Shown: one piece after another, positions 1 through 64,000 of the stretch
Layout: each line of letters opens with the position of its first letter
Position numbering within the stretch: position 1 is the stretch's first letter
NCBI GenBank assembly: GCA_947561715.1
Contig: OX387200.1
Span: 1,242,501-1,306,500, forward strand
Length of the DNA: 64,000 nucleotides
Direction: 5' to 3'
From: Ascidia mentula
Lineage: Eukaryota > Chordata > Ascidiacea > Phlebobranchia > Ascidiidae
The notes under the pieces: model-generated
Databases searched by the model: none
What the model was told of the DNA's origin: nothing
The model's input: only the letters and a program-made list of their open reading frames with translations
Made by a program: the position numbers and the translations under genes

Positions 1-1404
1 AAAAACAAGCAGACTCTGCAAGTTCCTTCGAAATATATTACCATAAATGTATGTTCATATCTACATTCATGTAAAAATTGGGGGGTAAAAACAGACAATA
101 TATTAAGTTTACCAACAGGAAGCACTCCTGGTCACATTAAAACCGAATAACTATGTGTACCATTAACATCAATAACCCATGTTTCTTTTAGATAAAAAAC
201 AAAAACAATGAAAACTGCCAAGGTAATTAAAAAAAATTATGGAAGGTGCCATATCAGTCTTGCCTCTTTGAACTGAATTATCCTGGTTTGGTAGAAGACT
301 GACTTATATTTTCCAAAATGCACAAGCTTTCGCATACCTCTTGCTGCATAATGTGTAAATGAATGCAATAGAAGAAACAAGTGCAGAACGGGGGAGCTTG
401 TGTATTTTAGAAAATAAATGTTAGACCTTTGCACAAAAAGTTTGAGTCTGGCAGATTACTTACAAATCCACATTATAAAACTTCAAGAGCACAAATGTCA
501 CTCATAGACTTTTGACGTTGGGTTTGTTCGGCAAAAACAACTACATAACCAAAACATAACCTGTATTGCCTACATTACTCATATCCATTATAGAAGTGGT
601 AACTGGAAAACAAGTTTGCAGTTGAAAAACATCAATTACAACATGTTTCCTACAGGTGCTAAGCAACAATTGTTAATGAAGTAGTCTAATGCTGGCAATT
701 TTATCCAAGAAGTAAATACAGACAAGAAAAAGTTTTAAAACAGAGAGAAATGGAATGTTATGCAAAAAAAAAACTGACAGAGGATGCAAAGACTTTTGTA
801 CAGATTTTAGCACACCTTTTAAATTTTTGTTGAAAATTTCATTAATATTTGCTGTGAAGAGCACCAAAGACCACTTTAAAACAACACAAAGAGTGTAACT
901 AATCTGTTGCATATGTATTTGACACCACATTCATGCAAAGAAACAAATAGCAAAAGACACATGAGACAAATATTTGTGCCTGTAACAACAAAACCCCCCA
1001 AAAAATACTACCCATATTTTAGTATAATTTATGTTCTATTTTGTAGCACAGTTTAGTAGCTTCGACATGTCTAACTGCTATAAAAATGTTAAAATAGAAA
1101 CTATGAACTTGTAAATCATGCTTGTGAGAAAAGCAGACTGAACAATTGCAAAAAAATTCTTTATTCATGCAAATTATATCACAACCAACACAAAGCACAT
1201 TAAGCAACAGAAGGATAAATGTTGGTGACACAACAATTCTGTATCTTATTGTCAGCTTTAAGCTTAAAAAAGAAATTTTATTTGGCTTCAAGAAATGCAG
1301 TGAATCTATTGAAAAATTACAAGGTGTTGATTTCATTGGTCTCAAAAAGATTTGTCGCAGAAAAAGTTTTTTCAATACAAATTGCTTGGAAATATTTTTT
1401 TTAC
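1..1404. other. Region 3' of the last gene A exon seen, no clear exon
   Basis: AT-rich sequence. Reading minus, a weak candidate at about 117-193 (acceptor aag, then a W-x-I-D-V-N-G motif) resembles the second half of the split Ig domains of genes B and C, but its donor is poor and nothing upstream pairs with it. Other open frames here look random. Confidence 0.3.
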
Positions 1405-1578
1405 CTTGGCAATCTGGACCACCACTTATTATCCGATTATGTGCACAGTTTGCATTTCTACCATTATTGACATCATTACAACAAAATACAAAACCAACAG
1501 TTCCTTCAATAATGGTTGAGTTTGTGCTGTTTGTGCAATATGTTGCACTGGAACCCAAAGGGGCTACTTCACAAACAG
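1405..1578 (-). CDS. Gene A exon 6: degenerate CCP-like domain 4
   Basis: 58 residues with extra cysteines (AVCE, TYCT, FCCN, NANC, GPDC) and no Trp. It is bounded by the same phase-1 splice sites (acceptor tttag, donor gtaaaa) as the other CCP exons. It is probably a diverged CCP; the disulphide pairing cannot be assigned. Confidence 0.65.
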
Positions 1579-4500
1579 CTAAACAAAAATTTGAAAAATA
1601 ACCCTGTAAAACATTTATATAAATACTCAATTGCAATTATACCTGAGCATTCTGTAACATTCCATCGCCCTGGACTAACACATAGTGCAGATGGGCTTCC
1701 AGTGTAGCCAGTATTACAAACAAGATTTACATTTTTATTAACCAGCAAAACACCAGTGGAATTACTACTATATGACATGTCAGTTGGTATGGCTGATTTA
1801 TCACATGAGCCTGAAGCAAAATCATAAAGTCTATCAGGCACAGATACTTGTGCAAGATTAATGGTTAGATAAATTAATCAAGATCAGTGGACTCAAACCT
1901 TATTAAATTCACGGACCCCTTTTGCAAACTTCTAAAAACTTTACCTAAAGTTTTTGTGACAAACATAGTTGTTTAACTTCCCTAAATAAAAAAAAATTAT
2001 GTAACACATGACATAAAAAATTTTTAAAAACGAATTTTTTCAACAATTGCTAAAAAATAATCAAACCAGAAAAAGAACAAAACTTGCAAAAATTGGGACA
2101 CAGCTAGTGTTTTTTATGTACCACTTCCTAAATAAGAAGGGTGCAAAAATGTGTTCCCATCATTAAAAAATGACATATATTTGGAATGTTATGGAAAGCA
2201 TATTTACGTATATGTTGGTCTTTTTTTAACACTGTTAAACCACGCTTTTCTATCCTTTTTGTACAGAAACTTTTAATTGAGATTTGCTTCTGTGATAACT
2301 TAATTCGTTGAGACATCATGATGCATGAAATACAAACTGCTTGCTGCAAAAAGTTAGTGTAGCCCGTTTCACAGTTTCAATTAATGCAAACAATTACCTG
2401 GTTTTGAGACAAAAACCAAGCTGAATGGCGTTGGTTACTCATGACAAATGTTGGTCAGTCGGTGGCTATGGATTACCGCATAGCCAACTTATGACAGCAG
2501 AACATATTTATTAAAATAACTGATTAGGTTGTGCACACATCCTTGATACTATTTGGGGTCCGTGACAGGTTGGAGAAACCACTGATTTTAATTCATACCC
2601 ATGCAGTCGTTGGTAATGTTCCATATGTCAACTCCCACACACACTGCTGCTGCTTTTCCAGAGTAATTTCCAGCACATGTCAAGTTTACAGTCTCCCCAA
2701 AAGCAGTTGAGCCATTTTGGGGCACAGTATAAGAGTCATTTTGTTGTACACTAGTATCAGCGCACTTAACTAAAATATAACAATGTGATATGAAGCAATC
2801 AATACTTGTATCTTGCAAAGCAGATCAAACATATTGCTATTGTTGGTTAATATGCAAAACAGAAGTCTATCATTGCCATTGAACAACTAGTTGACAGTGT
2901 ACTATTTTTATGCAATTTTGTAACACACTATACTTAATACTTCACAATAATTTACTTGTAAGCAACACATCTTTTCTGATTAAATGCCTTTAGACTAAAT
3001 ATGCTGCTCAAAAAATATCTAACACACAAACCAAACACACTCTGGATCGAATTATACTGCAGCTGTGTGAGTGAGCCAGTGAAACAAAACTGAGCTATAA
3101 TACCAATTAAACTTTGCTTCTATACCAAACATGACTTTTGTCCGGGCACAAATATCCTTATATTTTACACCATATTTCCTAAGCAAACAGCTATTTTTAT
3201 GCATGAAACCTTTGCTTGCACTTTTTTACATACCAAGAACAAATTTTGCCATAAAACATACAAATCAACCACATTACGGATTTAAATAAACTAAAAAAAG
3301 TTTGGCAGCTTGGTTGTAATAGAAAGGTTCACATGGGTTTCCTACATAGTTGGGTTGGACCATGCAACCACAACTAAACTGGTGGCGTGGGTAGAAAAAA
3401 TATAAGGGAGGTGTTCGGCTTCGGTACCTAATTAATGAAGCTGTTAGATGCATTTTCATCAGACATTTACCATGCAGGTTCAGCTTTAAAAACAGGTAGC
3501 GAAAAAAAAAAACAACTGTGGAAAAAACAAACCAACTGTGGAGACGAAAACTTTACGGTAGTGTACGTTCCTGCGTAGCGGGAAATTGACCGCACTTTCA
3601 CACCCCTTAAAAAAACAATGTGCAAAAATGCTGAGGGGGTGTTCTGACACCAAAACACCCCCCTGGATCCACCACTGGTAATGGCATTGCCAAACTTTGC
3701 AATTTGAAAGAGCAAAAAGAAACCCAGAAACATGTTAATTTTTGAAAGGTATAGAGAATCCAACCTAGCTTTGTGTTTCTTTTTATAGTTGTACAAAATG
3801 AACACATTATTATCTGTAAAAAAAGATAGCTCTACTACTTCGAAACAAGGAATGCATTTACTTAATTTGCAATCAGGAGGTGGGTTCCAGGTTGCATTAG
3901 CTTGACATGTGGAAGGTTGGTTTCGTACTTCATACCCTGTATTGCATGAAAATGTGTGTGAGCTCATGTAACCTTGCTTGGCTGGCACATCCATAATGAT
4001 ATTAGGAGTTGAGACATTTCCACAATCTGAAAAAAATTTAGGCAAATATTGGCTAAAGATAGAATGGAAAACCTACCACAGAACATACTGATATTTGCGA
4101 CAAGCATCACTAAATTATTAAAAAAACTGTTTGTAACATGTTTTAGTAAATATTAACAACTAGATTCTCTGTAAATTATGAAAAATATTTTGTAACAACC
4201 TGTTTGCTGTCCTGGCACTGCTAAATTATTCATCCAAACACCTTTGTAAGGTGAAATGTAAACTAATACATTAATCACATGATCCAATTTATTGCATTTT
4301 ATCTCTATTTTTTGTGAAGAAAAAACAGTAAATAGCATAATCCAGATAATTGCTTGTTATTTCAAAGATTTATTCCAAATGTTCAGTAGGTATAAGGTTC
4401 ACACAGCGTTATGTTGCTCTTAAAATACACCAAAAGCATAGTCAGTTTTGCAACATTTGTAGCTATGATTAACCAATACAGACTGAAACTTTTTTATAAA

Positions 4501-6301
4501 TTACTGTTAAACAAAAATTTTACACAAACAGGAATTGAATAAACTTGAAATATTTATTCAAAAAATAAAATCTTTTAAATTGTTTTAACTTTAAACTTCG
4601 AATATTTTTTAGGGGAACAAAAATTACATGAATCGATTCGTCATTTACATCTTTTTTATGAATTAGCATTTTTTGGTTGAAAACTGAATGCATATGAGCC
4701 ATATCAAATAGTTAGTGATTTGGTAATATTTCCTTTTCTTCTATGAATACACTTACACTTGGCTGTCAATGTAAAACTTGGGTTGCCGATTGATGGGTTC
4801 AAAGTGATGTCAATTGTGATATCATTTGTTATGGCAGGTGGTGAATATGTTGAAATTATGTTTGGTCCTGATATTGAGCAAGTTATATTATTCATTGTCA
4901 AAGTTGTATTTTCAACACATCCGCTATTATAGTAAGTAGAAACCGCAACCGTGTTTCTTCTCCATGTACAAACAAAAACTGAGGCAGCAGGAACACTGCC
5001 CGTGAACAAAGGGCTAAAGTTGAATGATACATTACCACCATCCTCTAAGCCACCTGATGCAGTGATGGTTTGTGCATCTGAAAAAAAATTTAGTCACCCT
5101 CAATACAGCACACACAGTTTTCAGTTCCCTCATGCACAACAATTGTTCAATACTCGAATTAAACCCTTCCTTCCAAAGACAATTAACTAAGTGTCATTTA
5201 TTAGATTCAAAGAAAACCAGGAGTAGAAAACCAAGTCTGATTTTACATGAAATGAACATGTAATTATGTGATCCTTGCAGATGCACAATAATATCACAAA
5301 GGTCAGGGCATGCTGTGACATCACAAAAAAAAATTTGGTCATTGTAACATCACACACTAAAGTTACAAGCACTGGCATACCTCTGATTTTGGGCAAAAAG
5401 TACACCAACCATAAAATTGGTCTGCATGTTAACAATTAAACTTATTTCAGAGATAGGGTTTAAATTAATAGTAACTAAGCCCCTAACCCCTAAACAGTTT
5501 AGTTATGCTCAGTTTGTATTAAACCATGCTGCATAAGTGTAAAAACTAGAGGGTTTTTATTTCGTTGATGTTATGCCATATGGCATCAAATGCTCTTACA
5601 TGAGAGCCGCTTATAGGTCAGGGAAGGTGTGCAGGAAAACACTCCATCTATCACATCATATGACTATTAAAACATTTGCCATGAACTACCTTTGTGACCT
5701 TTCAGAATAAAACAATAACAAAACATATCACATACCTTAGATCAAAACATTTAACGTTAAATGCGGCAACGAGAGCTTTGCTTCAATCGCATAACGTTTT
5801 TCATATTCCCACTTGTCTTATTCTTCGCTTAGCTTATTCTTCGCTAGCGTGGCGTATATTTCGATATAGGCTATATACGATTATTGAAAGTAAAAAAAAT
5901 AGTGACATGGACAGGATTATTAAAACATCAATTTATTTATTAAACCTAAAGCCAATTTTCAATATGTCAGGCAGAAGCCAAGCGATTAACCCAACGTACC
6001 ATATGCGCATCAGCATGTATGTGACGTAATTACAAATCCGACACAAAGAATAATAAAGTTTGATGCAGGTGCATTTTTTTACAGTTTGCAGCTCAGTGAT
6101 ATCACATTGACGTATTTTTTGGTGTGATGTCATAACTTAACCCCACCTTTATGGTTTCGCAACTGGGGGTTGTTGTTATTTCTGGAACATAGTTGCGTCT
6201 CGGTGCATAGTAATATTTAAACACTTTTTTAACAACTTACTTGATTTATAGAATAAACATGCAAAAACAAGTCCAAACACAAACCATCTTTTTATTTCCA
6301 T
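1405..6301 (-). CDS. Gene A: CCP-domain receptor-like protein, 5' part (six exons)
   Basis: Spliced model on the minus strand with exons 6301-6241, 5077-4757, 4026-3862, 2769-2599, 1810-1643 and 1578-1405. Every junction has AG/GT and every internal exon is phase 1-1, giving about 353 residues without a stop. Residues 1-20 are a signal peptide (MEIKRWFVFGLVFACLFYKS), 21-127 the N-terminal domain shared with gene C, and 128-353 four CCP-like modules of 55-58 residues. The ATG is the first in the exon and is followed at once by the hydrophobic run. No transmembrane segment, tail or stop codon was found, so the gene either continues past the left edge or has missed exons. It is probably a secreted or surface receptor of the same family as genes B, C and D, in opposite orientation. 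The several-CCP layout recalls the variable complement-receptor-like proteins of Ciona, but I cannot confirm that identity. Confidence 0.75.
1643..1810 (-). CDS. Gene A exon 5: CCP/sushi domain 3
   Basis: 56 residues with four cysteines (GSCD, NLVC, SALC, VTEC) and Trp in GRWNVTEC, with the CNTGY motif typical of CCP modules. Phase 1-1, donor gtataa. Confidence 0.82.
2599..2769 (-). CDS. Gene A exon 4: CCP/sushi domain 2
   Basis: 57 residues with four CCP cysteines (KCAD, NLTC, AAVC, TNDC) and the conserved Trp three residues before an N-glycosylation site (IWNITNDC). Phase 1-1, donor gtatga. Confidence 0.8.
3862..4026 (-). CDS. Gene A exon 3: CCP/sushi domain 1
   Basis: This 55-residue module carries the textbook CCP pattern: Cys at the start (YCGN), TFSC, PSTC, then Trp in ATWNPPPDC as the last Cys. 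It is the most canonical CCP of the gene. Phase 1-1, donor gtaaat. Confidence 0.85.
4757..5077 (-). CDS. Gene A exon 2: N-terminal family domain
   Basis: A 321-nt phase 1-1 exon encodes about 107 residues beginning NAQTITASGGL. It has the motif NFSP near the start, later Cys-Trp (VCTW), then NITC, and ends FTLTAK before a gtaagt donor. Gene C exon 2 has the same landmarks (DAQ, NFSP, FCGW, a Cys-rich centre). I do not recognise the fold. The cysteines and beta-like alternation would suit an Ig-like or other beta-sandwich domain. Several N-x-S/T sites suggest glycosylation. Confidence 0.72.
5078..6240. repeat. Gene A intron 1, partly dispersed repeat
   Basis: Stretches such as the GTGATGTCATAACTT segment near 6123 and the GTGACATCAC segments near 5300 recur in similar order near 19390-19600. 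This suggests that a repeat has copies in the intron and in the A-B spacer. No coding exon was recognised. Confidence 0.35.
6241..6301 (-). CDS. Gene A exon 1: signal peptide
   Basis: It encodes a basic start (MEIKRW) followed by a hydrophobic core, and ends in phase 1 before a consensus gtaagt donor. The signal-peptide exons of genes B, C and D have the same design and the same phase. Confidence 0.8.
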
Positions 6302-6534
6302 TTTTCTTGGACTCAGAAGAACCTGCGCACTATCAGCAGCGCATGTAAGATATTAAGACTACTGTCATTCTGGCAGAATCCAAAATTATTGTTTCGCAAA
6401 ATGCGTTCCGCATCAATGAGCACCATTGCACAAGAAGGTTTAACTTATACAAAGGAGTTTATTGTTGGTATATATCATACCAGTAAGAATTATTTTGCAA
6501 AATATTTCACTTCTTCATCATTTCGTACCAATAC

Positions 6535-7225
6535 ATCGGTAGAAGTCCCAAGTTTATATTCAAAATAACCTGAAATACGGATCTTTTTGAGCCTTTTTGC
6601 ATTGCCAGTGACGTCACTTTCAATCAAGTGCCAAACCACTTTCCGCATTATAGGATTTTATTTAAATCTCATTATCTGTCAAGGATAGAGTGAAAAATAG
6701 CGTGAAAGTAATAAAAATCGGTAGAGATCCCACGTATTCCATCAGAATGACCTGAAACACGGGTGTTTTTGCGCCTTTTTGCATTGCCGGTGACGTCACA
6801 TTCAATCCAGTGCCAAACCACTTTCCGCTTCATAGGATTTTTTTTTTAATTTCAGTATCTGTCAAGGATAGAGTGCAGAATAGCGTGAAAGTAATAAAAA
6901 TCGGTAGAGATCCCACGTATTCCATCAGAATGACCTGAAACACGGGTGTTTTTGCGCTTTCTTGCATTGCCGGTGACGTCACTTTCAATCAAGTGCCAAA
7001 CCACTTTCCGCTTCATAGGATTTTATTTAAATCTCATTATCTGTCAAGGATAGAGTGCAGAATAGCGTGAAAGTAATAAAAATCGGTAGAGATCCCACGT
7101 ATTCAATCAGAATGACCTGAAACACGGGTGTTTTTGCGCATTCTTGCATTGCCGGTGACGTCACTTTCAACCAAGTGCCAAACCACTTTCCGCTTCATAG
7201 GATTTTTTTAATCTCTGTATTTGTC
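6535..7225 (-). repeat. 182-bp satellite, left block (about 4 units, inverted)
   Basis: Four units, each centred on a TGACGTCA core at about 6610, 6792, 6976 and 7157 (spacing 182, 184 and 181). The unit also holds a conserved AAACCACTTTCCGC box and a TAAAAATCGGTAGAGATCCC box. It is the reverse complement of the array at 10565-13178. The outermost left unit is clearly more diverged. Confidence 0.92.
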
Positions 7226-7750
7226 CAGAATTTATGTCGTCGCAAAATCTAATGGAGTGACACACTCGATTTTTCACACAATCTCATATATTTTCCCTTC
7301 TAATCACAATGTGTCACACTTATGAACTTGCAAAGAACGTTTTATTGTGCAATATGCGTCCAATTGTTTTTCCTTCTTTTTGTAGTGAATATAAATGACC
7401 GTAAAGGTATACCAAAATAAATATTTTGATTTAACATTTTCAAATGAAATGATATTTTCTCTTAAAAAATGGTAAATTTATACATGATGTTGATGTATCA
7501 CAGGTGAAAGTGATCTTTGCTTGTTACACAAACATATAAGAAACACAATTTTTATGGTGGCCACTAAATCTAAGAAACAAATTGAGTAAACAGGCACAAT
7601 TAAAGAAGAAACATTGCACGTTTATTCGGACAGTTTTAAATTATCAGAAGCTTTGATATCTGCCACATCTTTGACAATTGAGTTCATAAACATTTCTGCA
7701 TCATCTGTAGTAAGTACCTTCTGGTAACAGGATCAAAGATTGCTGAAATT
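7226..7750. other. Spacer with no recognised feature
   Basis: AT-rich, no meaningful open frame, and no similarity to other parts of the window that I could see. Confidence 0.4.
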
Positions 7751-7756
7751 TTTATG

Positions 7757-8825
7757 AGTCGGAAACGTTCGCTATTACTGTACATGTACCTTAATAGGAT
7801 ACATTTCATGGCCAACCGTGTAATAAGTCAAACTCATGTACGCGTACTTAATTAACGAACATGCAACTTATTAACGTGCTCGTAACTAATTAACGTGCGC
7901 GCATGATAAGTTGGTCAATAGTGTCATAATCCTAGGTAAAATTACATGTACTGTCACCAGCTTATGGGCGTCGATATGCTCTTGTTTTCTGCTTTCACCT
8001 TTGCAAATATCACTCATGTATCCATCTAGTGGCAGGCAGCGTCAGATCTATGTCAAATCCTCAAATGTTATCGCAACTGCTTAAAAATGTAAGTGTTTCA
8101 TCACAGGCCCAAATATACCATGGCCCCGCACAAATTTGTAAGTACCGAAATGTATGTTTCAAATATTTATCCTCTGTCAAATTTGTCCTCTTTTTCCAGA
8201 ATTAAACATTTGAACAGCGAAGTTGCGCTGTATACTCAGCTAACCTTGTACTTTTACGTGCGCATATGCCCTTACAAATTATCTTGATTTTAAGTTATAG
8301 TAAACATGTACATACTTTGTTTTAGTGCGCATGGGCTGCCCATATTCAAAAGAATTTTACAGCGCTTGCAATGCCACACAATAATTTTACAAAGTTTGCA
8401 TCTTTACGTCGCAATTTAATTGTGTTAAGCTTGCCAAAAAGCAGAGTTGATTGCAGTGAAACCTCACGTTTTAAGTTCTCTTTGGGGTTGCGAGACATCA
8501 AAGTAAACGGTGCGAACCACAGATATCCACAAGATGGATACATGAGTGATATTTGCAAAGTAAAAGCAGAAAACAAGGGCATATCGACTCCCATAAGCTT
8601 TGACTTGAAGCTAACTATTTGTTCTTTGAAATGAAAAAATACGACGACAGTACAGGTAATTTTACCTAAGATTATTACACTATCGGCCAACTTAACATGC
8701 GCGCACGTTACTTAGTTGCATGTTCGTTAATTACGTATGCGTACATCAGTTTGACTTATGACACGGTTGGCCATGAAATATATCCAATTAAGGTACATGT
8801 AAACTAATAGCGAACGTGCTGCTTA
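7757..8825. repeat. Large imperfect inverted repeat (palindrome)
   Basis: The left arm (about 7757-8065) reads as the reverse complement of the right arm (about 8495-8825). Both contain, in mirror order, CGTTCGCTATTA, GGCCAACCGTG, AATTAACGAACATGCAACT, CGTGCGCGCATG and GATGGATACATGAGTGATA. The roughly 430-bp centre is unrelated. The ORFs that overlap the arms are mirror images of each other and are not convincing genes. It may be a foldback element or the inverted ends of a non-autonomous transposon. Confidence 0.8.
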
Positions 8826-8883
8826 CTAACGCGCGCGTACCTTATTATTCCACATGATGTCGCTCTTATTCGGAATTTGACAC

Positions 8884-9027
8884 TGTTGGCCAGGCTTTAG
8901 ATAACGCGCACGTTCATTATTACGGCACACGCACGTTATCTAAGGTACGCGTACAATATGGCGAATTATGACACCGATGTCCCAAACAACATAACGAACG
9001 TGCTCGTTATTTAAAGCCTGGCCAACA
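8884..9027. repeat. Short inverted repeat with CG-rich arms
   Basis: Arms of about 30 bp (GTTGGCCAGGCTTTAGATAACG mirrored by CGTTATTTAAAGCCTGGCCAAC, near 8885 and 9005) enclose further ACGCGCACGT-like boxes. It shares the style of the adjacent larger palindrome and may belong to the same element. Confidence 0.7.
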
Positions 9028-10564
9028 GTATGTCCAAAACAACATAATTTACGTTTAGGGTTTGAATGTGAAGTTGCAATATGTCACGATGATAATGGTG
9101 GCTAATTGCCTTTAAATTGTCCCTTTACCAGTGCACTTGGCTAAGATGCAGGCAGTTGGGTGTAATTGTTTATTGATGAAATGTAACTAAATAGCATAAA
9201 ATAAAATGGAATATATTTAGAATCAAATAGAACGGTCAGAAAAGGGCGAAATGCGTTACCGTATAAACATATAGTCTCGTGATATGCGATATTGTGAGAG
9301 AAAGACAGTGGGCTCGTAAATAAAATTTGGGTAAGAAAGCCCCAGCCAATTACGTAGGGTGAAGTATCCCTGTCACAAACAAACTCCCCTAACAATGGAA
9401 TGCGATGACAAATTTTTATCAATGCAGCTTCCAGTTCTGACATTGTCCCACATGCGACTTGGTGAGTGTCAATGCAAATTCTTATCAACGCGATTGCGGG
9501 TACATTTTCACCCATATGTCAAAGGCGGTTTGCGTCACACGACCGCAATGTAAATCGAATGACGCTAAAAAGTACTTAACCCTGATATTGGGATGTACTT
9601 CAGAACGTGAAAAAAAATGTTTGAAAAATAATGTATGTTCACAGTACGTTTTACACGCAAAATTGACGATAAAGGTGTGCGCAATGCTAATAATAGGCCT
9701 AATGGCGGTCATGCACATTCGCAATACAAAAAGGAAAACAAACGAGAGAAAAAATCATTTGTTCAAACCTTACTGGATGATGGAACCAAGCTACCCTGGC
9801 AGGCTGTCGATCGATTACCGTATCTATAGTGCTGAGTAAAAGGTTTGATACTTGCTGGACCTATGTTTCAAATGTTTATCACATTGCTTATATGTGTTTT
9901 GCATTCCACGCAAACTGATGACGCCCTTTACAAGGCGAAATATAAATCTAAGCAACCTTCGTATTAAAAGGAAGTCAACATAAATGGTTACATGTACATA
10001 TTCGCAAGGGTTAGGCGTGTTTATGAAAAGACTAACAAACGCGTTTGGTATGTGTATCAACATACTTTATACAGCGACGTAAATCGAAATTAAACATGCA
10101 CAATATCGAATCAAGTCAACCAGCATGATGGGCAATTGGCATATTTAATCAAGAAGTGTTGCAAAGGATGTTAATGTCGGTATGGAAATAAGGTTAAAAT
10201 CCGACGATTTCGCCACTACCATTCGTCAATAAAAACTCCCAATCGGATAACATTAAGTACCTCAAAGGCTATCGCATAACGAGACAGGATCGTCACATTG
10301 CGAAAACCCTCATTTGGCAGCTATGGTATTTGGCAGCTATAGTACATGCAATGTAAACATTTCTGTGTTGTTTTATTACAATGGTGGATATCGTAAATGC
10401 AAATTTTGCCAGGCAATTTGTGCACAAAACACTGCATTGGCCAAAATCTGACTTCTCTAATCGTTGCGATCATGTACAGCTCATCTGGTGGAGCGTTGGG
10501 CCTCATTAAAAATCGCAAAAAAGTGAAAAAGCCCTGGTTTGAAGTCATTCTGATGGAAAACGTG
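9028..10564. other. Spacer inside the inverted satellite pair
   Basis: Open frames of up to 126 codons occur (for example 9459-9839), but their translations have no recognisable domain and overlap open frames on the other strand. The last 70 bases grade into a diverged satellite unit. Confidence 0.4.
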
Positions 10565-13178
10565 GGATCTTTTTTACTTTCACGCTATTCTGCACTTTAT
10601 CCTTGACAGATACTGAGATTCAAAAAAAATCCTATGAAGCGGAAAGTGGTTTGGCACTTGATTGAAAGTGACGTCACCGGCAATGCAAAAAAGCGAAAAA
10701 ACATCCGTGTTTCAGGTCATTCTGATGGAATACGTGGGATCTCTACCGATTTTTATTAGTTTCACGCTATTCTGCACTCTATCCTTGACAGATAATGAGA
10801 TTTAAATAAAATCCTATGAAGCGGAAAGTGGTTTGGCACTTGATTGAAAGTGACGTCACCGGCAATGCAAAAAAGCGAAAAAACACCCGTGTTTCAGGTC
10901 ATTCTGATGGAATACGTGGGATCTCTACCGATTTTTATTACTTTCACGCTATTCTGCACTCTATCCTTGACAGATAATGAGATTTAAATAAAATCCTATG
11001 AAGCGGAAAGTGGTTTGTCACTTGATTGAAAGTGACGTCACCGGCAATGCAAAAAAGCGAAAAAAAAACGTGTTTCAGGTCATTCTGATGGAATACGTGG
11101 GATCTCTACCGATTTTTATTACTTTCACGCTATTCTGCACTCTATCCTTGACAGATACTGCGATTTAAACAAAATCCTATGAAGCGGAAAGTGGTTTGGC
11201 ACTTGATTGAAAGTGACGTCACCGGCAATGCAAAAAAGCGAAAAAACATCCGTGTTTCAGGTCATTCTGATGGAATACGTGGGATCTCTACCGATTTTTA
11301 TTACTTTCACGCTATTCTGCACTCTATCCTTGACAGATAATGAGATTTAAATAAAATCCCATGAAGCGGAAAGTGGTTTGGCACTTGATTGAAAGTGACG
11401 TCACCGGCAATGCAAAAAAGCGAAAAAACACCCGTGTTTCAGGTCATTCTGATGGAATACGTGAGATCTCTACCGATTTTTATTACTTTCACGCTATTCT
11501 GCACTCTATCCTTGACAGATAATGAGATTTAAATAAAATCCTATGAAGCGGAAAGTGGTTTGTCACTTGATTGAAAGTGACGTCACCGGCAATGCAAAAA
11601 AGCGCAAAAAAAACGTGTTTCAGGTCATTCTGATGGAATACGTGGGATCTCTACCGATTTTTATTACTTTCACGCTATTCTGCACTCTATCCTTGACAGA
11701 TACTGCAATTTAAACAAAATCCTATGAAGCGGAAAGTGGTTTGGCACTTGATTGAAAGTGACGTCACCGGCAATGCAAAAAAGCGAAAAAACATCCGTGT
11801 TTCAGGTCATTCTGATGGAATACGTGGGATCTCTACCGATTTTTATTAGTTTCACGCTATTCTGCACTCTATCCTTGACAGATAATGAGATTTAAATAAA
11901 ATCCTATGAAGCGGAAAGTGGTTTGGCACTTGATTGAAAGTGACGTCACCGGCAATGCAAAAAAGCGCAAAAACACCCGTGTTTCAGGTCATTCTGATGG
12001 AATACGTGGGATCTCTACCGATTTTTATTACTTTCACGCTATTCTGCACTTTATCCTTGACAGATACTGCGATTTAAACAAAATCCTATGAAGCGGAAAG
12101 TGGTTTGGCACTTGATTGAAAGTGACGTCACCGGCAATGCAAAAAAGCGAAAAAACATCCGTGTTTCAGGTCATTCTGATGGAATACGTGGGATCTCTAC
12201 CGATTTTTATTAGTTTCACGCTATTCTGCACTCTATCCTTGACAGATAATGAGATTTAAATAAAATCCTATGAAGCGGAAAGTGGTTTGGCACTTGATTG
12301 AAAGTGACGTCACCGGCAATGCAAAAAAGCGCAAAAACACCCGTGTTTCAGGTCATTCTGATGGAATACGTGGGATCTCTACCGATTTTTATTACTTTCA
12401 CGCTATTCTGCACTCTATCCTTGACAGATACTGCGATTTAAACAAAATCCTATGAAGCGGAAAGTGGTTTGGCACTTGATTGAAAGTGACGTCACCGGCA
12501 ATGCAAAAAAGCGAAAAAACATCCGTGTTTCAGGTCATTCTGATGGAATACGTGGGATCTCTACCGATTTTTATTAGTTTCACGCTATTCTGCACTCTAC
12601 CCTTGACAGATAATGAGATTTAAATAAAATCCTATGAAGCGGAAAGTGGTTTGGCACTTGATTGAAAGTGACGTCACCGGCAATGCAAAAAAGCGAAAAA
12701 ACACCCGTGTTTCAGGTCATTCTGATGGAATACGTGAGATCTCTACCGATTTTTATTACTTTCACGCTATTCTGCACTTTATCCTTGACAGATACTGCGA
12801 TTTAAACAAAATCCTATGAAGCGGAAAGTGGTTTGGCACTTGATTGAAAGTGACGTCACCGGCAATGCAAAAAAGCGAAAAAACATCCGTGTTTCAGGTC
12901 ATTCTGATGGAATACGTGGGATCTCTACCGATTTTTATTAGTTTCACGCTATTCTGCACTCTATCCTTGACAGATAATGAGATTTAAATAAAATCCTATG
13001 AAGCGGAAAGTGGTTTGGCACTTGGTTGAAAGTGACGTCACCGGCAATGCAAAAAAGCGCAAAAACACCCGTGTTTCAGGTCATTCTGATGGAATACGTG
13101 GGATCTCTACCGATTTTTATTACTTTCACGCTATTCTGCACTCTATCCTTGACAGATAATGAGATTTAAATAAAATCT
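10565..13178 (+). repeat. 182-bp satellite array, right block (14 units)
   Basis: Fourteen TGACGTCA cores lie at about 10670, 10852, 11034, 11215, 11397, 11579, 11760, 11942, 12124, 12306, 12488, 12670, 12852 and 13034, so the period is 181-182. Units come in variants, for example GAGATTTAAATAAAATCC against GCGATTTAAACAAAATCC. These recur every third unit in the first half and every second unit in the second half, a higher-order structure of about 546 bp and then 364 bp. The 61-codon open frames that repeat every 364 bp are a by-product of the array, not genes. Confidence 0.95.
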
Positions 13179-16100
13179 CGTTCCGCCATTCTAAGCGCTG
13201 CGAAACTCACCCAACCGTCTCTGAAAAGTTACTTAAAAATTATGGCAACCTTAACAAGTTGTTATCCGATGTCGCATACATAAAAAAGCAGATCAAGCAC
13301 TTCCACATTTAAACCCTGCAACTGAGCTATATGCCAATTGTTCCCAAACAAAGGCTGGATTATTTTCTCACTTATGGATAATAAGTGACAACAGTGACAA
13401 AGTTTACAGTGACAATAAACAGTGAGAGATTTTTGTGTCTTTTTTTCAGGCTAAGCTTTTTTTATGTATTTTTAGCTTAAACATTATTTAATTATTTTTT
13501 TGTCAAATCATAATTGCATGCGTGTTTCTCAAAGGTAACTAACTAATAACAAGGAAAAAAACAATAAAATAACAATGAAAAAACAACAGTTGAAAAGCAC
13601 TACCTGAAATTTTCAGGGACATATATATATTTTTTGTTCTTTTAAGGTGGAAATTACATGTCATATGCACATGTAAATAACTTTAATTGTCTCAGAGATA
13701 TTTAACAGTGCCTCGATAGCGCGAATTGAGCCTCTTTGACTGTTTAGCCTGCTTCTGCCAGTCCTATAAAGCAATTAGAATTCGGATAACTTCGCGAATA
13801 ATTTATGTATTTTAAACTGTCATCGGCTTCATTAAAACGGGGCTTTTTGAAAGCTCCTCAATAGAATATTAAAAGAATCGAATCGAAGAGAATAAAATAA
13901 AATAATCTTTTTAGGTACACACTGGGCTTTTCAAAAGCTCTGCATTTTGAGTGCTGATTGGTCAATAATGTCACGTGATACCATGAGCCGCTTGAAGTAA
14001 TATAATACAATGAATCACTTTACTCGAGAACATTCGATGGATAAATCATTTGGGTCACATTATGGGATTATACAATACATGTGCAAAGCTGCACGCAATA
14101 CAAGGACTCTGGTTTCTGTGACGTATGTTACAAATACTTCCCCCCAGATTTGCAGGTGATGAACATAACATCAGCTGTAGGCGATTAAGAAGTCGGTTAA
14201 TGCGATTGAGCGAACAAAATGCACATTCAAAGTAACTACGAAATTTTAATGCGTTTGATGGTATTCAATATTGTACAGTTTGATGCAAGCATTACAAAAT
14301 CAAAGTCTACAAAATCAAATTTGCCAATGCGAGAAATTGGCCTGTTAGAAGTTACGTGCTTCATCAAACCGAAACAACTCAAGTTTAGTGCAAGGAGTTA
14401 AGGTTTAAATCCACACATGGCCTCTAAAGACGTCATTATCGCAGGAAGAACGTCTCGGTGATACGGCTATAAAAAAAAACAAGCACAATATCAAACTAAG
14501 TTGTCCTCCTGGATCCACTGAAATGTTCCAAGCGGGGCATCATTGTAAATTCTCAAGAAAGGAGTCGACCCAAGCGGGGCACCTTTGTAAATAACTTTAG
14601 GTTGTCGATACATACAACCTTTGCAATACGAACGATTCAATCGAAGCGAATATAATAGAATGTAACAATCGTTAGGGCAAAAACACTACACGCAAAACAT
14701 TATGCAATACAAGCACTGGTTTCTGTGACGTATGTTACACACAAATTTTGACAAGGTGTAATCAACTGTATTTTGGCAACAAGCGACCTGATAAAATCAT
14801 TTTGTTTTGCTTAGCAAACTAAATTTTCCACAATTTGACACCAGAAATAATGTCCTCGAATAATTTATTATTATTTGGAACATTGAAGATCAACTCACGA
14901 ATATTTCGCCTTTGTTCCTGTACCTACCAAACAAAAGAAAGATAACTAAAATGCATTTTTTGATACGGGAACAAGTTTATTTTTCTCTTTTTAAAGTCAA
15001 TAAAGATGGTATTAAATCTTTTTCGGCGAGATGAATTTATTTTGCAATCAATATTTTGATGGCTTTGATGAAACAAGTTCAATTCAAAAGAATGGATAAT
15101 TATTTTGAATTAAGAAAAATAAAATTTCACAAGTTGATCTTTCTCATAGCGCCCTCTATTATAAAAGATGAAGAAGTTTTCAGAACTTGCTCGTATGCAA
15201 ACACTTGCATACAAATTATAGTTGGTTTATATTGGAAGTACTCCCACTGCCCTTGAGTATTTTCAAGCAAGCAACATATATTTTGTTAAGGCTTTACTTT
15301 TTCAACCCATATTATGCACAAAAATGTTGTTTTGTGTTGGACTTCACTGGCAATATTTGCGCTCAGCAGTATGAACATGGTGTTGGTGAGGTATTTCTTG
15401 ATATCAACTGATTTTAATAATTTAGTTTATCATAATATCTTCATCTCAATCTTCAACAAGATACAGTAATCGCAGAAAAAAGCATCATATCTTTTGTCAA
15501 CTATTTATGTCATATGACCTGTTTTTGCAAAATAAATATTCCCAAACCACCGCATTACTGTGTGCAGATACTGTCCTAGAAAAAAACATAACAAACAAAG
15601 TAGTTGATTTGACATAACAAGCATAGTAGTTGATAATATTACTCGATTTAGACTCCCTCTGCTTGCAAACAGCAAAAGCGCGCAATTATTTGTTCATATT
15701 TTGACCCAAAAGGCAGTAGAAAGCAAATCGCCGTAAAAAATGATGCGACGCGATTTGGTCAAAATCATCCACATATTTCAAAAGACAAGGGACCAAACTT
15801 CTTGTTTCTTTAAAAAAGTTTTAAATTATGTTCTATTTAATAGGTTTTTAAGCCCCCTAGAAAACACCAAAATTGCATTTAACCCAAAGCATTTTTCATT
15901 TCGCATAAAGTGTTACTTATGCGTGACGACGCACTTTTTGCGGAGTTTCTATTCCATGTTTTAGTATTCTATATGGTTCCACACAGCGAGCATTTGTGGC
16001 GCTTTAAAATGTTTAATTACATAGCGCACAACATCTTTCAATAATATTTTATTTTTATTTTTTCCAAAAATGTTGTGATACTCTTACCCTTTGTTTTAAC

Positions 16101-16264
16101 TGAGCCTTGCCCAATTTCTTTTTGTAAAACCATTTTGTTAACGAACACCAGTCCGCATGTTTTAAAACCAATAAATGTTGATAGAAGACAACTTATTGGA
16201 ATTTTTCGTTATTATGAATGGGTACATTACAGGACCTATATGGGTATTAAATTGGAGAAATCCT
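13179..16264. other. Intergenic, no gene recognised
   Basis: AT-rich. A segment around GGTTTCTGTGACGTATGTTACA with flanking ATGCAATACAAG occurs twice (about 14085-14140 and 14695-14750), indicating a small local duplication. The open frames are short and unconvincing. Confidence 0.4.
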
Positions 16265-17055
16265 GTTTTCAAGGCCCTCAGCTGTAATGCATCTAGCGAC
16301 TGTTCCGCTTGTTTCCCAATTACCCTTGATGGGTCTTGTGACTTACATAGGGACCTAAAGATCTTCAAAGTTGAAAAAAAATTTTGCTCCTGGTTGAGAC
16401 TGTACAGAACAAGGACTTGTTGGGCCTCCTGGAAGATCATATGACCAACAGGGGAGTATAAACAGCCCTGGGGGAGGGCTTTGGCACTTTTTCAGCAACT
16501 AAATGTGATGCCATTGCATAGAGAATAGTTGGGACCTTCAAAAAATGCTAATGAGTGGGTGTAGTTGAACGATTCATATTTCTGCAAAATTCAGTTCCAA
16601 TTTTTGTTGCTTTTTTTGTCAAAAAATTGAATAACCAGGGGGGCTAATGCCCCCAGGGGATGGCTAAACCATTTTTTAGTGACTAATTTTGATCAATTTT
16701 TTTAGATATGGGAGGGATCTTTCATAAAATTAAGAATGATCGGCCACTTAAACGATTTATTTTTCCACAAATACAGCCTGAATTTTGTGCTCCATTTTCA
16801 ACATAATTTTCAGCAGCACCCACCAGCAAGTAACTACCTAATTGAAATAGCCCAACACCTCACTAAAATTGCCCCAAACACCCTAATTCGCCATGACAAC
16901 AGCACGCACATGTGCGCTCATTCAACCGTAAATTTAACTTATATGCATCACTGCTTTGCTTGGTGATGCATGAATTTCTATTGTAGCATAGGTTGGGCAT
17001 TTCCCAGCAACAAAACTTATTTACATAGAAATACCAATATGCGTCCTAAAAAGCG
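16265..17055 (+). repeat. Dispersed repeat family R, longest copy
   Basis: About 790 bp, with landmarks in order: GACTTACATAGGGACCTA, GATGCCATTGCATAGAGAA, a CCAGGGG-type G/C box, GGATCTTTCATAAAAT, CCATGACAACAGCAC and ATACCAATATGCGTCC. Other copies in the same orientation lie near 25055, 32045, 34905 and 39785. It has no coding potential and I found no terminal inverted repeats, so it could be a SINE- or MITE-like element. Confidence 0.8.
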
Positions 17056-17279
17056 TTTCTTCATTAATTTCAACAGGAGCGTCACCAACAACGGGCAAAT
17101 TAGTGAAAGCGTTTTCAGTAAATACATCCTCACCTTCAACAAAATTACTTGATGAAGCACAATGGTGGTCAATATTAGCAAGAGCTTCGGTTATTTTTAC
17201 AATGTTGTTTTCCTAAAAAGAAGCGTTTTTGGTCGCTTCACGTTTTAATCAATTTTTGGTTCAGAAATTCGGAACATTT

Positions 17280-18248
17280 TCATCTTTCTCCAATGCTCCA
17301 TTTTTTCAACCACAGTATCGTCGGTCTGTTGGGTTTCTCCGGCGTGGCTTGAAACCCTAGAGCCGGAAACTCGTTCTTCTCGGAAACTCGTACAATGCCT
17401 CTTTTAACTTTCTCCTCCACCTGTGAAAGAAACAGTTTTGAACCTTCCTCTGTTAAGTGAATACCATCCCTTGCAAGAAAATGCGTTGGAACCGCAGTTT
17501 CTATGAACGTTCATTTCTGCGGCGCAAAATCCTCGTCTTCCAGCAAGCGGCATGAGTATACCACTGTGGTAAATCTGCATAATACACATAATTAATTAAA
17601 ACCAAAATCAACCCATCAATATGTTTCATACTTATCCATTTTTCCCATACGTTATCTTTTCAAAACTTTGTACTTATCCATGTAGTCAACCATAACCGAT
17701 AGCGGAGACAAATATTGTGACGGACGACGGTGATAGAACTAAATACATTAGTCCCACAAGTTTTGTGATAAGAGGTTTCCTTTGTAGTTAGACGATGAAA
17801 CCATTTGTTAGAAGATCGTTTTTTTGTTTAGTTTGTTTTCATTTAGTTGCAAACAAGTTACAAAGCAAAGCAACAACAATGTCAAAGTTCAAAATTATAA
17901 ACTCAATTTGGCCTTGGGGTAAAGAACATTAACCAAGTTCATGAGCTACTTTGTAAGCACCACGACTTTAGCAATGCTTTGGTAGCTCCCGTGTATGTTG
18001 AGGATGTTGTTTGTACCGAAGCTTACGACGACAGCTTCGACATCCTCAACAATGGGAGTGTTGGATAACTCAACGAACGCGTGGTCAATCCTTCCTCCGG
18101 GCATACTCAGAGCCGCAATGTCTAAACAAAAGTCATCGCTTGGTTTGACTGTATACGGAGATACAAACCGCCTGGCGTGGACAGCAACCGATCCCGAACA
18201 CTCTTCTCCGGAATCCCCCACTTTGTCTGCTTGCCAGAGAAGCCCGTT
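17280..18248 (-). pseudogene. Broken SGNH/GDSL-hydrolase-like gene
   Basis: The minus strand reads, from about 18248, a frame with block I (KVGDSGEE), block II (SMPGGRID) and block III (VVVSFGTNN) of the SGNH hydrolase family, ending at a stop at 17946. Farther on, in another frame, is block V (ARDGIHLTEEGSKLF, about 17435-17490), then a short C-terminal end stopping at 17280. An in-frame TGA precedes block V, and the roughly 400 bases between blocks III and V hold several stops. In intact family members these blocks supply the Ser and Asp/His catalytic residues. Small proteins of this kind are often carried by mobile elements. It looks inactive, although an intron between the two parts is possible. 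Confidence 0.55.
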
Positions 18249-20572
18249 TCATAAACCTCTCGACTCAGCTGGACTAAAACCGATCCAACGTCAACAACCG
18301 CAACAATTTATCAACAGAAGATCAAGCATATCACAAACCTTTCTTTGGCTACAGACTATCTTAAAACCATTGAACATGGAAGAAGACATTTCAAAACTTT
18401 TTCGAAAACTTACAAAGAAGATTGCTGTAAATTTTGGCAGTACTTCCTTGTAAAAAACGAAATGGATCGAAACAGCATTTTCCCTAGTGTGGAATTCAAG
18501 TCCTTCCTCCATTCTACCTTACAGTTCTTGAACTGGTTGCATAAGGTCGGTCAAGTTTTAATATTAACGTTTATTTCAGTATTCTCGAAATAAATTTCTA
18601 GGTTTCGATTTTGAAAGATTTAGACCACACCTGTATTCAAATAGAATATTAAAGCACATACAGGCTCATTGCACCGGCCTCAACATTACATCGGCCGAAA
18701 CTTGGGGATCATATAGGTTCTTATTACGTCACAAGACGTCGACAACAAAATCACTGTAGTGGCGGGAAATAATTATTTTGTACTGGGGAGCTTATTGTCC
18801 GTAACATCTAGGTTTATATAGAGTTTCTTAAAAAAACATAAAAATAGTTGATTAACTCTGATTGGAAAACTTGCCGACGACTTTGAGCCTTTTCACCTCC
18901 GATCAGATGCGCGGCCGCTCAAGTCAGCGGGTAATGAGGCCGATCACTCACGCTCCCGACACCCGAAAGCATCCACACTGATTGAAAGGTGCAAGCGAAA
19001 AAGTAGAAAATTTGCCATAAACAAGTTTTATAAATATTTTTGCAAGAAATAAAATATTTTTATACATGTTACACAATTAAATATAATAATTATTAGTGTA
19101 ATCGCCAAAGTTTGTGTCCTTAACGCAACCAACTTGTAGGCTTGATTACTCGCGTGACTTAAAGTGCACATGACACGGCCATGGCAACTTTGCGTAAAAT
19201 TAAAGGTACATCTACAACAAACATTTATCCAAAGTTTCACGGTTCTACGTCAACTAAAAAATGTAGAAAACTCGCTTGACATGACACAAGGCGCTCGCGT
19301 CGAAAAAATGCATTGTTTAGATAGGAGAAGTCGTCTTTTATTGCAGATATCGAATAGTTTTTAGCATAGGAGAATCCAAAGAACACGTTACCTCAAAGGT
19401 CAGGACAAGGTTTTACATCACACAGAAGTATGTCACTGTGACGTCACAAACCAAAGGCTTATTTGTCCCTGATTATCGGCAGACCAAAGGGTACAGCAGA
19501 TACAACATTACTTCGATGAGACGGGGATGTTGCGTTTCTTTGCTCAGTGACATTACATGACGTCATTTTGGGTGTGATGTCATAACTTTAACCTCACCTT
19601 TGTGCTGACTTTAATTTGATGATTCCAACATTTCTAGTTACAACTATGTTGCGAAAAATACATTAGTGGTCGATAATGGCGAATTAAATAAATCATTCAT
19701 GACGCGAACTCGTTGGCAACGCTACTGTCGAAAAAAAACAAACATATTTTTCTTGCTGTGCCTAGAAAAAAAAAAGTTATGATCGAAAATGTTTTTTGGG
19801 GGGCGAGGTTATGAACAATATTCGGCCGGTAAACATATTTCCCCCGCGAAATCGCGCACAAGTTAGGTATCGCTGTAAAGGGATTTTAAAGGGCATTCAA
19901 AGGGCTTTCCAACGGTGGTAGAATTATTTTTCCTGTCGACCTATGAAAAAAGTTATAGCTGATTTATGAAAATGCGTATTAATATGCGTTACAAAATTTC
20001 AAAAATTTTGTGTCAATCTATACACCTTCTCAAAAAAAAGGCAAATTTAACTGTGTTCTTTTTTGAACAAAAATCGATGGTTTAGAACCGACCCTTCTGC
20101 TCGTTTCCTCGTATGTACTGCTACTCGTACTCATTAAATAGCAAATAATGGCCTCAAAGTACAAAACGTTGTTTAGGAAAAAATTCACATCCAGTATTTT
20201 GTCAATCAACATTTCACTCAACATGGTTCCTTCCACAATCAAACCTGGTTTCAAATCTCGGCCGCAAAATGATTCAATACCAACAAGTGGTTGACCCAGG
20301 AGACGTCGACAAAACAAATATTCCACGAATCGCATTATATTGTTCATTTCATTCTGGGAAATTGTAAGGGGGGAAAGTTTTTTGTTGTAGTTTATCAACA
20401 TATTTTTTTTACCATGGTAATATAAACATAGGCGGTAACATTCTGGTAAATTTTTGGCTTGTTGAAATGATTTTAATAAAGCCGCCGACTCCTTGAAACG
20501 TCTTGGCTTGCGACGGACAAAAATCTTAGGTTGGGCTGGGTTGCTGGTTGAATCAATACCGGTCTTAACTTT
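18249..20572. other. Intergenic, no gene recognised
   Basis: Contains TGACGTCA-type palindromes near 19440 and 19557, in a segment similar to gene A intron 1. A 123-codon open frame on the minus strand (20030-20401) has no recognised domain and no supporting splice or start context. Confidence 0.4.
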
Positions 20573-21004
20573 CAGGTTTCAAATGTTCGCCTATACAAGA
20601 GACCTTGTCGCCAAGCTGTACGCAGGCAATGGGCTCTATGCCGTCACAGCCGGTGACCTGCAGTTAAGTTCATTTCGCTGGGAAATTTGAAATGAGTTGG
20701 TATTTTAACTTATACCACGTTCATCAGCAGGCCTTAGGCAAGCCCTGTGCAAAATTATAAAAAATCCTATGGACCGGAAAGGTTTCAAATGTTCGCCTAT
20801 ACAAGAGACCTTGTCGCCAAGCTGTACGCGGGCAATGGGCTCTATGCCGTCACAGCCGGTGACTTGCAGTTAAGTTCATTTCGCTGGAAAATTTGAAATG
20901 AGTTGGTATTTTTACTTATACCACGTTCATCAGCAGGCTCCAGGCAAGCCCTGTGCAAAATTATAAAAAATCCTATGGACCGGAAAGGTTTCAAATGTTC
21001 GCCT
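20573..21004 (+). repeat. 206-bp tandem repeat, about 2.1 copies
   Basis: The segment beginning TTTCAAATGTTCGCCTAT recurs at 206-bp spacing (about 20585, 20791 and 20997), with nearly identical bodies (GTCGCCAAGCTGTACGC, CACAGCCGGTGAC, TCCTATGGACCGGAAA). The third copy is cut after about 10-15 bp. Confidence 0.9.
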
Positions 21005-21388
21005 ATATCACGCGACTACACCACTATCTGCTTGATATATGATCGCATCAAACTTACAAGTTTTCTTGCCTTAAATTATATCTTGTATGAACGTCAGAGT
21101 CAATAGCATAGGGATGTTAAAGTTACATTTGATGTTTATTGATTGTCATTGTGTTCTAATTTGTGTATGTACATGTGTTTTGTTTTTGATAAATCCCCAG
21201 AAGTTGTGTTCACTCGTGCGTGAAAAATATTTCGTTGAAACAAAAAAATATTTCGCATTTCCACTAGTAACGACAGAGGGCAGAGTGTGCGTTGACGTTT
21301 TGTTGACTCGAAAAAAAGTTTTGTCGACAATCGTCTCATTGGTCGTCTCTTAGGATAATAAAACAATCTTTGAAGTTGTGTTTATGCA

Positions 21389-21482
21389 ATGTGTCGAACT
21401 GGCTTGTATAGCATTTTTGAAACAAATTCATTTAAAACCTTGATTGTGATTTTATATCTTGCAATTGGCTTCACCTCTGCTG
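21389..21482 (+). CDS. Gene B exon 1: signal peptide
   Basis: 31 codons with a hydrophobic stretch (TLIVILYLAIGFTSAG) ending in phase 1 before gtaagt. An earlier ATG at 21384 is out of frame. The N-terminal extension before the hydrophobic core is longer than in genes C and D. Confidence 0.8.
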
Positions 21483-24400
21483 GTAAGTCTCATGGATCCT
21501 GTTTCTGTTGTTTAGTTCATTTATTTAATGCTAGTTTTGTAGTGAATGGTGAAATATATATTGCTAAATTATGAGGAGGTAATTATTAGTGGTTGCTAAA
21601 CACTTAGATAATAGATATCATATAGCCTATGCCAGGGTACAAATTAGTTAAAATGTTTGAACCTAAATTCGCAAAAACGTTTTTTACCCTAAATTTAATT
21701 ACTGGAATAATTTACTGCATGCTAGCGATGCTGCTTAATTTGGATTTTTTGTATATATTCGTTGAATGTTTTCTTGTGTTGTCACAGTACTTCTAATTCG
21801 AACCCCGTATGCTAATCCATATATATTTCTTTATTGGTAACAAGTGTTATTGCATTGTGGATGTGCTTTGTTTTACTAGATATGATGTGCTGATATTTTG
21901 TTGTTCTGTTATTCATCACTGTGCGTTACACCAAACAAGTCGAAGTCAATTTGTGTTGCTACAGTTTATGTTTAAGATCAAAGGCGAAAAAAAAATACTG
22001 ACGTCAGAAGGTCGTTTGCACGCCATAATATACAAATTATAGCGTTGTCATATACAAATATGCTAGCAACGTTTTTGGACGAAAATACGAGTGTGATCAG
22101 AAAAGTAATGCGTCTTCATCTTTGCTGCCGTTGCCGAAAGGACGCAATGCGATTGTGTGGTTAAATTTAGTAAAGGTCGGGGGTGCGCGGCATCCCTGCA
22201 CCCCCGTATTCTACGCCAGTGTTTAAGATCATTAATATCAAAACAAAATGTTTGTGTATCAACTTTCCAGTTTAAAAATCACTTTTTGACAGAAATCGTT
22301 TCCAATGTTACACTTTTTCCTGTACCCAATCAAGCAACCAATGCAGATGTTACACTTTTTTCCACATTTTCTGGTTCCTCCTTTGCCTTCTTATACCTGA
22401 ATAATCAAAACATCAGTAATGTGAGTATGGCACTTTTTCCCAAGTTAAAAAGGTAGTTTTTAAAGTTTGGTTTGTATTTGCAGCTTTTCTAAACACAATA
22501 TCACCAAGCTGGTAGAGTTGCATATTACTTATTTTTACTTTCAATTAATCACATTTTTGGTTTGCTAGAAACACAATTAAGTGGTTGTGTATTTACAACT
22601 ATGGGCATTTTATGCTCTTGTTCAAACAATTAAGCCTCAGAAACTTACCAGTTAAAAGTTACAGTTGTGCCCATCTTTACAATTTGGCAGATAGATGACG
22701 TTTATATTTGTAAAGGTTTTTAATGCTACTCTAGCACAATAATAACAAAAACATTTTATGTTTTTAGGGTGTAGCATCAGTTCAATTTCAGAATAATCTG
22801 CAATGTTCAGTGCTAAACAATTTTCATGGGAATATAAGGTATTGCATTGTAGCAGTAGTGCCTTGCTTCTTTTTAAAAACATTGGTTTTGAGTAAACATT
22901 TTTTTGTATAGATTTGTTTTGCCTATCATACAGCATATGTCAAAATCCTACCATTTTCAGTGCATCTAGCCTGCCCACCTACAGTTTTACTTTATTTATG
23001 GTTTTAAGGTGCAATTTGAAAAGTATGGTTTGTTGTATTTAGAAATGTTAATATTTGATTTTAACTTATTTTTGGAATATTCCCAATAATATGACACATT
23101 CTTAAAATTTATTGTTGCTGTTAATATATACAAACACTTTGGTCTCCCATCAGCTGTTGGCTAATTAATGTCAGATAACAAACAAAAATATATAAAATGG
23201 AAGATTTTGGACATCTAAAACACAGAAATCATAAAATGTTACTCATTTAATGCAGAAATATTTTTTATGTGTTTCAGTTGTACCAACACATCAGGAGTTA
23301 CAAACGTAGTTTTCATCTTTTTTAATGTGCTGTCCAATTATTCCACTGCCACTTGGAGTATTGGAACAAGTTCATTGATTAAGATGGCTGATTTTTCAGT
23401 ACAAGGTAAAAATACAAAAGTCTAATGTTAATAACAATATCGAATTTTACTTTACCTATTTACAACAAGAAACCTGCTTCAGTTGTTATCAATATTTCTT
23501 TAAACTACCTTTGAATGAAAGTCTTTATCCTGGTAACACAATTTTCATTGTAACACAACCATTATTAAATTACATTTAAAACAGTATATATATTATTGGG
23601 AATAGTGTTTTATGCTTTGAAATTATTTGAACAGTGGTTACTGAAATGACTTGCATTTACTTTATGCTGGACCTAAGTGCCACCATTTATCTTTGTAGTT
23701 TTTTTTTAAGGATTTTTAAGAGAAAAATATAAAATTTGTAGAACAACATGGTTAGTCATTTATTTACAAAACTAGCTAAGCAATAAGAACCACCTTAGGC
23801 TGTTTTAGGTACTTAAATTTAACATTATATTAGGCTTAACATTTTTTATATGTTTAGATTGTCTGAATGACACTTTACCTTCCAGACCATTTATCGAAGC
23901 ACTTAAACTTAATTATAAGTCACCAGGTCAGTTCAAATGCCCAGCAGGTCAAGAGTTGTTTTACTGTAACTCAACTCCTGGTATTGTAAATACAACTTGT
24001 CAAAATGATGCAACATGGTTTGGAGCTGATGGATTAGAATGTTGGTCAGGTAAACTTGCTAAATTTAGTTTAGCTAAATACAAAAATAAAGTTTGTGATA
24101 AATACAAATATTTTATGATTATGGTGATGAACTGCAGATGTCCAATGCACTAAATTAGTTATGGCATGGAAATTGTTAGATAATTATATAAATTTTTTTT
24201 TGACAAAAATTCTTGTACTAGTGTTGTTAAAAATACTTCAAAAAAACTATTACTTCAAATGAAGTGTATTGCTAGTGGTAATTATGTTGGTATAATTTCG
24301 TTGCCAATGGTAAGTTTTTGTAAATCAATAGTAGTTGAACATGTCAATGATTGCAAACGATCACAGATTTCATGTAAAATATTGTCTTGGCCATAAATTC

Positions 24401-27400
24401 TGATGTAATACGATGCGCTATATATTTTTACTAGATCCAACACCACAGCTTTCTGGAAACTTTACTGGTGTAGAAAAAACTGTGGTGGTAATAAAGTGTT
24501 GTGTCGCATCACATGTGTTTCCGCCTGTTACAAGCTACTCCATCTATATTGGAAATGTTGTTTATATACAACAGGTTTGTTAGTTAATTACCTGGAAAAA
24601 ACTATTACCATTGCTAATACCATAAATGTGCTATAAAAATTACTCTGTTCTTGGCCAATAAATGACAAAACACAATCAGTAGCTCTGGTAAACTTTCTGT
24701 GTAAAATGTACCCCTAAACAGCATGTGGAAGGTCAACAAAGTCTTTTGATAAATAGTGATTTGCTTGCAGCTAAAAAGGTAAGTATATGTGGTTATGCTA
24801 CTGAATTTATAATATGATACATGGCAGTGACAAATCTTTTAAAATTTAGATCCATGTAAGTTTATATTTGCAGGATTTGCAAGACTTCCGTTTTCTACTG
24901 AAAAGAGAAATGAACAATCAAATGGTTCATTGTCAGGTCACCTCAAACTACACAAAGTTGAAAAATATTTCAGGAAATTCTTCTGACCATCAACTTATAG
25001 TATACTGTAAGTTTTGTTATCTTAATATTGCACAGGTTATTTGTTTTTTAGAATTGTCAATACAAAATCCAGTTCCATTTTTTGTTGCTGTTTTGACCAA
25101 AATATTGAATAACCAGGGAGCAAATGCTGCCACGGGGATGGCTAAACCTCTAAGGTCCACTGTGTAGGCCTTGGGCAGTTCCCACCACCATAGCTTATTT
25201 TCATTGAAATACCAATATACCTCCTTTAGTAAAACAAAATGTTTCCCTTATCCCTCTTTCACAACACATCCTGACCAAGTGACCACATCACAAAACAAAA
25301 AAATGGCATATTTGAAATACCCAAACCTGGCCAAGTGCTTTTGTTTTTAGTGAACTTGAGTTCCATAAATATTTTTGTGATGTGATCAGTCAGTCAGGAA
25401 CTCTTGTGAAAAACGGATATGCCTTTAACAAGTAATGTTTAGTCTGATTTTTCATGTCGGTCAAAGTGGACCGTAAAGTGTGGTTTTATATACTTAAAAG
25501 CTGAATTGAACATAAATTAGTGTCTTTGTTAAAAAATACAAATTTTACGTTTGATGTGTATTGATGTTAATGCCAGTATAAGTTACCAAGTTCTATGTAT
25601 GCGCAAAAAAAGCCATAATGATTGAGAGCTGCAGACAGGGAGTACATGTAGTGTTTCGACCTGTAAGGTCTCATCAGTGCAGATGTTGACTGTGGCATTG
25701 TGCTGACTTTCACACTAGCAGGCACACTAGTCTCCACTTTGTGGTACCTTTCGGTCAACATCCATCTGCAGGGTACCCTATACTAGGTACCGAACAAAAG
25801 AGACGAACCACTGTGGGGCGCACTATGGCCAAATGAAACTGTTTGGTAACCGAAGTGCTAAAAGCTGAAACCCAATTCAATATATCTGCATAAAAGTCAT
25901 AATAATTAGGAGCTGCAGACAGGGTGTACACGCACCGTTTCAACAATAATAATTGAAAACTAGCACAGTGTCACAGTCAACAACTGCACTGATGAGAACC
26001 TCACACGTTGAAACAGTGCATGTATACACCCTGTCTGCAGCTTTCAATTGAAAAGTTCTCTTATGCAAAAATGAAGTTTAAATTCCAAACTTTCAAATTT
26101 CAATTAAATGCATTTTGAGATGAAGGGTTACTAGCACATATTTTACAGAATTTTGTTGATTGTTTTTTGTTTGTTGTATTCAGATCCACCATCAATTCCC
26201 AACATTACTATACAGGGGTTATTTCAACAAACTGAAAACCAATATATTATTCTGCAAAACACCAGTATAAGCTTAAATTGCTCTGTGGATTCAAACCCCC
26301 AATCTCAATGTGTTTGGTCATATGATAACTTGAATGAAAGCAATGAATGCAACATAAGCAGAAAATTTAGTAATTCAACAAATGCAACTTGTCAAGCCAA
26401 TAATGGTATTGGTAATTCTAACAGTACAACCATTTCAATTGTTTCAGTTCCAACATTTAGTAAGTTAATTTAAAGTTTGTTTTTGAATTTAGACATTTCT
26501 TTCTTTTAAACATTGTTATTCAGGGCAACCAAAGATAACAATTAATGGTGAAACAGTTGATGACAATACAACAAAGCTTCTCAATGAAAGCAATGCTGTT
26601 AATTTTAAATGTAATGTTGACTACCAAAGTTATCTTGGTACAATCTTTAAATGGACAAAAGATGGGATTGATGTTGAGATAGATGTTAATAATGATAGCA
26701 TTTTGCCAAAAAATGTTACACCATATGACACTGGTACATATGTATGCAAGTCTTCTGATGTGTTTGGGAGTTTTCAAACAAGGATTAACATTGATGTTCA
26801 GTGTAAGTTTGCAACATAGAAATTTGACATGCGGTGATAATTGAAATACTTTGTTCTTTTCAGATCAGCATGTTTCAATATTTCTTTTAAAAACAGAGTG
26901 TTATTTGACATGTTGTGTAAATAATTTGTTTTAGAAGCTGTTGCACAATGTAGCATTCAGTAGAAAACTTAATTGATTCAAATTTGTTTTGTTTAAGATT
27001 AACTTTACCTTTAAGTTCATCATTCAATTACCTTATTTATTGATTTTGTATGGTATCTGGTGTAGTTTGAACGATTTATTTATGATTAATTTTGTTTGTA
27101 TTATATATCTTGCTACCTGTTATAACCCTGATAATGACTTGGTGTTCAGTGAAGGGGTTTCTATTGGCAGCAGAAATTCTATTCCTAAATTAAGACTAAC
27201 TCCAATCTTAAAACTCCACATTCAAATATAGTGAAGTTATTTTGTAAAGATACTATTTTATTGTGTTTCTCTTTTAGATGCCCTTTATATTTACCACCTT
27301 TCACACACCCCAGTGTAGGAATTACTTGGATTTTGGCTTACTAACATAATGTAATTACCAGTAAGGGAAATGTTTCAACCTTGTGTATCACAATTTTTGT

Positions 27401-28952
27401 GTACATTTCGAAATTTCGAAAAGTTCTATCGCATTGAACTAATTATCTATTAAGATGATTTTTGCTTTGTGATTATTTTTATTTGCAAAAACTTGAAAAC
27501 CAGAAATGACACAACCGAATATGTGTGGAAATATTGCAAAAATTTCAATACTAATATTATCATTAGAAAACCTAGAAACTCTTTTTGGTGTAAGTTGCAA
27601 AATTTATTCCAATAAACAATTTTTATTAAAGTATATTAAAGCCAATGAATGATTGAGCAATTAGAACAACCTTATTTAAACAATTTTTGAAATAATGTGT
27701 CATTTTAAAATTGTTTTGTACTATTTTAAACAATACATCATACATGTATATATTTTTAATTGTGCTAATGTTGGCTTCACATGTTAATTAATTTTTATAG
27801 ACCAACCATATACTGTCGGCAATGTGAACTGCCAGCCAAACCAACCATGTAATATCATCGTGTATTTAAATCCTCAACCTTATGTTTCTGTTTTAATATC
27901 ACCAGGTTTGTAATGCTTGAATGCATGTCAGTATTTAAACAAGTTGTTTTATGAAATTATTTGTTTTAGGAGGCGGTAATAAAAATCTTACATGGATGTC
28001 AAATAATCAGCAGGGGTACACATATCAAATTAATGTAAGTTTTATTGCTTATGAAATGAAAGTTATTATGAAAAAGTAATATCCAAACACTTAAAATTTG
28101 AGTGCACAATTAAGAAATCAAATTTCTTGCTTAAGTTAAATGTTAGGTTATGACTGCTCAAATGATGTCTAAAAATTTAATTGGAATCAGCATTTGTGTC
28201 GCTGAAGGAAATCTGGGCATATGGTTTGTTATTTAATTGCATGGTAACTATGAACACATCCTGCATTAAGATTTCCCGGCGTATTAGATTCACATTTAAA
28301 TCCACTTGACTTCAATTTTTTTCTCTATGACAAACCAGATTTAAAACTAGTTTTTGGCCTAAAGTATATATTTTCATTGCAACAAATTTAGGTACTGTTC
28401 GCGTTTCTTTTTTTAAGGGATTACAAAACTTAATTTATCTAAAACAAGTTGTATAAAACAGTGGCTGTTGCAATTACTGTTTGTTGGTTTTATGCTGAAG
28501 GAGCCTGCAGGAACCTACACTTTGGAAGTTACAAATTTAATTGGAACAAGCTCGATTACAATAACTGTATCTGCAATCACTACCAGCCAATTGGGAATGA
28601 TTATTGGAATATCTGTAGCAGCCTTTGTTGTGATTCTTGCAATCATATTTGCAGTATTTTGTTTCAAAAGATCAGAAAGTATGTGTTTCATGATGTTGGG
28701 TTATTAAAGTTTTGTTTCATATTATATTGTTTACTTGCAGGTAACAAAATGAAAGGAACACCTGCAAAGGTTTTGCAGGAAGCACCTGCTTATTTAGACA
28801 CACATGTGTATGTAAACACACCTCCACAACCTAATACACCCACATATGAAAACACACCTGAGTATCAGAATGTGGCAACTTATCAAAACACAACTGGAAA
28901 CCAAAGTGCATCAGCATATGAAACATTTGGTCCCAGTGAAGAAACACTTTAA
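21389..28952 (+). CDS. Gene B: CCP + four-Ig transmembrane receptor, complete model
   Basis: Thirteen exons: 21389-21482, 22293-22420, 22768-22838, 23278-23405, 23858-24049, 24435-24574, 24874-25006, 26184-26459, 26524-26802, 27801-27905, 27970-28034, 28501-28678 and 28741-28952. They sum to 2001 nt (666 residues plus stop) with all phases matching. Order: signal peptide 1-31, N-terminal domain 32-140, CCP 141-204, Ig1 205-295, Ig2 296-387, Ig3 388-480, Ig4 481-about 562, transmembrane 568-592, tail 593-666. It is probably a type I cell-surface receptor. The tail has six tyrosines, four in Y-x-N context, suited to SH2 adaptors of the Grb2 class. It is the tandem paralog of genes C and D. No expression evidence is available; intron 1 and the small exon 3 are the least certain parts. 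Confidence 0.85.
22293..23405 (+). CDS. Gene B exons 2-4: N-terminal domain split by two introns
   Basis: Exons 22293-22420, 22768-22838 and 23278-23405 join in phases 1-0, 0-2 and 2-1 to give about 109 residues. The 71-nt exon 3 (GVASVQFQNN..., donor ATAAG/gtattg) is needed: without it the flanking exons are out of frame. The position and length match the single-exon N-terminal domains of genes A and C, but sequence identity is very low. It is rich in N-x-S/T sites. Confidence 0.72.
23858..24049 (+). CDS. Gene B exon 5: CCP/sushi-like domain
   Basis: 64 residues, phase 1-1. Cysteines at DCLN, QFKC, TTCQ and LECW, with an extra Cys (FYCN), and Trp in ATWFGADG. The second half, from CPAGQELF to ECWSG, is almost the same in genes C and D; the first half differs. 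Confidence 0.85.
24435..25006 (+). CDS. Gene B exons 6-7: Ig-like domain 1
   Basis: Exons 24435-24574 (phase 1-0) and 24874-25006 (0-1) form a domain with Cys pairs in VIKCC and VHCQV, and REMNNQMVHC resembling REMNGQMIRC in gene C. No canonical Trp, so it is a diverged Ig fold. The intron in the middle of an Ig domain is shared with genes C and D. Confidence 0.75.
25055..25250 (+). repeat. Partial copy of dispersed repeat R in gene B intron 7
   Basis: Carries the TTTTGTTGCTGTTTTGACCA, AATAACCAGGG, GGGGATGGCTAAACC and AAATACCAATAT landmarks of the family, with the centre missing. Confidence 0.75.
25590..26060. mobile_element. MITE-like element(s) with GAGCTGCAGACAGGG ends in gene B intron 7
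   Basis: A GAGCTGCAGACAGGG motif near 25625 and again near 25911 faces CCCTGTCTGCAGCT near 26027, with TATGCGCAAAAA-like outer flanks (TTTTTGCATAAG on the other side when read in reverse). This looks like one element nested in, or partly duplicated within, another of the family that is also inserted at 41755-41983. Confidence 0.7.
26184..26459 (+). CDS. Gene B exon 8: Ig domain 2
   Basis: 92 residues in one phase 1-1 exon. B-strand Cys in SLNCSV, Trp in CVWSYDN, F-strand Cys in NATCQANNGIG. Many N-x-S/T sites. Closely similar to gene C exon 6 and gene D 62855-63133. Confidence 0.85.
26524..26802 (+). CDS. Gene B exon 9: I-set Ig domain 3
   Basis: 93 residues, phase 1-1, with all hallmarks of an I-set Ig domain: NFKCNV, FKWTKDG and [11 protein letters not shown]. 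It is the best-conserved ectodomain unit among B, C and D. Confidence 0.9.
27801..28678 (+). CDS. Gene B exons 10-12: Ig-like domain 4 and transmembrane helix
   Basis: Exons 27801-27905, 27970-28034 and 28501-28678. The domain has NCQPNQPC, LTWM and then AGTYTLEV, where the usual F-strand Cys is absent. The transmembrane segment starts at residue 568 (LGMIIGISVAAF...) and is followed by a basic stop-transfer FKRS. No charged residue lies inside the membrane. Confidence 0.85.
28741..28952 (+). CDS. Gene B exon 13: cytoplasmic tail with Y-x-N motifs
   Basis: 70 residues starting SNKMKGTPAK. Tyrosines at 614 (YLDT), 620 (YVNT), 632 (YENT), 638 (YQNV), 644 (YQNT) and 656 (YETF). Four fit pY-x-N, the Grb2/Gads SH2 consensus. 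No classic ITAM or ITIM is seen. Stop codon TAA at 28950. Confidence 0.9.
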
Positions 28953-29485
28953 TATAGATTTGAGAGAAAATTGGAATGTACTGACCACTACTACATTTTA
29001 GAATTATGTTTGGTTTGATTTGATTGAAACTTAAATTTCGTGTTTAACTTCTCTGCTAAAAGGGTTTGTGCAATTTACTACAGTGCACTGTTTTTGTAAA
29101 AGTGTTGTGTATTATATGTGATCATCCATTTTTTGAGTGATAAACTTTAGCATCTTTTCGATTCTGATTGATTTTAAAGCTGATTCGAAAATTTTTGAAT
29201 GGTCGTAGATTGGAAATTCCCAATTAGTCCAAGTAAAACCATTCTCTTCCTTATACTGCTAGGGTAAGAGTTTTACCTCAGGGAAGAAAACACTCTCCTT
29301 TTGTTTTCAAGATTATTAACTTCCTTGTGTAAACTTACAATGTTGTAAGAAAACCGTGGCCAGCCTTTATGTTGATTCTCGTTTGAAATAATCACTGATT
29401 GGTTTGTTTTCTGTTCATGTTTTTTACTCTGACAGTTTATAATGAGTTCATTTATTGTCAATCACTGTGTGTTTTTAATACTGTA

Positions 29486-29491
29486 ATTAAA
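29486..29491 (+). terminator. Possible poly(A) signal of gene B (ATTAAA)
   Basis: An ATTAAA variant about 530 nt after the stop, at the position corresponding to AATAAA in gene C (44222) within an otherwise conserved 3' flank. Confidence 0.4.
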
Positions 29492-31930
29492 TGAATGTGA
29501 TCTTCGTTGCGTAGAGTTTCTATTACAAGGATTTTTCTATCGCCAACCTATAGTAAGCAATAGGAGAATGGGCGGTAATTAAGTGATTCATTACAAAGAA
29601 GTTTTGAAACCAGGAACACTTCCTTGTTAAGAGGAAAACTGTTTTCAGATAAATGACCAACAATTTAGAAATTTAAACAGCTATCGACGGATTTACAACT
29701 GAAAATTATAGCTATATCGAAAAATATTCTTTCTTTGTAGCAAATTTTTTATATTTAGATTTCTCTGTCCCGTTTAGATCCTTAAAACGTTGTATGGAAG
29801 AATGACGTGTGACGCCGTATGTGTACAATATCCCTAGTTTGGCGTTGAAGTCCGCACCAACAAGGGTGTCTGATAATCCTTACCAACTTAACTTGCCTAG
29901 TTTCTCCTGACGATTTATTAGAAACAGTTTTCCCAAAACCAATCACCCAAAATATCTACACAAAGGTCGATACACAATACAAATTTTCATAACACTCTTA
30001 AGTATTTGTACTCACTCAAGGTTATTGTCCAAATATTGAATCAAATGCAGTGTCAAAATGTAGACTGTTTGCTACACTGACGCCGAAATTTCTATAGATT
30101 ACGCAACGTGATATAACGAACGTGTGTAGAGTTTTAATGTTTGTGCAGTCGTTTCATTTTCGTTCTTTCCCATACTTAAAAGACTTTTGGACGATTTTCT
30201 AACCTATACATTATTTTATAAAAATTCCGTTTTATCTGCCTCTTACACGTCATAACTTGTTTGGTTTGACAGCTTTGGCTTTAACTTCTCGAAATAGTGT
30301 ATTGTATTTTTGTGTACACTGTTGTAATTTTCCACGATTTAAGGCGATTTAATCTATTGCTACATTCACTGTGCCGCTTACGTTTGTGATTAAACTAATG
30401 TGATTAGTATTAAGTAGCGTTCTTAAGTCAAAACAACATACTTGGTGACAAATACGCAAAAGGTGGTTTACAGACAAGGACTTCTTTCCTTTATAGCACT
30501 TCCGTGTTGGCAGGAAAGCAAATATGCGCATTGTGTGTTTTGTTCTCCTGGCTATGAACCACCTTCTTTGCTCAAGAGTTACCAATGTAATAAGTTTATA
30601 ACGGAGCTGAACATTTGGAGATTGCACAAACATAGTTTTTTAATACGCACCGTGATGCATTTTGTCTGACCGGATTATGCAATGAATGGCTTCACTTTTG
30701 GCATAAGAAACAACACAGTGTCACAAATACTTTTTAGTTTGCAAAAAAACAGGGTGTATCATTAGATCAAAACGACTTAGTTGTCGTTTATTAAATTCCT
30801 ACATGTGATTCAAGGACATTGATTACTATGCTAAGTTTGAATCATCGTATAACGCAGCAATTAATTGCTGTGATTAATACGTGGTTGTCACTGGATAGGG
30901 TCGTTTCTACAATGCGCGCTGATGAACCCAAGATATGCCTCGACATTACAGTCAACCAGGAAGCATTTCTATTACATGTCAACGCCTCTCAAAGCGTTTC
31001 AAGGAGTGCGATGACGTCAGGCTTTATTATATTGCACAGTGGTCACATAAATATTTAGTACGCACATTTCCATCCCAGTTTGTTGTGAAATTGTTTTCTG
31101 CGCAAGAAATTCACAAGCTAGCCCTAAATAAATAATGTACTGCGCCATTTGTAAGCCACAAAGCTTGTTTAATTGGTTTTAATTAATTGTTTGACGTAAT
31201 AATGTCACATATACAGGATATGTACAGGAAAACTAGGAAATGGTCATACATAAGGTTATGTGTTGTTTGCTAAGGCATAAGGAATGATGGGTTGTGTAAA
31301 ATGCTTATAATACGCATGGTTCGTGTACAGGGTGGATATGGGTGTTTAAACAATCGACTACTTTCACTTTCTCGGTGAGGTTTATTTAGAATTCAGGTTC
31401 ACCGTATTTGTCACCGCACAATTGCGACAGAGTTATGTCTGTCACGTAGACAAATTTTTAGACCAAATCTGGAATATCTCGGCACTTTTTCCCATTTATA
31501 GAAACGCGAATTTTAACACTAAATTCAGGACACATCCGGCAAAATTTTACCACCCAAACATTGTTTCAAGTTGAATAACCCTTCATTTATTGTGGATAAA
31601 GGGTAATTCGCATCTGACGATGGTTTCATATGAAACAGATTTTCGTGAACTTTGGAAAAAATTTGCACTAAACACAACTTCGTTTTTTTAAATACAAACA
31701 AGAATAGTTGTGAAACCAAGTGAAACGTAGCTAATATATGGTTTGTTGTGATGCTAAAAGCTCTTTCAGTTGTCCATATACCGCCTTAAATCATGTACTA
31801 CGTCACGCCGTGTTATGGTTATGTATCTCAGAACCGAATATTCCAAATCCAAGAAAAGTGTGCACGGCAGTATAAGAGGTCTCTTGCAATAAATGCAGCA
31901 TTCTCATCGCCGTCTAGCGGTTATATAATA
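29492..31930 (+). repeat. Duplicated downstream block, copy 1
   Basis: The noncoding flank after gene B is paralogous to 44228-45830 after gene C and in part to 46230-47130. Shared landmarks in order: TGATCTTCGTTGCGTA, ACTTCCGTGTTGGCAGG, ACCACCTTCTTT, CATAGTTTTTT, CACTGGATAG, CACAATTGCGACAGAGTTAT and CTCAGAACCGAA. The short open frames inside are not conserved. Confidence 0.8.
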
Positions 31931-32044
31931 TTCATTTTCAAAAAGTGAATACTAAAAAAACCGTAACAGCCGACCAACTGTACAAATAGGTTAGTTTGTT
32001 ACGAGTGAACAGATAAAAAAAACACGTATAGTTAGAAATTATGT

Positions 32045-32900
32045 TTTTAAGGTCCTCTGCAATAATGACCTGTCGGCTGTTTTGCTTGTTTGCCGGTAAA
32101 AATTGCTGAGTCCAGTGACTTATATAGGGACCTAATTTTCAAAAAATGTTGCAACTCCTGGAAGAACAGGGGTCCAAAAGGCACTTCTTTAGCAACCAAC
32201 TTTGCACAGAATGTGTAGACGAGGAATGGATCTTTCATCGAACCACATAGCTGGCGAGCCAGATGTGGTTCTTTTGATGATGACATCTGGCTCGCAGATA
32301 TATTTTAAGTTGGAATTTCTTAGCAAGATTGTCACGAATGATTTTTTTTCGTAATTTTCCATAACGTATTAATCCTATCGTAACAGCAAACAACCAAAAC
32401 AATCCAATAGAAGTCACATAACAGTAGCGCGTAACTAAAGCGTAATCTCAGACATTTACCGTTTTTGTGAGGTTTTTCCTAAAATGCACGCGTTTATTGC
32501 ATTAAGTGTTGAGAAATATCTTATGGATCTCACAGAAATACAATTAAAAATATGTAGCTTCCATGGCTCCCTTAGCCAAAAAGGTGCCCGAACTCACCTT
32601 TAAACGATTCATAAAAATCTGTAAATTCATTGTATAGTTTGACCAAGTGCCGAGTAACTGATTTGATTCAAATTGCCCTGATTCGAAATTCCCAAAATGT
32701 ACTAAAACTCGAACACGCTAAAATCCGCATCAGCAACAGCACATGAATATTTGCTCTCTCAATCATTAAATTAACCCTCATGCATCACTGGTTGCTTTGT
32801 TACATCTTCCCTATGTTGTGACAGAGGGCAGAATACAAAGTAGGCATTTCCCTCCGACAAAATTTAATTTCATAGATAAAAATATGCATCCTTCATCCCT
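32045..32900 (+). repeat. Split copy of dispersed repeat R with inserted hairpin
   Basis: The 5' part (about 32045-32245, GACTTATATAGGGACCTA then GGATCTTTCATCG) and 3' part (about 32590-32900, CAGCAACAGCACATG, TGCATCACTGGTTGC, ATATGCATCCTTCA) flank unrelated sequence. That insert begins with a perfect hairpin (GAACCACAT at 32240 with ATGTGGTTC at 32263). Confidence 0.65.
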
Positions 32901-33323
32901 GTGTTTGAAACCCCTGGAAACCAAGAAAACAGGTGGCGCGACTAATCTTTGCAATTTAAACTATTTTTTCCAGTGGGAAAAACTTACAAAGTTCACCTTC
33001 GCAATATTTCTCCTTTGCGTAAATATGTTGAATCCCCAGTAACGTACCGTCCTCAACGTTTGCACTGTTGGGACTATAGGGGAATCAAACTTCCATAAAT
33101 ATATTTAACGTATATAGCTAGGCAGATTTAGCAGTTAGCTTGAAGCTATACCTCAGTAGAGTTTCACTTCGCATATCTATTGACTTCATTTCAGGTGATT
33201 TTGATGACTTGGGTGAATGCTTTTATACCTGGAGTTATAATGTGAAGTCAAATGACGCGGTCGGACGTTTGAACATACGCCTTTAAAGCAGCCCCAAGAT
33301 CTTTATGACGATTTAGTTTAGTT

Positions 33324-33500
33324 ATGCTTGGAATTCGTAACGCTGACTTTGATTGTTCTGCTTCTGAATTAATTTATGGCCAACTCACAGATTGCCTTGT
33401 GAGTATTTTAAAAGTACAGCCATTAGATGGCATTAGTTCCGAATATGGGAAGCAGCTTTCTTCTATCGCGAAAGACATCAAACGGATTTCGACCGTTTAA
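33324..33500 (+). pseudogene. Possible fragment of a Gypsy-type integrase
   Basis: A 58-codon frame begins MLGIRNADFDCSASELIYGQ. This resembles the stretch after the DDE domain of Gypsy integrases (compare [22 protein letters not shown] in the element at 53370). It ends at a stop after the SSIAKDIKRIS stretch. Too short for certainty; no other pol parts are adjacent. Confidence 0.35.
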
Positions 33501-34559
33501 AAAACTCGACTTCTCAGTTTTCGAGGACTTTAAGGATACAGATGAAGTCGATGACACTGTTCCCGAATCTGATTCTTTAGATGTGTTTCCAACGTTGCCT
33601 ATATTTGAAGAAGAAACAGATGAGTCAAATCCTCTTTTATTCATTAGCGAAGGTAGCTTAGCAGCCTGCTGGACCGATCAACATGATTCGTAGAGGCCTG
33701 GAAGTTTGGTGCGCTATCGTGACTAACTCGAATATTTACTATTAGTTCCATGTTTGCAAGTCACTGAAAATATGACATACAATCTGCTTTTGTCTACACT
33801 TGCTGCATGTGTGTTGTGTATACATGTCTGAAATGTCAGTGATATATGTATATGTGGCTTACGTAACGACTAATACAGAATTCCGTAACTCGATGGGCAA
33901 TTTTACTGTGCCATTTCATTTCCTTGTATATTGTTCGTCGCGTAGTTGCTTTTCTCGCAAAATAAACATGATTTGATTTGATTTGATTTGTGTCGAGCAC
34001 GCTGAAGGGTCTGAATGGTTTGTATCACCATGAACCATCATCAACTCTGCCAAGAAAATCTTGGTCGAGGCAAAAACAAAGAAATACTTGCAGCAATTAC
34101 GCGACAAAGGAGGCTTAGAAGAAGTAGCGCAAGTTAAAAGACGTAACGCAAGCGAGATAACTAGCGGAGGCGACACAATACACGGGTGTAAATGTAAAAG
34201 AGTTGAAAGCATTTTCGAAATTACAAGTTCAAACAAAAGAAAAGGTATCGAATTATGACAAGCCGAATCCCTTACACAGCTTCCCCACCGGACAAGTGTT
34301 TTCCTTAAATTGATTCTTGCGCGCGCAGTTATCAAAGTACTTTACATATGTAGTCGACCGTCGTGGCATGCCCTTTGCATTGCTTGACGTGCGTAGTAGG
34401 CGTAGTAACTACGTGGTGATGACGCCTTTCTTCACGAAGGCCGTGAAGAAGGAATTGATGAGCATTGCCACGAACTACGTCTTTGTTGCTTGAATTTTGC
34501 GACGCGGTTTCGGGGAAAACTTGTGTTAAATAAGCGTTGTCAATCGTCGTAAAAAAGTG

Positions 34560-34790
34560 CATTAAACACAATTTTTAAACTAAACTAGCAGAGTTCGTTT
34601 TTAAAAAACTAACAAGAATAATTGTGAAACCAAGTGAAACGTAACTAATATATGTTTTTTGTGACACTAAAAGCCCTTTCAGTTGTCAATTTCGCTTTTA
34701 ATCATGTACAATGTCACGCCGATTTATAGTTATGTATCTCAGAACTGAAAATTCCAAATCCAAGAAAAAGTATGAACGGAAAAAATAAAT
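34560..34790 (+). repeat. Copy of a 170-bp dispersed segment
   Basis: The segment with AATTGTGAAACCAAGTGAAACG, then CTTTCAGTTGTC and TATGTATCTCAGAAC, is repeated from 31667 and 47411, each time after a TAAACACAACTT-like lead. Confidence 0.75.
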
Positions 34791-34904
34791 TGGGTGAAGT
34801 ATAACCGGAGAAGGCAAAATGGCACCAAGTCCAGGCTAGGTTAGCTATACGCACGTCGGTAAACAAGCTTGCCAAAATCATTGAAAACCATAGCCTACAT
34901 GGAA

Positions 34905-35570
34905 TATGTCAACAGCACAACCTTTGCCGTCTACAGCCCGTTGACATTGGCTGTGCCAACTCGTTAATCCCTACTAAAAAGGATCTTATGTCCTGCAGGA
35001 TAGCAAAAACAGTCCCAGGGGGCAACCAAAGCAACTTACGTGACCAATTTTTTGCCATTGCGTAGAAAATTGTTGGGGCAAACATTAAATTGCAAATTAG
35101 ATATGGTTTTTGTGATTCATTTTCTCCCAAAACCAACTTGTATTTTTTGCAGCCTATTTAGCTAAAATATTGTCCGACCAGGGGGCGTTTTATGCAACTA
35201 CCCTGCAACTAATTTTGACCTGAATGCGTAGACAAGAGGCGGGCCTAACATAAAAGCACAAATTAAGGTATACTGCTGTGATTCAATTTGAAACTACATC
35301 CCCTTGAACGTTTTGATGCTTTTTCAACTAACTTTTTAACAGCACCCAGCACCAAATTACTGACTGAGAAGAGCAAAAAATGCATTAAAACTGCAACAAA
35401 CACGTTAAAAATCGCCATGTTCACTGCACGTGACTCCCTGCCCATTCAACCCGACAATTGATCCCAATGCATCACCGGTTGCCTTGTGACGTAACTCAGT
35501 TTCTCAGTGATGGAGTAGTACAACAGCACGGGCATTCCCTGCGGGCGAAACTATTTTAAAAAAATACTGA
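34905..35570 (+). repeat. Diverged copy of dispersed repeat R
   Basis: Shows TTTGCCATTGCGTAGAAAATTG, CCAGGGGGC, CGCCATGTTCACTGCAC, AATGCATCACCGGTTGC and ATACTGATATGCG in the order of the copy at 16265. Confidence 0.7.
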
Positions 35571-35680
35571 TATGCGGTCCACAACATTCGCGATGGTACT
35601 AACATTTAGGGTCGTTGTTTGGCGCTACTGAGTTGTCCGAGTCAAGTCGGAAAGTCCGGATAACGTTACCAACCTTGTGG

Positions 35681-35860
35681 TACCGTATTTACTTGATTGT
35701 AAGCGCGACACAAAGTTTTTTAACCTACTGCTTATAATCGAGGGCGGCTTGCATTATTTAATGTCACGCTTATATTTTGTCTGCACCTCTGAGTTTCAAT
35801 GAAATTCACGTTAAAGGGCAGCTTACAATCGGGGGCTGCTTACAATCGAGTAAATACGTC
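35681..35860. mobile_element. MITE with ACCGTATTTACT-type terminal inverted repeats
   Basis: The left end ACCGTATTTACTTGATTGTAAGC (35682) is mirrored by GCTTACAATCGAGTAAATACG (about 35838-35858), with internal GCTTACAATCGGGGGC copies. About 180 bp, noncoding. The target duplication is not clear. Confidence 0.8.
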
Positions 35861-36528
35861 AAATGTTCAGAGAATTGTAAGTCTATAGTTACAAATAGAG
35901 ATTGGATGCACGTTTAGAAATGTCGCTGAGGTAGGGCACCAATAAAGGCACAGAAGCTCACTGAAATCTAGCGGCTACAAGTACATTATTGTTAATTAGA
36001 ATTAACCTGTGACTTAGTTTAGTGCGGCAAAGAAGAATTTGTGATAAACACAGATAAGAATTTGGTTATTAATTAATTTATACTTTCCACTTTAGATAGG
36101 GTTCTTTTTTGTTGTGTTTTGTGCTGGATGCATTTGGTCGTTAGAGCCACGTGAATGCGTACGTAAACTCTCCGTTGAATGCATCAAGTACAAACATAAC
36201 AAAACAAGTTGTATATCAACAGAATATTAAAAATTCATGTGTTAACTACTACTAAAAAAAAACGCTAATTAGTTTTTTAGCAGCCAATGGCTTCACCTTT
36301 CACATTGTAGCTAACCATATGTACTGAATATTGTTGTGTTCAGTGTACACAACACCATGCGCAGTATTTAAGACTAAGTAAAAGAAGTCAGATGGTATAT
36401 GATGCTCAGATTGCCTTGGAATTGCATTTGATAAAATATTTATTCAACGTCTTGGATTTTTGTGTTTTTGTTACAGCACTTGTAAAAAGATCAACTACAG
36501 TGTCATAAATTTATTTACACAGCTAAGA
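35861..36528. other. Upstream region of gene C, no motif assigned
   Basis: AT-rich flank before the gene C start. I could not pick out a TATA box or other promoter element with confidence. Confidence 0.3.
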
Positions 36529-36589
36529 ATGGATTCAAATTTAGCAATATTTTTGATAGTAATCTGTGCTTTTTTGCATTGTGAAATTG
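36529..36589 (+). CDS. Gene C exon 1: signal peptide
   Basis: 61 nt, phase 1 end before gtaagt, hydrophobic core LAIFLIVICAFL. Same length and phase as gene A exon 1. Confidence 0.82.
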
Positions 36590-39500
36590 GTAAGTGCTTG
36601 GTAACCTATTAAAAACACTGTGCAAACTATTTACTAATGGATACCAATGTTTTTATTCTGGTGTATTTATTTGGTGGCTAAATATTTGGTGGAATGGTAA
36701 GTTATATTTTACCAATGACAATAAATAACACCAGGTTTAATTATTTAGAACAACACATGTTATTTGCCTGTCAATATATATTTAGAATGTGCATCCAAAA
36801 AGCCACTGTTTCCAGTATATCAATTAATATTAGGGTGTGATTAAATTCAATATAAAACATTAGTGTTTGTTGCATTTTAAGGTAGCAGAAATGACATCGA
36901 TATTTATTAAAAATAAGAAGCAGGAAATGTTGTACAACACAAGGATACTGTAGGGGTAGCTTTTCAAAGTAGCTAAAATTTTTTATTTTGTGATAAGATT
37001 TTTATTTTGTGACAAGATTTGTCTTTACTGTAGCACAGCTGATCTGTCTTAAAGGTTGCAAAATTATTCTGCTAATAAATTGGAGTTTAGGGTTATTTTG
37101 GTGTTATCCATCCAAATCAAATTAGAAAAGTACATCGAAAAATATTCGTTAAAGTTGGGTGGTTGTATGGAAATATGGTGTACAGGTTAGGGGATTACTA
37201 GATATGAGGCTTACTGTTATATAATCACTAATAAACTACATTAAGACACATATTTTATTTGTCTGTGTCCAGATTAGTAATTTTGCTCCTTTTTCAGATG
37301 CACAACAAATCTTCGAATCCCATGGACTAACAAACAAAGGACGGGTAGCTGTGAACTTTTCCCCAGTCTTTAATACAACAATACCACAAGAAACCTCATT
37401 TTGTGGATGGAACGTCAATTCATTTGATGTAATATTTGTAGGGCCAACTGGATGTGTGCCTAATCTCCCATCTAATGTTCAATGCTCAAACAATCATGGA
37501 AGTTACACCTCAACATATTTAGCAACTGCTCTAACATCCAGCCCAGCAAACTATAATGTATCCTTTCAATGTTCACCTGCAAACAACAACACATTTATTT
37601 TATCAGCTGAATGTAAGATACTAGGTTATTATTATTATTGTGTTACTTAAAGTAAAATAGACCAGAGAGATATTTTACCCCATATGCGTTTGTTAGATTG
37701 TTCCAGTGTGATTTCAAATGCTGGACCAAGCATAGTGGGAAATAATCGAACTTATGGTGCAACAGCACAATTTAAATGCCAAACAGGACAGGAGTTGTTT
37801 TACAGTAACTCAACTCCAGGTATCAGTGACACAATTTGTCAAAATGATGCAACATGGTTTGGTGCAGATGGATTGGAATGTTGGTCAGGTACTGTGCAAA
37901 AACCTGTTTATACACATATATATTTTTTTGGGGGAGGGGATTCTCATGATTTTTATTCTGTGATAATCATAATAAAAATGCAGTATGCATGCTTTATATT
38001 ACCAAGAAATATTTTGTTTTTACAGTGCTATATGTGCACAAGCACAATACTTTGCTTTGTTCAAATTTACAAATCAAGTAAGGATGTAACTTAATATACA
38101 GTTGTGTAGCTGACAAAAATACAAATACAACTGTTTTATACAGCATTAACATAACTGTTTAATTGCTTTTGTGCTAAATGTAAATTCTTGAGCTCCAATT
38201 TTTGTAAGGGTATTGGTTATCGTTTGCAACATTTTTTTGCCATGTACAACAACAGAAGTACAATTACCTTCACCATTATATATAACATAAAATTTATTGT
38301 TTTGTTAAGTAAAATGATTTTATGCTTTGAAAACTGGTTGCTACTGCTATAAGGCCTCCATTAAAGAGTTAATGAACAAACCATTGAAACAATGGCATAA
38401 TTGTGCATGGTAAATGTTTTAGTAAATATGTTTGGTTTAACATGCAATTGGCGATGGTGTTTCATAGCTAGAAATATGTCAAGACGAAGTAACCTGATTT
38501 ATTTTAGCTCCATTTCCAAGCCTTACTGGAAGTGTATCTGGACAAGCTGGTAGTTCAATAGAAGTTGGTTGCACTTATAACCAGAGCGTTATACCTACCG
38601 GGAATCAATATGTTGTTGAAGTTAATGGGAAAAAAACTCAAACAATACTCCTTGTAAGTTTAGAAATTGTTCTATGTGAAGTCAAAAAAGTTCTGTAGTT
38701 CTATAAATTGAAAAATATTACTGTAGGTACCATTTGTTAAGCAAAAAAATAATCCGCAATAAAAAATTTTTGCCACACTTCATTCTTGACATAAAATATA
38801 TTAATTTGCAAACTCAAATTACATTCATTTGAATAGTGGCCAAACAAGCAACTTTGATTACACAAAAAAAAACATTTCTAGTTTAATTTTCTTAATTTTA
38901 CCGTATTTTCCAAAGAATTATTTTAATGTGAGTTGCTTTTGTGTTGTTGACAAGGCTCACTGAATAGCAAGGGAAACATGTGGTTTTTTAGGTTTAACTT
39001 TATAAATTTGTAATATGGGATTCTGTTTAAGGGCCGGACATACCAATTTCAACTTACTCGTGAAATGAATGGGCAAATGATTCGATGTCAAGCTCTTACA
39101 AATTACACAAAGGTCAGACCTGACAGGGGATGGTCTCAACCAGCAATATTAAAAATATCTTGTGAGTAGAATTTTAATTATTGTTTACTATTGCAGTGTG
39201 TAATTTCTTTTTGTATATTTGAACATGTTCAAATAATTATTATACCAAGAACAGGAGATCATTTTTTTTCATTTTAACTCACTGCACAGGGTCCTAAAAG
39301 GTAAATTTAATGAAATCCAGTACTGCAGAAGTTTTACCTGTAAATATATTAATGCATGCATTTTTGATTATTTTTTCTCTAAAAATATCTTATCAATTGG
39401 TTGTTTAATTTGCCTCGAGCTAATACCCAACAAATGGTTTCTTAAAACTGTGAAGCACTAAAAATTGAATTCACTGTCTATGGACGTGTGCAAGTATTAA

Positions 39501-42500
39501 AATCATGACTTTTAATATTAAACATATTTTTTCCTAATATTTAATTGAAATTCACTTCACAGGGTCCTGATAATATAGCACTGAATTACACCATCAATAT
39601 GCATATAATTTAAATGTAAGGTAGTTAAAATGTAACTCTAAACAATGCTTTTAAAGCAGTACAGGCATAGGTTTGTGGATAACTGTAAAGAAGTCTTTAT
39701 CACATAAATTCCAAGTTTCAACCTAATAAAAGCAACAAATCAAACTTTAGGTAAAGCACCCATCAGACACTAAACTGAATAATATTGCAATTACAATGCC
39801 AGAAAAAAAAGCATAAACAGCCCAGGGGGGTGTTTCAGCAACTAAATTTGATGCCATTGCATAGAGAAGAGTTGGAACTTACACAAAAATGCCAATGAGT
39901 TGGCAGTTATATGAATAATTTTTCTGCAAAATCCAGTTTACATTTTTTATTGCTTTTTTTTACCAAAAAAACTGACTATCCAGGGGGGCAAACGACCCCA
40001 GGGGGTGGCCAAACCATTTTTCGAGGAGCTAAATTTCATCAAAATTTGTAGATATGGGATGGATCTTTCATAAAATCAAGAAAGATCGGCCACTTAAAAG
40101 ATTCATTTTTTCACAGATACAACCTGAATTTTGTGCTCCAATTTCACCACAATTTCAGCATCACCCATCACCAAGTAAATTCTTGACTGAAATGGCCCAA
40201 AACCCCACAAAAACTGCCCCAAACAACCTAAAATTTACCATGACAACAGCACATGCATGTGCACTCATTCGACCATAAAATTGACCCCTATGCATCACAT
40301 CTTTGCTCTGTGACGTACCCTTTCCATTGTGACAAAGGCCCACACAGTGGGCATTTCCAACAACAGAAACTTAATTTTAAAGAAATACCAATATGCGTCC
40401 TTCAGTAGTTTATATTCTGCGTATTTTGTTGCCTGCCCTAAGAGGCTTTTAACTGTCTGTGGTAATTTTCTGCTAATATTTATTAACAATAAAAGGGTTT
40501 ACATGTTATTAATTAGGAAACAAAAAACAACCTAAGTTGTCGTTAGTTGTGCGAAGTGTTGAAATCATCTGTCACAACGATTACACACTTAAAAATCCTT
40601 AAAAAATGAGATTAATGTCTTTATATGTTAATTACATTCAGATCCACCTACAATTTTCAACATCACTGTGCAGGGCTTATTTCAGCAAACTGAAAATCAG
40701 TATATTATTCTGCAAAACACTAGTATAAGATTAAATTGCACTGTGGATTCAAATCCCCGATCCCAATGTGTTTGGTCATATGATAACTTGAATGAACGCA
40801 ACAAATCATGCAGCATAGAGAGAAAATTTAGTGATTCAACAAATGCAACTTGTGAAGCCACTAATGGCATTGGTACATCTGCCAACACAACCATTTCAAT
40901 TGTGTCAGTTCCAACGATAAGTAAGTTATTGATTTTTAACTTCACACTTTCTTTCTTTACTCAATAATTGATATTCAGGACAACCAAAGATAACAGTGAA
41001 TGATCAGGCAGTTGATAGCAATGCAACAAAGCTTCTTAGTCAAAGTGATGCTGCGATTATTAATTGTACTGTCGACTACCAGAGTTATCTTGGTACAACT
41101 TTTAAGTGGACAAAAGATGGGATTGATGTTAAGTTAGATGTATATGGTGATAGCATTTTGTTGAAAAATATTACACCAAATGACACTGGTACATATGTAT
41201 GCAAGTCTTCTGATGTGTTTGGAACTTTTCAAACAAGGATTAACATTGATGTTCAATGTAAGTTGGCGCCATAGAAAGTTTGCATGTGGTGATAATTAGA
41301 AATAGTTTGTCCAATCAGATCTGCATGTTTTAGAGTGTTGTTTGACATGTTGTGTGAAAAAATTGTTTTGGAAGCTATTGCAAAATGTATCATTGATTAC
41401 ATATCTTAATTGATCAAAATTTGTTTTGTTAAGATTGACTTTACCTTGAAGTGTGTCATTCGATTACCTTACTTGTGGTTTTGTATGGTATCTGGTGGCG
41501 AAAAATGTAATAATCATTAATTTCGTTTATTTTAAATATCTTGCTTAACTTATTAATGACTTGGTGTTCAGTGAAGGGATGTCTGTTGGCTGCAGCAATT
41601 CTATTCCAAAATTGCAACCTACTTCTCTATTCCGATCTTAAACTTCCACATTTATTTATAGAATTGTTCTTTTGTAAAACATAATGTCTGTTGTTTCTTT
41701 CTATTTCTCTTTTATATCTCTTTACATTTGCCACCTTTCACACACCCCAGTGTAAAAGAGCTGCAGACAGGGTGTACACACTGATAAGTGTAGGTGTAGC
41801 TGTTGACTGTGTCACTGCACTAGCTTTCACACTAGCAGGCTCATAGATATCCACTTTTACACTAGTAGACACACCCAACAGATTAACATTGACCAAAATG
41901 TACCACAAAGTGCATACACTATACAGGTCGAAACAGTATGTACACCCTGTCTGTAGCTCTCAATGATTATTATTGCTCTTTTTCCAGTGTAAGAATTACT
42001 AGGATTTTAGCTTACTAATATAATGTAATTACAAGTGGGAGAAATGTTTCCACCTCGTGTATCACAGCTTATGTGTACAAAGCCTTTGGGAAGTTTCACA
42101 ACACTCGTAGCATTGCCACTGATTGTCTATTAGGATTTTTCCTCTGTTTGTGATTATTTTAATTAGCAGAAATCAGAAAACATAAAATAACATACCAGGA
42201 TATCACAACCTAATATGTATGACTTTAAAGGTTTTATTTCCAATGCTTACTCCATCATCAAAAAAAGATAGAAATTCTATTTGGTACAAGTTGCTGAAAT
42301 TTTTCCTAATATACAATTTGTATTAATGTGCATCAAAGCCAATGAATGGTTGAGCACTTAGCATGGTGCTGTTGTTTAAAATTCAACATTTTTTCATGTA
42401 CCAATTTATAATTGTTCTGCACTATTTAAACAATAATGGTATATATTTTGTAATTGTTCTAATGTTGGCTTTACAAGTTAATATATTTTCATAGACCAGC

Positions 42501-43583
42501 CATACACTGACAGCAATTTGAACTGCCAACCAAACCAACCATGTGATATTAATGTGTATTCAAATCCTCCACCTTTTGCATCTGTTTTAATATCACCAGG
42601 TTTGTAATGCTTGAATCATGTTAAGATTAAAACTTGTTTTTTTTAAATTATTTGTTTTAGGAGGTGGGAATAAAAATCTTACATGGATGTCAAATAATCA
42701 GCAGGGGTACACATATCAAATTAAAGTATGTTTTATTCCATATGAAATGAAAGTCATCATGACAAAATAATAACCAAACACTTAAAATTTTAGTACACAA
42801 TTGAGAAATCAAATTTCTTGTAAGTTAAATTTTTAGGTTGTGGCTGCTTAATAATAAAAAATTCAATTGGAATCATCATTTGTGTCACCTGAGGAAATCT
42901 GGGCATATAGTTGGTTATTTAATTGTATGATAATTATGAACACATCCTGTATTAAGATTTCCCAGTGTATCAAGATTCCCATTTAAATCCACTTGACTTT
43001 CTGCTATTTTTTTTTTTTATTGCAAACCAGATTTGAAACTAGTTTTTTCATATATTTTCATTGATGCACATTGTGGTCACAGTGGTTGTTGAAATTACTG
43101 TTTGGTTTTGTGCTGTAGGAGCCAGCAGGAACCTACACTTTGGAAGTTACAAATTCTATTGGAACAAGCTCGATTACAATAACACTATCTTCAATCACTA
43201 CCAGCCAATTGGGATTGATTATTGGAATATCTGTAGCAGCTTTTGTTGTTGTGATTCTTGCAATAATACTTGCAGTATTTTGTTTCAAAAGATCAACAGG
43301 TAAGTGAGAAATTGTAACATGTTGTATATTGTTGGGTTATTAAACCCAAAGTTTTGTTTCATATTACTGTTGTTATCTTGCAGGTAACAAAATGAAAGGA
43401 ACACCTGCAAAGGTTTCACGGGAAGTACCTACTTATTTCAACACATGTGAGTATGAAAACACACCTCCCCAACCTAATACACCCACATATGAAAACACAC
43501 CTGAGTATCAGAATGTGGCAACTTATCAAAATACAACTGGAAACCAAAGTGCATCAGCATATGAAACATTTGGTTCCAGTTAA
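36529..43583 (+). CDS. Gene C: CCP + four-Ig transmembrane receptor, complete model
   Basis: Eleven exons: 36529-36589, 37298-37612, 37697-37888, 38508-38653, 39032-39161, 40642-40920, 40979-41257, 42495-42599, 42661-42725, 43119-43299 and 43384-43583. Total 1953 nt, 650 residues plus stop, all phases consistent. Signal peptide 1-20 (MDSNLAIFLIVICAFLHCEI), N-terminal domain 21-125 in a single exon, CCP 126-189, Ig1 190-281, Ig2 282-374, Ig3 375-467, Ig4 468-about 549, transmembrane 555-580, tail to 650. Same architecture as gene B, with near-identical proximal parts and an unrelated-looking N-terminal domain. Presumed type I surface receptor signalling through tail tyrosines. The exon count differs from B only because the N-terminal domain is uninterrupted. 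Confidence 0.87.
37298..37612 (+). CDS. Gene C exon 2: N-terminal family domain
   Basis: 105 residues beginning DAQQIFESHGL, with NFSP, FCGWNV, TGCVPN, VQCSNN and FQCSPANN. Phase 1-1, donor gtaaga. Homologous by landmarks to gene A exon 2; identity to gene B exons 2-4 is barely visible. Unknown fold. Confidence 0.8.
37697..37888 (+). CDS. Gene C exon 3: CCP/sushi-like domain
   Basis: 64 residues with Cys in YCSS, FKCQ, TICQ and LECW, and ATWFGADG. Residues after the second Cys nearly equal those of gene B exon 5. Confidence 0.85.
38508..39161 (+). CDS. Gene C exons 4-5: Ig-like domain 1
   Basis: Exons 38508-38653 (phase 1-0) and 39032-39161 (0-1). Cys in VGCTYN and MIRCQA. VVEVNGKK precedes the intron. 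Same split position as in genes B and D. Confidence 0.78.
39785..40405 (+). repeat. Copy of dispersed repeat R in gene C intron 5
   Basis: Nearly full copy, colinear with 16450-17050: GATGCCATTGCATAGAGAA, CCAGGGGGGCAAACGACCCC, GGATCTTTCATAAAATCAAG, CCATGACAACAGCAC and ATACCAATATGCGTCCTT. Confidence 0.85.
40642..41257 (+). CDS. Gene C exons 6-7: Ig domains 2 and 3
   Basis: Exon 6 (40642-40920) has RLNCTV, CVWSYDN and [11 protein letters not shown]. Exon 7 (40979-41257) has IINCTV, FKWTKDG and [11 protein letters not shown]. Each is a 93-residue phase 1-1 unit, separated by a 58-nt intron that is also short in genes B and D. Confidence 0.9.
41755..41983. mobile_element. hAT-type MITE with 8-bp target duplication in gene C intron 7
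   Basis: The element begins AAAGAGCTGCAGACAGGG and ends with CCCTGTCTGTAGCTCT followed by a short tail GCTCTTTTT. It is flanked by CCAGTGTA at 41747-41754 and 41984-41991. The matching place in gene B intron 9 (27310-27317) has a single CCAGTGTA and no insert, so the boundaries and duplication are well supported. The 8-bp duplication points to hAT. Confidence 0.88.
42495..43299 (+). CDS. Gene C exons 8-10: Ig-like domain 4 and transmembrane helix
   Basis: Exons 42495-42599, 42661-42725 and 43119-43299. NLNCQPNQPC, LTWM and AGTYTLEV again lack the F-strand Cys. The helix, from LGLIIGISVAAF, is one residue longer than in gene B (an extra Val). Confidence 0.87.
43384..43583 (+). CDS. Gene C exon 11: cytoplasmic tail with Y-x-N motifs
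   Basis: 66 residues. Tyrosines at 602 (YFNT), 608 (YENT), 620 (YENT), 626 (YQNV), 632 (YQNT) and 644 (YETF), so five fit pY-x-N. The last 40 residues match gene B, but the tail stops four residues earlier (GSS then TAA). Confidence 0.9.
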
Positions 43584-44221
43584 AAGCACTTTAACTACTG
43601 ATTTTGGAAAGAATGTGAATGTACTAACCACTACTACATCTTAAATATATATTTGGTTTAAATTGATTTAAACTTAAGGTTAGTCAACATTGTGATTATT
43701 ACAGTGCACTGTTTTTGCATTGCATATGATCATCTATCCATTTATCTGTGATCATCTGTCATTTCGAGACAGAATGCGAATGTATTTTATTTGGGTTAAA
43801 TTTATTTAAAGTTGGCCAACGTTGTGATAACCTTCCAGGTAAAACGATTGGTACAAGTTATTACAGTGTGGTATTCTTGTAAAAACATCTGCAACTTTTA
43901 ATTTCTCATTGATTTTAAAGCTGATTCGAAAACGTAAAGGAAATAAACCTGTGCAAATACCTGAAGTTCAAGCAATCAAGTACGGTTCCATTTACTCCCT
44001 TGTATTGCTGGGGTTAATGTTTTACCTGACTTAATAGAACACCTTCCTTTTGTTTGCCAGGGTGTTGAGTATTTCAGGAAGGTTGACTTTAAATGACTTT
44101 GTGTTAAACTTTCCTGTGTAAATTTACAATGTTGTAAGAAACCTGTGACCACTGTTTGTTCTCTATTCGTGTTTCATAACGTTTTTACTTAATGTCCATC
44201 ACTGTGTGTTTTTAATATTTT

Positions 44222-44227
44222 AATAAA
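44222..44227 (+). terminator. Possible poly(A) signal of gene C (AATAAA)
   Basis: Canonical AATAAA about 640 nt after the stop, in a stretch conserved after gene B. Confidence 0.45.
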
Positions 44228-45830
44228 TGAATGTGATCTTCGTTGCGTAAAGTTTCTATTGCAAGGATTTTTCTATCGCCAACCTTATAGTGAGCAATAG
44301 GAGAATAGGCGGTAATTAAGTGATTCATTACAAAGAGCCATTTAAACTTTTTTTGGACGATTTGAACTTTGTATGTATAAATGTTCTGCCGTTTACACTC
44401 CATATATTGGTTGATTTGGCGGCTTTGGCTTTAATTTATGCGAAATTCTGCATCACTTACTTTTGTGATCAAACTAAGGTGATCAATATTACGTAGGGTT
44501 TTTACGTGAAACAACATGCTCGGGGACGAATACGCGGAAGGCGGTTTACAGGCAAGGACTCCTTTCCTTCACAAAACTTCCGTGTTGGCAGGGAAGCTAA
44601 TATGCGAAATGAGTGTTTTGCTCTCTGCTCTATCTACCACCTTCTTTACTTACGAATAACCGATGTAATAAGTTTAACGAGAACACTCAACAAGACCTTG
44701 GGAAGTTGCACAAACATAGTTTTTTGAAGGTTTTGTGATGAAATTCATCCGACCGCATTATGAAATAATTGGCCTTACTTTTGGGACAAGACACAATGTA
44801 GCGTGAAAATACTTTTCTGTTTGTAAGAAAACAAGGCGTGTCTTCAACCATAAATATGTTAGTTGTCGTTTCATAAATTCCTACATGTGATAAAAGGACA
44901 GTGATCACTAAGCTAAGTTTGAATCATTGTTATAACACAGCTTTTAATTGCGTCGCACTGCTGTAATTAATACTTTGTCACCGGATAGTTCGATAGGTTA
45001 CTGTGCGCTGGTGAACCCAACATATGTCTCGATGTTAAAGCCAACCAGGAAGTAATTCTATGATGTTACAAGGAGTGCATGGGTGCCACGGCTTTATCAT
45101 ATTGCACAATAGATGCAGAAATACGGAGCACATACATTTTCACCGAAGTTTGTTGATAAATGATTTTTGTCCGAAAAACAAATTTCGCAGCTCACACATA
45201 AACAGATGCGAATTTCATCATTCAAGTTAGTGATCCTGAAAAAAATATACTTTTGATCAGTTGCTTGACGTCATAATATCACATATACTGCATACTTACA
45301 GAAATATGGTCATACATAACCTTTAGTGTTATTTGCAATGGTGTAAGGGATGAGGTGTTGTGTACAATGGTAGTGCAAACAAACCCTCGTAATATCCTGT
45401 TTGCGTACTAGGGTGGATATGTGTGTTCAAACAATCGTCAACTTTCACTTTCTTTATTAGGATTATTAGACTTTAGGGTTATCATATTTGTCAACGCACA
45501 ATTGCGACAGAGTTATATCAGTCACGTAGACAAATTTGTAGTCCCAAATCTTAAACATCTGAACACTTTTTCCCATTAGAACCGTTTTTTCCCCAGAATT
45601 AAACCAGGAGATTACATTTGTGACTTGCTTCTTACTGTTTTGAATCAGACGAAAACCCCCATGAAAATTGACATAATTTGCAAACCTTACGTTTATTGAT
45701 CGTTTTGTTTCTCAGAGCCGAAAATTCTAAACCCAAGAAATAGCTTGCTTGGAAACTGGCTATGAACGGTCTCCTGAACTAAATACAATCTTTATCGCCC
45801 TCTTGCGGAGAACAAGATATCTGTCCCGAG
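44228..45830 (+). repeat. Duplicated downstream block, copy 2
   Basis: Paralogous to 29492-31930, colinear over most of its length. Includes the GCGACAGAGTTATATCAGTCACGTAGACA stretch matching the one near 31424. Confidence 0.8.
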
Positions 45831-46229
45831 TAAAATACACGCACTCCTAGAAATATATGAAACTGCTGGTTTATGGCGTTGATTTCTCAATTGTATAGAG
45901 CGTAAATTCTTGTTCGTGGCTGTTGGCAGGATTTATATGCGTTTTAAAAGTATAATTTGGAACTAAGCAAAGTGGTGTAGGATATTCCAATGACACACCG
46001 TTTTTACATGACACAAAATCACATCAGAGACCTGTACACTATAAATAAAGCAATCATTTTTCAGTGTTGTTGTTTTCAACAAATTGTTGTTTCCCTTCTC
46101 AAAAAAAACTAGGTCTTGACAAAATAAATTCAGTTTAGGGACTTTCCCAAAAACATTTTGGCGATAGAGGGCGTTAGAATTATACATAAAAGCTTTAAAT
46201 GGGACTCGTTACCAGGCCAGGATAAACTG

Positions 46230-47130
46230 TGTTCGAGTTCGTTTTTAAAAATCAATCCGGAGGTCTATTGATCACCAAAACTTTCAGCTCATATGTCAGT
46301 GAACATTGTATGTGTTGAATTTCTTTTTTCTGCCTCTTGCATTCCGTAAATTTGTTGATTTGGCAGCTTTATTGGCTCTAAATTCTGTGAAATTGTGCAT
46401 CACTTACTAAACTAATGTGATCAATATTTGTGATCAATATTACGAATACGTGGAAGGCGGTTTACTGGCAAGGACTTCGTTACTTCACAGTACTTCCGTG
46501 TTTGCAGGGAGCAAATAAGCGGAATGTATGTATTGTCTCTTGGCTTTCCACCACCTTCTTTACTCACGGGTTGCCAATGTAATAAGTTTATGGAGAACAC
46601 GGAGCAGAACATTTGGAGGTTGCACAAACATAGTTTTTTAACATGTACTGTGATGCATTTTATCCGACCACTTTATAAAATGAATGGCTTCACTTTTAGC
46701 ACAAGAAACAGTATAGTGTCACAAATACTTTTTAGTTTGCAAACAACATGGTGTGTGTCATTAGACTAAAACGACTTAGCTGTCATTTATCAAATTCCTA
46801 CATGTGATTCAAGGACAGTGATGACAATGCTGAGTTTGAATCATTGTCATAACGCAGCTTTTAATTGCCGTGATTAATACTTGGTTGTCACTGGATAGTT
46901 CAATAGGTTACTGTGCGCTGATGCAACCAAGATATGCCTCGACACTACAGTCAACCAGGAAGCATTTCTATTAAATGTTAACGCCTTTCAAAGCGTTACA
47001 AGGAGTGCAATGGCGCCAGGCTTTATCATATTGTACAGTGGTCACATAAATATTTGGTTCGCGCATTTTCATCCCAGTTTATTGTTAAATTGTTTTTTCC
47101 GCAAGAAATTCGCAAGCTAGGTTTGCAGGC
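46230..47130 (+). repeat. Duplicated downstream block, copy 3 (no gene in front)
   Basis: Matches about 30230-31140 and 44380-45240 (ACTTCCGTGTTTGCAGGGA, CACCACCTTCTTTACTCACGG, TTAGTTTGCAAAC, GCAAGAAATTCGCAAGCTAG). The preceding sequence contains no Ig, transmembrane or tail exons. Confidence 0.8.
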
Positions 47131-47207
47131 TTGGCAGCCTAGGCATTGCAGCCTAACTGGATCAGCCACTGTTTCCTGACAAGTCGGAGCAAGATTTGAA
47201 AAATCAA

Positions 47208-47273
47208 GCTCCCGGTGAGGTTTGAACTCACGACCCTGAGCTAACCAGGCCCAACCAACAGAGCTACAGGAGC
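47208..47273 (-). tRNA. Degenerate tRNA-like sequence (pseudogene or SINE head)
   Basis: Minus strand. The acceptor stem GCTCCTG/CGGGAGC pairs fully with one G-U. D-arm GCTC...GGGC, T-arm GTGAG-TTCAAAC-CTCAC, with A- and B-box-like promoter sequence. Only 66 nt: the anticodon arm is short, so no anticodon can be assigned safely. Confidence 0.5.
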
Positions 47274-47368
47274 TCAGTGGTTTCACGGGGTATATTGTGG
47301 CCAAGGTACACTGGTGCGCAAGCGCACAACTTGCCAGGCAACCTTCACATATACGTAGGGGATCTCTA

Positions 47369-47400
47369 CCCCCTGTAGCTCAGTTGATAGAGCGTTGAGC
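47369..47400 (+). tRNA. 5' half of a tRNA-like sequence
   Basis: CCCCTGTAGCTCAGTTGATAG and following bases match the acceptor and D-arm of the tRNA-like copy at 47208-47273, in opposite orientation, then stop abruptly. Between the two lies a perfect GTGCGCAAGCGCAC palindrome. Confidence 0.45.
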
Positions 47401-47410
47401 TTTTTTAAAA

Positions 47411-47640
47411 TCCACACTAAACACAACTTTTAAACTGACCTAGCACAGTTTGTTTTTTAAACGAAAACAAGAATATTATAAGCAATGTGGAGCCAATAAT
47501 ATGAATTGTGTATAAGCTACAGACATGAATAATTGTGAAACCAAGTGAAACGAAGCTAATATAGAGTTTGTTGTGATACTAAAAGCTGTTTCAGTTGTCC
47601 ATTTATCGCCATTATGTACAACGTCACGTCACTGAGTATC
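47411..47640 (+). repeat. Further copy of the 170-bp dispersed segment
   Basis: Same landmarks as at 31667 and 34560 (TAAACACAACTTTTAAACT, TGTGAAACCAAGTGAAACG, GTTTCAGTTGTCC). Confidence 0.75.
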
Positions 47641-47763
47641 AATTGTTTCAATGCCCTCTGAGATCGCCAAGTAATCAACTGTGAATGTGGCAAAGTGTTT
47701 TCTCAGCTCATAAACCCGAGCGAATCTTTTGAGACATTGATATTGTAATTAAAGAGTCTTTAA

Positions 47764-48480
47764 TTGTCTTGTTATGGCGCCCAACTCCCCTTGTTTGCTT
47801 TTGTCCGAGATTTAAATAACAACCTTAAACAAAAGACGAAATTTAATTTTTTTCTCAATAAATATCACAGACCTTTTTGCGAAAAACGCATTCTGGTCCC
47901 GCCAACAAAAAACTATGGCAACCACCATTGGGCGGGAAAACTTTTGATGGCAACAGCAATAAAAAGTTATTTTGAAAAGACAAAAAATACTATATGCGAT
48001 CGCGAAGATCGATTCATTTTGGCAGAAATTTAAATTAAATTCAAAACATTAGTCTTTGCAAATGTATACGCACCTAAACAAGCTTTTCCAGAATACTTCT
48101 AATAACCTTTTTGCGAAACTGTCAAATTTCTCGCCGCAATCATAATGGGAGAGGACTTTAATTTAGCATTTGACGCAAGGCTTGAAAGGAACCACAACAC
48201 CCCAACAAACGAGAATAAATTACATGCCACATTCAAAATTAACCGATATGTTTCGAGTTAATTTCCCCACGACAAAATAATTTTCTCCTACTCAGAAATC
48301 GCCAATGTCATAATTCCGAATTGATTTTTTCCTAGTTGATAAAAGTCTGGTGAGGAACGTGGTTAACATCTACCCTTGAACCATATCCGACCACAATATG
48401 CTAACTCTAAAAGTCACCCTAAATACATCTTCGAGATGGCTACTCTTCTAACCCTTATTAAGATACCCATGTTGACTAAA
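47764..48480 (+). pseudogene. Degraded L1-like retrotransposon, endonuclease region
   Basis: From about 47998 one frame gives EDRFILAEI, KTLVFANVYAPKQ, IIMGEDFNLAFDARLERN and TPTNEN, then FLVDKSLVRNVVNIYP and TISDHN. These are the APE-type endonuclease motifs of L1-like elements (NxYAP, GDFN, SDHN). Many stops and frameshifts; the GGDFN motif reads GEDFN. Sequence up to about 49140 may be the decayed remainder, but I cannot assign reverse-transcriptase motifs. Confidence 0.7.
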
Positions 48481-49203
48481 AAAATGGGCATATTGAAACT
48501 AAGAAATTAATCGGGCGTTGTTTAAATTTATATATGGGGTTCAAAATAAGGAAGAGTAAAATGAATAACTCTATCGAAAAGTATTGAAACCAGCGGTGCG
48601 GGCATTCTAAAGATTCACAAATATGTGTTGGCACTGTAATTTAATGCGATAATTGATTTTTTTAATGCGATAAAACAAACAACACATCCTAACCTCTAAG
48701 TGCCGTTCTTGAAAAACAACATTTTAGAGATACTACCAAGTTCATCGATTGGGTCTTGTAACAAAATTGTGAAGAATAGTATACCCCGTGTTGTGCTATA
48801 TAAATTCCTCCAAGTCAATCCTCTGCCTAGAATACAACCAAGTCCACAACCGACCTCTATGGATTAACAAAAACATGAGAAATCGCAACAAACCGTTTTT
48901 CTTCGGAATCGTTATTATTAATTACAATCACCCATACTGGTCTGTTAGATCATAATAGCGAATATATAAAGTACGAGAGCCCTTGCCTTAAACACACTGT
49001 AGTAGCACTAAAATACCTTGTATACAACGCAAATCCACGCATGGCACAAGGGTTGCACCTATATCTCCACATTCAATGCCAGATTACCATGGAGACTAAT
49101 ATACTTGGAATCTTAACTACATTTATCTTTCAGAAATTGCATTAACAGTTGCTTCAGGGTCCGTAATTTTACGCAAAGAAACATGGCCTTTTTGCGTGAC
49201 TAG

Positions 49204-51702
49204 TAGTGATGTTCCCAGTTCCAAATTACCCGGCCCGGCCGGATCCGGATAGTTAGTGAACAAATCCGGCCGGATATTTAGGATCCGGCAGTTTGCCAAC
49301 TCTATTGAAGGTTGCTTTAATTGTACAAGCGTGGCAAAATTAGTCGTGTACTTTTTGGCAAGGTTAGTTTTTTTTGTAATTTAAATATTTTATGAAGCCT
49401 TTTATCACAAAACACCATCAATTTGTGCAAAAATATATTTCAACACCAAAGTTTTCCAAACAACACATGCTTAACTTTCAAACCGAACAAGAAAGAAATC
49501 CGACACCACACCAAACCACAATGTTTTAGTATTTAAAGTCGATCTTTCGCAAATTAACATGAAGAAAAGTCAACATTTCCACGTTTTGCGGAGACAAGCG
49601 ATTACGCAAAGGTGAAACGGTAACACCCGCAGCACTAAACAAACGCTCCGAGCAAACGCTTGAAGGGGGGGGGGGCACGATAAATATCGCATGGCCAAGT
49701 AAAAAAGGCTGGGAAAATCATAACGATATTTTTCCCAAAATTGTAGTGGACATTTAGTGGACTTCGTGGCGTTGATAAATATTTTTCAACGTCGTGTCGT
49801 AGTTGCTGTGTTATTTGCGGTAACTGATCGACTTCCTGAGAAGAACTGCAAGGGGTAATAGTTTGAAATAGCAAACTTGATTCAGTCGCTTTACCATCTT
49901 CCTCAGAAGATGATGATGATTCAGCAGGGCGCACATTTGACCTTTCAAGGTTTTCAGCGTATATGGTGGCTTCTTTTAACAGCAATTTAGTAAGATCACC
50001 ATGTTCGACTGCTGGCGCCCATGCAAGTTTTAATCTCGGGTCTAAAAGCGAGGCAATTGCACACGCCTCGTATTTCTTTCTGTTATAGAAGAAACATTCT
50101 CTTGCCTGATTGGAGTAGGATGTTGGCTTTGAAAATCGCCGTTGGATCTGGATTTCAATTTCCTTAATAAAGTTTCCAATGCCACAAAGAACTTGTTGGT
50201 CAATTTCATCGTGAAATGTATCACACTTGCGACTTAAAGTGTAAATTATAGGCAGTATGTGGGCGATGGTGGCGTTGTCTGCACTTATTTCCGCCGCCGC
50301 ATTCCATTCGTTGAAAGACAGTTTATTACAGATACCTTCGTTTACTGACAAGAAGTTTATGGCATCTTTCAGTTCCAACAACCTTTGTAACATGGCAAAA
50401 GTAGAGTTCCAGCGCGTCGGGACATCCGTGATCAGGCGATGTATGGGAAGGTCATGTTCCTTGCAATATTTTTGCAACTTTTCCGTGTCTCGTACCGACC
50501 TGTGGTAATGACTTACTATTGTCCGGGCTTTAGTTACTGTATCGAAGACCATTTGTTGGCCAGATTGCAGTGAATTTTGCACAACGAGATTTAGTGTGTG
50601 AGCAAAACATCTCACATGATGATACTCTGTTTCTTTTAAGGCTTTCACGACATTGCTTGCATTATCGGAAACAATGGCGAAAAACTTTACTTCCCAAGCC
50701 TCTTCTTGTTCTTTGATTTTGGCTAGAATTGCATCTGCGTTATGTGGTCCAGGCAGGTGTGAACAGGCCAAAATTAGTGATGTTTGTTTCAAGTTTCCAA
50801 TGTCCCAAGAAATACAATAGCCAGTTAAGCTCATATATGTATCACTTTCTGCACTAGCAACCCACCGAATGCTGTAATATTTCTTGCAGTTTAGCTTTTA
50901 CCTGGCAAAATATCGATGGCAAAATATTTTTTGTAATGTACTGACGAGATGGAAGTTTATGTCGTGGAGCAACTTCTTTTAATAGTCTGGTAAATCCCAG
51001 ATTCTCTACAACCGAGAGAGGCATGTAATCAACAGCAATCATTTCAGAAATTTTTCTTGTTGTTCTCTGAGCAGTGGGATGTTTGATATCATTACAAGTT
51101 CTTTTCGCCAACATATCCGTGATTGTTGCTTGCTTTGTATCTGATGAACAGCTGGGTTCGCTTCGTTTTTAAAAGCAGGTGTTCATGAAATGACGAAGTT
51201 GAAAACGATCTTGGGCAATCAGACTTTCCTCTGCTCAGTTTTACGTGACAAATACTACAAATGGCACCACTGTTATTGTCCTCGCAAATATCAAAAAAAT
51301 CCCAAACCCTGGATGTGGCTTTTGCTGCAGACATAATGAGCAACAGTTCAACCGACCTTTGTACTGATGTTAGATTAACAATACATTATTATTGTACTAT
51401 TACGTAACAATAATAGCTTTATCACAATAGTCAATGGATAAACCTGTGTATTGATAGTGGTGCAATATAGGCCTACACCACTGAAGAAACGTGATACTGG
51501 TAACAAATAAATCTAAAACGAAAACAAACAAATATAGTTTTGTAAACCAGTGGTACGCAATATTTGTGTGTGTTTTTATGTCGCAAATTTTATCTCAGTT
51601 ATCCGGAAAATTTATGTGTATTACCCGGCCGGGTCCGGATACCGAAAATTTGGCAATATCCGGCCGGGTCCGGAAACCCGGATCCGGTGCAGCACATCAC
51701 TA
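49204..51702 (-). mobile_element. hAT DNA transposon, 2.5 kb
   Basis: Terminal inverted repeats TAGTGATG...CATCACTA at 49204 and 51702. Flanking 8-bp duplications GTGACTAG (49196-49203) and GTGACTAC (51703-51710) differ at one base. Subterminal regions on both sides are rich in CCGGCCGGATCCGG-like motifs, probably transposase binding sites. The element carries one transposase gene on the minus strand. Confidence 0.9.
49526..51343 (-). pseudogene. hAT transposase with BED zinc finger, frameshifted
   Basis: Minus strand, in three or four frames. 51343-51092 starts with a BED finger (VWDFFDICED, CSICHVKLSRG, SSFHEHLL). 51114-50854 holds the conserved MIAVDYMPLSVVENLGF and PSRQYITKN region. 50834-49635 holds the catalytic core (SDNASNVVKAL, HHVRCFAHTLNLVV, DVPTRWNSTFAMLQRL, LDPRLKLAW). 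The C-terminal dimerisation part (SERLFSAAG, NRLSPQNVEML) follows in another frame down to a stop at 49526. The breaks include a run of G/C bases near 49665 and a stop near 50850, so this copy is inactive as it stands. Confidence 0.88.
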
Positions 51703-52083
51703 GTGACTACAATATGTTTGATTGGATTCAAACTCTATATAATTGCTTTAAATTCAATTGCGAACTTGTTTGTGACGTCACAATGTTGAGTAAATTGCAT
51801 TTGTATTAAACGGCACTAGGTGTCGCACAAGCACAATAAATCATACGTGAAGTGGAGGGCTTGCCACAGTAGACCCAACGTGATCAGTGCGTTTTGCCCT
51901 ACGATCCAGGCAATTTGAAATGCAACCTTGAAAGAGTACTTGTTGTTCGTTGAGGTTTCTTCTCGTAGTATATTGGCGAGTTTTTCAACAAGTTGCGATT
52001 TCTGTGACGGTTGGATAATAATATGAATTGTCATAAAAGAGCAACAATTATTTTGATGTTGTTTACTTAGACTCATTTGCAAA

Positions 52084-55000
52084 ATGATGAAATTAGTAGT
52101 TTTTGTAATTTTGGTGGTATCTTTTTATTCACATTTAGGTAAGTGTTGCGTGCAATGCAGTAAATATTAATACATGCTGTTTAATGCAAGATTTAAGCTG
52201 ATTCCATTGGATCCTGTGTGTGTGTATTGCAATATGACGTCATAGCTAATATTAACCAGAATTGGAGAGATCCTAAATTTCGGGGAAAATTCCTCTATTA
52301 TTCGCTGTTATAGTTCAGCAAATTAGGGATCGAGCTCAAGAAAGTACGATTGTCCGTGTTTACGCTAATGGAAACAGACACAAACATGGACGGTGGTTTG
52401 CGCAATTGCATTACATCATGGAAAACTCAAATGCGAGATTTTGCGGCGATGCATGCGCAGTACGTTTCTATACTTTGGACGAAAAGGCTTGAATAACTGC
52501 GGTGCAAAAATGGATTAATTGTGCGTTAATGTGGTCAAGAAAACACACAAAAACAATACATGATGTAGCCCGATAAGCCTCTGCACATTTGCGCAATGTG
52601 TTTAAACGCGAAAGTAATTTTATTTTTCTTCCGCAGCGCAAAAAATAGTTTACACTGAGAGAAGCGCATGCTATTGCAACTACGAGATCACTTTTGTCCC
52701 AATCTCTTAACGAGCAAATAAAAATGGCGCTTGTTTCGTAACAATGCGACATGTTTGGTAACAATGGCAAATTTAAGCATGACAATCTAATGCACTTGAC
52801 GACAGATTTCGTACAATGCGAGGCAGTTTACCGACATTCCTGGTTTTACAGCTTTAATTTCCACCCGTACCAAGTGCGCCAACGTGTCGTAGCGCAAAAT
52901 TGTAATTGTGACCAAAAGCTAGTGGTTTATTTTTACTGGAAGTTACTTTTACACCCGATCACTCATATAAATATATGTTTTTTCCAAACTTGATCCTCAT
53001 ATAAAGCCTATGTAACATAGAAATCTGTGCAAATATAAACGCTACGATTTCGTGTAGTAATTCAAGTTAAATTTATCAAAAAAAATCAGGTATGTGGCAA
53101 AGTTACAACTGTAATTTGCAACACATAAAATAACCGAAATATACTTATGGGCAACTGTATTCCAAAATTTTATTTAATATTAGGCTAAAGGTTTTTGCTT
53201 TCCTACATGTTCACTCACAATGCATGATTTGGTATTTATGCAATGTATTGAAGTTTGTATCAACTGCCACTAAAAACAACAAGACAGTCTTTAGTCCTTC
53301 ACAGTATTTATAGAAAGCAGTCTTTAGCTGTTGGGAGTCATTACCCAATATTCCAGGAATTTAATATATTGTAGCGGCCTCTCTAACTACGTTTGCGCTC
53401 CTACAGCGAACCGGACAAATTGCCTTTTTTCTTTTACTCTCGTCCCTCGTGGTTTATTCGCCCATTGTGTCATTCCATTAGTTTGTACCTCGAATAAACA
53501 CCTCGCTACATTTGGTGACCCCGAGCGTGCAAAAACGTTTTTTTGCATTATGAATGAAACCGCAAACTCAGAGAACGCTGTAGCCATCAAGCTACCTTTG
53601 TTTTGGACAGCTCAGCCACAAGTTTGGTTTCGGCAAGCCGAGGCGCAGTTCGCTCTGAAAAACATTACAGGCGATCAGACGAAGTACTATTATGTCGTTT
53701 CGGCCTTAGATCAGGACACAGCAAAGCGTCTACTCGACCTGCTGGACAATCCGCCCAATGATGACAAGTACGAGTCAATTAAAGCACGATTGATTGACAC
53801 CTTTGGTCTTACGCGTTCGCAGAGGGCCAGGCAGCTACTGCACATGCCCCCTTTGGGCGATAGAATGCCATCCGCTTTAATGGATGACATGCTGGCTTTG
53901 CTTGGTGATGAAAAGGAATGCTTTGTTTTTCAAGAACTGTTCTTGGAGCGCTTGCCAGAATATGTACGGACACGACTGATAGGAGAGGAGTTTCGTGATT
54001 CGCGACTCTTAGCACGCAAAGCTGATGCGATATGGACAGGAAGTCAGCCGTCTACGGATTTCGCACTTTCCAACGTGCGTCGCAGCAAACCTTCCAAGTC
54101 TTCATCAGGTTTGCCACAGATAATGCCCGATCCGAAGTCGCTTTGTTTTTATCATCGTCGTTTCGGCAAAGATGCGATAAAGTGCCGCCCCCCTTGTGCA
54201 CTGCAGGGAAACGACGAGGCCGGCCATCATTAGTTGCTACGATGGCCGGCGCAGTTAGTAGTCTTTTCTTTGTGTGGGATAGCTCAGCGGGTCGTAATTT
54301 TCTTGTTGACACCGGCGCCGAGATAAGCGTCATACCTCCCACGGGACTAGAGCGCCGCACCAATCCTCCTGGAAAGGCTCTAGTCGCTGCTAATGGTACT
54401 CACATCCGGACGTACGGTTCACGTCTAGTCACCATGAATTTTCCTCCCGGCAAATTTCAATGGAAATTTGTTCTGGCCGAAGTTTCCCGGCCGTTACTCG
54501 GCGCTGATTTCCTGCGGGCAAATTCCCTTCTGGTTGACCTCAAGCACCGACGCCTAATCAACGCCGAAACCTTCTCCAGCAGTAAACTGGGCAAAGCAGC
54601 GCAATCGGCTCCCCACCTTAACGCCATTTCCGCAGGCACATCGGTCTATGCTCGAATGTTGGCTGAATTTCCAGGGATAGCTTCTCCCCATTTCTCGCAG
54701 TCGCTTCCTAAGCATGGAGTTCAGCATTTCATCCCCACCAGCGGACCACCCGTGCACTCTCGCGCTCGACGACTTCCTCCCGAAAAGCTCGCCCGCGCTA
54801 AGAAGGAATTTCACAACATGCTACAACTGGGAATTATTAGACGCTCATCCAGTCCATGGGCTTCGCCCCTGCACATGGTACCAAAGTCGTCCGGTGGGTG
54901 GCGCCCATGCGGCGATTACCGCCGTCTTAACGCTGCTACCCAGCCTGATCGTTACGCTATCCCCCACATCCAAGATTTTTCGGCTCGTTTGGCCGGATGT

Positions 55001-58000
55001 CGAGTTTTCTCCAAAATTGACCTTGTTCGCGGCTATCACCAAGTTCCTGTGGCACCGGATGATATTGCGAAAACGGCGGTTATCACGCCTTTTGGCCTTT
55101 TCGAATTTCTTCGCATGCCCTTTGGTTTGAAAAACGCGGCACAAGCCTTCCAGCGACTTATGGACACGGTATGTCAATCCTTGGATTTTGTGTTCGTCTA
55201 CCTAGATGACATACTCGTCGCAAGCAAGTCCCTCTCCGAGCACTACGACCATTTAAAACGCCTTTTTAAGCAGCTTTCAGATCATGGCCTCGTCATTAAC
55301 CTCGGCAAATGCCAGTTTGGAGTATCCAAAATTGATTTTCTGGGACATCGGGTTGACACCAACGGTGCACGACCTCTTCCCAACAAGGTTGAAGCCATTC
55401 AGAATTTCCCTCGCCCTACTACTATCAAAGGACTCCAAGAATTCGCAGGTATGGTAAACTTTTACCATCGTTTTATTCCTGGGGCTGCACGCATAATGTC
55501 ACCAATCTACGAATCACTTTCGGGCAATCCTACAAAGTTGATTTGGAGTGACAAGCTAAATTCGGCTTTCTCAGAGGGAAAAGTCGCCCTAGCCCGTGCC
55601 ACACTGTTGCACCACCCTTTACTCGAGGCGCCGACCGCTGTAACTACCGATGCGTCACAGCATTCCATTGGAGCTGTCCTCCAACAATTTATTGACAATG
55701 CCTGGCGCCCACTGGCCTTTTTCAGCAAACGTTTACGACCACCCGAGCAGAAATACAGTGCCTTTGACAGAGAACTACTCGCCTTGCACCTTGCCATTCG
55801 TCACTTTCGATATTTTCTGGAAGGTCGCGTGTTTACCGCTTACACGGATCACAAACCTTTGACTTTTGCTTTTACTAAAGTGTCAGCTCCATGGTCATCG
55901 CGACAACAATGTCATTGAACCGCGATTTCAGAGTTTACCACAGACGTGCGACACATCGCAGGCAAGCAAAACCACGTTGCCGACGCACTCTCGCGCGGTT
56001 CCATTGATGCTGTTCGACTACCTCTGGATTTGGATTATTCGTCATTGGCAGCCGCTCAGTCCTCTCCCGAAGTTCAAGCGTATCGCACTGCTGTCATTAA
56101 CCTTAAACTAGAGGACATACAGCTCGATCAATCCGGGACCACCATCCTCTGTGACGTCTCGTCCGGCTCACCCCGTCCAGTTGTTCCAACATCATGGCAA
56201 CGCAAAATTTTTGACATAATACATGGTCTATCGCATCCGTCGATACGGTCTACACGCAAACTTGTCGCATCCAAGTTTGTTTGGCACGGCTTACGCCGCC
56301 AGGTCACCCTTTGGGCGAGACAGTGCATCCACTGTCAAAGGGCAAAAGTCCAGCGCCACACTCGTGCGCCTCTGGCGAACTACCCACCCTGTCGTGCACG
56401 TTTTCAACAGATCAACGTCGATATCGTCGGTCCTCTCGCACCTTCACAGGGAAACAGGTACCTTTTTACCATTGTTGACCGTTTTACCAGATGGCCGGAA
56501 GCAATTCCTATGCCAGATGCAACCACCCTGACGTGTGCACGAGCCTTCGCGTTCCATTGGGTTTCTCGTTTCGGAATTCCTTCCGACCTCACATCGGATC
56601 GCGGCCCCCAGTTTACCTCGGAGTTATGGACGGTTTTCACCCAACTTCTGGGAATCCAACTACACCGAACAACTGCGTTTCACCCTCAGGCTAATGGCCT
56701 TGCGGAGCGATTTCATCGGCATATGAAGAGCGCCCTAATGGCACGGCTAGCAGGCCCCAACTGGGTAGACCAGCTCCCGTGGGTTATGCTTGGCATCCGG
56801 ACTGCTCCCAAAGAAGACCTGCAGGCATCATCGGCCGAACTTGTTTACGGTTCTACCATAACGGTACCCGGCGATTTCTTCCGTTTCGGCCAATCCTTTC
56901 CTACCCCTCAAGATGTCATTCCATCGTTGAGGGACACAGTGCGTCAACTGGTGCCGACATCGATGTCACGCCATGGTTCCCTTCGCACAATGCTCCCACA
57001 AGCGTTAAGCACGACCCCGTACGTTTTTGTACGCAAAGATGGACACCGACCCCCGCTTACGCCGCCATACGATGGCCCATATCGCGTCCTTGATCGCAAT
57101 AGCAAGACTTTTACGCTTGCCATTGGTGGACACAATCAGGTCGTTTCCATCGACCGTGTGAAGCCTGCACATGTCGACCTCACACAACCGGTACAGGTGG
57201 CTGTGCCTCCTCGCCGCGGTCGACCCCCGACATCAACGCACCACCCACCGCCATCCGACCCGGGGCTGTCCGAGCCGGTTTCGCACACTTCGACTCCGCC
57301 TTTTCTGGTTCCACCTGAACCCTCGCATACATCACTGGGCCCACCGGAGCACCAGCCCAACTTTTCACATTCAGGCAGACACACGCGCACGCGTGGCAAC
57401 ATTCGTATTCCACTTCGTTTTCAGCGTTGATATATGTCCGTTTCTGGAGGGGGGTCATGTAGCGGCCTCTCTAACTACGTTTGCGCTCCTACAGCGAACC
57501 GGACAAATTGCCTTTTTTCTTTTACTCTCGTCCCTCGTGGTTTATTCGCCCATTGTGTCATTCCATTAGTTTGTACCTCGAATAAACACCTCGCTACAAT
57601 ATGTCATATTCAAATATAACCTTATTCAAATAGAATCATAAAACAAGTATATAAATTAATATTAACTATAAAGTAAAACAACTTGCTACAACCATGCACC
57701 TAACTCAATACAATCATACAATGCACTGAGCACCAACACTTTGACCATCACCAACCCACAATGTCATTCGGTCACAAGGTCACATGGTCACATGGTAAAT
57801 CCATCCAAACCAGCAGGGTAGAATACAAGGTACAACAGCAACTAATATTAACAATCTCACTCTCTTTTGTTTTTTGAAGAAAAACAACCAGTGGAAAGTA
57901 CTATTCCAAGATTTGCAGTTTGTGCACCTTTCTTTGTTAGACAATCTGCTAACTGTTCTTTTGTCGGTACCCATAATATTTCTGTGACGACGCAGTCATT

Positions 58001-61000
58001 GATCATTTCACGTAAAGAGCCAACATCGATACGCAAACGTTTGTCTGCTACATTTTTTGTTGTATATGCAGCCGTGTATAGCGACTTGTTGTCTGTCACC
58101 ACTTGTACTGGAAGCTTTGTTTCCATTTGCTTTCCCTGCATTATCTCACACCAGAGTGAGTTGAAGTATATGGCAGCATCTATGCCATCAGTCATTGCCA
58201 ATGTTTCTGCAGCAAGAGTACTTCTTACAACTCTTTTAATCCTCTTTGATTGCCAACTTAAAAGATTACATTTGTTGTCTTCCCCAACCAAAAATAAAAG
58301 ATAGGCTCCTTGGCTGCCACCATCTGACAAATTGCCAAAAGCAGCATCGGTATAGACAACCAACTTCAAATTCTGATTGTGTCCCAGATTTTGATACTTT
58401 AGCATCATACAATCTGCTTGAGCCTTTCGGATCACTTTGTTGCAATCAAGAATGTCCTTTACTGTACTATGCTTACATCTGGATGCAAGCATACAAACAT
58501 CAAAACTTAAGTCTGGTCGACTTTAAGTACACAACCACAATAACTGACCAATTTTCATTCTCAGAATATCTTTTTCCTCCACAGAAAGCTCATCATTGAG
58601 TTTCTCTTTTCTTGCAGGTAAGATCTTCATCTGCTTTAATTGTTCAACATATTCAGCTTGGCTTATGTTGATCATGCCTTAACCCTCGTTTACTTCCAGT
58701 CCTATGTACTTAAAATTGTTCTGATTCTCTTTGCCGATTTTAAACGTTTGACGAATACGTTCAATAACAGAACTCTCAAACTGCTTCGACCCAATCCACA
58801 TAAAACCGTCAACATACACTGACACCATACCTTGCAAACTGTTGCCGTCATGCCAGTAAAATAAAGCAGGATCCAACAAACTAATTTTTGCACCAACTGA
58901 AATCATAAAATGCTTTACTCTGTCATACCATGAACGTGAAGCATCCACCAATCCATACACACACTTCTTTAACTTCCAAACTGTGCCTGGTGGACAGTTT
59001 GCCTCATTCGGCGGCACAACATGTAAATTTCGATTTAAAGCTTCACCCTGCAAAAAAGCAGTTTTTATATCGATACAATTCAGTTTCCAGGCCTTTTGTC
59101 TGGATATACACATCAACAACCGAAGACCATCTTTGGTGCAAGTGGGAGACTCCTTATCCAAGTAATCTTGATTAACCTCTTCAAATCCTCTGGCCACTAA
59201 CCTTGCTTTAGGTTTAATGCCGTCATTAGTTTCTTTAAGAGACAAGACCCACTTCAAAGAAATGCAACCCACCTTTTGCCACCTCCTCATAAACACCATT
59301 CTCCTTCCAACTTTTTAACTCTGCCATTTTCGCTTCTTCAAATGAAACTGTATTAGAAACAGCTCTGTATACATGTTCTGTAACCACATTACAATCATTG
59401 TTTGTTACAGCCAGATCTTCTACTTCTTCAAAATTCTTCCATTCTTTCATACCCTTTTTACTCTCAGGAGTATTGTACTCAATGTTGAAACAGTTCTTGT
59501 ATTTCCCCTTGGCCTTCCCAGCTCTGCTCAAAACCTTGGCTGAGAACTCTTCTCCATTTTGCTTAAACAGCACTGTTTTGTTCACCAGAGAGCCCTTAAC
59601 CTTAACAGGCACATGAGAATCTACATTTGCTGTGTTATCTCTTTCAACTTCCTTGTCTACAATCTCCTCTTCATCAGTTGACGAACTGTAATTTTCAACG
59701 TCATCTCCACTTTGTTTTCTTACAGAAATCTTCGCATCAGCAGGTTCTATACGACAAACATGTACTTTCACATATTGTCCTCCATGTCGTAGAAAAACAA
59801 CAGGGCCATCTTGGCCTAAAACATGAGCCGGTCCTCTCCATGGAGAACCATCACGTTTATAGTACACTTTTTGACCAATGTCATACCTCTCACCAGTCTT
59901 TCTGGTTTGAGATCTCAATGCTCTCCGAATCTTCTCGGACGATTCAGCTTCCACAAAAGCTCTTCTTGCAGCATGCAAAGCTGCAATATGCATACCAACA
60001 TTCTCACTGTTGGCCTTTTCTTCTAGTGCTGGTAATTTGTTAACCAACACTGTAGGGAAGTTTGCGTTGGCACCAAATACCAACTGATTTGGACTGAACC
60101 CATTGTTATTAATCATTGAGTTCTTGGCACTCAATGCCCAAGCCAGTGCAATGTCCCAATCACATTTGATGTCTGCTTTCACTTTGCACAAAATGTCAGT
60201 CAATATCTTATTGTGTCTTTCACACAACCCATTAGACCACGGAGAATAAGCAGGAGTAGTCACAATATCAATGTTAAAATTAGCACACATATCATGAAAC
60301 TCTGAGTTATTAAACTCAAGACCATTATCACTTAAAACTTTATGCGGTGCCCCAAATATACTAATCCAATACTTCATGAAGCATTTTACAATGGTAGACG
60401 CATTTTTGTTACGAATTATTACTTCACTACTAAATCGGCTAAACATATCAACAATGTGAAAATACCACAAACTTGGTTCCAGTTCATGTAGATCCATAGC
60501 CACAACATCATTAAATTTCTCTGACCATGAAAATCCAACAACAGGTTTAGCAGGTGGCTTTTTGTGTAATTTACACACTTCACAGCTATCAATCACACTT
60601 TCTATTATATGAGTGTATTCTTCCTGCCAAGAATTAGCATTTTTTAAAAGTTTCTCCAAATTGCCTTTGGATGCGTGACCAAACTGTTTGTGCAATTTCA
60701 AAATTGCTTTGGTGAGCTTTGACTTGGAAAGTTTATCTTCAAACAGTAAAATTCTTTCACATTGGTTATTCTTATTCATTCGTCGAGGCAAAATGTACAA
60801 ACAATAATGTCCATTACTGGAAACCAATAGCTTTACCTTTTCTCTAAACATTGTAACAGTGTCATGTTGTAAATCCATTGTAGTGTTTGCTTTCTTAAGT
60901 GATGTTTTGCTCAATAACAAGGGAATGTCGTCTTGAACAATTGACAGCATTGTGTTACAAGTATGGTAACAACATAGTCACTGATAAGTTCCCCTCATCT

Positions 61001-64000
61001 ATCAGGTGGTATTACAATCTGTTTAGTCATGCAGAATTATTATTTTATAAACTTTGACTCAATAAATATCTAAAAATAAAGAAAGTGTGTTTATTTAATG
61101 TAAAAAAAACTTCTAAAAGTAAAAATATTCCTATATCATTAGATTGTCCAAATACATATAATGCTAATGGACCAATCATCAAGAGCAACAGTTTTACATA
61201 CCAATCAATAAATCAAATCAAATCATGTTCAATAGGCAAGTTTAAATGTCCAGCAGGACAGGAGTTGTTTTACAGCAACTCAACTCCTGGTATCGGAGAT
61301 ACAACTTGTCAAAATGATGCAAAATGGTTTGGCGCTGATGGATTGGAATGTTGGTCAGGTAATAGTTTTGCAGCTTGAGATTTCTTTACTTTTTTTTAAT
61401 TATGATTCTTTTAAAGCAAAACATATTATAAACCTAGACTGTTGTAATTGGTAGTAAATGTCATTTATGGATGTTTTGTTTTTATATATTTTGCCTATTA
61501 AAATGAAACATTATCACATTTACTGGATTTAAAACCACATACGAATGTGTTAAAAAATATTGCAAGTCGCAAGTAAATTTTACAGGCAAAGTTAAGTGCT
61601 TTACAACAATAATTATTGACAAGTTTGTCATTCAAAATGTTGGATACACTGATAACCTTGTGCGATAAAACATATCAATGTGAAGGAGTAAGTTAAAGGT
61701 GAAATACATTGAAACATATAACTGTGGAAAAAATATGTAAATGCAACATTAAACATGTAAGCCACACATACAGTAGGGTAGAAAACTTTAGCTTACAATG
61801 GAATAAATACTGCATATGAAACCATTCCATCATTGTGAAATGTTGTAAAACAACATATTTTATTCAAAGATCCTAAACCGTCACTTACTGGAAATTTTTA
61901 TGGAGTTTCTGGAACAAATATTTTCTTGACATGTAACATTTCTCATTCCACTTATCCAAGTGTAATTGATTTCACCTTCTATGTTGGCTCAGACATTAAA
62001 ACACAGGTTTGTTAATATATGGAAATAGCACATAAAGAAAAAAACAAATAAAAACTCTTTTTATCAATTAAGGTCAGTTCCTTGTACAAATTACCCCTTC
62101 AACAACATATGAATGAGCTGCAAGTCTACTGTCAAGCAAATTCAATGTACACTGCAGTCAATAACAGTCTTGGAATGTCATCTCATCACAAGTTAAATGT
62201 ACAATGTAAGTTTCCAAGATAATATTGACTCCATTGCTTATAAACATTTTATAACCCAAAAGAAGATAATTCAGTTATTTCCATTGTGATACATTGTTAC
62301 CCTTCTGTGTTATTGAGTATTTACCCCGACCTGAGATCTGCATCAACCACTTCATATGCTTTTTTTATAAAGATCAAAATCAATTAAATTTATTAGTTTA
62401 TAAATGTACGTATTTAGTATAAATGTGTTCAAATTATTTAGTTTATACCAATTTTTTATTAAAATGTAAATGTATAGATAATATCAATAACTCACAAAAA
62501 GTGATGGACTATCAGCAGCAGTGCGATCTTATTTAAATTTAAAAGAAATATTAATTTCACCTTGACGACATCGTCAGTTTCTGTGCTAAAAAAAGAATAA
62601 AAATAAAAATAAACAAAAACAAAATTAATGTTAAATCAATGAAATGTTTTCATCAGGAAGCAACCCTCAACAAAGACCCTCAATTGCTGCCAAACAGCAA
62701 AACCGCGATTACCACCTAATAAACCAATCAAAGAATGCGCAGAAGAAGAGAAGTCCACTGTTTGGCGGCATTTGAGGGTCTTTATTGAGGATAGCTCCCA
62801 GTTTATACTGCAGGTTTTTTTGTTTGTTGATTCTGATATGATTGTTGCATTCAGATCCACCTTCAATTTCCAACATCACTGCACAGGGGTTATTTCAGCA
62901 AATTGAAAACCAATATATTATTTTGCAAAATACCAGTGTAAGCTTAAATTGCATTGCAAATTCGAATCCCAAATCCACATGTGTTTGGTCTTATAATAAC
63001 TTGAATGAAAGCAACCATTCATGCAGCTTAGATAGAAAATTTATTGATTCTACAAATGCAACTTGTGAAGCCACTAATGGCATTGGTAGTTCTGCCAACA
63101 AAACTGTTACAATTGTGTCAGTTCCAACATTGAGTAAGTTATTTTTCAAGCTTTTTTTTTTGATTTGGTCTTTTTTTTTCTTTAAAATATTCTTATTCAG
63201 GACAACCGAAGATAACAGTTAATGGTGAAACAGTTAATAACAATGCAACAAAGCTTCTCAATGAAAGCAATGCTGTTAAATTTAAATGTACTGTTGACTA
63301 CCAAAGTTATCTTGGTACGATCTTTAAATGGACAAAAGATGGGATTGATGTTGAGATAGATGTTAATAACGATCGCATTTTGTCAAAAAATGTTACACCA
63401 AATGACACTGGTACATATGTATGCAAGTCTTCTGATGAGTTTGGAAGTTTCCAAACAATGATTAACATTGATGTTCAATGTAAGTTGGCACCAACGATAG
63501 TTTGCATGTGGTGATAATTTGAAATGCTTGACCTTTTTAGATCTGCATGTTTCATTATTTCTCTTAAAAGCAGAGTGTTGTTTGACATGTTGTGTAAATA
63601 ATTTGTTTTAGAAGCTGTTGCACAATGTAGCATTCAGTGGAAATCTTAATTGATCCAAATTTGTTTTGTTCAAGATTAACTTTACCTTTAAGTGTGTCAT
63701 TTGACTACCTTATTTTTGGAATTTGTATGGTATCTTGGTGGAGCTTGAACGATTTAATTATCATTTATTTTGTTTCTTGTTTAACCTGTTATAACTTGGT
63801 TGTCAGTGAAAGGGTTTCTTTTGGCTGCAGCAGTTTTATTCCAAAATTGCCACTTACTCATGAATTCCAATCGTAAAACACCACATTTAAGTATAGAACA
63901 GTTGTTTTGTAAAATCACTGCAAGCTGTTTCTTTTTGATTCCCTTTTTGCAGAATTTTTTCCGATATACTATTTGTATAAATGTGCATCAAAGCCAATGA
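52084..64000 (+). CDS. Gene D: third CCP/Ig receptor copy, incomplete (runs off the right edge)
   Basis: Exons seen: 52084-52138 (signal peptide [18 protein letters not shown], phase 1), 61143-61358 (CCP), 61870-62006 and 62073-62205 (Ig1), 62855-63133 (Ig2) and 63201-63479 (Ig3). All phases match genes B and C. Ig4, transmembrane and tail exons should lie to the right of the window. Intron 1 spans 9 kb and contains a Gypsy and a Copia element; no N-terminal-domain exon was found in it. Exon 1 can splice to the CCP exon in frame, so a shortened protein is possible, or the domain was lost with the insertions. Assigning exon 1 to this gene is inference from its design and phase. Confidence 0.7.
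52139..53369. other. Gene D intron 1, part before the Gypsy element
   Basis: No exon recognised. An 80-codon open frame at 52751-52993 does not resemble the N-terminal domain of genes A, B or C. A TGACGTCA palindrome lies near 52235. Confidence 0.35.
53370..53510 (+). repeat. Gypsy 5' LTR (141 bp)
   Basis: TG...CA ends. Contains CGAATAAACACC near the 3' end, which can serve as a poly(A) signal. Unusually short. Confidence 0.93.
53513..53529 (+). promoter_or_regulatory. Gypsy primer-binding site
   Basis: TGGTGACCCCGAGCGTG two bases after the LTR. TGGTGACCCC is a common start of tRNA-primed binding sites in Gypsy elements. Confidence 0.75.
53550..54233 (+). CDS. Gypsy gag
   Basis: 227 codons from ATG 53550 ([11 protein letters not shown]). 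The first part has the usual [12 protein letters not shown] capsid motif. Near the end [18 protein letters not shown] is the zinc-binding signature seen in this Gypsy branch. Overlaps the pol frame by about 200 nt, so pol is probably reached by -1 frameshifting. The open frame extends upstream into the LTR, but the ATG after the primer site is the sensible start. Confidence 0.85.
54032..57430 (+). pseudogene. Gypsy pol (protease, RT, RNase H, integrase) with one internal stop
   Basis: Single frame broken by TGA at 55916-55918. Before it: protease ([12 protein letters not shown], about 54302), reverse transcriptase with [10 protein letters not shown] (about 55195) and RNase H ([32 protein letters not shown]). 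After it: integrase with an HH-CC finger ([15 protein letters not shown]) and DDE residues in [16 protein letters not shown] and NGLAERF, then a Pro-rich C-terminus. The stop falls at the end of RNase H. No chromodomain was seen. All catalytic motifs look intact, so the break is recent. Confidence 0.9.
57446..57454 (+). promoter_or_regulatory. Gypsy polypurine tract
   Basis: GGAGGGGGG ending three bases before the 3' LTR; it primes plus-strand synthesis in this element class. Confidence 0.75.
57458..57598 (+). repeat. Gypsy 3' LTR (141 bp)
   Basis: Same sequence as the 5' LTR by eye, implying recent insertion. Confidence 0.93.
57857..60950 (-). pseudogene. Copia-type retrotransposon remnant (integrase, RT, RNase H)
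   Basis: Minus strand, head near 60950. 60950-59235: end of the protease region ([14 protein letters not shown]), HCC2 finger ([21 protein letters not shown]) and integrase DDE in [15 protein letters not shown] and SNGLCERHN. 59299-58679: reverse transcriptase ([47 protein letters not shown]), where the YVDD box reads YVDG. 58492-57857: RNase H ([34 protein letters not shown]). The parts are in different frames with stops between. Gag, protease core and LTRs were not found. Confidence 0.87.
61143..61358 (+). CDS. Gene D CCP-like exon
   Basis: 72 residues, phase 1-1. The first half ([11 protein letters not shown]...) is longer than in genes B and C and has an extra Cys (IKSCS). The second half, from [10 protein letters not shown], matches them, with one ATW to AKW change. 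Confidence 0.82.
61870..62205 (+). CDS. Gene D Ig-like domain 1 (two exons)
   Basis: 61870-62006 (phase 1-0; [15 protein letters not shown]) and 62073-62205 (0-1; LQVYCQANS). The split is the same as in genes B and C, but the residues are strongly different. Confidence 0.78.
62665..62791. mobile_element. MITE in gene D intron before Ig2
   Basis: Inverted ends of about 33 bp (CCTCAACAAAGACCCTCAAT at 62665, mirrored by ATTTGAGGGTCTTTATTGAGG ending near 62790; both continue into GCTGCCAAACAG and CTGTTTGGCGGC). About 127 bp, noncoding. Confidence 0.82.
62855..63479 (+). CDS. Gene D Ig domains 2 and 3
   Basis: 62855-63133 ([24 protein letters not shown]) and 63201-63479 ([24 protein letters not shown]). 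The second domain is closer to gene B than to gene C (shares GETV, ESNAV and EIDVNN). Confidence 0.88.

Follow-up and report, generated by a model that had tools for sequence, protein, structure and literature searches.

The receptors closest in layout to those treated below have been described, as allorecognition receptors, from the colonial Botryllus, as far as can be told from the accessible parts of the papers drawn on here (PMC12065747, PMC3549757, PMC9265791, PMC5465252 and PMC11109543). According to the accessible text of one review, the fester co-receptor (FcoR) consists of a signal sequence, a V-type immunoglobulin (Ig) domain, a sushi domain, two C2-type Ig domains, a transmembrane segment (TM) and a tail, 520–610 aa in all, and the tail carries an ITIM, a hemITAM or YxxI/L/V (PMC12065747). 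The same text reports 53 FcoR loci in Botryllus schlosseri and one FcoR-only haplotype, and refers to distantly related species lacking fuhc effector genes (PMC12065747). Fester, in the excerpts available, has three TMs, and its sushi domain is not followed by Ig domains; fester shares with uncle fester only the 3′ exons, which are nearly identical, the 5′ exons being unrelated. A further ascidian protein, vCRL1 of Ciona intestinalis, is described there as a variable sushi-domain protein with a presumed function in blood.

We analysed a stretch of 64,000 nucleotides (hereafter the window) from the solitary ascidian Ascidia mentula, whose locus lies on chromosome 4 according to the accessible text of PMC11109543. 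The mitochondrial genetic code is that of ascidians, and RNA-seq data (ERR10378036) as well as an alternate haplotype (GCA_947561685.1) are available for this species. As the original prediction held, the window carries four related CCP (sushi)/Ig genes, a diversified tunicate locus. Spliced models and paralogy place B (21.4–29.0 kb), C (36.5–43.6 kb) and D (starting at ~52.1 or 61.1 kb and continuing beyond the window edge) in tandem on the + strand, and A inverted on the − strand, from 6301 down past 1409. The paralogy is far above chance: Ig2–Ig3 of C matches B and D with tblastn E values of about 1e-77, and the CCP, Ig4, TM and tail of C match their counterparts in B. No tRNA was found by a scan of the window, nor any Rfam family at gathering cut-offs. 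The locus in Ascidia was reported nowhere among the literature matches listed (subscription papers and preprints lay outside the search).

The frames of B (13 exons) and C (11 exons) join without a stop codon, with GT-AG at every junction, and predict type I membrane proteins of 666 and 650 residues, respectively. Both follow the order signal peptide, N-terminal domain (N-domain), CCP, split Ig1, Ig2, Ig3, split Ig4, TM and tail, in which signal peptides were called from hydrophobicity and splice phase and TMs from the hydrophobic pattern. The split Ig4, TM and tail exons had been foreseen in both genes and are present in the joined models; of the three Ig domains that had been called split in B–D, only Ig1 is so, as Ig2 and Ig3 are single exons. 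Similarly, the design said to be shared by A–D holds for the CCP/Ig plan, but not for the N-domain, which in B is spread over three exons and belongs to another sequence type (type 2) than that of A and C (type 1).

In gene B, the signal-peptide exon (21389..21482, ending in phase 1) is followed by the first (22293..22420), middle (22768..22838) and last (23278..23405) parts of the N-domain. The first part has weak relatives in the neighbouring genes g828, g940 and g982, and the last was modelled by splicing and compared with relatives; the middle part is placed by splice sites and frame, and no relatives of it were found. There follow the CCP (23858..24049; spliced model, CCP alignment and profile), Ig1 (24435..25006; halves 24435–24574 and 24874–25006, phase 0 between them), Ig2 (26184..26459; spliced model), Ig3 (26524..26802), Ig4 with TM (27801..28678; 27801–27905, 27970–28034 and the start of 28501–28678, the TM lying in this last exon) and the cytoplasmic tail (28741..28952), with YxN motifs and a stop codon. 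Gene C, on the same strand, comprises the signal-peptide exon (36529..36589, phase 1), a type-1 N-domain (37298..37612; 22 genome matches, itself included), the CCP (37697..37888), and spliced models of Ig1 (38508..39161; 38508–38653 and 39032–39161) and of Ig4 with TM (42495..43299; 42495–42599, 42661–42725 and the start of 43119–43299). Between these last two lie Ig2 (40642..40920) and Ig3 (40979..41257), and the tail (43384..43583) carries five YxN motifs and ends in TAA.

For D, also on the + strand, exon models cover the CCP (61143..61358), Ig1 (61870..62205; 61870–62006 and 62073–62205), Ig2 (62855..63133) and Ig3 (63201..63479). A candidate signal-peptide exon with a GTAAGT donor lies at 52084..52138, and no N-domain of D was found in the window. 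Two retrotransposon stretches lie between this candidate and the CCP. Just beyond the window follow two pieces of Ig4 and a tail with an open frame, and no TM exon was found there with the one motif tried.

Gene A, on the − strand, has four CCP or CCP-like exons and an N-domain of the same type as that of C, a single exon (4755..5078) with 36% identity to it. A candidate signal-peptide exon MEIKRWFVFGLVFACLFYKS (6241..6301; donor GTAAGT, phase 1) was the sole one passing our filter in 5.1–10.5 kb on this strand. CCP1 (3869..4027) scores 24.8 bits against Sushi (cut-off 20.7); CCP2 (2603..2764), scanned alone, and CCP3 (1647..1805; 17.9 bits) are below the cut-off, each with four Cys and a Trp, and the CCP4-like exon (1409..1573) has no Pfam match alone. 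The gene extends past the left window edge into Ser/Thr-rich exons, and no Ig match was found among the A frames scanned. A TM exon proposed from a hydrophobic stretch was dropped, the frame being broken in several relatives.

The CCPs of the other genes were compared with the Sushi cut-off of 20.7 bits: that of C reaches 22.1 bits alone and 15.4 bits, below the cut-off, inside the whole protein, and those of B and D alone are below it. The six CCPs aligned keep four Cys and a Trp, and their profile matches complement receptors with whole-chain E values to 1e-17. Membership of the immunoglobulin superfamily is given by Ig3, which exceeds the curated Pfam cut-off in B (PF00047, 30.2 bits; cut-off 21.8) and D; Ig2 alone is under the cut-offs, and Ig1 and Ig4 have no Pfam match of their own. 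The latter two are putative Ig domains, assigned by sequence pattern and by the alignment of C to MAG in the PDB (residues 243–497). The type-1 N-domain falls in no Pfam family in any of the 12 scanned, finds nothing in the PDB better than E 0.55, and gave a pLDDT of 34.6 in an AlphaFold prediction with two window sequences. A DOMON reading of the N-domain of A (E 0.12) was discarded, no DOMON being found in any of the 12. None of 7998 database candidates matched the C protein at E 10 or better, which is no evidence of novelty because the collection seems animal-poor.

The window covers part of a long array of receptor genes in tandem. The tail exon of C has 29 copies, itself included, at C67:930311-1545170 (0.93–1.55 Mb), all on one strand and all open. 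An Ig3 lies within 4 kb upstream of 28 of these tails, a CCP within 12 kb of 26, and both are found for 25; Ig3 of C has 38 genome DNA matches, itself included, every one on the + strand of C67. Two further copies, c1080 and c1205, are clean in all 11 exons. Others are damaged: an Ig2 frameshift is common to c1314 and c1342, the Ig4a of c1314 is defective as well, one Ig2 of c995 is truncated, and a stop codon interrupts the Ig3 at 1471990. No clean Ig2 exon was found by script in g957, g982 and g1011, nor an Ig4a in g1011. The main tails are YxN-rich and keep a YxxV core in 28/29, the fifth Tyr being Cys in 7/29; by the usual consensus, they contain no ITIM. In the parts seen, two smaller neighbouring genes, g820 and g828, consist of CCP–Ig1–Ig4–TM, with two Ig domains, and their tails carry SEYENV, which fits the ITIM consensus and which we take to be ITIM-like.

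The two halves of these genes differ sharply in divergence. Between gene types, the N-domain, the 5′ part of the CCP and Ig1 are deeply diverged, whereas Ig2 to tail are nearly alike in the copies compared. Among five to seven B-type copies, dS is 0.68 for the CCP and 1.14–1.48 for Ig1, against 0.10 for Ig3, 0.09 for TM and 0.07 for the tail. In B, g924 and g940, the DNA alignable with C has one and the same starting point, a base 6 bp upstream of Ig2; among B-type copies it begins some 34–200 bp before Ig2. Across 12 genes (D, with no tail model, is omitted), distances in the 5′ part of the CCP and in the second half of Ig1 (Ig1b) go together (r 0.91, Mantel p 0.0002), as do those of Ig3 and tail (r 0.47, p 0.0004), whereas neither distal part is correlated with the tail (r 0.02, p 0.45 and r −0.02, p 0.53, respectively). 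The decoupling is incomplete: between the distal parts and Ig3, distances show a weak but significant correlation (r 0.38 and 0.31, p about 0.01). In six C-type copies Ig1b is near-identical (mean difference 3.5%), and their tails differ by 7.1%, against 7.5% between types. A common 3′ half can also arise by recent duplication alone.

Constraint also varies along the genes. In estimates that omit the frameshifted Ig2 of c1314 and c1342, the truncated first Ig2 of c995 and exons unmodelled by the script (as do those of dS), and that use the last copy wherever a gene has two copies of an exon (as do those of dS and the N-domain contrast), dN/dS ranges over 0.27–0.62 for CCP, Ig2 and Ig3 in the sets of copies compared. 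It is higher in the N-domain than in CCP plus Ig3, both in three intact C-type copies (1.03 vs 0.31, bootstrap P 0.0035) and in six (0.86 vs 0.46, P 0.035), few and related as these copies are. C-type Ig1 gives 1.4–3.3 on very few changes. For TM the ratio is 0.46–0.99. The tail, at 0.78–0.99, is therefore hardly constrained at the residue level; among about 176 substitutions in it, 6.6 nonsense changes are expected under an assumed rate ratio and none was seen (P about 0.001).

These varied outer ends on a nearly shared lower half and tail suggest that a solitary relative of the vertebrates has a recognition system built in the germline. We infer a recognition role of the A–D family from its layout and evolution, and the locus is probably a tandem array of germline-encoded recognition receptors, type I membrane proteins whose build closely resembles that of the fester co-receptors. 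The distal module (N-domain, 5′ part of the CCP and Ig1) would bind varied ligands, whether microbial, allogeneic or gametic. On binding, the tyrosines of the tail (YxN, Grb2-type SH2 sites) would become phosphorylated, and a single signalling output through the common tail would serve many different specificities. Copies duplicated in tandem would exchange sequence at Ig2 or upstream of it, which would renew the shared half and keep the distal specificities unmixed. More tentatively, and with real doubt, we propose that the fester/FcoR plan is older than colonial life and that the array is an amplified relative, in which unequal exchange bounded at the Ig2 exon keeps one signalling half and lets the distal ends diverge freely, a germline analogue of the variable/constant split; direct recruitment of Grb2-type adaptors by the YxN-rich tail would be conceivable, LAT and SLP-76 being reportedly absent from these animals.

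Alternatively, the array may be truly homologous to the FF/FcoR effector locus for allorecognition in Botryllus, the system predating coloniality and serving another recognition task in a solitary animal; we hold this to be possible, if somewhat doubtful. The domain plan of FcoR resembles that of g820 and g828, with their SEYENV tails, the YxxV core persists in the main tails, and the sharing of 3′ exons alone by uncle fester and fester, as the accessible text has it, is comparable to the shared 3′ half here. Against this, no HECT ligase lies in C67 0.7–2.2 Mb among the matches listed, the nearest listed being at C67:2.52 Mb, and synteny with fuhc through a HECT neighbour was thus not found. 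Neither do the minus-strand type-1 N-domain genes (13 matches, mostly in two blocks, with three single) stand one beside each receptor, and no three-TM fester-like partner was seen in the parts modelled (the A-type C-terminus excepted). The distantly related species without fuhc effector genes, mentioned in the accessible part of PMC12065747, also argue against homology.

It is unlikely that a second haplotype left in the primary assembly inflates part of the copy number. A 99.2% copy of window positions 424–8050 stands at 1.56 Mb and a 99.4% copy of 891.8–898.0 kb at 1.40 Mb, and these two near-identical blocks may be assembly duplicates. The match of 891.8–898.0 kb breaks at its right end, however (on the left it reaches the limit of the sequence compared, as does the 1.56-Mb match at its far end), and the tail exons differ by 7% on average (12 compared). 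The accessible text of PMC11109543 states that haplotypic duplication had been purged from the assembly and that Hi-C was used for scaffolding.

We consider it improbable that the genes form a recently amplified Siglec/NCAM-type adhesion family with little recognition diversity, whose distal divergence is decay. Some copies are indeed broken, the dN/dS of the tail is near 1, and MAG, MDGA1, neurofascin, NCAM2 and CD22 are among the top PDB matches of the C protein. These matches are weak and reflect general Ig similarity, however; CCP, Ig1, Ig2 and Ig3 are constrained among B-type copies (dN/dS 0.37–0.62), and the tails are open throughout. The idea of a family of vCRL-type receptors on haemocytes or follicle cells, which might act in blood development, fits the variable, blood-related vCRL1 of the accessible descriptions and the several CCPs of gene A, yet B–D are mainly Ig proteins with one CCP, which makes this reading a poor prospect as well.

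With a large relative or look-alike in an ascidian that is solitary and has a chromosome-level assembly, the receptor plan would be set apart from colony fusion, and the plan's original task (microbes, self-sterility or blood) would become testable. The locus would also be a clear case of a germline array diversifying one receptor half and leaving the other nearly constant.

Clustered Ig-superfamily recognition receptors with tyrosine-motif tails are otherwise found in the KIR/LILR and Siglec receptors of mammals and the Alr of Hydractinia, which are not known to carry a CCP; C shows weak Ig similarity to MAG and CD22. The original prediction pointed to Ciona vCRL and knew of no named family with exactly this layout. 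A very similar named layout exists, that of Botryllus fester/FcoR, and it is closer than vCRL1, which the accessible text describes only as a sushi-domain protein; vCRL is accordingly placed behind FcoR, a ranking set by descriptions of layout. Like vCRL1, the genes here encode variable ascidian sushi-domain proteins, but Ig domains are their main domains. Fester and uncle fester, in the excerpts available, share with them an N-terminal domain followed by a sushi exon and a 3′ half nearly identical between loci with unrelated 5′ parts; fester has its three TMs and no Ig after the sushi domain, whereas B and C have one TM after four Ig domains. From FcoR, with two C2-type Ig domains in 520–610 aa, B and C differ in having four Ig domains in 666 and 650 aa, B, C and D in carrying the additional Ig2–Ig3 pair, and the main tails in being YxN-rich with a YxxV core and, by the usual consensus, no ITIM; the array is tandem on one strand, unpaired with fester genes, and in a solitary host. 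We do not file the genes as FcoR, because fester pairing, HECT neighbours and FcoR size are wanting among the models and matches listed and the likeness is one of layout. Nevertheless, FcoR offers the closest known layout: both are large clustered families with tyrosine-motif tails, here the YxxV core and SEYENV; B and C repeat its order of signal peptide, N-terminal domain, one sushi, Ig domains, single TM and tail; and g820 and g828, in the parts seen, agree with it, each having two Ig domains and a tail that is ITIM-like.

The shared CCP/Ig layout that the original prediction ascribed to the receptor genes was borne out for genes B and C (+ strand), for which spliced models with GT-AG at every junction gave 666 residues from 13 exons and 650 residues from 11 exons, respectively. 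Both encode a signal peptide, an N-domain, a CCP, Ig1 (two exons), Ig2 and Ig3 (one exon each), Ig4, a TM and a tail, in this order, with Ig4 composed of two small exons and the start of the TM exon. Introns are in phase 1 between domains, and in phase 0 where Ig1 is split and just ahead of the TM exon. The N-domain of B is in three parts (split phases 0 and 2), and the single-exon (type-1) N-domains of A and C are 36% identical. Gene A (- strand) comprises a signal-peptide candidate and four CCP or CCP-like exons, and runs on into Ser/Thr-rich exons beyond the window. Gene D (+ strand) carries CCP, Ig1, Ig2 and Ig3 inside the window, and its Ig4 pieces and complete tail beyond the edge. Four Cys and a Trp are kept in the aligned CCPs, and a CCP profile search led to complement receptors 1 and 2. 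In HMM searches, Ig3 of B and D exceeded the Pfam cut-offs, as did the C protein for Ig_3, I-set and ig, while Ig2 scanned alone fell below them and Ig1 and Ig4 had no Pfam match of their own.

Ascidia mentula is a solitary ascidian; reading the 16 AGA/AGG codons of its mitochondrial COX1 (contig C79) as Gly, the ascidian usage, regained the conserved COX1 sequence. The window occupies positions 1242501-1306500 of chromosome 4 (C67 of the assembly, G000). The receptor genes form an array on this chromosome, and all its copy counts include C itself and are lower bounds. The Ig3 exon of C had at least 38 DNA matches, all on the + strand of C67 at 0.93-1.60 Mb. Its tail exon had at least 29 DNA matches on C67 and at least 30 protein matches, the thirtieth being partial and on C71. 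Ig3 lies within 4 kb of 28 of the 29 C67 tails, a CCP within 12 kb of 26, and both accompany 25. The CCP had at least 61 matches, most of them at 0.72-2.16 Mb of C67 and a few on other contigs, and the type-1 N-domain at least 22, six being at least 68% identical to C. The genome search found no tail exon beyond C67:1545170. At the array end (G000:C67:1589000-1601000), diverged Ig3-like exons with 43-76% identity are densely packed, and some of them contain stops. Residual haplotype copies may have raised the copy counts, as twins of two blocks, 99.2% and 99.4% identical, lie elsewhere on C67. Positions 424-8050, containing gene A, are 99.24% identical to G000:C67:1561695-1569300, 319 kb apart, and this twin is either a recent segmental duplication or a leftover haplotype.

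The array genes have evolved at two speeds. In the B-type genes, of which five to seven were compared for each domain, dS averaged 0.68 for CCP and 1.14-1.48 for Ig1, against 0.10 for Ig3, 0.09 for TM and 0.07 for the tail. B and two further array genes, g924 and g940, all become alignable with C at one and the same base, 6 bp ahead of the Ig2 exon, and stay so, apart from gaps, as far as the tail and past it. Farther upstream, what matches is mainly the CCP exon's final 106-132 bp, and in g940 part of Ig1 as well. For pairs of B-type copies, the alignable start lay some 34-200 bp before Ig2. The CCP itself is uneven, with a mean difference of 44% in its first part and 16% in its last 117 nt (13 genes). 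The distal module consists of the N-domain, the CCP 5' part and Ig1. Across 12 genes, distances for the latter two (CCP 5' part and Ig1b) were mutually correlated (r 0.91), Ig3 and tail distances less so (r 0.47); distal distances agreed weakly with those of Ig3 (r 0.38 and 0.31, p about 0.01) and not with those of the tail (r 0.02 and -0.02). The six C-type copies have near-identical distal modules, yet their tails are as different as between unrelated types. Either gene conversion of the 3' half or its recent duplication with exchange would account for the two histories.

The dN/dS values for CCP, Ig2 and Ig3 were 0.27-0.62. The type-1 N-domain gave higher values than CCP+Ig3: 1.03 against 0.31 when three intact copies were used (P 0.0035) and 0.86 against 0.46 with six copies (P 0.035), both P values being optimistic because the copies are related. 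Values were 1.4-3.3 for Ig1 in C-type copies, from very few changes, 0.67-1.12 for the Ig4 pieces and 0.78-0.99 for the tail. All 29 tails are open, against ~6.6 nonsense changes expected under an assumed transition bias, although a frameshift-lost copy could escape the search. Three of the six C-type copies are clean (C, c1080 and c1205), two share an Ig2 frameshift (c1314 and c1342), and c995 has an Ig2 deletion and an extra Ig2-Ig3 pair. Some B-type genes may also be broken, since the exon-modelling script obtained no Ig2 model for g957, g982 and g1011, nor Ig4a for g1011, and the Ig3 at C67:1471990 contains a stop. Extra, partly broken Ig2-Ig3 exons lie inside g940 (C67:940000-950000) and c995 (995000-1003000), which suggests gain and loss of the pair itself.

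Mobile elements also occupy the window. A Gypsy-type element (53328-57598, +) with Pfam-matched gag-like DUF7041, RT/RNase H and integrase ORFs is a recent insertion, because its 141-bp stretches at 53370-53510 and 57458-57598 are 100% identical. Adjoining it, Copia-type reading frames (RVT_2 and integrase; 58679-60977, -) sit between the signal-peptide candidate and the CCP of D; the frame at 57857-58522 beside them had no family match. At 49638-51385 (-), a BED zinc finger occurs with a frame whose hAT match is sub-threshold, a probable transposase remnant. Two 182-bp tandem arrays in opposite orientation, at 6560-7215 (3.6 copies) and 10566-13177 (14.4 copies), have arms up to 96% complementary.

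All 29 tails carry two to five YxN motifs, the Grb2-type SH2 site, and 28 retain YxxV. Two smaller neighbours outside the main array, at 820 and 829 kb (G000:C67:819600-831000), have CCP, Ig1, Ig4 and TM, and a tail type of which the genome search found only two copies; close to the tail end is SEYENV, which fits the ITIM consensus. We infer recognition, YxN signalling and a ligand for the array receptors. According to a review, LAT and SLP-76 homologues were not found in ascidians; speculatively, a YxN-rich receptor tail could bypass both.

The fester co-receptor (FcoR) of Botryllus is described as a signal sequence, a V-type Ig, a sushi domain, two C2-type Ig, a TM and a tail with ITIM, hemITAM or YxxI/L/V. 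Its 53 reported loci are paired with fester genes, and one haplotype has FcoR alone. The smaller neighbours have a like layout in the parts seen. Relative to FcoR, Ig2-Ig3 is added in B, C and D, B and C exceed the two-Ig size, the Ascidia array shows no fester pairing, and no HECT match was listed between 0.7 and 2.2 Mb of C67. We therefore regard the Ascidia receptors as built like FcoR and probably functioning like it, without assigning them to it. Fester and uncle fester of Botryllus reportedly have 3' exons in common and 5' exons that are not, which is the pattern found in the Ascidia array.
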